A DNA stretch of 64,000 nt from Cytauxzoon felis (taxonomy: Eukaryota; Apicomplexa; Aconoidasida; Piroplasmida; Theileriidae), in NCBI GenBank assembly GCA_020283715.1, contig JAIQCW010000192.1, positions 33,597 through 97,596 of the forward strand, read 5' to 3'. Both the position numbers and the translations under genes were made by a program. This document shows positions 1-64,000 of this stretch, piece after piece. The notes beneath the pieces were generated by a model, which worked only from the letters and a program-made list of their open reading frames with translations, searched no databases and was not told the DNA's origin. The stretch's first letter is position 1. Every line of letters begins with the position of its first letter.

Positions 1-2921
1 GTACTCAATTGAAGTACAGATTATTGCATTGTTTCAAATCTGATAAAAGGCTTGGAAAATATGTTATAGAAACTTTTATTGATTCCTTGTATTCCGACTT
101 TAATAATTATGATGATAATTTATCAATGTTAGAAGATGCATTATATTTCATTACTGAATGCTCATTAGTTTATGACCATGAATGTTTCACAGCACATTTT
201 AAATCACTTGTAGATGTTGTAACAGCAGAGTTATTAATACCATTAAATGAGAATGGAGATGTTGAAAGGCACTTGGAGTATGAGGAACCGTATACTATTT
301 CTTCAGATGGTGAGAGTTTAACGACGTCTACAGTCATCATGACATATTATAACGAGTGGTCTGTTGATAGAAAGTTGAAGGTTTATGGGAATATTATAAG
401 GATGTTTGTAAATTCTACAAATGTTTCAAATAATGAAACAGTTGCTATTTTTCTTGATGTATTAAGAAACTGTCTGTTTGTTCAGGATGAAATGGGAAGT
501 AATGATATTAATGGTAACGCTGGTTATATATTGGATGTAATGTCAGAATATGAACATTTCAATACTCTCATTTTGAAGCATGTGATAATTCCATCAATTT
601 TAAAATTTAAGGAACTGTTTAAATCGTATGAAATTAACAATACAACACAATCCACATTTAATGAATCATTATCGAATACTCTTAAGATTATAATTAATAT
701 TTTTGCAAAATTGATTTCAAATATGAAATTTACAAGAATCAAACCGGAATTATCCAGTATAATTATTGATGTATCACTATATATTCTTAATTTTGATAAT
801 GTAAATGGTTTAAAATTATTAATTCTTGGGTGTATATCATCTAAAACAATACCCTTGATTGAACAAGTAATCAAAAAATGTTTTGATATTATTATGGAGA
901 AAGACGTCCATAAAAATGATATAATATTATATTTGCGTGTTATTGTAGATGTTTATAGATTCCATGAATCTCCTGTAGTTAATTCATTCGTGGATAATAT
1001 TTGTAGCAGACTTTTGGAATCTATTGATAATAAGGAATCATTAAATGAGCTCATGGTAATAAATAATGTTGATATATCTAGAGACGTAATTGAAATGTTG
1101 AACCTGAAATTGCTTAAATCTACTAATTGTACTAGGGTTTACTCTAATTTGTATTTGAAATGTATGTCTGTAATTGTTAATTTTGGGCCGTCTGTTGAGG
1201 ATGTTGTTTTGTTGATTGTAAAGTCCTTGAACAAATTTATTTTATGTAACACTGATGGAAATTTGTCCAAGTTAGTTGAAGAATCCTGTAAAATGTATTT
1301 ACCAGAGCTAATTAAAATGTATAATGATGTATGGATGGGTATAAGAGATGGTAGTATTGTCTTCAATAGAGTATTATCACAGTTAATTGTGGATATATCT
1401 ACACACTTTAACTATGGATTAAATATTAGCGATTCCATATTGTACCTACCACTTTTATCATTTAATTTGGATTCTGATTTCATCAAATTTGCCAATTCAT
1501 TGATGTGTAGAAACATATTTGACCATGTAAATTTATTAAAGATGGAATGTGCTGGGATACACCTTTGTAAAAGAGTATCTAACTTGCTCTGTAATATCGA
1601 TATCCATGATATTTTAAAGATGTTCGATAAATTACACGACTATTACAGGCCATTTATAACACTGGGATGGCTTCAGTTTTTGACTCGTAGATCCACGACT
1701 CGAACTATTGGAATGGTCAGATCGTCATCCATCGGCAATAATGATGTCTCTATTCCATTAGTATCTACCGATTGTCTTGCTGTCAGATCCTTTATCTATC
1801 TCCCCGTAAACGGTATAGCCACTCCCAGAGATCGTGGCGAAGTATCCAAGACGATCTATGGGAGTCGAGGTGATATAAATAGAGAGGCCACCACGGCGAG
1901 TGGAACGACCTCAGGTGGAGCTGCGAGTGGAAGAACCTCAGGTAGAGTTGTATGTGATAGTAATGTACTGAAGAACGGAATGAGTGCCTTTGTAGGATTC
2001 GCTTCATCCCTCATCAACAATCTCCTTGTTCCTGTTGGAAATGTTTTACAATTTATAAATTGTATATATCCCTATGATTACAAATCGGTGGTGAATTCAA
2101 TAACGATTTTGGATTTGGATAAAGAATTTGGTAGTGTAGTAGGTTTGGATTATAATGATCTGTTCTTCACTTATAGACCTGATCCTCTTGAATCTTCTAG
2201 TCCATTAATTATAAATCATCTTTTATACATGCGCAAGGCGACTAGAGTAAATTATACTGTGGACATGAAATTCACCAAAACTCTTTTAGATTCTCTATAC
2301 AATAATATCTATGTCGAGAAAACCTGTAAATCTGTATTATATTCTTTTAATTTAGAGGCAGATTTAATGCTTCTATTGCCTTTATTATCACTAAGCGATG
2401 TTGAAATGATGAAGTTTACAAACTGTATAACTTGTTTATTGGACTCATTCATGGCTATGGACGTAATTCACTCTCATTCAATAGATGTTTACGAAAAGTG
2501 GTGTAGAGATCAGTATATAATATCTTTGCAGACGCTGATACTACGTGTATTATATAATGTGACTAAGGATGATGATAGAATCTACCCCTTCGACTTCAAG
2601 CTGGATATTCTTGTAGGAGTAGACGAAGGAGGCAGTAATGTAGATATACTGGAAGGTAGATATAAAGCCATAACTGAGAAAATGATTCAAATATCGCAAT
2701 CGCATCCGGTACCATTTTCTAGAATAATGGGTATTTTAGTGATTAATTACATTATGCAGGGACAATATCTTACTGCTGAAGATCGAAATAATGTAAGTTG
2801 TTAAAGTTAACGCATGACTTTCTAGGTTATAAAATGTACGAGTAAATGTCTTGGTGACTGTAATAGACGCGTTCGTACAATGACACTTTTATGTAGACAA
2901 AAATGGATTAATAACTGTTAA
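1..2921 (+). CDS. Large alpha-helical (HEAT-like) protein, 5' partial
   Basis: The reading frame is open at the left edge of the window, so the start lies outside it. About 930 residues are visible. They are mostly amphipathic helices rich in Leu, Ile, Asn and Val, like an armadillo/HEAT solenoid, with no catalytic motif I can recognise. At about residues 590-650 the protein runs straight through a repeat cluster (1788-1945), giving the E-type peptide [13 protein letters not shown] and the D-type peptide YGSRGDINREA in frame. The first long exon ends at 2792 with a GTAAGT donor. A 33-nt intron leads to a short exon ending at 2921. An alternative donor at 2839 spliced to an acceptor near 2946 would end the protein at 3014. 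Function is unknown. Confidence 0.75.
1788..1945 (+). repeat. Mosaic repeat cluster in exon: E then D, C and A units
   Basis: E allele with the CCGT-AA-ACGG stem, then a D allele with GAC/GTC arms, then CCACGG/GAGTGG and two ACCTCAGGT boxes. Read in frame by the first gene. Confidence 0.9.
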
Positions 2922-3059
2922 TTTGTATAAATTTATTTTAATATAGAAGAGCGCATCAGTTCTGTGTTATCATCCCATGATTCCGCATTATTCTATGTAC
3001 GACGGCCTGGGTAGAGGAGAATGTGTTAGTGCTTATCAATTCACCCGAATTAATTTATA

Positions 3060-4796
3060 ATGTTGAGGCATCCATCAGCGTCTTCAAGTCTTTTAAAATG
3101 TAAAACGTTGTTTACTTCTGATTCCGGTAAGGTATTTATTGAGCTTATACATCAATCATCAGACGTGGAGAATGTCAACGCTAATTTCGAACCGATATGG
3201 AAGAATCATCCATATGTGTCATATATAAAGAGGTTTAATGAATTATTAGGCTTGTCTAGTGATAAACTATTGTCCATGACTAGTACATTTAAGCCTATAG
3301 AGTTACACATACAGAGTCTATCGGAGTTACTTTACAACCAGAGATGTCATTATAAAAATCCATACAAATTTAAAAGATCCAATCCTACCTCTAGTGAATA
3401 TATCAAATCGTTTGGATTAAATTTGGCTTTGGAATTAGAAAGTCTGTTCGATGAATCTAACACATCATTTCGTGATGACGAAATTCCATCTAATTTGTAT
3501 ACAATTCTACCTGCAAGAGCTATAGAATGTAATTACGCTCTATATTCTAGGTTTAATAATCTCGTTGACAAATCCTTCAAATTATTATCGGCATACTGGA
3601 TGGTTTGTAATTATCTATCTCTAGTAGACATTTGTGTACAGAAGTTTGGATATGGAAATGATGATCAGCGTATTAAACAATCGTCTCCAAATACAATCGC
3701 TAAGTGGAATTTTGGCAAAGACATTGGTGTAAAATCTGTGCCCTATCTTCTATTGAGTAAATATAACTTTCTCTGCGAATTTATGCGTAGCAAAGGACCC
3801 TTTATACAGTTAAATAAAGATACTGTCCAAACGAATAGGATAATATCAACAAGGAGCCTAGATACTATTAGGAAGAATCTTGACAAATACGGTGGGTTGA
3901 CGATGTTGTACCAATGTTATTAATATATCTCCTGTCTTCATATAACAATTTATATATCAACAGGCGTTGCGGTGGTAAGGAATGTATTTAATAAGGATCA
4001 GATACGTTATATTCGTGGGTTGATGTTAATGTCATCTTCCATGGTGAGTGATTTGATTTCATAGAGATATATTCAAGGCTAGAGACACGGCGTTTAAGAT
4101 GTTGGAGCATGATCCTAATGTCACAACACTCAAATATACAAGAGGTAATTTCAACATTCTACTATAAGTCACATACAGGTCGCATAAATTGCTTACTTAA
4201 TGGGACAAAATTTAGTGATTCATTAGCACCCCTACAGTCATTTTGGCTACCAATCATATATTACAATATGAATGAAGACAGGAGGTATATTAATAACATT
4301 GGTACAACATCATTAAACCTCTAGAATTTACTTATCGAATCTGCAGTTTGTAATTTCTGGTACGTCTCGTAAAAGTATTGTTAATGAATTAGATTCGGTC
4401 TGCTACAATGAGCCATGGCATCGCAACAATAAGAATTTCGGTTTAGTCGTTGTAGTTCCTCTGGATGATATCAACTCACACAATGGAAGGCTACAATTCA
4501 TCCCCGGTTCTCATAAACTACAATCGAACAACACCATGAATCCCAAGGGTTAGTTGAATTAAGGAAGTTTTCCATACTCATACATCTCACTTTCCTTCTT
4601 TAGGACCAGTTGGCGTAGACCTAAAGGCTGGAGATGTATTGATATACAACGGCAGTATATTACACAGAAATACATGTACGTCTGATTTTAACGTTGTTAT
4701 AATACAACTGTAGTTAACGATAGTATAAAGTGTCAATCGATGATAACATTTGCTTACGACTACACAGATACTCCACCGCCAGGCCAAGGTTCATAG
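3060..4796 (+). CDS. Phytanoyl-CoA dioxygenase-like protein with a 285-residue N-terminal extension
   Basis: The first exon (3060-about 3914) encodes about 285 residues with no domain I recognise. It ends in YGGLTMLYQ, and a GTTATT donor with a 48-nt intron brings VAVVRNVFNKDQIRYIR into frame, a typical PhyH start. Later exons give ARDTAFKMLEHDP, then WHRNNKNFGLVVVVPLDD, HNGRLQFIPGSHK and AGDVLIYNGSILHRNT. The gene ends with TDTPPPGQGS. These match the Fe(II)/2-oxoglutarate dioxygenase fold of the PhyH family (PF05721): the distal His (ILHRN) is present, but the usual H-x-D reads H-R-N. There are about six introns of 20-50 nt. The fusion of the first exon to the PhyH part is inferred from splice phase, and the first part could be a separate gene. 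Function of the extension is unknown. Confidence 0.65.
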
Positions 4797-4904
4797 TTCG
4801 ACATCGGTTGTATATAAATTTCTATATTCAGGCTTAATAAAATGTACACTCGATAGATTATACGGTAACCTAATCGTACAAGTCAATAGTTTGCTCCGTT
4901 ATGA

Positions 4905-6130
4905 ATGATGAATCGCAAATTGATAATTTATTCAAGTGATGGAAGGAGGTGTGTGGAGATGTGTAACGATATTTTTAATTTTAAAAAATGTTAATAATAT
5001 ATATTTATTTATTTATTCACTTTTCAAATTGTAGAAATGATTTAAGACGTATAGGAGCTTATAAATTTAAATTCAGTGACGATTTCTCCAATATCGCCAA
5101 CATAGAGTACGTTGTTGTCTAAAAGACACTGTCGTATTTTATAGAGTAAATGGCAAAAATGGAGGTGAAAAAGACATAGATGTGGTAATTGCAAAGACGC
5201 CTAGTCATATAAATGAAGTGGAACAAAAGGGTGGAGCAGAAAAGAAGGATGATGTGTCACTGTTAAGTTTATCAAAGGACAGCATACAATCGATCGGATA
5301 TACATCTGATACGTATCCAAATCCCATATTGAATCCTCAGTTGTGTATTCATACATTAGAGTAGGAATATTTATATCTCATTAATGGAAATTTTATATAG
5401 CAATACTGGCAAGAGTTTAATATGTGATCCAGATGGTATACTAACAGATGCTCAACAGAATAGTATAAACAAGATGCTATTGTCTTCCAGCGTAAGGGTA
5501 TGTAAACCAATGGTATATAGAGCATTCACGGTAACCTCAGATATTTGTCGGACTAGCTTATAGTATATTTACACATTCAAATAAGGACAAGGAACTTGAT
5601 GAATTCCTAAGTGAATTATTGCGGTATGTTGACGAATGATTAAACTTGACGCTACAGTCAATGGGGAGGTACAAAGTATAAAGGACTGGACGACTGTCTA
5701 TTACTCTTTTACTTGAAGGTTTGTTTAGTCTACATGTTCAAAATTTATGGGAATTTATAATGATATAGGACGGAGACGTGCTGAAGATGAAATCTGGTGG
5801 TGAGTTGAAATATGAAATAGATGAAGACATTAATAGGCGATGAATCAATTTACAGAGTAATTTGAACGTCAGGAAAATAAATTCATTACGTTACTCAGGG
5901 AAAGATTGAGGAGCTGGGTAATTTGATTGGAACAGGTCATAAGAATATATACGAGGACCTGAAATTAATAATAAGTAAATTCAATAAGGTCAACGGTTAT
6001 AGAATTAAAGGTAAACGAAAATGAAATTATAGATATTATATTAAAATTTTGTTATACAGGCGGAGCAACAATGGGACTTGTATCATGTGCTGTTGTCATT
6101 CTTGTCTGGTGGGTGTACAAATTCCTATAA
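4905..6130 (+). CDS. MOLO1/TPM-domain type I membrane protein
   Basis: Spliced exons spell TSDTYPNPILNPQLC, then SLICDPDGILTDAQQNS, DKELDEFLSELLR and WGGTKYKGLDDCLLLFYLK. This order is characteristic of the modulator-of-levamisole-receptor-1 (MOLO1, TPM-like) family found across Apicomplexa. A coiled segment follows (GKIEELGNLIGTGHKNIYED), and the last exon encodes one C-terminal membrane helix (GLVSCAVVILVWWVYKFL), leaving only a few residues on the other side. At least six short introns are needed. The 5' end is unresolved: I see no clear signal peptide, and around 5110-5125 the frame changes without an obvious intron, so the stated start is only the nearest ATG. The domain call is good, the function unknown. 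Confidence 0.65.
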
Positions 6131-6288
6131 TAAAACGCATAATATCATCACCATCTATTTTTTAAAGCTATATATATATATACTATAATGTTATAAGCAG
6201 ACAATAATTATATTGGTTGCTGTGTTTTAGTGATACTGTGAGGTGTCCCTGTCCTGCTACTGTTTTAACTCGGATTTTAAGGCGTAAA

Positions 6289-8188
6289 ATGTTAAGCAGG
6301 AAAATTTTTGGCTTTTTTGCCAACAAGTCTCCATTTAATGGTTTTAAGTCTTTCTCCAGTGCCGCTAACCATGGTCCTACCAAGGAAATGAACATGTGCA
6401 CAGCCATCAACAGCGCACTTGACATTTCGATGCAGGAAGATCCAACGTTTGTGGATTTCTATGTATTCAATTCATAAAACTATATAGGACTTGCGTGTTT
6501 GGTGAAGATGTTGCGTTTGGTGGTGTTTTTAGGTGTTCGGTTGGTCTGTTGGAGAAATACGGAGAGCATAGAGTCTTCAATACACCTATATCAGAACAGG
6601 TACGATGAATAATTATGTAATGAAACATTATTAGGGTATTGCTGGATTCGCAATAGGTATGGCAGCCCTCGGCGCCAACGCAATCGCCGAGATACAGTTC
6701 GCCGACTACATCTTCCCCGCATTTGATCAAGTTAGTTTTGAATTTATATTATTGCGATGATTTATACAACACACATCTTCGTAATTTCTGTATTCATCTT
6801 CCGCCTGGTTCTAATCCAACTCTCTTCATCCTGCAGACAGCTCTCCACCTGAGGTCTATCTTTTCCATTGCATGGAGCTCTTCTATTTACTTCCCCTTCC
6901 AGCTCCCGTAGATCGCTTCCAGGTCCGCTTGAGGTTACATCCTCACCACCTTCTTCACTGCCACGATCTCCGGGAGTGGCTTCACCCTTCAGGGATAGGT
7001 AATTAGAGAAGCTGTCTGCAAGACAAGGAAAGAACCTCAAGTGCAGTAGACAGAATTATAGTTGTTTCACTCTTACGAATGTTTCATCTTTAAACTTTAG
7101 ATTGTGAATGAGGCGGCTAAATTTAGGTATCGTTCTGGTGGTAGTTGGGATGTTGGTAAATTAACGATTCGTTCGACTTGGGGTGCTGTTGGTCATGGTG
7201 GTTTATACCATTCCCAAGCTCCTGAATCACAATTTGCCCATGCGGCTGGATTGAAGGTTTGTATATTTTCCACAATTCTATAATCTTCAGATTGTTATAC
7301 CAAGAGGTGCTTATCAAGCAAAAGGATTATTACTTAAATCTATTAGAGATCCTAATCCAGTCCTATTTTTTGAACCCAAGGCCTTGTATAGATCTCAAGT
7401 AGGCCAAGTACCAATTGGAGATTATGAACTAGAACTTTCAAAAGCAGAAATCGTTAAGGAAGGAAAAGATGTAAGTTGAAACTATACAGTAGTATCTATC
7501 CACCCTTATTTCAATTAATTCACCTGAAGTCCAATCCAACTATCCTTGCCATTGCATGGAACCTCTTCTATTTACTTCCCCTTCCAGCTCCCATAGATCG
7601 CTTCCAGGTATTCCACTTGGAGTCTCCACTTGAGGTTACATCACTACACCGCCACGATCTCTGGGAGTGGCTCTACTCTTTAGAGGGAATGAATTAGGAG
7701 AGCTGACGGCAGGATGAAGAGTGTTGGATTGAACCTCGAGTGGAGTAGATTTCACTTGTTTTTTTCTTATGATATAATAATTATTGTAGGTTACGATAGT
7801 TGGTTATGGTAATTCGGTGGAGATAATGTTGAAGGCTGCTGCTAGTGTTGAGAAGAGTCATGGTATAAGTGTTGAGGTTATAGATTTGCAGACTGTATTG
7901 CCATGGGATGTTGAGACTGTAGAAAAGTCTGTACTTAAGACAGGTAGATTAATTGTAACTCATGAAGCAGCGGTGAGTATAATATGAAAATGAATAATTA
8001 ATTTATAGAAAACATTGGGTATGGGTGCAGAAATTGCTGCTACAATAGGTGAACGTTGCTTTTTTAAATTAGAAGCACCTATAAAACGTCTATGTGGATA
8101 TGATACACCATTTCCATTGGTTTATGAAAAATTTTATTTACCAAATGAACATAAAATAGCTGATGCCATTATAGACATTTGTGAATAA
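6289..8188 (+). CDS. BCKDHB: Branched-chain 2-oxoacid dehydrogenase E1 beta subunit
   Basis: This is the beta subunit of the thiamine-diphosphate E1 component that decarboxylates 2-oxoacids in mitochondria. In apicomplexans this complex can take over the role of mitochondrial pyruvate dehydrogenase. The N-terminus ([14 protein letters not shown]) looks like a mitochondrial leader. Then come [71 protein letters not shown] and [17 protein letters not shown], all in family order. I chose ATG 6289 because the frame upstream has only a TTG. Introns of about 35 nt alternate with two of 370 nt (6731-7100) and 319 nt (7471-7789). The long ones are long only because each contains a repeat cluster. The coding frame looks intact. 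Confidence 0.92.
6815..7050 (+). repeat. Mosaic repeat cluster in E1-beta intron
   Basis: Forward B, A, C (CATTGCATGG) and D (AGC/GCT arms), then a reversed E with the CCCT-GA-AGGG stem and a reversed B. It lies inside intron 6731-7100. Confidence 0.9.
7505..7745 (+). repeat. Mosaic repeat cluster in E1-beta intron
   Basis: Degenerate A, then C (CATTGCATGG), D (AGC/GCT arms), A, reversed E and a reversed B variant (CTGACGGCAGG). It explains the 319-nt intron. Confidence 0.9.
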
Positions 8189-8254
8189 ATATTACAATAT
8201 TTTATATTTGATTAAATCACTATATAAACAAATCATATGATGAAGCCATTATAA

Positions 8255-11200
8255 ATTTGATAATGTGTGTTACAATAATTTATATTTTATAGATTCTTCA
8301 TGTAACAAGTTTAATAATTCATCCAGTGTATATACAATTTGATCATTTGTATCTAATGGTCTTAATGATACACTACGTGTCTCCTTTTCACGATCACCTA
8401 CAATTGCCATATAATTCCATCGTTGTCCTTGACCAATCTTAATTTTTTTATTTATTGTATTCATACTATCATCAATACCAACATTATAACCTGTAATAAT
8501 CATGTTATATAAAATAATATTCTCATACCCTTATCATTAAGTAATTTATATAATTCATTAGCATAATCTAAATGTTTATTCGATATAGGTATCAACAAAA
8601 TCTGTGTAGGAGATAACCAAAATGGTAATTTCCCTTTTGTCTGTTCCAATACAATAGCTATAAAACGCTCAATCGAACCCAATATCGCACGATGAATTAT
8701 CACCGGTCTAGAATAACCATTACGTAATTTACTACCAGATGATTGATTATCCGATACAACCAATTCATCTATAATAATAATATATTACATGTAATATACA
8801 TCCTTTTACACTCGCCTCCACCTGAGGTTACCACCTTGTCTTCCACTCGCCGTGGAGGCTCTTCCATTTACCCATCTCTAAAGAGTAGAGCCACTCCCAG
8901 AGATCGTGGCAAGGTTAGTTATTGGACCTCAAGTGGATTACCTGTAGCTGATCTACGGGAAGCGGAGGGGGAAGTAAATAGAGAAGCTGTCTGCAAGACG
9001 ACCTCAGGTGGAGGCGAGTGGAACGATGGTAGGATTGGACCTCAGGTAGAGTAGACAAGATGAATATTTCATTTTGGTGTACGTACCATTGAATGACTTG
9101 TCGCGATATTCGAGGTTGAATCTAATGGGTAGATTGAAGTCTAATTGAATAGTGCCACATTGATGTTCGCGGTTTAAACAATCAAATAACAATATGTCAA
9201 TCTTTGGACCATAAAATGCACCATCACCCTCGTTCAATGACCTGAATATCATAATTAATGAAAATTAAAAGTAAATAGTCTAATGATGAAAATAATCAAC
9301 CGAAAGCCATTTTGCAGACAACCCTTACTAGGGGTCTAATCCACCTTCCCTTCCACCTCTTTTCCTCTTGCAGACAGCTCCTCTTACTTCCCCCTCCGCT
9401 TCCCTGAGATCAGCTACGGGTTAGAATTATTATTTACGAGTTACTTATTGGATTGGTACATTTATTTCTGCCAGTATTCTTTCGTTTCGGCCATGATTTG
9501 GTTAAAACACATTTACAACTTTCGCAACAAAACCACTGTCGCATGACATTGGAAATACTACATCTATGTATATCTTTCAAACAATTTTTATAAGCATTGC
9601 TACCACACCGGCATATACATCTCATGTATGGGTTTCTACACCTATTGATAGTTACATTTCCTCGTATAATTACATCTTCACCTGAATTAAGTGTCACTTT
9701 CGGTTCACAATCACATTTTGCTGTCTTCAATACCTTCGTATACTCCTCAACGAGTTTAATGAGGCCATAACCTGGAAGCGATCTACGGGAGCTGGAAGGG
9801 GAAGTAAATAGAAGAGGCCGTCTGCAAGACGAAAAGAGGTGGAAGTGGAAGATGAGGATTTAGCCTCAGGTGATGTATCTTCATTCTTGGTTGTGATAGT
9901 AACATACCATTCATGTCCGAATTTATCGAGTGCATCTTTGAGTGCGGATTCTGCGCAATTCCAGAGTTCATCATCACCGAGTGCTTTGGGTGGTTTGGTT
10001 GAGAGTTTGAATGTGTATTTGAAGTTGAAAAGTGAGTAGACGTTTGAAACGAATTTGAGTAGACTTAAAACTTCATCTTGAATTTGATCTTGAGTACAGA
10101 ATATATGTGCATCATCTTGTTGGAATCTCCTTACTCTACAGATGAATATAAATTTTTGAATTTGTTGTACCTAGTAAGACCACTTAGACTCCCAGTAAGT
10201 TCATTACGATGTAAGACACCAAAATCAGCCAATCGTAGAGGTAAATTACGATAAGATAGATTCATATGCTTAAACATTAAACAATGACCTGGACAATTCA
10301 TAGGTTTCATCCCCCATTCTGAATTATCATTCACAAATGTATACATGTTATCCTGTAGAATATATATATAAGAAGAAAATACACAATAAACAAGATAACC
10401 ACGTTTTCTTTCCACTCGCAGTTCCATATGAGGTCCTATCCACCTCTCCTCATCCTGCCGTCAGCTCTTCTATTTACTTCCCCTTCCAGCTCCCGTAGAT
10501 CGCTTTCAGGTAGTCCACTTGAGGTTACATCCAACAGATACTTAGCACCATCTTCCATCATTCCCATGATGGATGATCCATCACTACCTTCACCTTCATC
10601 ACGATCTCTGGGAGTGGCTCTACCCTTCAGGGATAGGTAATTAGAAGAAGGCTTCACGCCGAGTGGAAGGAGAGTTGAATTGGAATCAGGTGGAACTCCG
10701 AGTGGATATATTAGATTATGATTATGTGTATTATGTTATAATTGCTTACTTTATAATTTTCATAGTGTCCTGAGCATTTCCATAAATCACAGGAGTAGAT
10801 ATTGGGTGTAATGACTTCTTGGTATCCTTTATTACGATAATTTTCCTATGATTTATTATTATTGTTTGATTTGATTATAAATATAGATATACTCTTAGAA
10901 AATCTATGAGTCGATTATAAATTTTAGCGCCATTAGGTAACCAGAAGCATGAACCTGAATGAGGTATAAAATATTTAATTAGATATTGATATACCAGGTG
11001 AATTAGATGTATCAAAATAAAATAAATTTAAATTTGTACCAATAATACGATGATCACGTTCTTTAGCTTCTAATAAAAGTCTATTATATTCTTTTAACAT
11101 ATCTTTTTCAGGAAATGATATCCCATATACACGTTGTAATATATCTATAAGTATAAAATAAATAAATTAAATAAATAAACCTCCATTAGAATTAGATAAC

Positions 11201-12530
11201 CAATAAGATGATGACATTTTTGTTATATCAAATGAATTACCTTTAACATATGATATAAATGGTATATGAGGACCTTTACATATATCAATAAAATCACCAC
11301 AACGATAAACTTGTGTCATTGTACCATCAATAACTTTATTTTTAATTAATTCAATTTTAAATGGATTATATTTCATTAATTCTAATGCTTCATCTTTTGT
11401 ACATATTAATCTTTCAAATGATTTATTACAAGATACTAATTTATCAATACATTTTAATAATATATCTTTATCATCTGGTCTAAATACCTAATTTTATATT
11501 AATAAATAATTATAATAATACATATTATACTTACATTATTACCCAAATAACAATCATAATAAAATCCATTTGTAATTGCTGGTCCAATTGTTAAATAAGC
11601 ACCATAACATGTCTCAATAGCATAACCTAAATATTTTTACTTTAAAAAAAATAATAAAATTTATAATCTACTCACCCAATATATGAGATGATGAATGCCA
11701 ATAAACATGTTTACCCAATTCACTATTAAAATCCAAAAATTTTAAATCACATGAATCCTCCAATGGACGAGTCAAATCCCATAATTCCCAACCATCATTA
11801 CATCCATCGACATCCTCATCATCTACACCATACAATAAATCCATACCTCTATTTATCTCATACTTCACCTAATTAATTTTATAAATACAAAACATATATA
11901 ACAAAAAATCCTAAGAAGCTCATCCACCTGAGGTCGTCCTGCCGTCAGCTTCTCTATTTATCTCCCCCTTCGCTTCCCTGAGATCAGCTTCGGGTTCCAC
12001 ATGAGGTCTCCACTTGAGGTCCATCACTACCTTCTCATCGCCACGATCTCTGGGAGTGGCTATACTCTTTAGAGATAGGTAATTAGAAGAGGCCACCACG
12101 GCGAGTGGAAAAGAAGTGGATTGGACCTCGGGTGGAGGCGAGAGGAACAGAGGTGGATTGGACCTCAGGTGGATTGATATCTTTAGATAACACTTGTATA
12201 ATTAGTTTGTTTGTTTGACGAACTTGTGCTACGATAACTTTTTTTGAGAATTTCTTGTCTAGATTGGCGATGATATCGAGTGGTTTTGATTTAAAGGATT
12301 CTCCTTGGATATTTATAATTTCATCATTGAAATGGACTTTAATATTGATAGGACTTTTTTCCATGGCTATAGAAAGATTATTAAATGAGTAGGATATTAG
12401 TAATACCATCGAGTTTATCTTGTTGTATTTTGTATAGCCTCTCATAGATAGCTAAACGTTCCTTTATGAAGGACGGATTATCTTGTAGTTTAAATAATGA
12501 TGGATCTTTTACGATTTTACTGCTAGACAT
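8255..12530 (-). CDS. ThrRS: Threonyl-tRNA synthetase
   Basis: This class II synthetase charges tRNA-Thr. In transcript order the exons give an N-terminal extension, a TGS domain ([19 protein letters not shown]), the editing-domain motif [27 protein letters not shown], the zinc-site motif [13 protein letters not shown], motif 2 ([14 protein letters not shown]), [35 protein letters not shown], motif 3 ([14 protein letters not shown]) and an anticodon-binding domain ending [16 protein letters not shown]. Five repeat clusters lie within the gene, all apparently in introns. One intron (about 9251-9908) also carries a foreign-looking Cys-rich frame. The start is the ATG of MSSSK. A frame upstream, joined by a possible 46-nt intron, would add a basic, Leu-rich leader but shows no ATG. 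The exact stop and splice sites are approximate. Confidence 0.88.
8805..9055. repeat. Mosaic repeat cluster in ThrRS intron
   Basis: A, C, forward E (CTCT-AA-AGAG), then reversed A, D (with a perfect CCCGTAG-type pairing in GTAGCTGATCTAC), B and A. The cluster is nearly symmetric about its centre. Confidence 0.9.
9335..9420 (+). repeat. Left arm (B-D) of a repeat that encloses the Cys-rich frame
   Basis: TTGCAGACAGCTC followed by a D allele with GCT/AGC arms. It pairs in inverted orientation with 9774-9845. Confidence 0.85.
9421..9771 (-). other. Cys-rich open frame carried between two inverted repeat arms, inside a ThrRS intron
   Basis: Between a forward B-D arm (9335-9420) and a reverse D-B arm (9774-9845) lies about 350 bp whose minus strand is open from the right-hand arm to a stop at about 9434. 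It encodes roughly 110 residues with about 16 Cys in patterns such as CDCEP, CICRCGS and CCESCKC, rich in Lys and Arg. The host gene's splice donor (minus-strand GTATGT after GHEW) and acceptor before [10 protein letters not shown] remove the whole block. It is therefore not part of ThrRS. It may be a gene fragment captured with the repeat. I do not recognise the family, and no start codon is obvious. Confidence 0.5.
9774..9845 (-). repeat. Right arm (D-B) of the same enclosing repeat
   Basis: Reversed D allele with AGC/GCT arms and reversed B. The left arm carries a different D allele, so the two arms are not a recent duplication of one another. Confidence 0.85.
10420..10705. repeat. Mosaic repeat cluster with G module in ThrRS intron
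   Basis: A, B, D (AGC/GCT), A, the palindromic G segment (10545-10585), reversed E with the CCCT-GA-AGGG stem, then C and A. Confidence 0.88.
11920..12180. repeat. Mosaic repeat cluster in ThrRS intron
   Basis: A, B (CTGCCGTCAG), D (GCT/AGC), two A boxes, reversed E, C and A. Its right edge adjoins the TGS-domain exon, which stays open briefly into the repeat. Confidence 0.88.
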
Positions 12531-12883
12531 TGTATTAATACTATATTTTGATTGATTATTTTTCAAGTTTAATGTTAAAGTGCCATAATTTCCTATAAAA
12601 AGACACGGTGGCGACTTATGTGCTATAAATATAAATGGAATGGAATTAATATGTAAGAATTTTACAAACCTAGAAATCTTGCACACGTTAAACGTTTAAA
12701 TGGAGATCTTAATAATAACAGTTTGGAATAAATGATAGAACTGACAAAATTATAATTTAAATATGGGATTTTGCCACTATAACGCAATAATACTATATTT
12801 AATAATAAATAAAATGTATTATACATAACACAAATCTGAAATATTATTAAGGATTTCTAGGTTAACAGTGCCCAATACTTAAT

Positions 12884-15486
12884 TTAATGGGTAGGTCCTT
12901 CTATAATTACATAATCATTATTTTCTATATCTAATATATAATCATCTGATTTTTTGACGATTTTATCCATTCCTGATGTTAATATTAAATAATTTGTATC
13001 ATTAAAGACCTAAGTATATGTAATGTGATATATAATATCCCTTACCTTTTTAATGAATAATTGATCATTAATATAAGCTTCAATTATATATTTTGAACAA
13101 CATATACAATATTCACAAGATTCTCCATATAATTTTGATATTTTATAATCTATAATTATAAATTGAATAATGATATTGAAATGTACCAGATAAAGATAAT
13201 CTAATAGATTGTGGAGTATCACCTATACATGATTTTGAATCGTGTGGTGCTGAAAATCCTTTTGGATGTTGTAATAATGAGATTATAAGTTCAACAGTCA
13301 TTGATGCACACATTGATATAATTCCTGGTTTAACAATTGTACATGTTTCATTTACAGGTCTAAATATCCATAATATTCTAATTATTATATTTGAAATTAC
13401 CTTCCAGTAATTGTATTTGTTAAAAGTTCATCACAACAAAAATAACAACTACATTTAAATTCACCATAAGAATGACGTATAATATTACAACTATCATATG
13501 ATAATCCTGATGATATAATCAATGGTACATTATTATCACCTTTATAATTTCTATAAATTATTACATAATCAATTTCAATTCTAACCTAACAGCACCAATC
13601 AAACTAGGTAACCATCGAGATTCTTTAGAATCTGTAGATAATATAATAACATCACATCTATCCATTATATATTCAATCTTATCAATACCATCTTCCAATT
13701 CCTTATCATTATATAAATGACCTATAATAATTTATATAATCATTAAATCAAATTACCCGGCATCGGTACCTTAAAACATATAGACTCTATATTCACATCA
13801 GGACGAATTAATTTAATCGTATCATTTGCAGCATCCACCTTAAACTATAAAATAATTAAAATGAAAATTATTCACATCCTCCACTTGAGGTCTTTCCACT
13901 CGCCGTTCCACCTGAGGTCGTCCTGCCGTCAGCTCTTCTATTTACCTATCTCTAAAGAGTAGAGCCACTCCCGGAGATCGTGGCGGTAGAGAAGGTAGTG
14001 AGAATGTAAACTCAAGTGGATTACCCGTAGCTGATCTCAGGGAAGCGGAGGGACAACTAAATAGAAGAGCTGACGGCAGGACGACCTCAGGTGGAACGGC
14101 GAGTGGAAAGACCTCAAGTGGAGGAGCTGACATCGGAAAAGATATATATGATTGTATTTATAAGTACCTTGTTTTTTTGTGTATGTATAAAGAGTGATTG
14201 TTTGGATGTGTTTGTAACAATGCTATGATCGACGAGTATGAAATTGCTATGATATGAAGGTGGAGTATAAATGGTACTTACCGAATTCCCCAATCTATCA
14301 TTTGTCTTATGATATAGCATCCTAAAGATCCAATACCGATAATGCATACTTTAAGCTGTGTGATTTTATCGATATTTAATTGTGGTACAATCCTCCAAGT
14401 CATGAGTTGTAAATGCAACTCTTCTGACATTCTTGAGATTGAATCAGGATCTATAAATTCGGATAATGATTGAAAACTTTCAAATTTTGGAAAGTTAAAT
14501 GACTGTGAAGATTTAAAACCGAATGATAAGCGGCAATTTCTAAATGAATTTTCATCTGGGATTTTAATTTTTTCTCTTCTGTATATCCTATTGCTAATAA
14601 GTAGAATATTCAATTCATTGGAGAATAATTTTAATTTCCAGAAGAATATAAATAATAAATTACACCAACGTCTATCTAAATTTGTATTAAATTCGATAGA
14701 ATTTGTAATTATTATAAACAGATTATCCAAATTTATAACTTCTGTATCTAAAAATAGTAGACCATTACATGTACTCAGTCTTAACAAGTCAGTTAATAAC
14801 AACTCTTTGTTCTTGATGTATACAGTAAATACACATGGAGAAGTATTGTACAAAAACTGTTGTAATAAAACTTTCTCTTGAATTTCAATGTCTGTACATG
14901 TCAATTTGTATTGAATTTCTGGATAAATTGATGGATTAGCTATGCTGTAATGACATGAATAATTCTTAATGTCAATATAGACAAAGAAAATGAATTTTTG
15001 AGTATTAAGTAATACATTAGTACTTAATAGAACATTCATATCCTCCAACGGTATATTGAACATCCTATAAGAATTTTTAAAGTCTTTGTGGCCTATAAAA
15101 TCACTAATCATCAATCTCTTATCCAAATTCCTAAAATCTTGTAAGGTGTCTGAAATATACAACAACCCTTGAACAAATTTACATTTACAATCATCATTTC
15201 CATAAATTTCTATATTCTTAGAATTTATCAAGTCATCTTCCGCTAAATTTCGGTCATTTGTAGACTCTGATGCACGTTTACAGTGTGTAAATCTACACAC
15301 TTTATCTCCAAATGAATGTCTATCAAGCCATAAAGTCCCATTCAATAAATATAACGCATTGATATCAACTCCACTAACATTCAATTTATATTCAAGCAAT
15401 TTACGACTATACAACTCCAAAAAGAAGGACTTGTCCACATTATAAATCTGCGGTATGAAGCGAATTACATCATCCGCAACTACCAT
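12884..15486 (-). CDS. ATG7: Autophagy E1-like enzyme ATG7
   Basis: ATG7 activates the ubiquitin-like ATG8, which in apicomplexans is attached to the apicoplast membrane. The first exon (14278-15486) is about 400 residues of divergent N-terminal domain ending in HLQLMTWRIVPQLNIDKI, followed by the nucleotide-binding glycine motif CIIGIGSLGCYIIRQMIDWG. Later exons give ILVDHSIVTNTSKQSLF, FKVDAANDTIKLIRPDV, IILSTDSKESRWLPSLIGA and CSCYFCCDELLTNTITGR. The catalytic-Cys segment TCTIVKPGIISMCASMTVEL is followed by ISLLQHPKGFSAPHDSKS. All fit the family in order. The gene ends DYVIIEGPTH. One intron carries a repeat cluster (13877-14120). The C-terminal part is assembled by eye across several 30-45 nt introns, so its exact edges are uncertain. 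Confidence 0.85.
13877..14120. repeat. Mosaic repeat cluster in ATG7 intron
   Basis: A, C, A, B, forward E, then reversed A, D (GCT/AGC), B, A, C, A. One of the most complete palindromic copies. Confidence 0.9.
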
Positions 15487-15669
15487 TGCGATATAACTAG
15501 ATACAACTCACAAAGTGAGTAAATGATGATAGAAATAAAGGGAAATACTACATATTTAATGAAAAATGAAATATAAATACTATACAAGATCAATATATAC
15601 ACTACAAAATGGTAGGCATAAACTCCACATTCATAGAGATTCCACAAATACTCATTGATCTAACAGAGA

Positions 15670-15930
15670 TTTTCTCCACTTGAGGTCCAATATTACATTC
15701 TACTATACGTCTCTTTCCCATTGCATGGAGCTCTTCTATTTATCTCCCCTCGGATTCCCGTAGATCATCCTCGGTATGTCAACCCCTAAGAACAGGAATT
15801 CTACCTGTAAGAATAGACCTCAAGTGGACTACCTGGAAGCGATCTACGGGAGCTGGAAGGGGAAGTAAATAAAGAAGCTGTCTGCAAGACGAAGAGAGTT
15901 GGATTGGACCTCGGGTGGATCTCTTACTAT
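15670..15930. repeat. Mosaic repeat cluster between ATG7 and the large acidic gene
   Basis: A, C (CATTGCATGG), D allele with GGAT/ATCC arms, an F unit, reversed A, D allele with AGC/GCT arms, B and A. Fills most of the 505-bp spacer. Confidence 0.88.
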
Positions 15931-15992
15931 CTTCTAGTTACGTTGTAACTTTGGTTTAGTTTAAAATATGGATAAGTTGTTAGATATTAGTG

Positions 15993-18900
15993 TCATTGGG
16001 TATGTTTTAGGTGATTGAATTTATGAATAAATTCAGCTTCGGTTATTGAAAATATTTCTTTCATGAATGAATCAAGTTTATATTCATTTGTAAAATGCGA
16101 TCCGATTGTAATATTATTATTGATTAAATGTTTAAATGAATTTATATTATCATCATTAGAGAGTTGGATGATAGAATCATAGTATTGCGATTTAGTATCT
16201 TGTTGATCATGGATATATTTTATTATATTTAAATATAATTTTTTATTCCAATGACAATATTTTAATGTGTTATAAATATCTAATTCTAAACCCAATAGAG
16301 CGCCATATTTCAGCAACTGTATTGACACTAGTACTATATTTGACATTATTGCATCACTCTTTAATCCATTTCTAACATCATTTATTGCGTTCAAGATCTT
16401 ATCCTTTAAATCTATACCTGTTTCGTATATATCCATTAGCATTCTGTACAACTGCCAATTCTTTACACGGAGTTCTTTGAATTCTCCCACCAATATTTCT
16501 ATGGTTGAAAATGAGACGAGTTTACCGGATGGGCGGAGATTGTTATCTGAGGGTGAAGGTAGTAATGATTGGACCTCAAGTGGAGTACCCGTAGCTGATC
16601 TCAGGGAAGCGGAGGGGGAGGTAATTAAAGGAGCCACCACGGCAGTGGGAACAGACATTGCAACTTCAGGTGAACTCTGTTGATCATTATCTGTATGATT
16701 GAGGTTGTTATCCACAATATTATCATCGTTATTGTTTGAATGTACTGGATGAGGTGGAGAATGAGGTGAGGAACGAGGCTCATCTAGAGAGTGATTAACA
16801 TGATTTAAATGGATATCACTCGACCCGGAGGAACGAGAATAATTTTGAGATGAATTAAAATAGTCCTTATCTGAGGAATGTGAATCATCTTTTTCAGTAG
16901 TAATAACATCAAACCCGGAAGAACGAGGTTCATCTAGAGGGTGATTAACATGATTCAAATGGATATCATCCAACTCGGAGGAATGAATATGATTGTCTTT
17001 AGAGTTATTAACATCATCCAAATTTATATCATTCAACCCGGAAGAACGTAAATCATTTTGAGATGAATTAAAAGAGTCATCCAGCGAGCGAAAATCAGCC
17101 TTTTCGGGAGTAATAACGGCACTCTTGAAACAATCATCCTCTCCCTTTAAACTATCATCCTCACTCTGTTCATCCTCTGGATATTGGACTTTTAGTCTAT
17201 CATCCCCCGGATATTCGACCTTGATATCTATATCAACTTCAGGTGATGCCTCAACCTTTATAACTTCATCATCCATCTTGAAGCATACATCTTTATTCAG
17301 TTGGTCATTCTCATCCTTAAGAATTCCATCCTCCACTGGATATTCAATCTTGACATCTAAATCATTCTCATCCTTCAAACCATCATTCGCTTCATCATCT
17401 CCATCCTCAATCCGTTTAAAAACAACACCCCCTTCTCCAACGTCGTCGGTACTTCCTCCCATGTTGTCGGAACATCCCTCCTCACCACATTCATTTGCAA
17501 CAGCACCTCTTCCTGCGTCGTCGGACAATCCATCCTCGTTACACTCGGATCTTCGTCCTTCCTCACTTCGTTCGTCGGATCTTCCTTCATCGCTACGCTC
17601 TTCAGATCCTCGTTCCTCGGAACTTCCACCGCATGGAAGTATTGTATTAAAAGTGAGTTTAAAGAGTGTAATAACATCGTTAAAATCATAATGTGTGACC
17701 CTATTAGATTTTCTGAATGTCAAAAGAGAATTCCAATCCAAATTCCGAAGTTTAATACATTCATTAGTTAAATCCCAAGTATTAAAATCATTTAATACCC
17801 TTCTACACTTCTTTTCAAATTCTAGACTGACTTCAACATCATTTTCAAGTGGTCCTAAAATATGTGTTAAATTTACATATTCTGTTAATGGTTTAGAAGA
17901 TTGTAATAATAAAAGACATTCAGTAGTACAATTTACATTAGATTCTGTATGTAGGAATGAATATACCTTCTTTAAATGCCTTTTGAAACGACGATACATA
18001 TGATATACCTGATCAACTACTCTATATATAGGTATTACTAAATCTATAGTCTGATATTCATTATATAACTCTTCTATATCTTCTGGTGTACATTTAGGTT
18101 GAGATTTTTCAACTTTTTCTTCATCCTCTTCATCTTCATCATCATTATTATTATTAAGCTTGAACTTTTTTGATAATTGAATAGTATCTGATGTAATTAT
18201 ATTATTAATAGATGAAAAGTTCGGTAAATTTATTTTATTTACCCATTCTATAGCATTTTTATACTTTATATATAATTGTTTATATAATGTATGATTTAAT
18301 AATTCAGATGGTGTATTTTTTAATAGATCACCAACTAAATTATAATTTACATGTTTATTAGAATATCTTGATGCATCATTTATCCATGATATATTTATTA
18401 TATATGATTTTAATTTATATAAATTTGGTATCTTTATTATACATCTATCATATTCTTCTATTAATGTCATGCAATCTATCATATTAGATTGTACTATAGA
18501 TTCATTTAATAAATTTACTAATGTTGATACATTTGAAAATGCATTCTGTAATTGTACAAATTCACGTACTATAAAACAATATTCATAACCCTCTTTTAAT
18601 AATAATTCTATCATATCTATCTCTATCATTTTCATATTTTCATTACATTCTTCATCATCATATAAAAATGATAACTCACTCTTTATCTTCTTTGAATATA
18701 ATTCACATCTATCTATCTCCCTCAATAAATCATCCGCTATTTCAACCTTTATCTTATTATTCGTTATATACATATACTCATCATATAATACCTTAGCTTC
18801 ATCCAATAATAAACGATTCGAATCCGTCAATATTAAACAATTATTCACACGATCTATCCAATCATCCAATTCCATCAATAATGATGATAATAACATCGAT

Positions 18901-19666
18901 GTCTCACGTAGCCTACACTCATCTATCATACCATTCTCCACCAATTCACATAACTTCATCGGATCATACATATAATAAATATCCATATTCTTTCTCTTCT
19001 TCATTCTACACGATACCATCTAATAATTTAAAATAAATTATATTATATCATATTCAAATCATACCACACAAAGTTCAATTCACTACATCCGAGGTTAGTC
19101 CTGCCGTCAGCTTTCCACCTGAGGTCCAATACAACTTTCGTTGTCTTGCAGACAGCTCTTTTAATTACCTATCTCTAAAGAGTATAGCCACTCCCGGAGA
19201 TCGTGGCGGAAGTAATGATTGGACCTCAGGTTGAGACCTCAAGTGGAGGTGGACTACCCGAAGCTGATCTACGGGAAGCGGAGGGGGAAGTAGATAGAAG
19301 AGCTGACGGCAGGACTTCAGGTGGAGCGGCTAGTGGATTTAAGAGGTGGATTGGACTCTGAGTGGAGAAGTGGATGGAGGATAAACTTACATCTTGTGAT
19401 TCGATATTGTTGATGATTGATTCATTAGAAAGATGATTGAATGGTGTTTTAAATTGATTGTATAATTCACAAGAGTAAAGATCATCATCTGTTTCTCTTT
19501 TTTCATTATTAGGGTTATATATTTGATAATATTTAGATTTCGATTTATACTTTTCATTCCTTCGGAGTATAGGGGTTACAAGTGCTTGACGAGATAAAAC
19601 ATCAACCTTTACACCGGTACTTGTGGTAATGGATGATAATTTAGGTACCACAGAATGTGAATCCAT
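15993..19666 (-). CDS. Large acidic protein with helical N- and C-terminal domains
   Basis: Two exons: 19391-19666 starts MDSHSVVPKLSS and ends IESQD at a GTAAGT donor, and 15993-19019 adds 1008 residues. The joint is in phase 0 across a 371-nt intron filled by a repeat cluster. The second exon opens with helical sequence (LLMELDDWIDRVNNCLIL, LLLDEAKVLYDEYM) reminiscent of PLU-1-type helices, but no JmjC or other catalytic domain is present. An acidic tract follows (DDEDEEDEEKVEK), then a long low-complexity acidic region at about residues 470-830 that includes a SDERSEEG-type minisatellite and one D module read in the antisense direction ([11 protein letters not shown]). The C-terminal about 180 residues are helical again (FKELRVKNWQLYRMLMDIYE). 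Function is unknown; nuclear location is a guess. Confidence 0.7.
16570..16660 (-). repeat. Exonic A-D-C fragment read in the antisense direction
   Basis: The only exonic D copy read on its opposite strand, giving [11 protein letters not shown] and PLEVQS in the large acidic protein. No E module is present here. Confidence 0.88.
17540..17625 (-). repeat. SERSEEG minisatellite in the large acidic gene
   Basis: Imperfect tandem units close to GAACGAAGTGAGGAAG (on the coding strand) encode GRSDERSEEG-type repeats. The same unit occurs at 24660-25130. Confidence 0.8.
19082..19370. repeat. Mosaic repeat cluster in the intron of the large acidic gene
   Basis: B, A, B, forward E, reversed A, D (GTAGCT-like arms with CTACGGG), B, A, C, A. 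It makes the 371-nt intron between IESQD and MVSCRM. Confidence 0.9.
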
Positions 19667-19909
19667 TATAAAAATGGAAGATTCAAGATAAAATAATCAA
19701 TTAACATACAAATATAAATTTATACCATATTTAAAATTAAATATATATACCATAAATACCAAGTAAGTGAAACTACACAACAACAAGTAGAAGGCAATTT
19801 GAAAAATATTATTTATTATAATTATATAATGTCTTGTACCAAATAGATGAATAATTAAAAGTTATAGACACAAAACTTTTGAAGAAACTACTACTATTGA
19901 ACTTTTGTC

Positions 19910-20215
19910 CACCTTAAGTTACCTCTACCAAAGGTCCAACGATCTCTGATCCCCTAGGCGTGGAGGCTATCCACCTGAGGTTGGTATTGCAGACAGCTCT
20001 TTTAATTACTTCCCCTTCCAGCTCCCGTAGATCGCTTCCAGGTTCCACTTGAGGTTACGTCCAACACATCCTTAGAACCATCTTCCATCATTCCCATGAT
20101 GGATGATCCATCACTACCCTCACCACGATCTCCGGGAGTGGCTATACTCTTTAGAGATAGGTAATTAAAAGAGCTGACGGCAGGACGAGGAGATGCAGGA
20201 TGGACTTCGGGTATA
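19910..20215. repeat. Mosaic repeat cluster downstream of the EGF-like gene
   Basis: A, C, A, B, D (AGC/GCT), A, G module, reversed E and B. Intergenic, ends about 35 bp beyond the EGF gene's stop codon. Confidence 0.88.
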
Positions 20216-20249
20216 GTGAATAGAGTGTAATGTACGAATGTGTATACTT

Positions 20250-21320
20250 TTACAATTCAGTTCTTCTTTCGGCACCTTCGGTGAGTGGTCTTGAATTGGC
20301 TTTGACGAAGACATCATTTCTATTTACGCTTCCGTCTAGTAGGAGTGATTCACCACTTGGAAATACGAGTTTAATGTGTCCGAATTTACAATCTTTGGTT
20401 GTATTTGTTACGGTATAGAGTTTTGTTAATTTGGATTTATCTTCATCAACCAATGAAAATGCGACGATATTACTTGAAGTGACTTCAAATGCAACATAGA
20501 ATGATGGATTTAATACAATTCTTTTCTTAACAAAGATTGAATCACCGCTATTAATATGATAAAAGACGCTTTTGCCATCGGTATTGAATGTAAAGGAGAT
20601 GCATTCACCAGCTTCAACTCTGGTACCATCTGTAAGACCAAACCCAGTGAAACTGATAATTTTACCTGGAACAACAGCAATATCTTCAACACATTTATTA
20701 GTTTCTAGATCTTTATAGTATCCTTTTGGACATACACAAGCATAACTATCAGGTCCTTTAGGTACACATACGGATGGTTCTGGGCATTTGACTTGTCCTT
20801 GTTTTCTACCACATGGATCGATTTCACAAATAACACCATCACCATGATATCCTTCTTTACATACACATCTCTTTAACTTATTTGTACCCTCAGATTTGCA
20901 TTTAGCAAATGCATTATTACAATCCGAATCCTTTTCACATTGTTTATAACACTTTTCATATGGATCACCAAAAAATCCCGCTCCACATGTGCATACACGA
21001 TTGTTCTCCGATACTGTATGACATGTCGCATTTAAAACACATGGCCTTAATTTTTTAATCTTCTCTGGATCCAAGCATACAGATTTTTGAATATCACAGT
21101 TTTGTAATAATGGGTTAAGTAAACCAAATGTTGTATTGGAATTCGGACAATAATAACCTATACCCTCTTCAAGTAATGTACATACACCCTTAGTTGGTGG
21201 ATTCGACCATGGACATGATACTTTTGTAGGTCCAACATGAACTGGTATAGCTTTATAATAAAATGCAGATACATTCAATAATGTAAATATAGAAATATAT
21301 AAATATAATGTAATAGTCAT
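20250..21320 (-). CDS. Secreted EGF-like Cys-rich protein
   Basis: The ATG at 21320 gives a signal peptide (TITLYLYISIFTLLNVSA). Cys-rich repeats follow: CHTVSENNRVCTCGAGFFGD, CVCKEGYHGDGVICE and CVCPKGYYKDLETNKC. These are EGF-like modules with the aromatic-Gly spacing of extracellular domains. The last about 130 residues form a beta-rich domain without Cys clusters (IISFTGFGLTDGTRVEAGEC onward), and no C-terminal membrane helix or GPI signal is evident. The protein is about 356 residues in a single exon. It is likely secreted or surface-exposed on the parasite. The specific ortholog is not recognised. A repeat cluster lies just downstream (19910-20215). Confidence 0.8.
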   Translation of the reverse strand: MTITLYLYISIFTLLNVSAFYYKAIPVHVGPTKVSCPWSNPPTKGVCTLLEEGIGYYCPNSNTTFGLLNPLLQNCDIQKSVCLDPEKIKKLRPCVLNATCHTVSENNRVCTCGAGFFGDPYEKCYKQCEKDSDCNNAFAKCKSEGTNKLKRCVCKEGYHGDGVICEIDPCGRKQGQVKCPEPSVCVPKGPDSYACVCPKGYYKDLETNKCVEDIAVVPGKIISFTGFGLTDGTRVEAGECISFTFNTDGKSVFYHINSGDSIFVKKRIVLNPSFYVAFEVTSSNIVAFSLVDEDKSKLTKLYTVTNTTKDCKFGHIKLVFPSGESLLLDGSVNRNDVFVKANSRPLTEGAERRTEL

Positions 21321-21774
21321 TCTTATCAAATTATTAATTATTATTGGACAAATTCATCTACACATACACACATGTTATTAATGTGTATAACACCCCTAAA
21401 TTATTATACCACTCATATAATGCTAGTAGTATATAAATTTCTACCAATCCACCAACATAAATTTATTTACATAAAATTTATAATCACATAGTCAACCCAC
21501 AATCACTAGTGGGTCCATAAATATTATCACCGTAATTCTGATATATTATAGATTATAAATAAATATGAAATTATCAAAGGAAATATATTTAATATCTCAA
21601 AAATTCATACACCTCTAAAATGTGTAACAGTTTAAGCCACAATTTATAAGTGTCTACTCCAGCAATTATAGTGGTGTAATATATAAGTACCAATAAATTA
21701 CATAAATCATCATATATCCATTAGTTTATATATTATAATTATCACAAATCTATACTCAAAGTCCAATCTATATC

Positions 21775-22285
21775 TTTTCCACCTGAGGTCTTTCCACTCG
21801 CCGTTCCACCTGAGGTTACAATCCTACTCTCTTTTCCACTAGCCGTGGAGGCCTTCTCTATTTATTTCCCCTTCCAGCTCCCATAGATCGCTTCCAGGTT
21901 CCACTTCCACTTGAGGTTACATCTATTATAGTTGAGATCTTGTTCCTCCGGGTTGAATTTTCCTGTTCTTCCGGGTTTACATCGTTAGTTCCACTAGGCA
22001 TGGAGCCTCTTCTATTTACTTCCCCCTCCGCTTCCCTGAGATCAGCTTCGGGTAGTCCACTTGAGGTTACATCCGACACATCCTTAGCACCATCTTCCAT
22101 CATTCCCATGATGGATGATCCATCTCTACCTTCATCACTACCTTCACGCCACGATCTCTGGGAGTGGCTCTACTCTTTAGAGATAGGTAATTGGAAGAGC
22201 TCTCTGCAAGAGAAGGAGAGGTGGATTGGATCTCAGGTGGTGGACGAAGAGATGTGATTGTAACCTCGGGTGGAATATCGAGTGT
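21775..22285. repeat. Long mosaic repeat cluster between the ABCF and EGF-like genes
   Basis: A, C, A, C, D (AGC/GCT, with CCCATAGATC loop), A, two F units, C, D (GCT/AGC), A, G, reversed E, B and A. About 510 bp, two copies joined. Confidence 0.88.
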
Positions 22286-22297
22286 AGAAGGTGTGGA

Positions 22298-25200
22298 TTA
22301 GTTCCATCTTTTGATATTTTTGATTCTGGTTTTATTTTTTCGATTGGATCCTCCGAATGATTTTTTACGTTTGATTTCTCTATTTAATTCTATTGGTGAT
22401 TTAGTATTGCTATTGCTATTGTATTGAAAATTTCGATTATAATTAGGATTATTATAAGTATTGATTAAGAATTGATATAGATCATTATTATTATAATTGG
22501 GTAATTGTTTTTTAAAATTAATAAATGAATTTAAAAATTTATTATTAAAAGTAAAAATATTATTATTATTATAAATATAAATAAATGTATTAATATTATT
22601 TAATTCATTAATAAAATCAAAATCATGTGTAACTAATATATAACCACCTTTATAAATATCATTTAATAAATTTTTTAATACATTTTTCATATATAAATCT
22701 AAATGATTTGTAGGTTCATCTAATAATATATAATGTGATTTTTTTAAAAATAATAATGATAATAATAATCTTGATCTTTCACCATATGATAATTCTGATA
22801 CTAATATATTCATAAAATCTGTTAAATGAAAACATGCCATATAATTATTTATCATTTTATCATCCATATCATTATTATCATCCATTATAATATCATATAT
22901 CAAATTATATATAGTACCATTATAATTCAATAAATCATTACAATTCTGTGAATAATAATTCACTTTCAATCCCTTAGATGATTTCACACCACCACCCAAT
23001 ATATAAGGATATTCCAATGATACATTATCATCATCACCTGAGGTTATATTCCTGCCGTCAGCTTCTCTATTTATTTTCCCCTTCGCTTCCCTGAGATCAG
23101 CTACGGGTATTCCACTTGAGGTTACATCCTCACTACCTTCACGTTCTTCCGGGTTGACATATTTTGTTCCTCCGGGTAGATTTCCTGTTCTTAGGGGTTG
23201 AACATCTACGTTCTTCCGGGTTGACATCCTTTGTTCCTCCGGGTTAATTACACCTGAAGTCCAATCATCACCTCCTCTTTCCACTGCCGTGGTGCCTTCT
23301 CCACTTGAGGTTACATTCCTGCCGTCAGCTTCTTTATTTATCTCCCCTTCCAGCTCCCGTAGATCGCCTCCAGGTTCCACTCGAGGTCTTGTAGTAACTA
23401 CACTTTCCATTCCACTAGGCGTGGTGCCTTCTCTATTTACCTCACCTCGACTCCCATAGATCGTCTCGGATATTTCGCCACGATCTCCGGGAGTGGCATT
23501 ACTCTTTAGAGATAGGTAATTGAAAGAGCTGACGGCAGGATGGACCTCAGGTGGAGAGGCTCCACGCCTAGTGGAAGAAGAGTCGTATTGGATATCGAGT
23601 GGAGAGGATTGTGCATCGTGTATATATTTATTTATGGTAGATTGGTATAATAATTTGAGTAGAGTGCTTTTACCGATACCGTTATTACCTAATAGTATGA
23701 TTCTTTCATTGAAGTAGATATTGAGATTGAGATTATTGAAGATATTATAGACGATGAGATTATTGATATTGAAGATTATACCTTGTGGATGATATAATGT
23801 AGATGATTTAAGATTAATATTATTAGCTAATCGATTCATATTATTAATATTATTAAATAATAGATTATCATATTCATGTGTATATTTATTAATAGGATTA
23901 CCTAATAATTTATTTAATTGTAGATTATAATTATTTAATAGATTATTTTTTTGTTCAATAATAATTTTTTTTAGATTTAAGTGTACATTTATTATATTTT
24001 AATAAATTATTTAAATCATTATTTAATATATTAATATTTTTTTTAATTTATTAATTTTTGTATTATTAATTAATTTTTGTATAGAAATATTTTTTAAAAA
24101 ATTATTAAAATTACCATTAAATAATTGTATATTACCATTACCTATTAATTGTAATATATTATTACATAAATTATTTAATATATTTATATCATGACTAATT
24201 AATAATATAGTTAAATTATTTGATGACATTAAATATTTTAATATATTTATAAAAAAATTTTTTGTATCTATATCTAAATTATTTGTTGGTTCATCTAATA
24301 ATAATAAATTTGGTGAATGTAATAATAATAATAATAAATATATACGCATTTTATAACCATCACTTAATGTATTAATTTTTTTATTTAATTTATCTTCTAT
24401 TGAAAATAATATTATTAATCTTTTTATTAATAATTTTATATCATTATATTTTTTATTTATTATTTTATTTTCATTATTATATAATTTTAATATATCTTTA
24501 TATATCTTTTTATCATATTTATTTAATATATATATATTATCTTCTATATATCTCATTACATTATTACACATTATATAATATTCAAATGTATTATTTATCA
24601 ATTCATTCACCGTATAATCACCAGGCATATCATTCATATAATCCTGCCTCATGTATCCTATTCCGATGGGTGAAGGAGGACCTGAAGAGCGTAGCGATGA
24701 AGGAAGTATGTCCGACGTAGGAGGACGATCTCCCGAACGTAGTGAGGAAGATAGTTCCGACGAAGGAGGAACGTCCGACGAACGAAGTGAGGGAAGTTCC
24801 GAACGAAGTGAGGAAAAAGGAAATTTTTCCGAACGAAGTGAGGGAAGAAAATTCTTCGATGAACGAGGAAAATTCTCCGAAGGAGGGAGTTCCAACGAGC
24901 GTAGCGAGGAAGGAAGTTCAGAGTGAAATGAGGAGGGAAGATGAGAGAAGGATTGAAGATCTTTCGAGGTTGATGAAAGTCTAGAGGATGTATCGATATT
25001 GTGGCCACTTCCTGAAGATACCGAGTATCGTCCATCTCCTAAAGATAATTCACTTCCTCCTTCCTCACTTCGTTCACTCCTTCCTCCTACGTCGGACAAA
25101 CTTCGTTCGTACAAACTTCGCTCTTCGATAAAATCATGGATATTTGGGCCGATATAATCATACATTGACATATATTTATATAATTTCCTATATAAACTAG

Positions 25201-26233
25201 AATTAGATATAAAAGAATTATCAATATCCTTAACATTATAACTCAAATCAATAGAATAAGATATTAAAGGATTAGATAATGTTGTACCAGATAAATGATT
25301 ATATATTACATCCAATAATGTAGTCTTACCAGCACCATTATTACCAATCATACCAACACATTCACCAACATTTAATTTAAATGATACATTATCAAATAAT
25401 ATACGATCACCCAATGATATATCAACAGATCTAACATCTAATAATACACCACTAGTAATCTGACTAGATGATGGAAATATATTAGTTATACCCGGAAAAG
25501 ATCTACGAAAACTCTCAATTGAATCATCCAATGAATTATCCATATCCATAGAAGATATAATATCAGCACCTTCTATACTCGATGTTCCACTCGAGGTTAC
25601 AACCTTGTTTTCGTCTTGCAGACGGCTTCCTTTATTTACCTCCCCCTTCGCTTCCCTGAGATCAGCTGCGGATAGTCCACTTGAGGTCCAGTACTTATCA
25701 CCACCTTCCATTCCACTCGCCGTGGCGGCCTCTCTATTTACCTCACCTCGACTCCCATTGATCGTCTCGGATTCTTCGCCACGATCTCCGGGAGTGGCAT
25801 TACTCTTTAGAGATAGGTAATTAGAAGAGCTCTCTGCAAGAGAAGGAGAGGTGGATTGGACCTCAGGTGGAGAATAGCTATCTACGAGAGGAAGATTATG
25901 TATTCCGGTTGGTGATGTTTCGTCTTGCAGACAGCTTCTTCTATTTAGTTCTCCCTTCGCTTCCCGTAGATCAGCTACGGGTAGTAAGGTTGAGGAAACA
26001 TCTCGATTCTTTGATGAAATTGTGATTACTTTTGAGTAATTGCGATATTTAGTCCAGGCATAACGTCGATGTCTAGTGTCATTTAAGTTATTGATCCAAG
26101 TAACAGCGTAATTAATCGACGTTCGTGTCCAAGCGGTACTCTTAATATTATACAATCCATTCTTCGTGAATAATGGATTCTTAACAGCAAAAATTAAAGA
26201 CAAATTTATTATAATGAGTTTAAAAATTGTCAT
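22298..26233 (-). CDS. ABCF-type ATPase with two ABC cassettes, probably apicoplast-targeted, interrupted by frameshift(s)
   Basis: The first frame (24023-26233) begins with a signal peptide (MTIFKLIIINLSLIFAV) and a basic, Asn/Thr-rich transit-like stretch. It has cassette 1: Walker A MIGNNGAGKTTLLD, signature NTLSDGYKMRIYL and Walker B LLLLDEPTNNLD. The second frame (22298-23839) has cassette 2: LLGNNGIGKSTLLKLLY, ELSYGERSRLLLS and YILLDEPTNHLD. Between them the coding continues in a shifted frame (NINILNNDLNNLLKYNK), with frame changes at runs of eight A. A second possible repair is a GTACAC...TTAG intron near 23970. Two cassettes joined by a short linker without membrane helices is the ABCF (ribosome-associated) layout. 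Three insertions swell the protein: repeat clusters at 25580-25995 and 23030-23600, and a Ser/Leu/Arg-rich minisatellite at 24660-25130. Confidence 0.75.
23030..23600 (-). repeat. Exonic mosaic repeat cluster in ABCF cassette 2
   Basis: On the coding strand: A, C, A, B, E, D (GAC/GTC), C, A, D, B, A, C, several F units, A, D and B. All are in frame ([33 protein letters not shown]). It lies just after the Walker A region and inserts about 190 residues. Confidence 0.9.
24660..25130 (-). repeat. Ser/Leu/Arg-rich minisatellite in ABCF
   Basis: Tandem imperfect units matching the 17540-17625 minisatellite but read from the opposite strand, giving SSLRSELPSSLRS-type peptide between the first Walker A and the signature motif. 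Confidence 0.8.
25580..25995 (-). repeat. Exonic mosaic repeat cluster near the ABCF N-terminus
   Basis: On the coding strand: D, B, A, B, E, D (GAC/GTC type), C, A, D, B, A. In frame throughout, placed between the transit-like leader and cassette 1. Confidence 0.9.
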
Positions 26234-26592
26234 TAGACTACATTTTCAGCCGAAGGTTAAAAAAATGATGAGATTACATAACAATGAGTATTTAGACACT
26301 AGAAATTATAATTTTACAGTACAATAGATGAAATTAACCGATAATAAATGAAGAAGAAATGTTTATATATTATAAATACTAATTTAGACAGTAAAAATCA
26401 CTAATAATTTCTGAATGACAAATTTTGAACCATCAGAAGGTGATATATTCTAATAATGTCATTTAAATAATACATCTCATAAAATATAATATACATCATA
26501 AATTTGAAGACTTGATAGCAACATTATAAAGGAAGGACCTGATGCATCAGTCACCACACATATAATCAGTTGTATTAAGACTCGATCCTACA

Positions 26593-27739
26593 ATGCGTTT
26601 TTTCCATTGTATATCGAGTGGATTTACTCGTTATATTTTTGGTAGTAGATTACAATCATCTACTTTATCAGAGTCATTCTATAAGTTTGGGGTAAGTTTA
26701 ATACTTATATTTCATTATAATACTAACAGAAGGAAAATTTTGGTTACAACTATCGCAATTTCAGTACAAATTTTAAAGATAATGAATTGTTAAACGATTG
26801 GCGTAATTATCGTGAAGTGTCATCAAAATTACTTTCTAGTAGTGTTAAACTTAAATATTCTTACGATCCTGAAAAATTTATTAAATATCCCAAATCATAC
26901 GATCAGAAATTAAAAGAGGATGCTAAATTTACCAAATGTCTGAGTCTTAGCCCACTTTTCACACATTATGCTAATCCATTGTCTATGCTTACATTCGCTA
27001 CCAAATATCTACTAAGCTTCAGATTCCTCTTCATATATATGGCCAGAACCACATTCCAAGTTTGTTTACACTAAAGAATATCACAGTTAATATATTGTCT
27101 ACTACACTCGAGGTCCAATCACTACTTTCACCTCCTCCACTCGCCGTTGTCTTGCAGACAGCTTCTCTATTTACTTCCCCTCGGATTCCCGTATATCATC
27201 CTCGGTATAATGTCTACCCAGAAGAACGTAAATGTTCAACCCCTAAGAACAGGAATTCTACCCGGAGGAACAGACCTCACCTGATGTTATAATCAATGTT
27301 CCACTAGCCTGAAGGCTTCTCCACCTGAGGTCGTCTTGCAGACAGCTCTTCTAATTACCTATCTCTAAAGAGTATAGCCACTCCCGGAGATCGTGGCAGA
27401 AGGTAGTGTTGTAACCTCAGGTGGAACCCGTAGCTGATCTCAGGGAAGCGGAGGGGAAGTAAATAGAAGAGCCACCACGGCTAGTGGAATGAAGAGTAGG
27501 AATGTAACCTCGAGTGGATTTTGATGATTGAAATATAAATTTATATTATATAGGCGGTTCGTCCTTTATTAGCATTTTGTTTATTTGGTGAGATAATGAA
27601 ATTGGTATTGGCGAATATAAGTGGTGCATTACCGGCATATTTATTTTCATTTGTTCTTGCATTTGAAGTATTATATTTTTTTTTACAGTGTTTTATATCA
27701 TATACATTTTTGATGATGTTTTTTACAGTAATGTTTTAA
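26593..27739 (+). CDS. Candidate nuclear-encoded mitochondrial ATP synthase subunit a
   Basis: Three exons: MRFFHCISSGFTRYIFGS (a mitochondrial-type leader), then about 100 residues containing LLNDWRNYREVSSKLL and the membrane segment LTFATKYLLSFRFLFIYMA. After an intron of about 490 nt holding a repeat cluster comes the last exon: AVRPLLAFCLFGEIMKLVL, ANISGALPAYLFSFVLAFEV and LYFFLQCFISYTFLMMFF. The last exon resembles the final two helices of F0 subunit a: an Arg in the penultimate helix, AN-x-SG after it, then FE...LQ in the last helix. In apicomplexans this subunit is encoded in the nucleus, not in the small mitochondrial genome. This is inference from pattern, and the protein could be another inner-membrane subunit. 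Confidence 0.55.
27110..27515. repeat. Mosaic repeat cluster in the intron of the subunit a candidate
   Basis: A, C, B, D (GGAT/ATCC), F units, A, C, A, B, forward E, reversed A, D, C and A. Confidence 0.88.
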
Positions 27740-27769
27740 TTATGATTATATTATAATAAATTAAAATAA

Positions 27770-29265
27770 TATGTTAAAGAGATTAGTAGAAGAGGATGTA
27801 TTGATATTATCATCAATGCGTATATGTATAGGATTACGTATAATAGAATGTGAGAATGGTATATTAACAACATGTCGTATAAAATATAAAATAATTGGTG
27901 ATGAATTAAAATATATTTATATTAATAATATAACAGATATAAAATTAATAAAAAATTTTTAAAGAATATTTATATATAAAATGTGGTAATAATATATTTA
28001 ATATAATTACAGATAATTTAAATATATTTTATAATGAATTATTACGTTTAATTAAATTAAATAATGAATTTATAATTTTAACTAAATCTGATAATATAGG
28101 TGGATTATCTAGAATATTATCATCATATAAAGATCGTAAAATTGAATCTGAATCATTACATACTATAGCATTACATGATCTTGATGTACTTAAAAATAAA
28201 TGCCAACAATTACTCAATCTTATTAAAAAAGTTAAAAAAAATAATACAAATAATGGTAATATTACATCATTATTCAAACAATTAGGTATCAATAATGTAT
28301 TCCAATCTATCGATAATCAAACAAATCTTATGTCTACCAAAAGTACTCTACCTGAGGTCCAATCCAACTCTGATCCACCTGAGGTCCAATCCAACTCTGA
28401 TCCACCTGAGGTCCAATCCAACTCTGATCCACCTGAGGTCCAATCCACCTCGTCTTCCACTAGGCGTGGAGCCTCTTCTAATTTGTTATCCCTAAAGGGT
28501 AGAGCCACTCCCGGAGATCGTGGCGAAGGTAATTTGGAAGAACAGGAAATGTTAACCCCTAAGAACGAAGATGATAAACCCGGAAGAACAGAGATTGTCA
28601 ACCCGGAGGAACAGAAAATGTCTACCCCTAAGAACGAAAATGTTCAACCCGGAGGAACAGAGAATGTTAACCCGGAAGAACAGGAAGTTAGTGATTTAAC
28701 CTCAAGTGGAAGTGGAATACCTGGAAGCGATCCACGGGAGCTGGAAGGGGAAGTAAATAAGGAAGCTGTCTGCAAGACGACCTCAAGTGGAACTGCGAGT
28801 GGACTTCAGGTGGAGACAGGTTCATGTGTACTTGATATACATCCAAATGACGGTACATTGATTGAGGTATTGGATAGATTATTGGATGTGAATGAGATTG
28901 TATTATTAATGGATTTATATTGTTGTGTTAATAAATTGGTTTTGTGTGATTTATATAGTCCAAATGATTTATATAATTCAGTAATGAAATTGACATCTAT
29001 GGGTAATTATAAATTGATTAGTATTAAAGGTATGCAATTAATTACTAAAAGTAAAAGTAATGAATCAGATTATTATAAAGATGTTATTGATATTATTAAT
29101 CAACATGGTCCAATCACAACATTTGAATTCTCTAAAATTAAAGATATCTCAATCACATTAGCCGAAGTCAAAATCCATATCGCCGAAACTCTAGGACTCA
29201 TCGTACGTGATGAATCAATCGAACAAGTACTATATTATAAAAATAATCTACTCAAAAGTAACTAA
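27770..29265 (+). CDS. VPS36: ESCRT-II subunit VPS36 with a large in-frame repeat insertion; frame broken near 27950
   Basis: The C-terminal winged-helix region matches VPS36: LLMDLYCCVNKLVLCDLYSP, NDLYNSVMKLTSMGNYKLIS, then IINQHGPITTFEFSKIKD, LAEVKIHIAETLGLIVRDES and IEQVLYYKNNLL. The N-terminus (MLKRLVEEDVLILSSMR) looks like a reduced GLUE-type domain. VPS36 is part of ESCRT-II, which sorts ubiquitinated membrane proteins. Residues encoded by 28345-28815 are entirely repeat-derived (about 155 residues) and sit in the linker between the two domains. They start with four tandem copies of PPEVQSNSD-type units. The first frame stops at 27961 (KLIKNF). Coding resumes one frame over as EYLYIKCG and then across a 26-nt intron, so a one-base indel in an A/T run is likely. 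Confidence 0.8.
28345..28815 (+). repeat. Exonic mosaic repeat cluster in VPS36, with tandem A units
   Basis: Four tandem 27-bp units carrying ACCTGAGGTCCAATCC, then C, E (CCCT-AA-AGGG stem), a long F array, reversed A, D (GATCCACGGGA loop), B and A. In frame for about 155 residues. Confidence 0.92.
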
Positions 29266-29324
29266 TTTTATACCAAATTATATTACATTATACTCAGTAA
29301 TCCTTCGTGATATCAACTCTGAAG

Positions 29325-29620
29325 TACAATCCAACCCTTATCCACCCGAGGTTACAACCACCTTGCATTCTCTTGCAGAGAGCTCTTCCAATTCACTCCC
29401 CGTAAACGGTAATGCCACTCCCAGAGATCGTGGCGGAGGTTGAAGTCAGTGATTGGACCTCAAGTGGAAGTGAATTACCCGTAGCTGATCTCAGGGAAGC
29501 GGAGGGGGAGATAAATAAAGAGAGCTGTCTGCAAGACCGACCTCAGGTGGAGAGATGTCAAGACAAGAAAAGGACCTCAGGTGACAGTGTAAGAGAGGTA
29601 GATGAAACTTCAAGTGGAGA
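29325..29620. repeat. Mosaic repeat cluster after VPS36
   Basis: A, B (TCTCT-TGC-AGAGA), E with the CCGT-AA-ACGG stem, reversed A, D (GCT/AGC), B and A. It ends 10 bp before the stop codon of the coiled-coil gene. Confidence 0.88.
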
Positions 29621-29629
29621 TTAAAGAAA

Positions 29630-30005
29630 TTAGTGCTTCTTAATGTTGTTGAGGTGGTTATGGATTTGATCGATTTGATGCTTCTTTCTTCTAATAACTA
29701 CTTCATTTTCTTGAATAGCGTTCTCGAGTTCGGCATCGTAGCTTTCCTAAAGGTGTTATAATTGATGATAATTTCGGCATACATTTAGCACATTTCTTAT
29801 ATATTTATTGGAATCTTCTATAAATTTATAATATTAATGTAAGTGATAGAGATAAAATACCAAGTTTATCTACAGCTCTTTCTAACTCTGATAGTATATC
29901 ATTGCATGTCTGGATATTATCTGGTAATGTCAAATTCCAATTCATTGACAGTTGCGATTCTATATTGTGACATCTCTTGTTATTTAAATAAACCTCTACC
30001 ATCAT
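29630..30005 (-). CDS. Small coiled-coil protein
   Basis: Three exons join in phase across introns of about 43 and 35 nt to give about 98 residues. It starts MMVEVYLNNKRCHNIESQLS, continues DILSELERAVDKLEDSNKY, then DAELENAIQENEVVIRRKK and ends IDQIHNHLNNIKKH. It is almost all helix with heptad-like spacing and no membrane segment. The size and pattern recall subunits of large coiled-coil assemblies, such as Mediator subunits or the C-terminal domain of NSP1/Nup62-type nucleoporins, but I cannot decide. It is divergent from CBP20, whose start is 135 bp away, so the two probably share an upstream region. Confidence 0.6.
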
Positions 30006-30139
30006 CTAAGAGTATTGATGATTACTTACACTTCTACAGTAATAACTCTCATATAACCCACAACAAGCCCAGGCAAATCTAAACACCTAGCCCAATCTCA
30101 AATACCTTAATAGCCTCAATTTATATATATATTTAAAAA

Positions 30140-30720
30140 ATGTCACATTTATATCAAAGTATATCAAATAATAAAGTTTATTGGGATAAAAAGACTTGTA
30201 ATAGTTTGGAGCAATGGAATAGTAAAATCGCAAACTCCTCTACTGTATATGTAGGCAATTTAGCCTTTACAACATCAGAGGAAAGAATTCACGAGGTATA
30301 TTTGATATAATTCGTCATTAATTTCCATATTTTACTATACAAAATAATAATGTTTATCCATAGGTACTTCAAGGCGCTGGTGAAATTGATAGGATAGTAT
30401 TAGGCCTCAATAGTATTCAAAAAAGCCCATGCGGATTCGCATTTGTAGTATATAAAAATAAGGAATCGGCTAAGCGTGCCGTAGGAATGTTTAAAGGCTG
30501 TGTAATCGACAGAAGAATTATAAGAGTTGACGCTGACCCCGGTGATAACATAGATACAGATAGGAGATTAGCTAGAGGTATTAACGGATACCAATGGAGA
30601 GACGCGTTCAGGACAGAATTCGATACAAGTCGCGGTGGTCAAGGCCTAGGACTCGATCACGATAAAATCCTCACAGATAGACTCGATCCCCTTACCACTA
30701 CTGCCACCACACTGTTATAA
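30140..30720 (+). CDS. CBP20: Nuclear cap-binding protein subunit 2 (CBP20)
   Basis: CBP20 binds the m7G cap of nuclear transcripts together with CBP80. Two exons (30140-30295, 30364-30720) are joined by a 68-nt intron. The N-terminus has the family's YWDKKTCNSLEQWN, the aromatic region that stacks on the cap. The RRM follows with RNP2 TVYVGNLAFTT and RNP1 PCGFAFVVYKNKESAKRA. The C-terminus has IRVDADPGDNIDTDRRLARG and the Arg/Gly tail (DTSRGGQGLG) typical of the family. Length of about 170 residues is normal. The frame is intact. Confidence 0.93.
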
Positions 30721-30759
30721 TCATTAATAGAACATAACGACAAAGATATTGAGGTCCTT

Positions 30760-31055
30760 AGGTCCTTTCCCTCCACTGCATGGAGCTCTTATTCACTCGA
30801 GGTCCATCCTGCCGTCAGCTCTTCTATTTACCCATCTCTAAAGAGTATAGCCACTCCCAGAGATCGTGGCAGTGAGAAGGTAGTGATGAAGGTTGTGATG
30901 GATCATCCATCATGGGAATGATGGAAGATGGTGCTAAGGATGTATTGGATGTAACCTCAAGTGGAATACCCGCAGCTGATCTAAGGGAAGCGGAGGGGGA
31001 AGTAAATAGAGAAGCTCCATGCAATGGAAGTAAAGGACCTCAGGTGGAGTAATCA
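30760..31055. repeat. Mosaic repeat cluster between CBP20 and adenylate kinase
   Basis: C (CATGGAG), A, B, forward E, G module, reversed A, D (GCT/AGC) and C (CATGCAATGG), A. Fills the convergent 3' spacer. Confidence 0.88.
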
Positions 31056-31070
31056 CTGCGTTAATTCAAA

Positions 31071-32209
31071 TTAATTTATTGGTGCAGGTGTGTTTTGTGA
31101 GAGGTACGTATCGATTAATGTCTTTAGGGCTGGGAAATCTGACACACCGCGCTTGATTTCAAAGTTGATTAGCGGGTTCTGAGAAGAAATGATGTTTGGG
31201 GTATTTTAAATTACCTTTGATAATAATTCTGATATTTGATTATAATTTTCTTGATATATTTTTAATCTCTCCTCAATTACTGTTATTGTATCATCAGATC
31301 TGACCTTTAAATCACTACAGCCTTTACACTGGAGATTATAAGAATGTTAGACGATATGAGTATAAATACCTTCTTGAGATCCTCTTCTGTCGGTAACAAC
31401 GGGTCCATGTCATATTCACCATCCTTAATACTAGATACATTATATACACGATTACATATAGTACAAATCTACAAATGAAAATATAATGGTAGGGGCATGA
31501 AATAAATATAGGAAGGATCACTTGAAGTCCATTTTTTGTCTTGCAGACGGCCTCCTTTATTTACTCACCTCGACTCCCATAGATCGTCTCGGATTTATCG
31601 CCACGATCTCCGGGAGTGGCTATACTCTTTAGAGATAGGTAAATGGAAGAGCTGACGGCAGGATGGACCTCGTGTAGAGTGGCAGAACGAAGAATGATAG
31701 AGGTGATTGTTGGCGATATATGGTATAATCTCTATCAGCTTACCCTTCTTCCTAGTAGTCTCGAGGTTAGATGTGTTTTATTGAGGGTTAAATTAACAGT
31801 TAATATGTGAGAGTCTAGTGAAGATGCAATGTTTAGCAGGTATTCAGCTTGGCTTTTGGTACGGGGAAAGCCATCGAGGATAACATTAACAGAAGAAGAA
31901 CATAATTTATCACTGAATGATTTGTATGTTAAATAAATGTATATTTAGTGATAATAAACCTCACAAGTTTAATTAATATATCATCAGAAATTAGTAGACC
32001 CTTAGACATGGTCTCTAAGCAAGATTTGTACTCCTTCTTAAGTAACTCGCCTATTTATTCAATATATTAATGGTCTATAATCAGTCAATACCCGTAATAA
32101 TCTGTTCGTATTTGTACTCTTTAGATAACATCTTTCCAAATGTCCCTTTACCGACACCTGGTGATCCAAACAGGACCATAAATACTCTCTTATCACTTAA
32201 TTTTGGCAT
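31071..32209 (-). CDS. Adenylate kinase with zinc-knuckle LID
   Basis: It transfers phosphate between ATP and AMP (or GTP and AMP in the AK3 type). It starts MPKLSDKRVFMVLFGSPGVG with the P-loop GSPGVGKGTFGKML. NMP-binding and hinge motifs follow (VILDGFPRTKSQAEYLLN). The LID has two Cys pairs, ICTICNRVYN and KKCKGCSDLK, a structural zinc site seen in long-type adenylate kinases. VRSDDTITVIEERLKIYQ is the usual post-LID segment. The gene ends YLSQNTPAPIN. Several introns are short, but one between the RR-containing helix and the LID is enlarged by a repeat cluster at 31512-31715. No organelle leader is evident at this ATG. Confidence 0.88.
31512..31715. repeat. Mosaic repeat cluster in adenylate kinase intron
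   Basis: A, B, D with GAC/GTC arms, reversed E, B and A, between the NMP-binding exon and the zinc-knuckle exon. Confidence 0.88.
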
Positions 32210-32378
32210 GATAATATTAATTCTACAATTAAAGTAACTAAGTTCCTCTCAAATTCCCACATTATGTATGAACCTTCCGTTCAATGGTATGAATGGGGTA
32301 TGGATAAAAAATTTACGAATCAATATAAAATCACTTTAAATTTTTTATCCATTAATTATTCATTAATCTTCAATTAAA

Positions 32379-32795
32379 ATGGTAAGTTTATACGTCATGT
32401 CGTTGTTGGATTATAATTATTTCCAGGAGAAGATCAAGGTCTTCGAGTTGCGCAATAAAACAGATGCTGAACTTTTAAAGCAGTTGGATGAATTAAAGCA
32501 AGAGTTGGCTACATTTAGGGTGTCAAAAATCACTGCAACTAGTACGCCAAAGTTATCGAAGATAACAGTTATACGTAAGGCAATCGCAAGGGTATTAACT
32601 GTTTACAATCAGCGTAAAAAAGAGGAGGCCCGTAAAAAATTCAAAAAACTATCGAAAACACCTTTAAACCTCAGGCCTAGATTAACAAGGGCTAAACGCA
32701 AGGCATTGACACCAAAACAGAAGCAAATCAAGTCTATTAAGGAACGTAAGAGATCAGAGAATATACCGAAACGTAAATATGCACTTTTAGCCTAG
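32379..32795 (+). CDS. RPL35: Cytosolic ribosomal protein uL29 (L35)
   Basis: Exon 1 is the initiator ATG alone (32379-32381), followed by a GTAAGT donor. Exon 2 starts at 32427 after TTTCCAG and reads [20 protein letters not shown], then [35 protein letters not shown] and ends KRKYALLA. This matches eukaryotic L35 throughout at about 120 residues. Reading straight through the intron would add [16 protein letters not shown], which is not family-like. The conserved domain begins exactly at exon 2. The promoter is shared with adenylate kinase, whose start lies 170 bp to the left on the other strand. Confidence 0.93.
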
Positions 32796-32928
32796 ATTTA
32801 ATTCTTTATAATGTCTTGTACTATTTATATGCATCTGCTTTCATGGATCTTGTCTCTGCTGTGCCGACCTTCTTATGTGGTGTTTGTCTGATGCCAAGCA
32901 TTTAGTGTTAATTTGCAAATTTATCAAG

Positions 32929-34220
32929 ATGGACAATACATTATCATCAAAGTTAGGATTATCTGATGTTTCAAGTGAGGTGAGTTTGAATTTGTTATTT
33001 TTTATAGCGTAATTTACCTATAGCTGGCTGGCAAGCGCGTTATAGTACGTGTCGATTACAATGTGCCAATGAAAGATGGGAAGGTAACAGATGCTACTCG
33101 TATAAAGGCTACAGTTCCTACATTAACGTATTTATTGGATCATAAAGTAAAATCATTGGTATTAATGTCACATTGTGGCAGACCAGATGGTGAAGTTAAT
33201 TTAAAGTATACCTTGAGACCAGTAGTAGAAGTATTATCATCTTTATTGGGATGTGAAGTGAAATTTCTTGAAGATTGTGTTGGTGAGAGTGTAGAAGAGT
33301 TTTGTAAGGATCCAAAAGAAGGTACAATTGTATTATTGGAGAATTTAAGATTTCATCCTGAAGAAGAAGGTGTAAAAAATAAGCAAAATGTAGATGAAGC
33401 ATTAGTATTAAAGTTTAGAGAATCGTTGAGTAAATTGGGTGATGTATATGTTAATGATGCATTTGGTACAGCCCATAGACCACATAGTTCAATGGTTGGT
33501 GTTAATTTACCTTTACGTGTAGCTGGATTTTTGATGAAGAGAGAATTAGATTATTTTGCTAAAGCATTGGAATCACCACAGAGACCATTTTTATCAATTT
33601 TAGGTGGAGCTAAAATTAAAGATAAGATTAAATTGATAATGGCATTGCTTGAAAAGGTAAATGTATTAATAATTGGTGGTGGTATGAGTTATACCTTTAA
33701 AAAAGTTCTAGAAGATATGGCAATTGGTGATTCATTATTTGATGAAGATAGTGTACCAATCGTTAGTGAAATTGTAGCCAAAGCTAAAAAATTTGGTGTT
33801 GAAATTGTATTACCTGTAGATTTCGTTATTACCGATCAATTCTCTAATAATGGACAAACTAAAGTTGTTTCTGATACTGAAGGTATATCAAATGGATGGA
33901 TGGGACTTGATTGTGGACCAAAATCTACAGAGAAATTCAACACATTTATCTCCAATGCTAAAACTATTGTATGGAATGGACCACTAGGTGTATTCGAATT
34001 TCCAAATTTCGCTAATGGAAGTATCACCACATTAGATAATGTCATTAGTGCAACCAAAAATGGTGCCACCAGTATCATCGGTGGTGGTGATACCGCTGCA
34101 TTAGCCGAACAAACAGGTAGATCAACACAATTCAGTCATGTCTCCACCGGTGGTGGAGCATCATTAGAACTACTCGAAGGGAAAGTATTACCAGGCGTCG
34201 CTTATCTCACCAATAAATAA
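32929..34220 (+). CDS. PGK: Phosphoglycerate kinase
   Basis: This is the glycolytic enzyme that makes ATP from 1,3-bisphosphoglycerate. Exon 1 (32929-32979) gives [18 protein letters not shown] 44-nt intron follows, and exon 2 (33024-34220) completes about 415 residues, full length. Motifs in order are [100 protein letters not shown] and the C-terminal [19 protein letters not shown]. The catalytic Arg and the nucleotide-binding loops are present. No leader peptide is seen, so it is cytosolic. It is the best-conserved frame in the window and has no repeat inside. Confidence 0.96.
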
Positions 34221-34267
34221 ATGAAGTATATCAAAGTCAAATGAAAGGAAGATTCTACATCGATTGG

Positions 34268-34375
34268 TACTCCACCTGAGGTCCAATCCATGTCTGTTCC
34301 ACTCGCCGTGGAGGCTTCTTCCAATTAAATCCCCGTAAACGGTAATGCCACTCCCAGAGATCGTGGTGAAGGTAT
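34268..34375 (+). repeat. Short mosaic repeat after PGK
   Basis: A, C and an E with the CCGT-AA-ACGG stem. It lacks a reverse half, so it is a half element. Confidence 0.88.
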
Positions 34376-34489
34376 CAAGCACTATATATAGTTAACCACA
34401 TAAACCCCATTAATGTCGGGTTACAGGGTCATCTTGATTAATTTATGAATAAATATCTAATGTAGTAACTTATACAATCTATATTAATA

Positions 34490-34605
34490 CATTTGAAGGA
34501 TGCAGTATATTTATATGAAGATATTGATGTATTTATATAAATATATATTATAATATATATACTATATTACTACTAACATGATGTAGAGTATACTACCTGT
34601 ATTAT
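34490..34605 (+). repeat. AT-rich repeat, copy 1
   Basis: About 115 bp that reappears inverted at about 46255-46365 with scattered mismatches. Not related to the mosaic repeats. Two copies are visible in this window. Confidence 0.65.
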
Positions 34606-34717
34606 AGTAACAGATCTATATAAATAATAATGCATCGTAAAATTATTAAAATATTACATTTAAATTATAAATGATTTAAAAGTGTATTTGTGAATAATAG
34701 TAATGATAAATATTATT

Positions 34718-34815
34718 ACCCGTAGCTGATCTCAGGGAAGCGGAGGGACAACTAAATAGAGAAGGCACCACGCCTAGTGGAAGAAGAATTGGATTGGACC
34801 TCTAGTGGAGTAGAT
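34718..34815 (-). repeat. Half mosaic repeat 3' of OGG1
   Basis: Reversed D (GCT/AGC), C (CCACGCCTAGTGG) and A. With 34268-34375 it brackets the AT-rich repeat at 34490. Confidence 0.88.
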
Positions 34816-34852
34816 AAAACCTTTTTATAGAGTATATAATTGTGTTGATAAA

Positions 34853-35821
34853 TTATAATTTGTTTCCAAGAGAGTTTATATACAAGACAGCTTGGGCCCA
34901 TCCTGCATCATTTCCAGCTCTATAATAATTATATATGAAGATTGAATAAACGTACATTTCTTTAAATGCATTTTCAACTTTATAATAATCGTCATCCCTT
35001 AATGATTTGGATAACTTTAATCCAAATAATCTGGAAATTTTTTTTAAAAAGATTTAAAACATACGTTTCTGATAGTCTCTTGACGTGAACATCGACTGGA
35101 ACAACATCACGTTTACCTAGACTATAAAGCAATACACAATCTGCAACCTTTCTACCGACACCACTATAAATGATAATAGATGATGACAATCTTCATTCAA
35201 CATACGGTAATGTAGTTAAATAATACCTAGATTCATCAGTATTCATTAATTTAAGATTATATAACCAATCAATACCAACATCTCGTAAAATATTTACAGT
35301 CTCAAATATATACCTTGACCTATATCCAAATCCCAAATCCTTCAAATCCTCTACAGATATACCCATTAATTGATCAAGCGTAGGGAATGTATAAAATGAA
35401 ACCTTTTCATTATTATAATAGGCATCCAATAAAAATGTACCGAAACGCCTCTTTAAATCAAAAATCATACGTGTTATACGTGATATATTATTATTTGCTG
35501 AACATATAAATGATATTAAACACTCAAATATATCCTGTTGTAATATCCTTACACCACTTAAAATATTAAATATCTCCACTATTTTCTTGGGACATTTATT
35601 ACGATTTATACTATAGTCGTGATTTAAATCAAAATAATACTCTAAATATGCATAATCACATTTGCCATGGATACATCTATAAAAAAAAGAAATGTTAAAT
35701 AAAAATCATCTAACTAACCTATAATATGTACCATCCTTATCCTGCTTAATCTCATAAATACTAGAACCCAAAACACCAACCCATGTATTCTCATCAACCA
35801 ATCTCCATATAAATGATTGAC
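34853..35821 (-). CDS. OGG1: 8-oxoguanine DNA glycosylase (OGG1), 5' exon not found
   Basis: It excises 8-oxoguanine from DNA. Visible exons give QSFIWRLVDENTWVGVLGSS, then FECLISFICSANNNISRITR, DLGFGYRSRYIFETV and the helix-hairpin-helix GVGRKVADCVLLYSLGKRDV. That segment has the catalytic Lys (GRK) and the Asp in VVPVDVHV. It ends AGNDAGWAQAVLYINSLGNK. The most upstream exon I can assign ends at an acceptor (CTTAG at 35822-35826) in the middle of the conserved GQSF motif. The about 350 bp between there and the neighbouring ApiAP2 gene are mostly a repeat cluster, and I see no matching first exon. The N-terminus is therefore missing, unannotated or displaced. Confidence 0.82.
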
Positions 35822-35879
35822 CTAAGAAAAATGAAGATGAAACAAAGTATCAGGATTGCACCGAGGGCCCAACCGACGA

Positions 35880-36140
35880 CCGTTCCACCTGAGGTTACAA
35901 CCACCGTTGGTCTTGCAGACAGCTCTTCCAATTACCTATCTCTAAAGAGTAGAGCCACTCCCAGAGATCGTGGCGGAGGTAGTGGTAGTGATGTAACCTC
36001 AGGTGGAGACCTCAAGTGGAATACCCGTAGCTGATCTCAGGGAAGCGGAGGGGGAAGTAAAAGGAAGAGCTGTCTGCAAGACGAAGAGAAGGTGGATTGA
36101 CCTCGGGTGAAAAAGAGGTCGTATGACCTTCGGTGGAGTG
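35880..36140. repeat. Mosaic repeat cluster upstream of OGG1's first visible exon
   Basis: A, B, forward E, two reversed A boxes, D (GCT/AGC), B and degenerate A. It occupies the place where the missing OGG1 exon should be. Confidence 0.9.
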
Positions 36141-36279
36141 GACAATATGTTATAAACGGTTATAATGGATTATTTTAAACAAACCGGTGGTAAGGATGAG
36201 TTTTGGTCTGAATAATTTGGGTGAAATATTGAATTTGATCCAATTCATGTGTGTAGGAGTGTGTTTAATGGTATTGGAA

Positions 36280-37050
36280 TCAAATATTATTTCGTTTGCG
36301 TGTATTGGTGGCGTACATTGTATTGTATAATCGGACTTGGATGGCATAGTATTTGGATTTATAGAATCCATGTAATTTAGCGGAGAAACTACTATAGAAT
36401 CTTCTCCCTTCACGATACCAAGATGCGATCCAAGATCTTTTATCCCAGTAGACACCTGGTATGGCGCATTTAAATTGATGTAGGCCTTTATTTGGATCAG
36501 GTTGTGAATATTTAGGTATATCCAGTAGATAATCATAAGCATCTGTAACTTTTAATATAGTGACGGATGATGCCTTCTTTTTACGGCGTTTTATGATGAT
36601 CATTTCAGCACCAGTTTCTAATTGTTTTATATCTTGATTTCTATTATCAATACCATCATTAATATATAAGCGTTTTCTTTTATGATAAAAATCATCTACA
36701 TTATTACAATTAAAATTTAATTCTGCGTTGATTAAAAAAGGGTTTGTATTAGAGACTGTATTTTTTAATAAGCACGATTCATCTGCATTATCAAATGTGA
36801 AACCTTCGGTATCTAATTCTTCACTTAAAGTACTAGCATTACAATTACAATTAGTTTTTATATTATCATATTGTTGTATATTATATAATTTGTTCATAAA
36901 ACTTTTAACCCATAATGATTGACTATCATCAATAGGATAATTTGGATCCAATTTATTACATACATTATCCAAATTCTTACACATCGATGATAATGTGTCA
37001 ACCCAGCTTATGCAAGTATCAAAATGATAATTTGGTTGTAGTGCCGACAT
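36280..37050 (-). CDS. ApiAP2 DNA-binding protein
   Basis: It has 256 residues in one exon, starting MSALQPNYHFDTCISWVDTL. The C-terminal about 55 residues form one AP2 domain: IPGVYWDKRSWIASW, then YREGRRFYSSFSAKLHGFYK and KYYAIQVRLYNTM. This has the G-V-x-W-D...W-x-A-x-W...FS-x-K-x-G-F pattern of apicomplexan AP2 factors. A basic stretch (IIIKRRKKKASSV) before the domain may be a nuclear signal. The rest is acidic and Asn-rich without known domains. Proteins of this family are the main sequence-specific transcription regulators in Apicomplexa. Target genes cannot be told from sequence. Confidence 0.85.
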   Translation of the reverse strand: MSALQPNYHFDTCISWVDTLSSMCKNLDNVCNKLDPNYPIDDSQSLWVKSFMNKLYNIQQYDNIKTNCNCNASTLSEELDTEGFTFDNADESCLLKNTVSNTNPFLINAELNFNCNNVDDFYHKRKRLYINDGIDNRNQDIKQLETGAEMIIIKRRKKKASSVTILKVTDAYDYLLDIPKYSQPDPNKGLHQFKCAIPGVYWDKRSWIASWYREGRRFYSSFSAKLHGFYKSKYYAIQVRLYNTMYATNTRKRNNI

Positions 37051-37261
37051 AATATCTGATATTTGTATTTCTCACATTTTTTATTGTTTATTTAATCAAC
37101 TATAGCTTGATACATAATTTTATTTTCCTATTGCTAGCTATCTCTTTATTATATATAGCCCATCACACCATAACATGACCATCTATCATCAATATTAGCT
37201 AACCATCTTATATCAATCTATATATTTCATAAATTATATATATATTTATTTAAATTAAAAC

Positions 37262-37964
37262 ATGCAATTTGTATTTTTTATCAAATATGTTTTAGTTATA
37301 GCTAGCTTTTATACCATCTTGTCTGTCAATTTCAAAATCACTAATTTCATCATACCTTACCCAAAATCGTATCATAAATCCAATATAAATGTATATTTAA
37401 CCCAACTTTTATCTTATTTAATTAACTTTAGTCAAATTCTGGAATTATGACTTCACCACTGGTCGAATCGCAACCTTCCACTGATCCTGGTTTTAAGGAG
37501 GAACATCAACGTTTTAAGTATTGTTTAGGAGAATCTTTCATAATAAATCATTTCTTTAGGTCTACATTGGAGAAATTGAAAGAGCAAAGTCAAGCAAATG
37601 TAATAACAACTACAAAGGAGGAGCGTGAGAAGGAAGTTAATGCATGGAGAGTAGTACTATACAATGACGATATACATAAGTAAGCTATAAAGATGGATTC
37701 ATATATTAATGTACCATTAGCTTTTCATACGTTACAGAATCGATATCTGCATGCGTACCACAAATTTCATTAGCTAAAGCGCATTTAATCACTGTAGAAG
37801 CGCATAGAACAGGTCAAGCCGAAGTCATTCGAACTTGGAAAGAAAAAGCTGAAGATTATTGTAGAGGTGTGTTGATTTGAGCTGTTAACAACAATAATAA
37901 AAAAATAGAACTACAAAAATGTGGATTAACTGTATGTACAATAAATGATCATAGAAAAAAATGA
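37262..37964 (+). CDS. clpS: ClpS-type adaptor of Clp protease, with apicoplast leader
   Basis: The first exon gives a signal peptide ([20 protein letters not shown]) followed by a basic Asn/Lys/Tyr-rich segment without acidic residues, the two-part leader of apicoplast proteins. A GTATAT donor after KSNIN and a 43-nt intron join it in phase 0 to [14 protein letters not shown]. Later exons have the ClpS core: [40 protein letters not shown] and [18 protein letters not shown]. The end is [17 protein letters not shown]. ClpS delivers N-degron substrates to ClpC/ClpP. The stop lies two bases before the stop of the convergent signal-peptidase gene. Confidence 0.87.
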
Positions 37965-37966
37965 AA

Positions 37967-38875
37967 TTAAAGAAATTTAATGCCATTCTTAAATGACAAA
38001 ATCATAAACACACGTCCTATAATCAAACTCGATGATATCGCGCCATAATGGCGACTGTCTAATGAATTGTCTAAATATTCATATTCATGAAAACTATATA
38101 AATCAACCACTAGCCCTTCCACCTGAAGTTACAACCTAGTCTTCCACTCGCCGTGGAGGCCCTTCCACTTGAGGTCAGTCCTGCCGTCAGCTTCTCTATT
38201 TACTTCCCCTTCCAGCTCCCGTAGATCGCTTCCAGGTTCCACTTGAGGTCCATTAACTACATCACGTTCCTCCGGGTAGAATTCCTGTTCTTAGGGGTTA
38301 ACATCGCCACGATCTCCGGGAGTAGCTCTACTCTTTAGAGATGAATAAATAGAGAAGCTGTCTGCAAGACGACCTCAGGTGGAGTGGAAGAAGATGGAGG
38401 ACGAAGAGAGTAGGATTGGACCTCGGGTGGAGTGTTGTTATATTTCTTTAAAACTAACTTGTATTATCTCCTTGTAGCCAGACATGTCCGGTTTTAATCT
38501 TTTTATCATCTACTATATCTCCTTGTAGTCCGTAGATGCGTTTGCATATTCTTTTATTTGGTTCGATTGGTGATGTGCAGATAACAATGTCATTTTTGCG
38601 ATAGATATCCTTACCACGTAATAAACGTAGCATAGTTGGTAGTATATAAAGTACTAAAGCGCCTTTATCACTGATTTCTGGGCTCATACTTGGGCCTTTG
38701 GTCTATATATATTGTACTATAGACATATCATCCTTTAACATACCGTTGTTACATCTACTATATAAAATGTTACAAAATGTACTGTACATATTGTATATCC
38801 AATAGATTTTGCGATTGATTTAATACGATTGAATTTCGATGATATCATTATAATTACTCTACATAAATAGTGCAT
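37967..38875 (-). CDS. Mitochondrial inner-membrane signal peptidase (IMP, S26 family)
   Basis: It removes sorting signals from proteins delivered to the inner membrane. Exon 1 starts MHYLCRVIIMISSKFNRIKS and includes one membrane segment (TICTVHFVTFYIVDV). Exon 2 carries the catalytic Ser in TKGPSMSPEI and the catalytic Lys in KRICKRIYGLQGD, followed by GHVWLQGDNT. The last exon begins YLDNSLDSRHYGAISSSLII, the conserved NS-x-DSR-x-G box, and ends SFKNGIKFL. The intron between QGDNT and the DSR box is about 350 nt because of the repeat cluster at 38108-38430. The ATG is 49 bp from the divergent SNARE gene. Confidence 0.85.
38108..38430. repeat. Mosaic repeat cluster in IMP protease intron
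   Basis: A, C, A, B, D (AGC/GCT), A, F unit, reversed E, B and A. Confidence 0.88.
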
Positions 38876-38924
38876 ACTCCAATCACTAGTACATTTAAAT
38901 ACAACTATTACTTTGGTGAAAATA

Positions 38925-39763
38925 ATGTTCGACAAGATAAAATCGCAGTTGGAAAATTATAATTTATATGAAAATGATATTATAGATGATGATAATGATC
39001 AAAATTTTCAAACTTCTACTATAGAGGTGAGTATATCTCGACATCAAATGACATTTACCTTCCAGACCATACAAGGCTATACAGATCAGATATATAACAG
39101 CATTAAAAGTACATTATCATATGTTATAAATACAAATCATCAAACTGGTGAATCTCTATCAGACCTCCAATCTCAAAATGGTATATTAATCTCCTTCATC
39201 TTCAATTTACATGTTAAAATATAGAACAAATCAATCGTATTAAAGTAGATCTGAATAAATCTCATGAAAATGTATCTATTACTGAGAGATTGGTGGAGAA
39301 ATATGTCAATTCTATCAGTTGGTTATCCAATTCTATATCATGGGTCAATCCGATGACATTGGAGACTCAAGACTGTACTAATGACCAAATTAGTGCAGTA
39401 GTAAACGACTCCAATTCATATAACAAGTTCCATCAGGATCAAATAGAGGTAAATGACATCACAGGTAAGTCTCATCGATGGAATTGTTGATGATGATCAT
39501 TATTATTTCTATAGATGCCATTGAGAATTTTTCAAACATCGCAACAAATGGTCTAAACCATATCTTAACAGAAGTTAGTAGAAATTGTGAGTGTTGTTTT
39601 ATTAATTTCATTATAGATTAAGAGTAATCGCAACAAGACTGAATTAATTTCAGATTTAATCACCAAGCAAAATGAGGATTTGGAAAAGATTAACATGTCA
39701 TCTCAACTACTACACAATCGCGTAATGAAAATTAACACTGTACTCAAGAGCGATGGAGGATGA
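38925..39763 (+). CDS. SNAP-25-like Qbc-SNARE candidate
   Basis: Exons starting MFDKIKSQLENYNLYENDI join in phase to give a first helical motif (HQTEQINRIKVDLNKSHENV) and a second (NFSNIATNGLNHILTEVS, then TELISDLITKQNEDLEKINM). The second motif ends SSQLLHNRVMKINTVLKSDG. Two SNARE-like coiled-coil motifs separated by a linker, no membrane anchor and no N-terminal domain fit the SNAP (Qb+Qc) type, which joins syntaxin and VAMP in membrane fusion. The linker is short and has no Cys cluster for palmitoylation. The assignment rests on pattern, so it could be another coiled-coil protein. Confidence 0.55.
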
Positions 39764-39908
39764 AGTCATAAAAGTATTGAAGATTCACTATAGTTTTAAT
39801 GATAATCATATATTATAAATTTCTATAATTAAAATTATATAAATCAAGTCTAGTCCAATCATATAATATTAAACTTGGTCCCGCACCGAATATGGTGATT
39901 ATGGAACC

Positions 39909-42900
39909 CTAATCTAAGGTAATAGGTTTCAACCTAGTAATTTTATGTCTGCATATTGGACAAATCTTCAAATTCTTTGCACATCTATAGAGGTTGTAAA
40001 TTTATAAGAAAAAAATAAAGATGGATTTATCTAGAAGATATCTAATGTATATAAAAATTGGATATAATAAATATCCCTCCTTCCTTAATAAACTTACTCG
40101 TGACATGTATTAAAATGACCACATGGATTAAGTATACAATTAATTTGACTATAAATATATAATGGCATTAATATTATTATAATTAACTCACGTATCTAAA
40201 CATATAATACAACTATATTTAGACTTCAATTCATGATATTTATTCCTCTCAATTTGTATCTCTTGCTGTAATGACTCCACATATTCCATCAATGATTCAA
40301 TCTTATTCTGCTTCCTCTTAATCTCAGATGCATGCATATCACTCATAACATTCATATCATATGCCTCATCTATATATAATTTATAATATATTACAAATAT
40401 AATCACACTGTTCTTATATTAGATACACACGAGGTGTAGTCCTGTCGTCAGCTCTCCACCTGAGGTTACAATCCACCTCTCTTCTTTCCACTCGCCGTGG
40501 AGGCCTCTTCCAATTACCTATCTCTAAAGAGTAGAGCCACTCCCGGAGATCGTGGGGTGTTAACCCCTAAGAACAAGGATTCTACCCGGAGGAACGTAAA
40601 TATGTCAACCCAGAAGAACGTAACCATGTTAATGGACCTCAAGTGGAGAACCTGGAAGCGATCTATGGGAGCTGGAAGGGGAAATAAATGAAAAGGCCAC
40701 CACGGCGAGTGGAATGACCTCAGGTGGAGAGCTGACGGCAGGACGAAAAGAGGTGGTTGTAACCTCGAGTGGATTGGATTGGACTTCGTGTGGATTGAAC
40801 ATGTTGATTTGGAGTAGACGTACGATTTTTATGTATTCTAGGATGTTTGTGTGATAATTTGCCTATTTGTTTATTGTATTGTTCTAGTGTTTGTAATTTC
40901 ATTTCGAGTGGGTTGGGTGGATATTCTTTAAATAATTTGAGTGGATCGACCTTTGAGAGGTAATAGAATTGATTAGTACAATTTTTTATAACTTCATTTA
41001 TAATTTTATTATTTCCTTTTTTAAAATTAAATATTTTTCAATATCTAATGCTAATTGTAACCAATTATACCATGGCATAACCATAGCTCTTCTTACATCA
41101 CTGCTATAAACATTAATTACTTCTTCATTATCTTGATATATGCATATACATTCATATAATGGTTCTGTATTATTTATTGATTTAACTACTCCTATATAAT
41201 CACATGGATCATTACCATCTCCACCTAAATGATCTCTAAATTCACAAATCTCTCCAGGTAATAATACATTGCCGCTCAAACTCTCATCCAAACCACTAGA
41301 TGTCTCTGGATTCATAATCAATTTGATATTAACTAGAGGATGGTTCAAGGATGGAAGAGTTGTAGTCGAATTTTCTTGAGGAGATGTAGGGTTTTTATTG
41401 AAGGTATCTACATGTGAAGAGGATGTAGGATTTTGATTAATAGCGTCAGTAAATGTTGAAGGTGTGGTGTTTTGAATGGATGTATTAAAGTATGGTAAGT
41501 TAATAGTATTAACAGTACTAGGCATATATGTAGTGTCTATACTATCTCTAGTACTTCCATTAGCATATGATATTTCTATACTATTTCTATTCCTATCCTC
41601 AATACTATTTTGAACTGTAACATCACCACCATATCTAAATGTATCAAATTTGTTCACGTAACCACAGTTAATACACTTGAAAATCGTACCAGGATCATTT
41701 AAGGTGGTAATATTCATACATGTTAATGGATCATCAGATGGAATTCCAACTTGAGGATAATTTAGATTCAATAAAAGCCTATCATCACATGGTAAATTTT
41801 TACCATCAATAAATGAAGATCCAACCCCACCAACGATATTATCTCCATCTATACTTCCAACGGTAAGGCCCTTTATAAATTCATTGTAATGATGATCACC
41901 AATAATAATCTCCAATAGATTATGATATAATCCTCCACCATATAAAAATGGATTAAATGGCTGTATAAAACGACATGGTACATTATCAATCTCCTGATTA
42001 TCATATTCAACAACAAATATTAAATCAGTTGGATTAACCCTAATAACTTTTGCTGGCCAAAATCTACCAGAAAAACTTGTACGATTCATATCATTAGTAG
42101 CAGGCCACCATACACGAACCCTTGAACCAACCAAAAGTTTCATAAATAATTTATTACGTAAATGATCAATAAATTGCAAATTCCCTTCAATATTCTTAAT
42201 ATTAGTATAATCCGAATACATCATCTGTCTACGACGAGTTATATACAACGGCTCCTTCAATACCTTACGTATCACCTTTGGTATCTCCAAACAATCACTC
42301 AATTGTAAACCTATATTAATGAATTTATAACATAAGGATAATATAACTGATGTTTCTCCACCTGAGGTCCAATCCAACTCTCCACCTGTTGTTACAACCT
42401 CGCGTTCTCCTGCCGTCAGCTTCTTTATTTACTTCCCCCTCCGCTTCCCTGAGATCAGCTACGGGTATTCCACTTGAGGTCCAGTACTAACTACATAACT
42501 GCCACGATCTCTGGGAGTGGCTTCACTCTTTAGAGATAGGTAATTAAAAGAGCTGTCTGCAAGACGAAGAGAGGTTGGATTGGACCTCAAGTGGAGAGCT
42601 GTCTGCAAGACGAAGAGAGTTTGATTGGACCTCAAGTGGAGCATGGTTATATGGTTCATTTGAGCATACCTTCAATGGATACGAGTGAGAATGGGAATTT
42701 TATATTACAGAGCATTTTGACGAATTCATCTCGTATTGGGACTTTGATATTGCAATTGGCTAATCTTAATGATCGGATTTCGCTGACTTCGATAAATGTG
42801 ATTAATGGTTTTAATACTCTTAGATCGAATCTGAATTTGATATGGATTGAGATTTAATTGGATGAAAACTAACGTATTTTCGGATAAATCTAAATTTTGT

Positions 42901-43295
42901 ACATTTGTGGGTAATATTTCGAGTATATTTACGACTAGATGTGCTGGGAATCTGCATTTTAATGTAATTTCAGTTAGGGTATTTTTATGTGCGATGAATA
43001 CATCACGGAAGAGTGTGATGATACTATCAACATTGATTAGCCATAAATCGAAATGTATTCCATAAATGACATCTTTAAACTTTGAAATTTGTGATAGTAT
43101 ATATATAACAACATCAGGATTTGATGTTTCAGTTAAATTAATAATACGACAATAGCCATAGCTTAACAATAGATCTAACCCTTCTAATACTTTAGGATCT
43201 TTAACATATGATACATTTAATGTACCATTATACATACGAAACATACGTTTTAGTGGGCTTTTAATATTAGACAATGGATCAATTTCATTCGGCAT
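39909..43295 (-). CDS. LRR-Tudor-coiled coil-RING protein (fused model, one frameshift)
   Basis: Exons join in phase. First comes a leucine-rich-repeat-like part (MPNEIDPLSNIKSPLKR; LKCRFPAHLVVNILEILPTN; IRSLRLANCNIKV). A GTATGC donor and a 359-nt intron filled by a repeat then lead to LQLSDCLEIPKVIRKVL and a Tudor-like fold (VGSRVRVWWPATNDM, SGRFWPAKVIRVNPTDLIFV). After a Ser/Thr/Asn-rich linker comes a second small beta domain (ICEFRDHLGGDG). The frame stops at 40998 after LILKK in a run of six A. It resumes one frame over as NEVIKNCTNQFYYLSKVDPL, reaches a GTACGT donor, then the coiled coil and a RING-HC finger (CIICLDT, PCGHFNTCHEC, LKICPICR). Parts could be separate genes, but all three joints fit in phase. 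Confidence 0.55.
40425..40795. repeat. Mosaic repeat cluster between the Tudor and RING parts
   Basis: B, A, C, forward E, F array, reversed A, D (AGC/GCT), C, A, B and A. In the fused model it is intronic. Confidence 0.88.
42355..42640. repeat. Mosaic repeat cluster in the intron joining the LRR and Tudor parts
   Basis: A, B, D (GCT/AGC), A, reversed E, and B-A twice in tandem. Lies inside the 359-nt intron 42311-42669. Confidence 0.88.
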
Positions 43296-44210
43296 TATTT
43301 GAAATTATAAAACTTTATTAACATAATAAATGTTTGATAATACTACATGAAACAAATTTACATAATATTCATTTATTTAAAAAAAAATATATATTTATCT
43401 TTGCAAATGATAATAATAATAATAATTTTATTTATTATTTATATATGCAATGATAATATAAAAACTATTCATTATTTATTATTAAAAAAAATTATATCCA
43501 AATAATAAATCCATATTGAATCATGAATTAGATAATGTGTAGGAATCACAAATAATAATTATTATTAATTATATGGATCTAATTACCCATAACTAACAAT
43601 TATTTTATCAAATAATATATTTAAAGGTAGAAATTATTTAATAATTTTCATATAAACAAATTATATCTAATATAAAATACATAATTTAAACACCATTAAA
43701 TCATATACTCATTTTAATGAAAATTTACATATACAAGACAATATAATTTCTAATTAAATATTAATTAATTATTTTATTTTATATATTTATATTATGAAAT
43801 ATTTAATTTTTATAATATTATGACATACAATTTTAATATATCAGGTTAGTACCACAAGTACTTATACCCTCTAGGTATACCATTATAAATTTATAACTAA
43901 TAACTTCTATATTATTGGTAAATATTTCCATAATAAAAAATTTTTTTCTATAAAACCCCATCCTATTTAATTTCTAAAGATAATTCAGTTTATATTTAAT
44001 GGTATTTATTTAAAATTCGAAATTTCAATGTAAGTTTATTACATCCATCTCATGATGATTAAATAATCTATTCAAATTGAAATGATTTTTTTTGTAATTC
44101 TTATTTAAAAAAAATCGTTCATGTAAATTATTAAAGTTACGGAGTAGATTTCAATCTGATACACAACGTATACATTTATATAATGATATCTACAGATTTA
44201 TTAAAACAAT
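43296..44210. other. AT-rich intergenic gap, about 0.9 kb
   Basis: The longest gene-free stretch. It is over 80% A+T by eye, with homopolymer runs and no frame worth reporting. I see no tRNA cloverleaf and no repeat cluster. A short hairpin-like sequence (TATACC...GGTATA) lies near 43870. It probably holds the promoter of the small protein at 44211 and the 5' region of the minus-strand LRR gene. Confidence 0.6.
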
Positions 44211-44459
44211 ATGTTAGTACCAACTGAATTATTATTTAAACTAAACATCGCAAAAGATCGTGTACGATTTTTGAGATTATATAGCGGTCTATCATTTATA
44301 CTAGGTGTAGGTATTGCATTCACCGCCCATAGACCATCATATAATAATGAACCCTCAAAACCATCATTTCTATATAGATTACATCTAAGTAGACTACTTT
44401 CACAAAATAAAATCGATAGAGAAAAACACGATAAATATCTAGACTTTGGACGAGTCTAA
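44211..44459 (+). CDS. Small single-helix membrane protein
   Basis: An intact 82-residue frame: MLVPTELLFKLNIAKDRVRF, then a hydrophobic segment (LYSGLSFILGVGIAFTAH), then a basic tail (PSFLYRLHLSRLLSQNKIDR) ending DFGRV. One membrane helix with a short amphipathic N-terminus is typical of small mitochondrial inner-membrane subunits, but this is only size and shape. It could also be a fortuitous frame, although it is less AT-biased than the surrounding DNA. No introns are needed. Confidence 0.5.
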   Translation: MLVPTELLFKLNIAKDRVRFLRLYSGLSFILGVGIAFTAHRPSYNNEPSKPSFLYRLHLSRLLSQNKIDREKHDKYLDFGRV

Positions 44460-44574
44460 TTACAAATTTTAAATCTCATTGGATCGATATATATATATAT
44501 ATTATACTCGTATGAAGTATCTCTAGTTGAAGTTCTCAAATTATGAGTCGATATAGACCTTCTATATGTCTGTG

Positions 44575-44755
44575 GCTATGGCTTCTGTTCCTCTTGCAGA
44601 GAGCTCTTTTATTTAGTTGTCCCTCCGCTTCACGTGGATCAGCTACGGGTTTGCACCTGAAGTCATAACTCTGTTCTTCTGGGTTGACATACCTAGGATG
44701 ATCTACGGGAATCCGAGGGGAAGTAAATAGAAGAAGCACCACGCTTAGTGGAAAA
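44575..44755. repeat. Mosaic repeat remnant upstream of the FAINT-like gene
   Basis: B (CTCT-TGC-AGAG), a mutated D, an F unit, a reversed D allele with GGAT/ATCC arms, and C. The A boxes are decayed. Confidence 0.8.
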
Positions 44756-45137
44756 TAGAAGTAGTATTAATCTCCGATAGACTACATATTAGCCTTGAAA
44801 TTAAGGCTTATTTAATTTCTTGTTAATGTGTAATATATCCATACCCCATTGTTGATGTTACGTAGTTAAGTACCGACCTTTATTATATTACGTTAGCATG
44901 AAGGGAATATTATGATAATTTAGATAATAGAATCTATATTCTATCATAATTGTACAAGTTTACATTTGATATGAATATATTATCATTTATTATCTTAATC
45001 ACAATGTATATTGTTAATTTCCCTTTGTTTAACCTTTGTATCATTAGATCCTTTTATTTATCGTATCTCGTTGTTTAATTCACTACACATTCATAAATAC
45101 AACGAGAATAACTTGCTGTATTCACCTATATACTAGA

Positions 45138-46028
45138 ATGTTAATTTCTTCACTCTTTGTCATTATTCTATGTCAATATATATTTATAGCGGGAAAAAAT
45201 GATGCGAATAAGGTTGTAGATTTAGATGTGTGGACTAGAAATGATACAGATAAAGTTAAAGTAACGAAAGAAGAAGTAAAAGGTATCGTAATATATAATA
45301 TTGAACCAAAGAGTGGATATAAAATAGGTAAATTCGTAGATGGTGATAAAGTGATATATGAAACTAAAGATAATGAAAATTATAAATTTCTTCAGATCAA
45401 ATGTTCAAAAGCTAATAAGGATCTGTTTATAGCAAAGTTTAAATACTCAAATGGATGTTTTGGTACGCCTGGAATAAATTATTTCCTATTCAAAGATGGG
45501 TGGAAGAAAATGACGATTGGATTCTATAGATATATACTTCATTCCATTAATAATGGATCTAAGGGTAGTAGATTAGAACATGTAGATTATTATAATACAT
45601 ATCTTGCAGAAAGATCTAAAAAGAGAATACAAATTGATGTTAATTCAGATACAAAGCAAGTTTCCGATTTAGTTCTGGAAGAACATACAGAAGGTAATTT
45701 AGATAAATATATATATAAAGTTAAAGATGATGCTGTAATATATAGTGTAAAAGTTAGTCCAACTGAAATTTGGACTAGGGATAATTACGTATGTGGATGT
45801 TATGAACTTGTTGTATATTATCTGGAAAAAACAGTAGAATTATTAATATTAGCTGTAAAGGATTCTGGAGGAACTACACATTTGTATTATAAGAAGCAGG
45901 AGCAAAATAATTATTCTGAGATTGAAAAGGCACAATTTGATGATGAGTTGAAGGGATTGAAGGAGAAGAAAGTGGCTAAAACTTTGAATAATGATGAATC
46001 TAATAATAATAAAAACCAACGAGGTTGA
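45138..46028 (+). CDS. Secreted protein, FAINT (DUF529)-like
   Basis: A single exon of 296 residues. The signal peptide is MLISSLFVIILCQYIFIAG. The mature part holds beta-rich, charged sequence with two similar-looking stretches, one around DVWTRNDTDKVKV and KVIYETKDNENYKFLQIKC, the other around KVSPTEIWTRDNYVCGCYEL and VELLILAVKDSGGTTHLYYK. The alternation of W-x-x-x-D with short charged strands recalls the FAINT domain that is greatly expanded in Theileria secreted proteins. There is no membrane helix, and the C-terminus is Lys/Asn/Glu-rich. Membership is inferred from pattern only. It lies between AT-rich gaps and has no introns, unlike its neighbours. Confidence 0.6.
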   Translation: MLISSLFVIILCQYIFIAGKNDANKVVDLDVWTRNDTDKVKVTKEEVKGIVIYNIEPKSGYKIGKFVDGDKVIYETKDNENYKFLQIKCSKANKDLFIAKFKYSNGCFGTPGINYFLFKDGWKKMTIGFYRYILHSINNGSKGSRLEHVDYYNTYLAERSKKRIQIDVNSDTKQVSDLVLEEHTEGNLDKYIYKVKDDAVIYSVKVSPTEIWTRDNYVCGCYELVVYYLEKTVELLILAVKDSGGTTHLYYKKQEQNNYSEIEKAQFDDELKGLKEKKVAKTLNNDESNNNKNQRG

Positions 46029-46464
46029 GGTAATACATAGATCCTCATGTTGTTTTAATAATGTAAATTAAAATTTTGTAAAATGGGGATATTCCCATAA
46101 ATTTTAAATTTGTAAATTATTCACACTTTAAATGTCATATGAAGACAGCTGTAACATAATTGACTGTAATTTGACACTTATAATTGAAGTATGATATTAT
46201 AATAATTTTATATGATATATAATTATTTACATATATCTACTACTATACTATATAGTTAGTATACTTTACATCATGTTAGTAGTTATATAGTATATATATT
46301 ATTATAATTATTTATATTAGTACATCAATACATTCCCACATTCATCAATCATCCTTCAATTGTATTAATATAATAGTATATATTATATTAAAAGAGATAT
46401 CATCAATAGACACGATAATGTAGGGAATGTGGTGTTTTTTATCCCTACAAATATGGGGTTATCT
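46029..46464. other. AT-rich spacer containing one copy of a second, AT-rich repeat
   Basis: No gene is seen. Bases about 46255-46365 are the inverted copy of 34490-34605 (shared pieces CATCATGTTAGTAGT, AGTATATATATTAT, CATCCTTCAA). The rest is low-complexity A+T. Confidence 0.55.
46255..46365 (-). repeat. AT-rich repeat, copy 2 (inverted)
   Basis: Reverse complement of 34490-34605 with mismatches. No coding content. Confidence 0.65.
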
Positions 46465-46620
46465 GAGGTGAAGAATATTGTACCTCAAGTGGAATCCCGT
46501 AGCTGATCTCAGGGAAGCGAAGGGGGAAATAAGTAGAGAAGGCAGTCTGCAAGACAAGGTAAGGACCTCAAGTGGAGAGCTGACGGCAGGACGAACGGAA
46601 ATCGTACAAGCTTCGGTGCA
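46465..46620 (-). repeat. Half mosaic repeat 3' of the Gly-rich membrane gene
   Basis: Reversed A, D (GCT/AGC), B, A and B. No forward half is present. Confidence 0.85.
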
Positions 46621-46646
46621 GGTAACTTCATGTATAGGATAAAGAG

Positions 46647-48263
46647 ATTATGAGTAATGTATGAATACATCTCGATTGAAATTATGTTTCATGTCCAATT
46701 TGGTATACCGCTGATTGAATAATAATAAATTTGTATAAATGATACCTTCTTTCAACAAGTGACGTGTCGTATACGTAAACTGATTCACGCCGGCTGCTAT
46801 AACCACTTGGTTCTTCAAAACTGGGGAAATTATTTAAATTTATAATTTCCTCACCTTCCAATAACGTGTTCGCAGTTCAAATAGCGCTGGTTTACGTCCA
46901 GTGATTTGAATATGGGTAATAATCCGATGATCAAACCAGATAGTAAACCAACGATGGCTCCAACTGAAGTATTGTGACAAAGTGAAAACATCTCCCGTAA
47001 GCGATCCACGGGAGCTGGAGGGGGAAGTAAATAAGAAGGCCTCCACGGCGAGTGGGAAAAGAGGTGGAGTACAAGCTAGAGGTTGTAACCTCAGGTGGTA
47101 CAGTTTGATAGATATTGATATGAAAAATGGATATACATCCTTCAACGAACTTACGAGACCTAGAGCTTTATCATTGATTGTTCCACCTAGTGACAATCCT
47201 GTACTGATACCGCCAAAACTACCAGCGACTGCACCACTGTTTAAAATTATTAATCTCAATCCTCATTTAACAAACCGTTTTCCAACAAGTATAAATGAAA
47301 TTGATAGCGTCATTATAGATCCTGTAAACACAATAATCTTTTCCACACAATAATTCAACATCCATGATGTCACAAATCCTACAATTAAACCAATTACCGC
47401 AACCGATATCAATAAAGCACCACCGCCACTATAAAAACTCCTGTTACGAAAACCCTAAAAAGTATCGCTAAATGTTTCCACCTGAAGTCCTTTCCAACTC
47501 TTTTCTTCTCCACCTTTCGTCGTCCTGCAGACAGCTCTTCTATTTATTTCCCCCTCCGCTTCCCTGAGATCAGCTACAGGTAATGGATATTCTACCCTTA
47601 ATTTAGAATTATGGGGAAATATGGGGATAATTAGCACTATAACCTGTATTCACCCTATAATTCTACTCCTAAGAACATACCTAGAGTGGAACCCGTAGCT
47701 GATCTACGGGAAGCGGAGGGGGAAATAAATAGAAGAGGCACCACTGCGAGTGGAACAGTGGTTGTAACCTCGAGTGGAGAGCTGTCTGCAGGACGACCTC
47801 AGGTGGAACGCCTACTGGAAATGAGTCAAAAAGAACCTCACGTAGATAAGAGCGTGTATTGTACATACGTTGTTATATAATTTTGAGGAGAGGTATATGG
47901 ATATGGTAGTTATGAGAATATGTGTGATAAGGATTGAGACAGAAAACACTTTGATTGGCCAGCAATGGAATCCATCGACACAAAAGTCTTTAATCTGTTG
48001 ATTGGTTGATAATCATTGATCTTCAACATACCACATTGAATCCCATTAGATGATCTTCTTCCATATGTGTACCATTCGACTTTGTTGTAGTAATTGGCGG
48101 TTTGTAAATGCTCTCAATGTGGTTAATATTTCTATTGTCGTTAACTTGCAATAGATTACCATCCCCTAGAAATTGTCATTATCAAGTCATTATACGACAT
48201 ACTACGATCAACCATTGCAAACACAATCTGAAAAAATATCACGACCAATACTATCCCATCCAT
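46647..48263 (-). CDS. Gly-rich multi-pass membrane protein
   Basis: The spliced frame starts with a signal peptide (MDGIVLVVIFFQIVFA), a short hydrophilic segment (RNINHIESIYKPPITTTKSN, FCVDGFHCW) and a first helix (VFSVSILITHILITTISIYL). The next exon begins FRNRSFYSGGGALLISVAVI and adds VFTGSIMTLSISFILVGK. Then come Gly-rich helices (VAGSFGGISTGLSLGGTI, GAIVGLLSGLIIGLLPIF) and a soluble tail ending NRDVFIHYS. At least six introns are needed. Those with repeat clusters (46985-47105; 47475-47830) are several hundred nt, the others 35-45 nt. Gly-spaced helices with a signal peptide recall TMEM198/TM7S3-type proteins, but I am not confident. Transport or scaffold function is unknown. Confidence 0.6.
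46985..47105 (-). repeat. Half mosaic repeat in an intron of the Gly-rich membrane gene
   Basis: Reversed D with GATCCACGGGA loop, C and A. Confidence 0.85.
47475..47830. repeat. Composite mosaic repeat enclosing about 100 bp of other sequence
   Basis: Forward A-B-D (47475-47585) and reversed D-C-A-B-A (47685-47830) enclose an AT-rich segment with ATGGGGAAATATGGGG. Both halves lie in one intron of the Gly-rich membrane gene. Confidence 0.83.
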
Positions 48264-48499
48264 AACTGAATGAGGAGGGAAATTGAGATTACAGGTTACA
48301 GCTGACAAATATAAATAACAGTGGCTTATCCACTGACATTTGTAATTACTAAACATATGCTATAGACTCACTAATACACATATGCATGTTACAAAGTGTA
48401 CTGACGAACTCACTTCATATATATATAAATTTTAAATCACATTAATTCCAACCAGTAACTAAATACCTACAATCACAACTCAATTAAAGTTACATTCAC

Positions 48500-48790
48500 C
48501 TCTCCTTCCACTTGAGGTTACCTCTACCGTAGGTCCAACCTCTCTTCGTCCTGCCTTCAGCTCTCCGCTCGAAGTTACAAGTTTGTCTTCCACTAGGCGT
48601 GGTGCCTCTTCCAATTACCTATCTCTAAAGAGTAGAGCCACTCCCAGAGATCGTGGCGGTGAAGAAGGTATGGATTGGACCTCAAGTGGAACCTGTAGCT
48701 GATCTCAGGGAAGCGGAGGGGGAAGTAAATAGAGAAGGCGCCACGCCTAGTGGAAGAGTTGAAGGTAGTGATTGGACTTCAGGTAGACTA
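48500..48790. repeat. Mosaic repeat cluster 3' of POLRMT
   Basis: A, B, A, C, forward E, reversed A, D (GCT/AGC), C and A, ending about 40 bp before the POLRMT stop codon. Confidence 0.88.
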
Positions 48791-48828
48791 TGTTAATTCA
48801 TTTGATATTATCTTTTCTTTAATAATAT

Positions 48829-51800
48829 TTAATGGAAAAAGTAGTTGCTTTGTAATACGAGTGAGAGATCGAGTTGTCCTTTTTCGGGTGGTGGTTTAAT
48901 GATTGTATTACCTTTAAGGCGGTTATTACAATTATTGTATAGAACTTCTAAGATTGGTTCATTATGCATTACTAGGAATTGTTTACGTATTTCTTCATTC
49001 ATATAATCGACAGAGTTTGCATGTGTCCAATAGCTATCATGTACTGCGGCAAAATTTATACCTTTACTAAATACAGCTTCAGCTGTTAGCATTAGATGTG
49101 ATGCATCTAATGAATGTATAAAATTGGGTGGAAATGCTAATTTTTGTCTTCTTTTATCAATAGATGAATGTTCATGTTCAGAAATATTAATAGATTGTAT
49201 TGGTGTTCTAACAACACGTGTTTTTGTTTTACAATATGGTTGTTCACATGGTAAACCAATAGGGCTTATCCAAGTAACAGGTATATTTAATTTATTATGT
49301 GCTGTAGATATATCATCTAACCATTTCTTAATATTCATAGCTTCATTAAATACAGTTTTTATAGAACCTAATACTTTACTTGCTATATATGATGATAATT
49401 GTCTTAACATTTGTGGTGTTAAATTTAATGAATCAATTTCTATTAATCTTTGTTCTATCTGATCTATAGCACCAATTTTTGTTACACCATAACATATAGT
49501 CATAACTGTTTGTTTAACAATTTTACGCCTTAATAATGAATTTTCAAGACATATTTTAGCAAAATATGATTTATTATTACCATTATTTAATGAATAATCC
49601 ATACGTACTTTATTAATAACCTCTAATAATACCTCTTTATATACATCTTGTGGTATATCATCTGGTATTAAATTTACTGATCTACCACCTTTATAATCAC
49701 GTCCAAGTGCAGCATAATGTTGTAAACCATTACAACTACCATCTTGTTGTATTGGTATTGAACTCATATATGAATATGGATCACCAGAATTTATAGCACC
49801 AATTAATTCATCTACAGCAGCATAAAATTGAAATGGATTTTCTGATTTAGACCAAAATGATTGTGATATATCAGAATATGGTAAGGATATCAATTGTTTT
49901 AATAAATTTATATTATTATCAACCCATAATATACGATCATTAAATGATACTTTATCAATACCATATAAATTAGCAACATGAATTTTCAACCAATAAAATC
50001 CACGCTCACCTAAAGGTTGACTCTTACTAAATTTAAGTAAACCACGACATATATCATCAGACATATGATTTAAATGAGGTGATAATGGATACATTCTACC
50101 TCTAAAATCAATATTTTGTGGTAAATATATACATGGTTCATTAACAAAATCTTGAGCTATACGTAATCTCCTCTCAAATAATGAACATTCAGATAATGCA
50201 TTAGCACGAGCCATTGTATCAACATTTAAACAATCACTTACAATTAATGAAGTATCAGGTAAAAATTTTCTCAATGGTATACTAGAATCACCATGCCATA
50301 ATGTCTTCAATATATTCAAGACATTAGAATTTATTCTCCAAGGTACCTTACCAAATGATGATACTATAGAAAATACCCTAGATAAATCATAAACTCTCAT
50401 ATCAAATGTAGGTCTAGTATTAGTACGTATAAAATAATGCTTCAATAAAATAGCACCACCATTAGAAACAGATGTCCATGGACGTGGTTTACAAACCATA
50501 GGTAAACAACATAATGATACCAACCCTCTAGCAACAGCATCTCTTAATTGTAGCATACAACATTCTTTCATTTCCAAGATACCATAAGTTTTAACACCTT
50601 GACGTAATATCTTATGGCCAAATGCTGGAATCTCAACTTTACCCTCATCAAAACGAGATTTTCTAATGTATTTTGATATATTTCTCATATAATTCTTCAT
50701 ATTAGTATCATCAAATGGACAAGTTTGACGTATTGCAGTAGGAAGATCAACTTGGATATAACATGATTTCACCAATGCATTAAGTAAATAACCACCAACA
50801 GAAGCACTCTGTCTACTATTCCATTGTTTATCCTCATCACGGAGTGCATGATCCTCTATTGCAACATTAGATATCACCCTCGCTTGAGAAGCACCAGATA
50901 ATGCACTGACTGTCAAATTCGTTGATCCTTTAATAAGACCTGATGTAATTGAAGGTAAATTCTGTTGAATATTACTCGCATAAACCACAAAATTTTCGTC
51001 GATTGACTCATCGACTGATTGTGTTTCATCACCATTATGATCAAGACGTGCATACATCTTTGAAATCTCATCACCTAATCTTACAGCAGCATGTGCCAAC
51101 AACACCTGATTTCCAGCTGTTTGCTGAGGTCTTCTTCTCATTAGAGATCCACGTTGACCTTTAGAATCTAGAGCATAAGCAGGAAAACACATCAGTTGCA
51201 ATGCTATGCGTACGGTAGCATTAGCCAATGAATACTCGTCTAATTGAGGTGGTAATACAGTATTTGCATTGTTTTTACGGTCTTCTTTAATAAAATCTGC
51301 TATGTCTGATATCCACTGAGTACAAGTAGAACTAAGAGCTGGTAATTCAGATGGACGCTGTATCTCTAGTAAACTTGATGCCTCAACTCTAGCGCTCCTT
51401 ATAGCCTCAGAGAAATTCAACCTCTCTATTAGCTCCTGTCTCTTCACATCCAATATTTCACTGTCCTCTGTACTAATTATATTGGCCCTATCCTTAAGTA
51501 AAGGCAACTGTGTGTCCCCGTACAACAAAACCTTTTGCTCATTTATAAATTCAGATGAAAAGAGATCCTTTAAACCTTTAGCACCATTCACATGTAACTT
51601 CAAATCATCCAGAGATACATCAGGTAACAGTAACCCATATAACGCAGCAAATCTCTCGGCATTCCGAAATAGTTGTATAACATCATTGTCGATACTACGA
51701 ACATAACAAACACGATTCGTGCGAAGCCATTTCAGTATATCCTCTCCATGAACTTCTACTATATCCTTAGTTTTCTGTAAAAGTTCTAAAGGATCACTAC

Positions 51801-52044
51801 AGCTGGTGTTAGCCAAATTTATAGTTGGAGGATCATCATTGAGTAAATTAATAGAATTATGAAATGTGGGCACATCTTGCAAAATATTTTGATCAGGTGT
51901 AGTAGTATATGTTCTAATAGTGTTGAGGTGTCCAAAGTTATGTGTATTTTGGATGGTATTGCGTCCAAGTAACCTGTGGTGCCTAAAATTGCGATATAAA
52001 TGAACTTCCAGCAGTGATGTATAAAGCTGAGTATATTTTATCAT
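48829..52044 (-). CDS. POLRMT: Mitochondrial RNA polymerase, T7-like single subunit
   Basis: A single exon of 1071 residues. It transcribes the mitochondrial genome. The N-terminus (MIKYTQLYTSLLEVHLYRNF) is a likely mitochondrial leader. The polymerase core carries NIDFRGRMYPLSPHLNH, motif A IPIQQDGSCNGLQHYAALG (catalytic Asp), motif B KQTVMTICYGVTKIG (Lys, Tyr and Gly of the O helix) and motif C FAAVHDSYWTHA (second catalytic Asp), followed by FPPNFIHSLDASHLMLT slightly upstream of motif C as expected. The C-terminus ends LVLQSNYFFH, matching the aromatic end of the family. All catalytic residues are present, and no repeat interrupts the gene. It is divergent from the ATP synthase b candidate, 92 bp away. 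Confidence 0.95.
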   Translation of the reverse strand: MIKYTQLYTSLLEVHLYRNFRHHRLLGRNTIQNTHNFGHLNTIRTYTTTPDQNILQDVPTFHNSINLLNDDPPTINLANTSCSDPLELLQKTKDIVEVHGEDILKWLRTNRVCYVRSIDNDVIQLFRNAERFAALYGLLLPDVSLDDLKLHVNGAKGLKDLFSSEFINEQKVLLYGDTQLPLLKDRANIISTEDSEILDVKRQELIERLNFSEAIRSARVEASSLLEIQRPSELPALSSTCTQWISDIADFIKEDRKNNANTVLPPQLDEYSLANATVRIALQLMCFPAYALDSKGQRGSLMRRRPQQTAGNQVLLAHAAVRLGDEISKMYARLDHNGDETQSVDESIDENFVVYASNIQQNLPSITSGLIKGSTNLTVSALSGASQARVISNVAIEDHALRDEDKQWNSRQSASVGGYLLNALVKSCYIQVDLPTAIRQTCPFDDTNMKNYMRNISKYIRKSRFDEGKVEIPAFGHKILRQGVKTYGILEMKECCMLQLRDAVARGLVSLCCLPMVCKPRPWTSVSNGGAILLKHYFIRTNTRPTFDMRVYDLSRVFSIVSSFGKVPWRINSNVLNILKTLWHGDSSIPLRKFLPDTSLIVSDCLNVDTMARANALSECSLFERRLRIAQDFVNEPCIYLPQNIDFRGRMYPLSPHLNHMSDDICRGLLKFSKSQPLGERGFYWLKIHVANLYGIDKVSFNDRILWVDNNINLLKQLISLPYSDISQSFWSKSENPFQFYAAVDELIGAINSGDPYSYMSSIPIQQDGSCNGLQHYAALGRDYKGGRSVNLIPDDIPQDVYKEVLLEVINKVRMDYSLNNGNNKSYFAKICLENSLLRRKIVKQTVMTICYGVTKIGAIDQIEQRLIEIDSLNLTPQMLRQLSSYIASKVLGSIKTVFNEAMNIKKWLDDISTAHNKLNIPVTWISPIGLPCEQPYCKTKTRVVRTPIQSINISEHEHSSIDKRRQKLAFPPNFIHSLDASHLMLTAEAVFSKGINFAAVHDSYWTHANSVDYMNEEIRKQFLVMHNEPILEVLYNNCNNRLKGNTIIKPPPEKGQLDLSLVLQSNYFFH

Positions 52045-52136
52045 GGTTTATTAATATATTTACATATTTTACACGTTTAACGATCCATTTTAATGTCTAA
52101 ATTTTGAAATTGGTCATCACCCCATAGGTATGTATC

Positions 52137-55100
52137 ATGTGTTTCCAATTCAATGGTATAGTTAAATTTGGAGGACTAATGTCTATAGACAAGGCGTTAA
52201 ATGGGTGTGTTAGGTCTGAGTACCTGTTGTTTATAGTAAATAGCTATAAGGATCAGTATAGAAGGAGTAATTTCATCAGATGTTGTTACAAAGGTACTGG
52301 ATCACATAGCTCAACTGGAGATTCATCTAAGATATTCAAGAGGTCATATACTAATTTGAGTAAAGAATGGTTACCTATAAGGAATCAGTATACAAAGTAT
52401 AGAATAACTAAACCCTGGACAACAGACAGTACATTTGATGATATATTCTTATCACAACCATCACGGTAAGATGAAATCATTTTTAATATTATCATTTCCA
52501 CTATTAGTGATGACTTTTATCCATTCACCAAAGAAATGCCCATTTTCTTACGGTTCCTCAACCTACTAACCACCGCCGAAGATCGCAAAGATGATTTCAT
52601 CAAATTCGTACAAAGGTTTGTATAACAAAGAAATATAACTATTGGATTGTTATACACTCAGCTCGATGTCCAATCACTACCTTCAACTCTTCCACTAGGT
52701 GTTCCACCTAAGGTCGGTCTTGCAGACAGCTTCTTTATTTACTTTCCCCTTCGCTTCCCAGAGATCAGCTACGGGTCCACTTGAGGTTACATCCAATACA
52801 TTCAAGGTCTGTTCTTCCGGGTATACTTTATACCGAGGATGATCTACGGGAATCCGAGGGGAATTAAATAAAGAAGCTGTCTGCAAGACGAAGAGAGTTG
52901 GATTGGACCTCTAGTGGTGTTAATCTTCTATGGTTAATATATTGTTGTTATTTATCTTATTGTAGATGTGAGAATGGATTAGTTGTGGAGAAGGATGTGT
53001 ACATAACAAAAGATGAGTTAACGAATTGTATGTGGAGTAATGGTTATAGTGATAATGAAATAAATGCGATAAGATTTGCATTCCCAAATGATTATAAATT
53101 TCATTATCCTGGTAAGTTATTATTGATTAAATATTATTATTTTATTAGAATTATCTGTTATGTTCCAATTAGATGAAGATGATTGTTATCGTTATTGTCT
53201 CAAAGAACGTTCATCTAATCCTGAAGAATTAATAGAATTGAAATTGAAGAAACCCCAGAATTTAATATCAAGCTACGGTCTAATTTTCCTAGGATGCTGG
53301 TTCGGATTATCAAATGCTGTACTCGGTAATGCATGGTTCTTTGCCAAAACACTACCATTCGGTGCCGTATTCTATATGCTAGCCGCCTACTTCCAGTATG
53401 TTCTCTTCCACTCACCGTTCCACCTAAGGTTGTCCTGCCGTCAGCTACTCCACTGCCGTGGTGGCCTTTTCATTTACTTCCCCTTCCAGCTCCCATAAAT
53501 CGCTTCCAGGTCCCATTTGAGGTCCAATCCTTTACACCATCACTTCAGCCACGATCTCCGGGAGTGGCTCTACTCTTTAGAGATAGGTAATTAAAAGAGC
53601 TGTCTGCAAGACTAACGGTGGTTGTAACCTCATGTGAAGGTCTGTTCTTCTGGGTAGAATTTTTTTCGTTCTTATGGGTTGAATTATTGAAGAATTTTCT
53701 TCGGTCCCCTTACTCTCAATTATCCATACTATCACTTGTGTATAACCTAATATCAGCCCATATTAACTATTGCACATAACCTCAAGTGGAACCTTGAAGC
53801 GATCTACGGGAGCTGGAGGGGGAAGTAAATAGAAGAGCTGACGGCAGGATTGGACCTCGAGTAGAGTAGATAATTTATGTGATGAAATTTTTTAAACATT
53901 AAATTTCCTATAGGAAATGGATAAAGGAATATATGTGGAAGGAGATGGATGTATTGATTGACAAATCTAAACAGGATAAAGAGTATTGTGAAATGGCTAT
54001 ATATAATCAATTGATTAGTATGTTCATTCTTATTAATTATAATTTCATTTAACAATTTAGAGTATCTACAAGATTCCAAATGTAATGAATATGTCAACAG
54101 CTTCCAAAATGAAGTTATTAAACGTATGAAGAAATATCGTACCGCATTACTCAATCGTATGATCAATAACGCCACCAAACTCATGAATGATAAATTACAA
54201 TCCTTACACCTTCTCGAACAAAATATACAAAACTCCATTCAAAAAGTTTGTATACCCAACATTCCATTCGCCTCCACCTGAGGTCGTCTTGCAGACAGCT
54301 CTCCACCTGAGGTTACAACCACTGTTACCACTAGGCGTGGAGCCTTCTTCCAATTACCTATCTCTAAAGAGTATAGCCACTCCCGGAGATCGTGGCGATG
54401 ATGAAGGTAGTGTTGGATGTAACCTCAAGTGGAAGTGGAAAACCTGTAAGCGATCTATGGGAGCTGAAAGGGGAACTAAATAGAGAAGAGCCGTCTGCAA
54501 GACCAACGGTGTTTGTAACCTCTGGTGTAACGACGAGTCTAAAGGATTAATTTCCATTATGTTATTATATTACAGGTAATGATTGATGAATTGGTTAAGT
54601 TATTTTTGGAGGAGTTTAAGAGTGATGATAAGTTGAGGAACAGTGCGATAGTATCTGCTGTTGATATTATTAAGGGTGATGCTTATAATATTAAAAATGA
54701 TCCAATATTTAATTTCTTTAATAATCAGTTATCTGAATTTCAAAAGGTTTGTTATATTATTTTTGATTTAATTGAAATTTATATTCAGGCCAAGAGTTCT
54801 AGTAAGGTTGTGAAACGTTGTATGGATACATTTGATAAGAAGGAACAGGAACTTTTAAATTCATTTACTATAAGGTTAGTTGATTATAGATTATTTTATA
54901 TCCTTCTAGTAATGATGAACATAAAGAAGTAACAAAATTGGCTAAAGTTTGTAAATCTAAGGATGGATATGATTTATCATTATTATCTAATGAACAATAT
55001 AATCGTTTGAATAATCTCTTTACAACATTTACACAACGGTATTTACAACAACAATTATTAATCTTTATTATTTTATTTTAGTATGGGTTATTATATACCA

Positions 55101-55193
55101 TCAATTGATGGTATAGATTATATAGATGACAAAGTTTGTTGTAATATTATATTAATACTAATACTATTTAGATTAAGGACAAGATATATATGA
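52137..55193 (+). CDS. Candidate mitochondrial ATP synthase subunit b (peripheral stalk)
   Basis: About nine exons join in phase. Exon 1 starts MCFQFNGIVKFGGLMSIDKA and contains EWLPIRNQYTKYRITKPW. Then come FYPFTKEMPIFLRFLNLLT, an EF-hand-like stretch (ITKDELTNCMWSNGYSDNE), two membrane segments (SSYGLIFLGCWFGLSNAVL; AKTLPFGAVFYMLAAYFQ) and a long coiled coil (KWIKEYMWKEMDVLIDKSKQ; VIKRMKKYRTALLNRMI; LLEQNIQNSIQKVMIDELVK). A membrane anchor followed by a long helix is the subunit b plan. The long matrix domain resembles the enlarged version in myzozoans. Three introns are expanded by repeats (about 52615-52965, 53396-53913, 54246-54575), the others are about 35-50 nt. The end beyond 55085 is less certain. 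Confidence 0.6.
52665..52920. repeat. Mosaic repeat cluster in an intron of the subunit b candidate
   Basis: C, A, B, D (GCT/AGC), A, F, reversed D with GGAT/ATCC arms, B and A. Confidence 0.87.
53405..53870. repeat. Composite mosaic repeat with enclosed AT-rich segment
   Basis: Forward C-A-B-C-D-A, reversed E-B-A, F units, about 120 bp of unrelated sequence (53660-53775), then reversed A-D-B-A. All inside intron 53396-53913 of the subunit b candidate. Confidence 0.86.
54268..54545. repeat. Mosaic repeat cluster in an intron of the subunit b candidate
   Basis: A, B, A, C, forward E, reversed A, a mutated D (AGC/GCT), B and A. Makes intron 54246-54575. Confidence 0.88.
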
Positions 55194-55230
55194 TTAGGCG
55201 TGAATATTTAAATGAATTTATAAAAAATAT

Positions 55231-55849
55231 TTAATTTGTTCGATTACTACCTGTATTTATAATAAATCTTGCAAATACTGTATGACAACAGAAAAAAGTT
55301 GTAATATACAGTATAAGTACTGAAAAGTTCTTGATTGATTCCATAGATTTAAATTTATAACACCAAAATGTAACCATTATTAATAACCATATAGTAGTAC
55401 TCCATTTCCATATATTTGTATTAGAGTCTAAATGAAATTTAATACATTAGATATAATTTATTACTAACCTCTATGTTCATTATATAATGTTTTATTTGGT
55501 TTAGTAATAAAGATACTAAGTACTAAGCTTTCATCTTTATTTATTAATTTATTTAAAGTACATGTATCATTTAATATTTTACCACAGTGTATAACTCGTA
55601 CATTACAATCTAAAAAGGTAAGCAACGATTATAAATTTTAATTATATAAATATATTACCTCTAATAATATCAGAATTAAATAATTTACATTTTAAATCTT
55701 TAATTGTTAAATCTCTAGACAATAATTCAACTATTTAAATAAAAAAAATATATATTGATAATATCTAAACATCTATAATACATACCAGATATACTTGATT
55801 CACGATCATATTGATTAATCAATAATTTGACATCAATTAAATCTGCCAT
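55231..55849 (-). CDS. Ubiquitin-like domain membrane protein
   Basis: Five exons with introns of about 40-50 nt give about 155 residues. A ubiquitin-like fold comes first (MADLIDVKLLINQYDRESSI; DLTIKDLKCKLFNSDI; NVRVIHCGKILNDTCTL), followed by two membrane segments (TTIWLLIMVTFWCYKF; SVLILYITTFFCCHTVFARF). An N-terminal UBL with paired C-terminal helices is the plan of TMUB/DSC3-type proteins, which work with ER ubiquitin ligases in protein quality control. The stop is 37 bp from the end of the convergent ATP synthase b candidate. The family-level name is inference. Confidence 0.65.
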
Positions 55850-55899
55850 TAATATATAAAATTAAATTAAAACATATGAAATTTATTTTCAATATTATA

Positions 55900-58286
55900 T
55901 CAAGTGCCAATTATTGTGTTCTTTATATGGTAACATGCGGATGTCAATTGAAAATATTGTGATCCACCTGATATATATATAAATTATAAATTTATATATT
56001 TTATCATCTACCTTGTAATAGTGCATAATCACGATTTGATAATTCTAATGTTATCTTTGATTTATTTATATCATTTATACTATCATCATATGTTATATAT
56101 TCAATCAACTATTAATCATATAATTTATAATATATATCTAATTACCTGCTGAAATAATATCGCTACATCCCATCCATTATATATTATATCCTTACATACA
56201 CTCTCAATCTAAAATTATAATCTTAACTAATCTAATATCTTAAATACTAACATCACTATTCTTATCACGACATGATTTCATCAAATTCTCTACTATACTA
56301 CGAGGAGGTTGCTAAAAATCAATCATTAATTCATATCAATTCATTACTCACCCCGGATACACTATATACAGTCTCCTCAGTTATCTCATTATATAATGAT
56401 GCCGTCGACTATAATATCAGTTAATATTGTCATATAATAGATGATATACAACTCATCTTACACCTGAGGTCCTTTCCTTAGTCTTGCAGACAGCTCTTCT
56501 ATTCATTTCCCCTTCCAGCTCCCGTAGATCGCTTCCAGGTTCTCCACTTGAGGTTATAAACCTAATCTCAACGAGATAAGGATAAAGTGACGGAATATAT
56601 ATTTGAAGGGATTACTCAATCAATATAAATTGGAATGAAGTGAGGTTCAGTAAACTAAATAGAATCATCAAATTCCTCATCAATGAGATATTAACATTAG
56701 AAATACATTCAATAGGCATTCCATAATCTTTATGAGTTTCCCCAGAAATTATGAAATTCGTTCAAATTTTGAGTGTTAAAATGAAGAAGTGGAAAACAGT
56801 GATTGGACCTCAAGTGGAACCCGTAGCTGATCTCTTGGAAGCGGAGGGGGAAATAAATAGAAGAGCTGACGGCAGGACGACCTCAAGTGGAGAAGCTGTC
56901 TGCAAGACGAAGAGAGGTGGAAGTGGAAGAGGTGAAGATAGTGATTGGACCTCGAGTGGAGTATTATGTTCATGTAAACAAACTTGTAGTAGTGTGATGC
57001 ATTTTCTCATATCACCGAGTGATATTTTGGTGAGGAATTCGAGTGCCTGTATAATAATGAGAATTTATTGGATATGAGATACTTTAATATCATATTTGAC
57101 ATGTTCTGAATCACAAATTGATTCTAATTTAGAAATTTGTGATGATTGATTTATAGGTTTAAAATGGAATACAGAACAACGACTATATATAGGCCCAATT
57201 ATTTTATGTAAATAATTACATATTAATATAAATCTCGATATATTCGAATAATTCTCTATCACACGCCTTAATGCCGATTGAGCATCAGATGTTATCATAT
57301 CCGCCTCATCCAATATTATCATCTTGTAATTCGGCATCACCCTATAAAATACATATTTAGTCAAATCATACATATACTCCACCTGAAGTCCAAACCACCT
57401 AATCATACCACTCGCCGTGGTGGCCTTCCTTATTTATTTCCCCCTCCGCTTCCCTGAGATCAGCTACGGGTAGCCCACTTGAGGTTACATCCAACACATC
57501 CATAGCACCATCTTCCATCATTCCCATGATTGATGATCCATCACTACACTTCTCACCTCCACGATCTCTGGGAGTGGCTCTACTCTTTAGAGATAAATAA
57601 TTGGGAGAGGCTCCATGCAATGGGAAAGTGAGGTGGATTAGACCTCGAGTGAATGCATGTTCGTCCGGGTAGAATTCCTGTTCTTAGGGGTTGAACATTT
57701 ACGTTCTTCCGGGTTGACATACCGAGGATGATCTACGGGAATCCGAGGGGAGGTAAATAGAAGAGCTGTCTGCAAGACCTACGGTGGAACGGCGAGTGGA
57801 AGAGGAGAATACAGTGATTGGAGTTCGGTGGAACATATATGTATTTAACATACCTATTGGTTTCTGGGTTGATTTTATTGGTTGAAATATTGATTCTGGT
57901 GTATGTTTTGATGCGGTCTCTGACGACATCGATTCCTCTTTCATCGGATGCATTGAGTTCTAATACGCGTTCTTTCATTCCATCGGTACTATTAATATAT
58001 GAATATGAGTATATATTGGAGATGTTTTTATACCCATAGATTTGTCTAGCCATTGCTAATGCGGCTGATGTTTTACCGGTACCTGGAGGTCCATGGAATA
58101 TCATATGAGGCATCTATATGAAGAATTTTGATATAATTATTAATTAATAAATAAATATTAACATACATTATGTGTTTGTACTATCTGTTCCATGATAGAA
58201 ATCGCTTGAGTTTGATATATGACATCCGCCAACTTCTTTGGTCTATATTTCTCAACCCATGGTACTTCTTTATATAACTTTGACAT
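55900..58286 (-). CDS. RFC4: Replication factor C small subunit (RFC4/RFC2 type)
   Basis: This is a clamp-loader ATPase subunit that opens PCNA. The first exons read [19 protein letters not shown], then Walker [21 protein letters not shown] and [18 protein letters not shown]. The next give Walker [21 protein letters not shown] and the arginine finger region [12 protein letters not shown]. Then [17 protein letters not shown] leads into the collar domain across several very small exons ([51 protein letters not shown]). About eight introns of 35-50 nt are seen. Two are hugely expanded by clusters 56458-56960 and 57382-57850. All motifs are intact. I favour the RFC4 type over RFC2 or RFC5, without certainty. 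Confidence 0.88.
56458..56960. repeat. Composite mosaic repeat with enclosed H segment, in RFC4 intron
   Basis: Forward A-B-D-A (to about 56560) and reversed A-D-B-A-B-A (56800-56960) enclose about 240 bp. The enclosed segment is the inverted relative of 60410-60650. Confidence 0.87.
57382..57850. repeat. Mosaic repeat cluster with G module in RFC4 intron
   Basis: A, C, D (GCT/AGC), A, G, reversed E, C (CATGCAATGG), A, F array, reversed D (GGAT/ATCC), B, A, C and A. Confidence 0.88.
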
Positions 58287-58328
58287 TTTTAAGTATAGAA
58301 TTAATTAAACATTATATATAATGTATGG

Positions 58329-59071
58329 ATGTCTATAGAATTTATTAAAATGTTAAAGTGTGTGGTAATCTATACTTTGTGGTACATGAAGATTCCAAAG
58401 GTATACCATAATATGTATATACTATTAATCTATCTTCTTGTTCTAACACCTATTTATTCAATTAATAAATGCTCTGATTTATCTCCAAATTCACTTGGCA
58501 TTGGCCAATTTTGTCTATCGGTACTTTACTTATCCTTTACTTTGACCTATAGCTATAGAATTGTGATGCATATTGTAATGATTATGTTACACCTCCTGGA
58601 TTCTCAAGTAATTTTATATTACTCTACCTTTTTATTATATTTTAGACTTGCCTGTAGTTAATATGCAGACATTTAAATCTGGTACTTTAAATTAATCTTC
58701 CATTATATACATGTACAGATTGTAAAGATGATAAGAAGCGTTTCATTTGTACACCTACAGAACTTGTACCTCATGGTATGTTAAAGTTGATATCAATGTC
58801 AAATGATTATTGTAATGTCTATAGGTTATCCATTATGTCAAGTTTTAAATTTGAAATTCTGTACCAATACTACATGCGCCTGTTGGTATGTATTGAAGAT
58901 CAAAATTCATATCAACTCAGGACCTCATGTATGGATGAACAGTGTCCAGAAGGATTTGTACTCAAGAGGAATCATGTAACAAATTCCGGTAATCTGACCA
59001 AAATTTTTATTTAAAATCTAAATCATATAGGATGTTTCGATAGTAATCGGAGAAAATTATGCGTAAAATGA
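58329..59071 (+). CDS. Cys-rich secreted protein
   Basis: Seven or so small exons with 35-50 nt introns join in phase. The signal peptide is best read from the ATG at 58413 (MYILLIYLLVLTPIYS). An in-frame ATG at 58329 would add 28 residues. The mature protein has about 17 Cys in roughly 125 residues: INKCSDLSPNSLGIGQFC, NCDAYCNDYVTPPGF, DCKDDKKRFICTP, YPLCQVLNLKFCTN, TTCACW, CMDEQCPEGF and CFDSNRRKLCVK. There is no membrane helix, and no known domain is recognised. It is divergent from RFC4 with only 42 bp between starts. Likely secreted or surface-located. Confidence 0.65.
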
Positions 59072-59097
59072 TGAATACATTTATATAAATGTTATCT

Positions 59098-59320
59098 CCA
59101 CTCGATGTCCAATCCAACTCTCTTCCCACTGCCGTGGAGGCTCTTCTATTTAGTTGTCCCTCCGCTTCCCTGAGATCAGCTACGGGTATTCCACTTGAGG
59201 TCCAATGACTACCTTCCTCACTGCCACGATCTCCGGGAGTGGCTCTACTCTTTAGAGATAGGTAATTAGAGAAGCTGTCTGCAGGACGAAGAGAGGACCT
59301 CAGGTGGAAGTGGAATGAGA
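59098..59320. repeat. Mosaic repeat cluster between the Cys-rich protein and eS26
   Basis: A, C, D (GCT/AGC), A, reversed E, B and A. Lies in the convergent spacer. Confidence 0.88.
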
Positions 59321-59377
59321 GGTGGTAGAGATGGAAGATGTATAGATATATATATGGTATAGATAGGTGTTAATATA

Positions 59378-59765
59378 TTAATCTTTGTTTCCTGGGTTAT
59401 TGATTTTAAGGTGTAGTGGTCTATTTTGTATGAATGTGCGGATTTTACGAGCTTCTGCTGATCTGACACGTACTACTCTTGAGTGAATAGCGCATGATAC
59501 ACAATAGCATTGTTTAATATATAATTTTGGTAGATTAAATACTATATGTTTATATGGTTATGATTTATAGTATAAAAAACTTACATGAATATGCACATGC
59601 TTCTTTAATATCACGTTGAGAGCTAGCATCTACTATATTTCTAACATTAAATCTTTTAATTGCTTTATCTTTAGGTACTGAACGTCCACAATTGCTACAT
59701 CTTATAGGACGTACATGACCTCTAGCATGTTTAGAACGACCAGCATTTCTACGTTTAGTTGGCAT
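59378..59765 (-). CDS. RPS26: Cytosolic ribosomal protein eS26
   Basis: Exon 1 reads [20 protein letters not shown], then [20 protein letters not shown] and [20 protein letters not shown] intron of about 75 nt leads to [20 protein letters not shown] and ends [12 protein letters not shown]. The zinc-binding Cys pairs (CSNC and CVSC) are present, and length is normal at about 110 residues. A small-subunit protein at the mRNA exit. A repeat cluster lies just beyond its stop codon (59098-59320). Confidence 0.95.
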
Positions 59766-59958
59766 TTTTAATTAATATTTATAATTATAATTTAAAAAAA
59801 TATTAAATTAATTATATATTGTTTTAATTTATTATAAATGAATTTATAAAAATTCCATTACACTCCCCCACTACATATGTCTTCCATAACATCAACCTCC
59901 ATAGAATCTAATAATGTACTGAAATATCAATACCATCAGTCATAACACTTTAAATTTA

Positions 59959-61051
59959 ATGCAAAAAATAAATAAAATCGGTACTACAATCTATCCCGAT
60001 GATAATAATGAAGTAAACGATCTTAATGAAGACTTTTATGCATCTTCTCTAGACGACGAAGACAATTTGAATGAAATTATAGACACAGACGCTATACTCT
60101 GTTGCGCTGGATGCTTTACTACCGTCTGCTATAAATGCAAATTGTAAGTCATTACCCATAACATATTATCCAAACGTAAACAACCACTGAATTATTCTAC
60201 ACCAAAGTTACTATCCACTAGATTCTACCTGAAGTCCATCCGACGACCGTTAGATCTAGGTAAATATCCACCGTAGGTCATTCAACCTTGTCTTCCTCTT
60301 GCAGAGAGCTCTCCACTTGAGGTCTATCCTGCCGTCAGCTTCTCTATTTACTTCCCCCTCCGCTTCCCTGAGATCAGCTGCGGGTTCCACTTGAGGTCCA
60401 ATCACTGTATTCCACTACTTCATTTTTAATTCCTAAATTTGAAGGAAATCCTTAATTTCTGGGGAAACTACTCAAGATATCTCAGTGAATATCAAATGAA
60501 TTTCCGATGTTAATACTTCATTCGAAAGGAATTTGATGATTGTATCTAGTTTTATCATCCTCACTTATTCCAATTTATATTCATTGAGATATCCTCACAA
60601 ACATGGATTCCGTCACTTTAGTCATATCTCAGCGAGATTAGAAATTAACCTCAAGTGGAACCTGGAAGCGATCTACGGGAGCTGGAGGGGGAAATAAATA
60701 GAGAAGGCTGACGGCAGGACGAAAAGATGTGCAGTGGACCTCGAATGGTTGATAATGTTATAACTTTGACTGTAGCTTTCACTATATTCGTTTGACTTGA
60801 CATGTATATATAGGTTTAATGGTATATTTCGATCGGATGTTGCGAGTAATGTATATATGGACAATTCTATAAAGAAGGTATTGGATATAGATGTATTGGA
60901 TGGCAAGTTTAATATAAAGCGTGGTTTGGAGTGTATGGATAATATTGATGGTGTAGATGTGATACGGTGTATAGAATGTTGTAATATAGTTGGTAATATA
61001 GATGATGAGAATAAATATAATTTTATAAATATAATAGCTAATAAGCCATAA
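59959..61051 (+). CDS. EAPP-like (E2F-associated phosphoprotein family) protein
   Basis: Exon 1 (59959-60143) is acidic (NEVNDLNEDFYASSLDDED) and ends with the Cys motif DTDAILCCAGCFTTVCYKCK, which is diagnostic of the EAPP family. A 670-nt intron holding a composite repeat follows. Exon 2 (60814-61051) continues LFNGIFRSDVASNVYMDNS and ends with a second Cys pair (VIRCIECCNIVGNID). Splice phase fits (TT before, G after). About 140 residues in all. EAPP proteins are small nuclear proteins, described as E2F interactors in animals. Their role in a parasite without classical E2F is unknown. Confidence 0.7.
60222..60745. repeat. Composite mosaic repeat with enclosed H segment, in the EAPP-like intron
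   Basis: Forward A-A-B-A-B-D-A (to 60405) and reversed A-D-B-A (60645-60745) enclose about 240 bp that is the inverted relative of the segment in the RFC4 intron. Confidence 0.87.
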
Positions 61052-61111
61052 TAATATAATTTAATAATGAATAATATATGATAATGTTACACACTATATT
61101 TATAATATATA

Positions 61112-64000
61112 ATGGATATATTAAATTTATGTATAGAAGATTTGGTTATATTAGATCGTAGTATATATGATTATATAATATCATTAGGTATAGATATAAA
61201 ATTTGATGATGAATATTATATAAAGACATATAATAATAGTAATATATATATATTAATTAAAGATATAATAGATAATAAATTATTATTAAAACATTATAAT
61301 AATATATTTAATAATATAGATATACAAATAATAGATATAATAAGGATATTATTATTACATTTAGATCGTGGTATAATATTTATAAATAAAATTGGTATTA
61401 ATAATATAAATATAAAATTATTTTGTATTATTTATTTAGATATAATTTATTTATTATATTATAATATTATTAAAATTAATATTATATTTAATTTAGAAGA
61501 TTGTATATATTTATATAAACAATTTATTAATATAGATAATATTATATATTATAATTATAATATTATACATAATAATATTAGATATGAAATTTATGATCTA
61601 TTATTAAATATATTATGGATACATCTTAAAGATATATGGTGGATACATTATCATAAACAATTTAATAATATCAAATTATTATTACCATTCATTGCTAATA
61701 TCAATACACAATCACATCAAAAAATACCTAATCTACAACAACTTAATATATTACTCAATCATATCAATAATTCCATTATCGCTACCGATTCAATTCCATA
61801 CATTAATTATCATGTTCATACAAACAATCACTATAATACTCCACACGATATACAATCCAACTCTTTTCGTCCTGAAGACAGCTCTCCACCTGAGGTCCAA
61901 TCTGCCTCTATTCCACTCGCCGTGGAGGCCTCCTCTAATTACCTATCTCTAAAGAGTAGAGCCACTCCCGGAGATCGTGGTGAAGGTAGTGATGGATCAT
62001 CCATCATGGGAATGATGGAAGATGGTGCTAAGGTTCTGTTGAATGTAACCTCGAGTGGAATACCCGAGAACGATCTACGGGAGTTTGAGGGGGAAGTAAA
62101 TAGGAGAGCTGTCTGCAAGACCAACGGTGGAAAGACTTCAAGTGGAGAAGCTGACGGCAGGAATGTAACTTCAAGTTATCTACCCGGAGGAACAGAGAAT
62201 GTTAACCCGGAAGAACGTGATGTACTGATTGGACCTCAGGTGGAATCCGCAGCTGATCTACGTGAAGCGGAGGGACAACTAAATAGAGGAGGCTCCACGC
62301 CGAGTGGCAGGACCTCAGGTGGAATGACAACTGAGTATGATCGTCGATGGAAGATATTTGACGGTGGATCGATGATGGATATTGATGATGTAGGATTTAT
62401 ATTGAGTAATACTGTTGATGATATAAATACACTATCTGCTAATAGCTCACCATTAATAATACCTCAATCTAACATTAATCCTACATACTATGTCCAATCC
62501 AATTCCTCTTCCACCTCCAACCGAGGTCGTCTTGATGATAACTCTCCATACGAGGTCCAATCCAACTCTCTTCCACTCTTCGTTCCACCTGAAGTTACAA
62601 CCTCGCGTTCTTTTGCAGAGAGCTCTTCCAATTACCTATCTCTGAAGAGTATAGCCACTCCCGGAGATCGTGGCGGAGGTGAAGGTAGTGATATAACCTC
62701 AAGTGGAAGTGGGCTACCCGTAGCTGATCTCAGGGAAGCGAAGGGGGAACTAAATAGAGGAGGCCGCCACGGCGAGTGGATAACCTCAGGTGGAGAAAAT
62801 GGGGTAAAAGATGGTTATGGGGATAAAAAACCTCATAAAAAGAATCTACCCCATGATTTGGATAATAAACCCGACGATATTTCCTACAATTCACCTGAAC
62901 TACAAGGTGATGACGAGTACAAGACCTCGAGTGGAAAACCCGAGAACGATCCACGGGAGTTTGAGGGGGAAGTAAATAGAGAAGCTGACGGCAGGATGGA
63001 CCTCTGGTGGAGAGGCTCCACGCCGAGTGGAAGAGGAGGTGAATACAAGGATTGTACTTCATCTGTATTGTATGAGTATGATTTATTATATCCTCGATGG
63101 TATGATATAATGAGGGTATGTATGATAGGTGTTGTATATATATTGATATTGGATTCATATGTATTATTATTGGATAATTTATATATGTATGAGTATGATA
63201 TTGGTATAATATGTAAGAATATAGATATATTATTAGAATTGATGGATATTGTATATAATATTGATTATAGATATACAATATGGTGTAAGGATAGATTAGG
63301 TATATATTCAGATGAATATTTAATAAAAATATATAATATATATGAAGATTATATAATAAATAATAATAATATGAAATTAATACAATATAATAATATAAAT
63401 TTATATATATTAAAACCTATAATGAATAATATAATAAATTATTATATAATTTAATTATAAATATATCATATATAATATATAATAGAATAATAAATATAAA
63501 ATCATTAAATAATTTTTATATAAATTTATTATATAATAATTATTTTATTATTGGACCTAATGGTATATTATCTAAATTTATATATAAATTACCATTAATT
63601 ATTAAAATTACTATATGTTATGAAATATTTATACCTATTATTATATATTATATTAATAATCATATTTATAATTTAAATCATGAAATTAATCTTTTTAATT
63701 CATTAGCATTATGGGATTGTATTATTAATCTTATCGGTATCAATAATATACATCATCATCATATACATTCACTCATATTAATTATCGAATATCTTAAATT
63801 CAATCATTATATCAATACACAACAATTACAATCATACCTTGTACAATTCAGAATCAAACAATTCAATATCTACACCATACAGCATTATAAACATATTCAT
63901 ACATATAATCCACACGATGTTCAATCTCTATCTTCTTCCACTTCCACCCGAGATCGTCCTGCCGTCAGCTCTCCACATGAGGTCCAATCCAACTCTCATT
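61112..64000 (+). CDS. Very AT-rich protein with three in-frame repeat clusters, 3' partial
   Basis: The first frame is 780 residues (61112-63454). The non-repeat parts are almost entirely Ile, Asn, Tyr, Leu and Asp encoded by A/T codons (MDILNLCIEDLVILDRSIYD; VVYILILDSYVLLLDNLYMY). They are interrupted in frame by clusters at 61855-62330, 62495-62795 and 62925-63060. After the stop at 63454, another frame of the same style opens at about 63480 and stays open to the window end (PLIIKITICYEIFIPIIIYY; NSLALWDCIINLIGINN), again running into a repeat. This is probably the same protein, separated by a small intron or an indel. Helical, with no recognised domain. Confidence 0.6.
61855..62330 (+). 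repeat. Exonic mosaic repeat cluster 1 in the AT-rich protein
   Basis: A, B, A, C, E, G, A, D (AAC/GTT arms), B, A, B, A, F, A, D, C, A. In frame for about 158 residues. Confidence 0.92.
62495..62795 (+). repeat. Exonic mosaic repeat cluster 2 in the AT-rich protein
   Basis: A variants, C, B (mutated), E with CTCT-GA-AGAG stem, A, D (GCT/AGC), C and A. In frame. Confidence 0.92.
62925..63060 (+). repeat. Exonic mosaic repeat cluster 3 in the AT-rich protein
   Basis: A, D with AAC/GTT arms, B, A, C. Half element, in frame. Confidence 0.88.
63905..64000 (+). repeat. Mosaic repeat cluster cut by the window end
   Basis: A variants and a B (CCTGCCGTCAG). The frame of the AT-rich protein is open through it. 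Confidence 0.85.

What the first reader, a model, noticed from the sequence alone, without database searches (positions are those of the whole stretch)
1788..64000. A slot-and-allele mosaic repeat family spread through introns, spacers and exons
About 45 clusters share one grammar: an A box, a B or C hairpin, then D or E, followed by the mirror image. Each slot is filled by one of several interchangeable alleles (for example at least five D alleles and several B/C alleles). This is unlike a normal transposon family, where copies differ only by drift. No transposase, reverse transcriptase or integrase frame is seen in any copy. I know of no described piroplasm repeat with this build; the nearest analogy is the Rickettsia palindromic elements.
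Basis: partly seen in the sequence, partly recalled or inferred. Interest (0 to 1): 0.95.

Follow-up and report, generated by a model that had tools for sequence, protein, structure and literature searches.

The report
Shuffled hairpin cassettes throughout Cytauxzoon genome
The cat parasite Cytauxzoon felis carries thousands of short mirror-image DNA cassettes whose interchangeable hairpin pieces look freely reshuffled among copies and are even read as protein inside genes, including its vaccine-candidate antigen.

Summary
The window belongs to the Cytauxzoon felis genome. It holds 46 clusters covering 16% of it; the core loop has 7,145 exact copies genome-wide against 14 for the reversed pattern, roughly 3,500 elements. 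Each element is two inward-pointing arms, A box - B hairpin - linker - core (103 of 108 multi-core clusters). "D" and "E" are alleles of one core: a constant loop in a stem that changes wholesale yet stays complementary (99.5% paired; shuffled 57.7%). Slots inside D arms are mostly unlinked (14 of 15 pairs), yet exact module words sit by cores in 390 of 398 cases. D never faces D (0 of 109). Copies of one element stop at or inside its A boxes; no target duplication was seen and no mobility gene in the few families searched. All 21 elements inside long frames read D-to-E in one intrinsically open frame. Antigen cf76 carries two; its two deposited forms differ only in a block around the first. 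Most likely: foldback elements mixed by ectopic conversion or template switching. Mixing is a statistical inference; dispersal is unexplained.

The parts
1818..1945 (.). D E5' L' B(CCAC) A' A' (D-E5 class)
   Evidence: in a long frame
6828..7044 (.). B A B(CCAT) L E2 A D' L' B'(GTCT) A'
7549..7743 (.). B(CCAT) L E2 A D' B'(CTG) A'
8818..9049 (.). A B(CCAC) L D A' E1' L' B'(GTCT) A' A'
9720..9830 (.). B' E2' L' B'(GTCT), half element
10454..10645 (.). B(CTG) L E2 A G' D' L'
11924..12172 (.). A B(CTG) L E1 A A D' L' B(CCAC) A' A'
13881..14121 (.). A A B(CTG) L D A' E1' L' B'(CTG) A' A'; probably inside an ATG7 intron
   Evidence: upstream exon, downstream exon 13564-13731 judged by eye, Pfam silent on it
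15676..15941 (.). A B(CCAT) L E4 F A' E2' L' B'(GTCT) A'
16573..16648 (.). A' E1' L' B(CCAC), half element within the PLU-1-like frame
19100..19324 (.). B A B(GTCT) L D A' A' E1' L' B'(CTG) A'
19971..20224 (.). A B(GTCT) E2 A G' D' L' B'(CTG)
21779..22273 (.). A A B(CCAC) L E2 A F' F' L E1 A G' D' L' B'(CTCT) A' A', compound
23034..23574 (.). compound E1, E2, E5 facing D'; inside the ABCF gene frame 22298-23998
25587..25981 (.). compound E1, E5 facing D', then E1; inside the ABCF gene frame 24023-26245
27104..27517 (.). A B L E4 F F A B(GTCT) L D A' E1' L' B A'
28348..28813 (.). A A A A B(CCAC) D F x6 A' E2' B'(GTCT) A' A'; in frame in a Vps36/EAP30 gene
29342..29617 (.). A B(CTCT) D A' E1' B'(GTCT) A' A' A'
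30773..31047 (.). B A B(CTG) L D G A' E1' L' B'(CCAT) A'
31538..31662 (.). B(GTCT) L E5 D' L' B'(CTG)
34272..34808. A B(CCAC) D - AT-rich centre - E1' L' B(CCAC) A' (two clusters: 34272-34367, 34719-34808)
35885..36110 (.). A B(GTCT) L D A' A' E1' B'(GTCT) A'; query used to map copy ends
38119..38430 (.). A B A B(CTG) L E2 A F' F' D' L' B'(GTCT) A' A'
40441..40772 (.). B A B(CCAC) L D F F F A' E2' B(CCAC) A' B' A'
42358..42639 (.). A B(CTG) L E1 A D' L' B'(GTCT) A' B'(GTCT) A' with a 46-bp tandem B'-A' unit
44591..44759 (.). B(CTCT) L E1 F' E4' L' B(CCAC)
46482..46590 (.). A' E1' B'(GTCT) A' B'(CTG), half element
46994..47098 (.). E2' B(CCAC) A', half element
47478..47806. A B(GTCT) L E1 - centre - A' E1' L' B(CCAC) A' B' A' (two clusters: 47478-47580, 47679-47806)
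48508..48753 (.). A B B(CCAC) L D A' E1' L' B(CCAC)
52704..52917 (.). A B(GTCT) L E1 A F' E4' B'(GTCT) A'
53420..53680 (.). A B B(CCAC) E2 A D' L' B'(GTCT) F'
53779..53864 (.). A' E2' L' B'(CTG) A', half element
54274..54503 (.). A B A B(CCAC) L D A' E2' L' B'(GTCT)
56460..56959. long-centre class: A B(GTCT) E2 A - 250-bp centre - A' E1' L' B'(CTG) A' B' A' (two clusters)
57379..57778 (.). A B(CCAC) E1 A G' D' B'(CCAT) A' F' F' E4' L' B'(GTCT), compound
59098..59307 (.). A B(CCAC) L E1 A D' L' B'(GTCT) A'
60296..60748. long-centre class: B A B(CTG) L E1 A - 250-bp centre - A' E2' L' B'(CTG) A' (two clusters)
61869..62322 (.). B A B(CCAC) L D G A' E3' L' B' A' B' F F A' E1' L' B A', compound; in frame 61106-63454
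62517..62793 (.). A A B(CTCT) L D A' E1' L' B(CCAC) A'; in frame 61106-63454
62924..63030 (.). A' E3' L' B'(CTG) A' B, half element; within frame 61106-63454
63944..63983 (.). A B(CTG) A, near the window end

Best explanation
A large family of foldback elements, mostly about 200-500 bp, in the nuclear genome of Cytauxzoon felis. Shown: most have two inward-pointing arms (A box, B hairpin, T/A-rich linker, core hairpin); modules stay together in order; slot alleles inside D arms and between arms are largely unlinked; core and B stems vary wholesale but stay complementary; one reading direction and frame is open by construction. Inferred: the hairpins are fragile sites whose repair copies short tracts from other copies (ectopic gene conversion or template switching), so order is kept by homology while alleles are exchanged slot by slot; slippage adds tandem B-A units; copies in genes survive where the open frame continues the host frame and are then translated. 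How copies reach new loci is not shown: an unrecognised transposase that leaves no target duplication, or templated insertion during break repair.
For: Inward arms in 103 of 108 multi-core clusters, about 73 expected at random (119 of 124 and 88.7 with the 16 single-core clusters). Core stem: six complementary triplets make up 253 of 291 loop-plus-linker hits; 99.5% of cells paired against 57.7% shuffled, covariation 1.10 against 0.30. Second pairing in the CCAC form of B: 88 of 94 against 49 shuffled, maximum 63. Linkage: of 15 feature pairs inside D arms (64-89 complete rows of 97 each) only the adjacent H-spacer pair is linked (0 of 2000 shuffles), the rest p>=0.16; left B x right B p=0.36; B x B in D-E pairs p=0.88. 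Exact module words within 150 bp of a core: 390 of 398 (totalled). The best genomic copy of 35885-36110 is 97% alike over 169 bases and stops at the B' slot. The two cf76 forms are identical outside residues 119-281 of the shorter one, a block that holds element 1. A 30-bp tandem in the cf76 carboxyl region is double in ten of eleven isolates (PMC3748084, passages); that it is the element's repeated B'-A' unit is my reading.
Against: No conversion event was observed; the inference is statistical and from one genome, with under 100 D arms, so weak linkage could be missed. B x core is associated (p=0.011). On alignment A2 two measures do not exceed the shuffles (pairs changed on both sides 3 against 3.0, pair types 6 against 8.2), and few allele lineages underlie the many rows. 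The divergent cf76 block also covers about 60 residues left and 25 right of element 1, so selection or allelic recombination on the antigen could explain it. My idea that new arms are added at the palindrome centre was not supported. Arms outside long frames keep their class's open frame in 154 of 166 cases (summed by hand), which may point to a constraint I do not explain.
Confidence: 0.5

Rival explanations
1. A miniature inverted-repeat (MITE) family moved by an unrecognised or lost DNA transposase; alleles are old subfamilies.
For: Inverted arms, no coding capacity of its own, high copy; copies of one element end at or inside the A boxes.
Against: No notable target duplication at lengths 2-10 and offsets 0-8 in 57 elements, largest excess about 4 of 57; slots largely unlinked; no Y1, MULE, rve or tyrosine-recombinase match genome-wide while their controls rang; Apicomplexa reported to lack class II transposons (PMC9141347, passages). 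Most eukaryotic transposase families were not searched and the Helitron control was silent.
Confidence: 0.2
2. Functional RNA element: the folded transcript is what selection keeps, for example a protein-binding or processing signal.
For: Complementary stem alleles in the core and B and in the D-internal hairpin, where I picked the best-pairing register; RNA folding z mean -3.3, range -7.0 to -0.05, over 25 elements.
Against: Positions look random or clumped, not one per gene (spacing CV 0.97 and 1.85 against about 0.98 for random); no Rfam match in the window; foldback symmetry alone lowers folding energy.
Confidence: 0.1
3. Complementary stems are kept without selection by intrastrand template switching that corrects imperfect palindromes; copies otherwise simply drift.
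For: Whole-triplet changes with arms matching; tandem B-A units.
Against: Does not explain the few high-copy alleles nor their free combination.
Confidence: 0.1
4. Protein-level cassettes: the peptide is selected, for example for surface variation.
For: 21 of 21 in-frame elements use one frame and direction; by my hand tally, 45 other open frames of 200 or more codons match cf76, mostly over its element parts (63 of 3,289 candidates scored, so a lower bound); cf76 carries two.
Against: 88 of 109 elements are outside long frames; the open frame is intrinsic to out-of-phase copies too; hosts include ABCF, Vps36/EAP30 and PLU-1-like genes.
Confidence: 0.05
5. Assembly artefact: chimeric joining of repeats.
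For: The published C. felis assembly was made from 454 reads (PMC3748084, passages).
Against: Most elements are shorter than a 454 read (read length recalled); P0121, the shorter cf76 form, which is not the genome's own sequence, also carries both elements.
Confidence: 0.03

Closest known systems
Bacterial interspersed mosaic elements (BIMEs) built of REP palindromes
   Same: Palindromic units in opposite orientation joined by spacer sequence; palindromy preserved in variant REPs, taken there as complementary mutations; strain differences (PMC2817692, passages).
   Different: Bacterial, mostly extragenic, tied to RAYT transposases; here a nuclear genome, no Y1 transposase found, also inside exons, arms with several interchangeable slots.
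Rickettsia palindromic elements (recalled; one listing only)
   Same: Palindromic, non-autonomous, found in frame inside unrelated genes with one open frame (recalled).
   Different: Sequence relation not tested; here slots vary independently and core copies number in the thousands.
Organellar hairpin elements (sponge RHE, double-hairpin elements, yeast GC clusters; listing and abstract starts only)
   Same: Short hairpin-forming repeats dispersed without a known enzyme (partly recalled).
   Different: Organelle DNA; not a fixed multi-slot convergent grammar (recalled).
MITE / foldback transposons (recalled)
   Same: Inverted arms, no coding capacity of their own, many copies.
   Different: No target duplication seen, no transposase found among the families searched, little linkage between slots.

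Membership tests
MITE | terminal inverted repeats with discrete ends | tested here: inconclusive
   of 39 main matches (40 of 3,093 candidates scored) none runs more than 10 bp past a terminal A box, 22 start and 15 end at it; the others stop inside. Two short secondary matches run 27 and 35 bp past A'.
MITE | fixed-length target-site duplication | tested here: not met
   largest excess about 4 of 57 elements over 729 combinations for each of two end definitions; ends partly obscured by decayed outer modules
MITE | cognate transposase | tested here: inconclusive
   negative with ringing controls; control silent; most families unsearched
BIME/REP | oppositely oriented palindromic units with spacer motifs | tested here: met
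BIME/REP | associated Y1 (RAYT) transposase | tested here: not met
   no PF01797 match, control rings in 5 of 14
BIME/REP | extragenic location | tested here: not met
   21 of 109 inside long frames
Rickettsia palindromic element | in-frame presence inside protein genes, one open frame | tested here: met
Rickettsia palindromic element | sequence relationship to RPE families | not tested
   no RPE sequence was compared
SINE/retroposon | a reverse transcriptase other than telomerase in the genome | tested here: not met
   the PF00078 search found one locus, a telomerase gene; other RT models were not searched

The most novel reading that the evidence does not exclude
A new kind of nuclear replicator: a genome-wide population of hairpin cassettes that is held together and diversified by ectopic recombination alone, with slots near linkage equilibrium as in a sexual population, and that exports its variation into translated proteins, including the leading vaccine antigen.
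Probability: 0.3. Interest if true: 0.92.

Novelty: new variant of a known kind. Interest (0 to 1): 0.8.

Why it matters
A species reported to have no transposable elements (PMC9141347, passages) gives about a tenth of the DNA sampled here to one repeat family (31,497 bases in clusters of two or more modules, over the 280,154 bases; not a random sample). I found no report of it. Because slots are largely unlinked over tens of bases, strain comparison could measure ectopic conversion tract by tract. The peptides recur in many proteins, so serology with cf76 fragments may partly read a shared repeat: element 2 lies in the carboxyl part of cf76, the part reported as most seroreactive (PMC3748084, passages). 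That consequence is inference.

Tried and rejected
Centre-in growth (new arms added at the palindrome tip, outer arms older): mean A-box mismatches are higher beyond 100 bp than at 50-100 bp, though not evenly and with background included, but in clusters of three or more cores the outer arms have nearest-neighbour scores as high as or higher than inner ones (E 99.6 inner; 110.8, 114.3 and 105.0 outer; D 113.5 inner and 118.0 outer; confounded by rare E3/E5 inside); dropped. Regular one-per-gene spacing: not found. H-type pseudoknot for the B slot: a second pairing is compensated, but I judge the loops too short; left open. Identification by mitochondrial cytochrome b: no match. Vps36 frame as homology query: no hit. 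Element words in viral contigs: 0; in prokaryote contigs: 5 single hits, taken as chance and not followed. Papers: no description of these repeats appeared in the listings; the library is open-licence PMC only.

Full report
Where it is. The window is contig C113 of an 8.62-Mb, 181-contig genome. A first protein search gave Theileria proteins at about 40% identity as the best hits. A search with an element-rich frame (61106-63454, residues 250-640; only the 8,000 candidates sharing most words were scored) returned two proteins, both surface antigen cf76 of Cytauxzoon felis. The genome's own cf76 lies at C114:6540-8708; its frame contains the deposited 723-residue form letter for letter, and a C. 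felis paper places full-length cf76 at contig00195:6540-8711 (PMC6310948, passages). I take the genome to be the published C. felis assembly (isolate Winnie-VA per PMC3748084, passages), though that one is given as 9.1 Mb in 361 contigs, so this copy is filtered or revised.

What is there. With regular-expression modules that I defined after reading the window, it has 50 clusters, 46 with three or more modules, 10,301 bp. In 280,154 bases (window plus L001-L017, L020-L025) I found 268 cores. Genome-wide the exact loop TCCCNNAGATC occurs 7,145 times against 14 for the reversed pattern; one D variant 2,452 times against 0; a word of the long centre 163 times against 0.

Anatomy. Read inward, an arm is A box, B hairpin, linker, core. 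On an ungapped alignment of 85 window cores (63 distinct) 99.5% of cells pair, against 57.7% when partners are shuffled; covariation is 1.10 against 0.30, and no slid register comes near. Two further measures, pairs changed on both sides and number of pair types, do not exceed the shuffles. Few allele lineages underlie the many rows, but most change all three pairs at once. B alleles are likewise mostly whole-stem variants, and the CCAC form has a second compensated pairing in 88 of 94 (shuffled mean 49, maximum 63). D arms carry a further hairpin (CTCT/AGAG 61, CCGT/ACGG 15, with the best-pairing register picked by the script).

Grammar. Arms point inward in 103 of 108 multi-core clusters (about 73 expected at random; with 16 single-core clusters, 119 of 124 against 88.7). 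D never faces D: 45 D-E, 45 E-D, 19 E-E, 0 D-D. Gap size follows the pair: D-E5 is 5 bp in 9 of 9, D with E1, E2 or E3 mostly 27-100, and 12 of 19 E-E pairs have gaps of 273-299 with a conserved AT-rich centre.

Slots are mixed. Among 97 D arms (64-89 complete rows per test), 14 of 15 feature pairs show no association (p 0.16 or more); only the internal hairpin and its adjacent spacer are linked. B left and B right are independent (p 0.36; p 0.88 in D-E pairs). B and core are associated (p 0.011). Yet modules do not travel alone: exact module words lie within 150 bp of a core in 390 of 398 cases. So order is inherited while alleles are mostly not.

Ends and mobility. Of the 39 main matches of 35885-36110 elsewhere in the genome (40 of 3,093 candidates scored), 22 start at the A edge (query 100-106), 5 at 122, 11 at the B edge (128-134), 1 at 143; 15 end at the A' edge (329-341), 15 at the B' edge (300-308), 6 between B' and A' and 3 at the inner side of B'. 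None of these runs more than 10 bp past a terminal A box; two short secondary matches run 27 and 35 bp past A'. No target duplication stands out in 57 elements. The PF00078 search found one locus, a telomerase gene. Y1, MULE, rve and tyrosine-recombinase families gave nothing while their controls rang; the Helitron control was silent.

Inside genes. Of 109 facing pairs, 21 lie in a frame open for 40 or more codons on both sides; all 21 read D to E in one frame with in-phase gaps. The frame is intrinsic: in elements whose gap is out of phase, 35 of 35 D arms and 31 of 33 E arms are open in it. Hosts include an ABCF protein, Vps36/EAP30 and a PLU-1-like protein. Theileria ABCF orthologues lack the insert, at a variable loop. 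Coding DNA is about two thirds of the C. felis genome (PMC3748084, passages), so 19% of pairs in long frames suggests depletion, though short exons are missed by my rule.

cf76. The two forms returned are identical outside residues 119-281 of the shorter, 706-residue one; that block holds element 1 and its flanks. Element 2 lies near residues 555-640 of that form. A 30-bp tandem in the carboxyl region is double in ten of eleven isolates (PMC3748084, passages); I read it as the repeated B'-A' unit. Two published primers appear to lie in the A box and D core of element 1 (same passages, by eye).

Reading. Largely unlinked slots within fixed order, constant loops with swapped stems, and no duplication or enzyme seen point to foldback elements kept mixed by ectopic conversion or template switching. 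The mixing is inferred from statistics in one genome; dispersal is unexplained. BIMEs and Rickettsia elements are the closest builds, but two tested defining features of BIMEs (Y1 enzyme, extragenic position) are not met.

Noticed in passing
window 34480-34656, 46190-46413; L010:7082-7303; L009:2930-3093: An AT-rich repeat, about 80-86% alike between copies, that sits in the centre of two D-E1 elements (34347 and L010:6976) and elsewhere.
   Followed up: partly
window 17435-17618 and 24711-24857: A second, short tandem repeat with CTCACTTCGTTCG-like words inside the PLU-1-like and ABCF frames; 11 hits in 280 kb, 7 in the window.
   Followed up: partly
window 28536-28686: 23-bp F repeats, about 6.4 copies, in the element centre inside the Vps36/EAP30 frame.
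   Followed up: no
G000:C56:73693-74436 (L018): A telomerase reverse transcriptase gene; 942 residues of open frame in the locus held.
   Followed up: yes
L031 (G000:C114), cf76: Published cf76 fragment primers appear to lie in element modules, and element 2 lies in the seroreactive carboxyl part.
   Followed up: partly
L003:3397-6231 (G000:C113:23397-26231): A tandem duplication at about 71% identity.
   Followed up: no
window 45048-46028 and others: A FAINT-domain (DUF529) gene; also AP2 at 36280-37071, EGF at 20250-21353, phage-type RNA polymerase at 48829-52047, PGK at 33024-34220 and an ATG7-like exon at 14278-15507.
   Followed up: no
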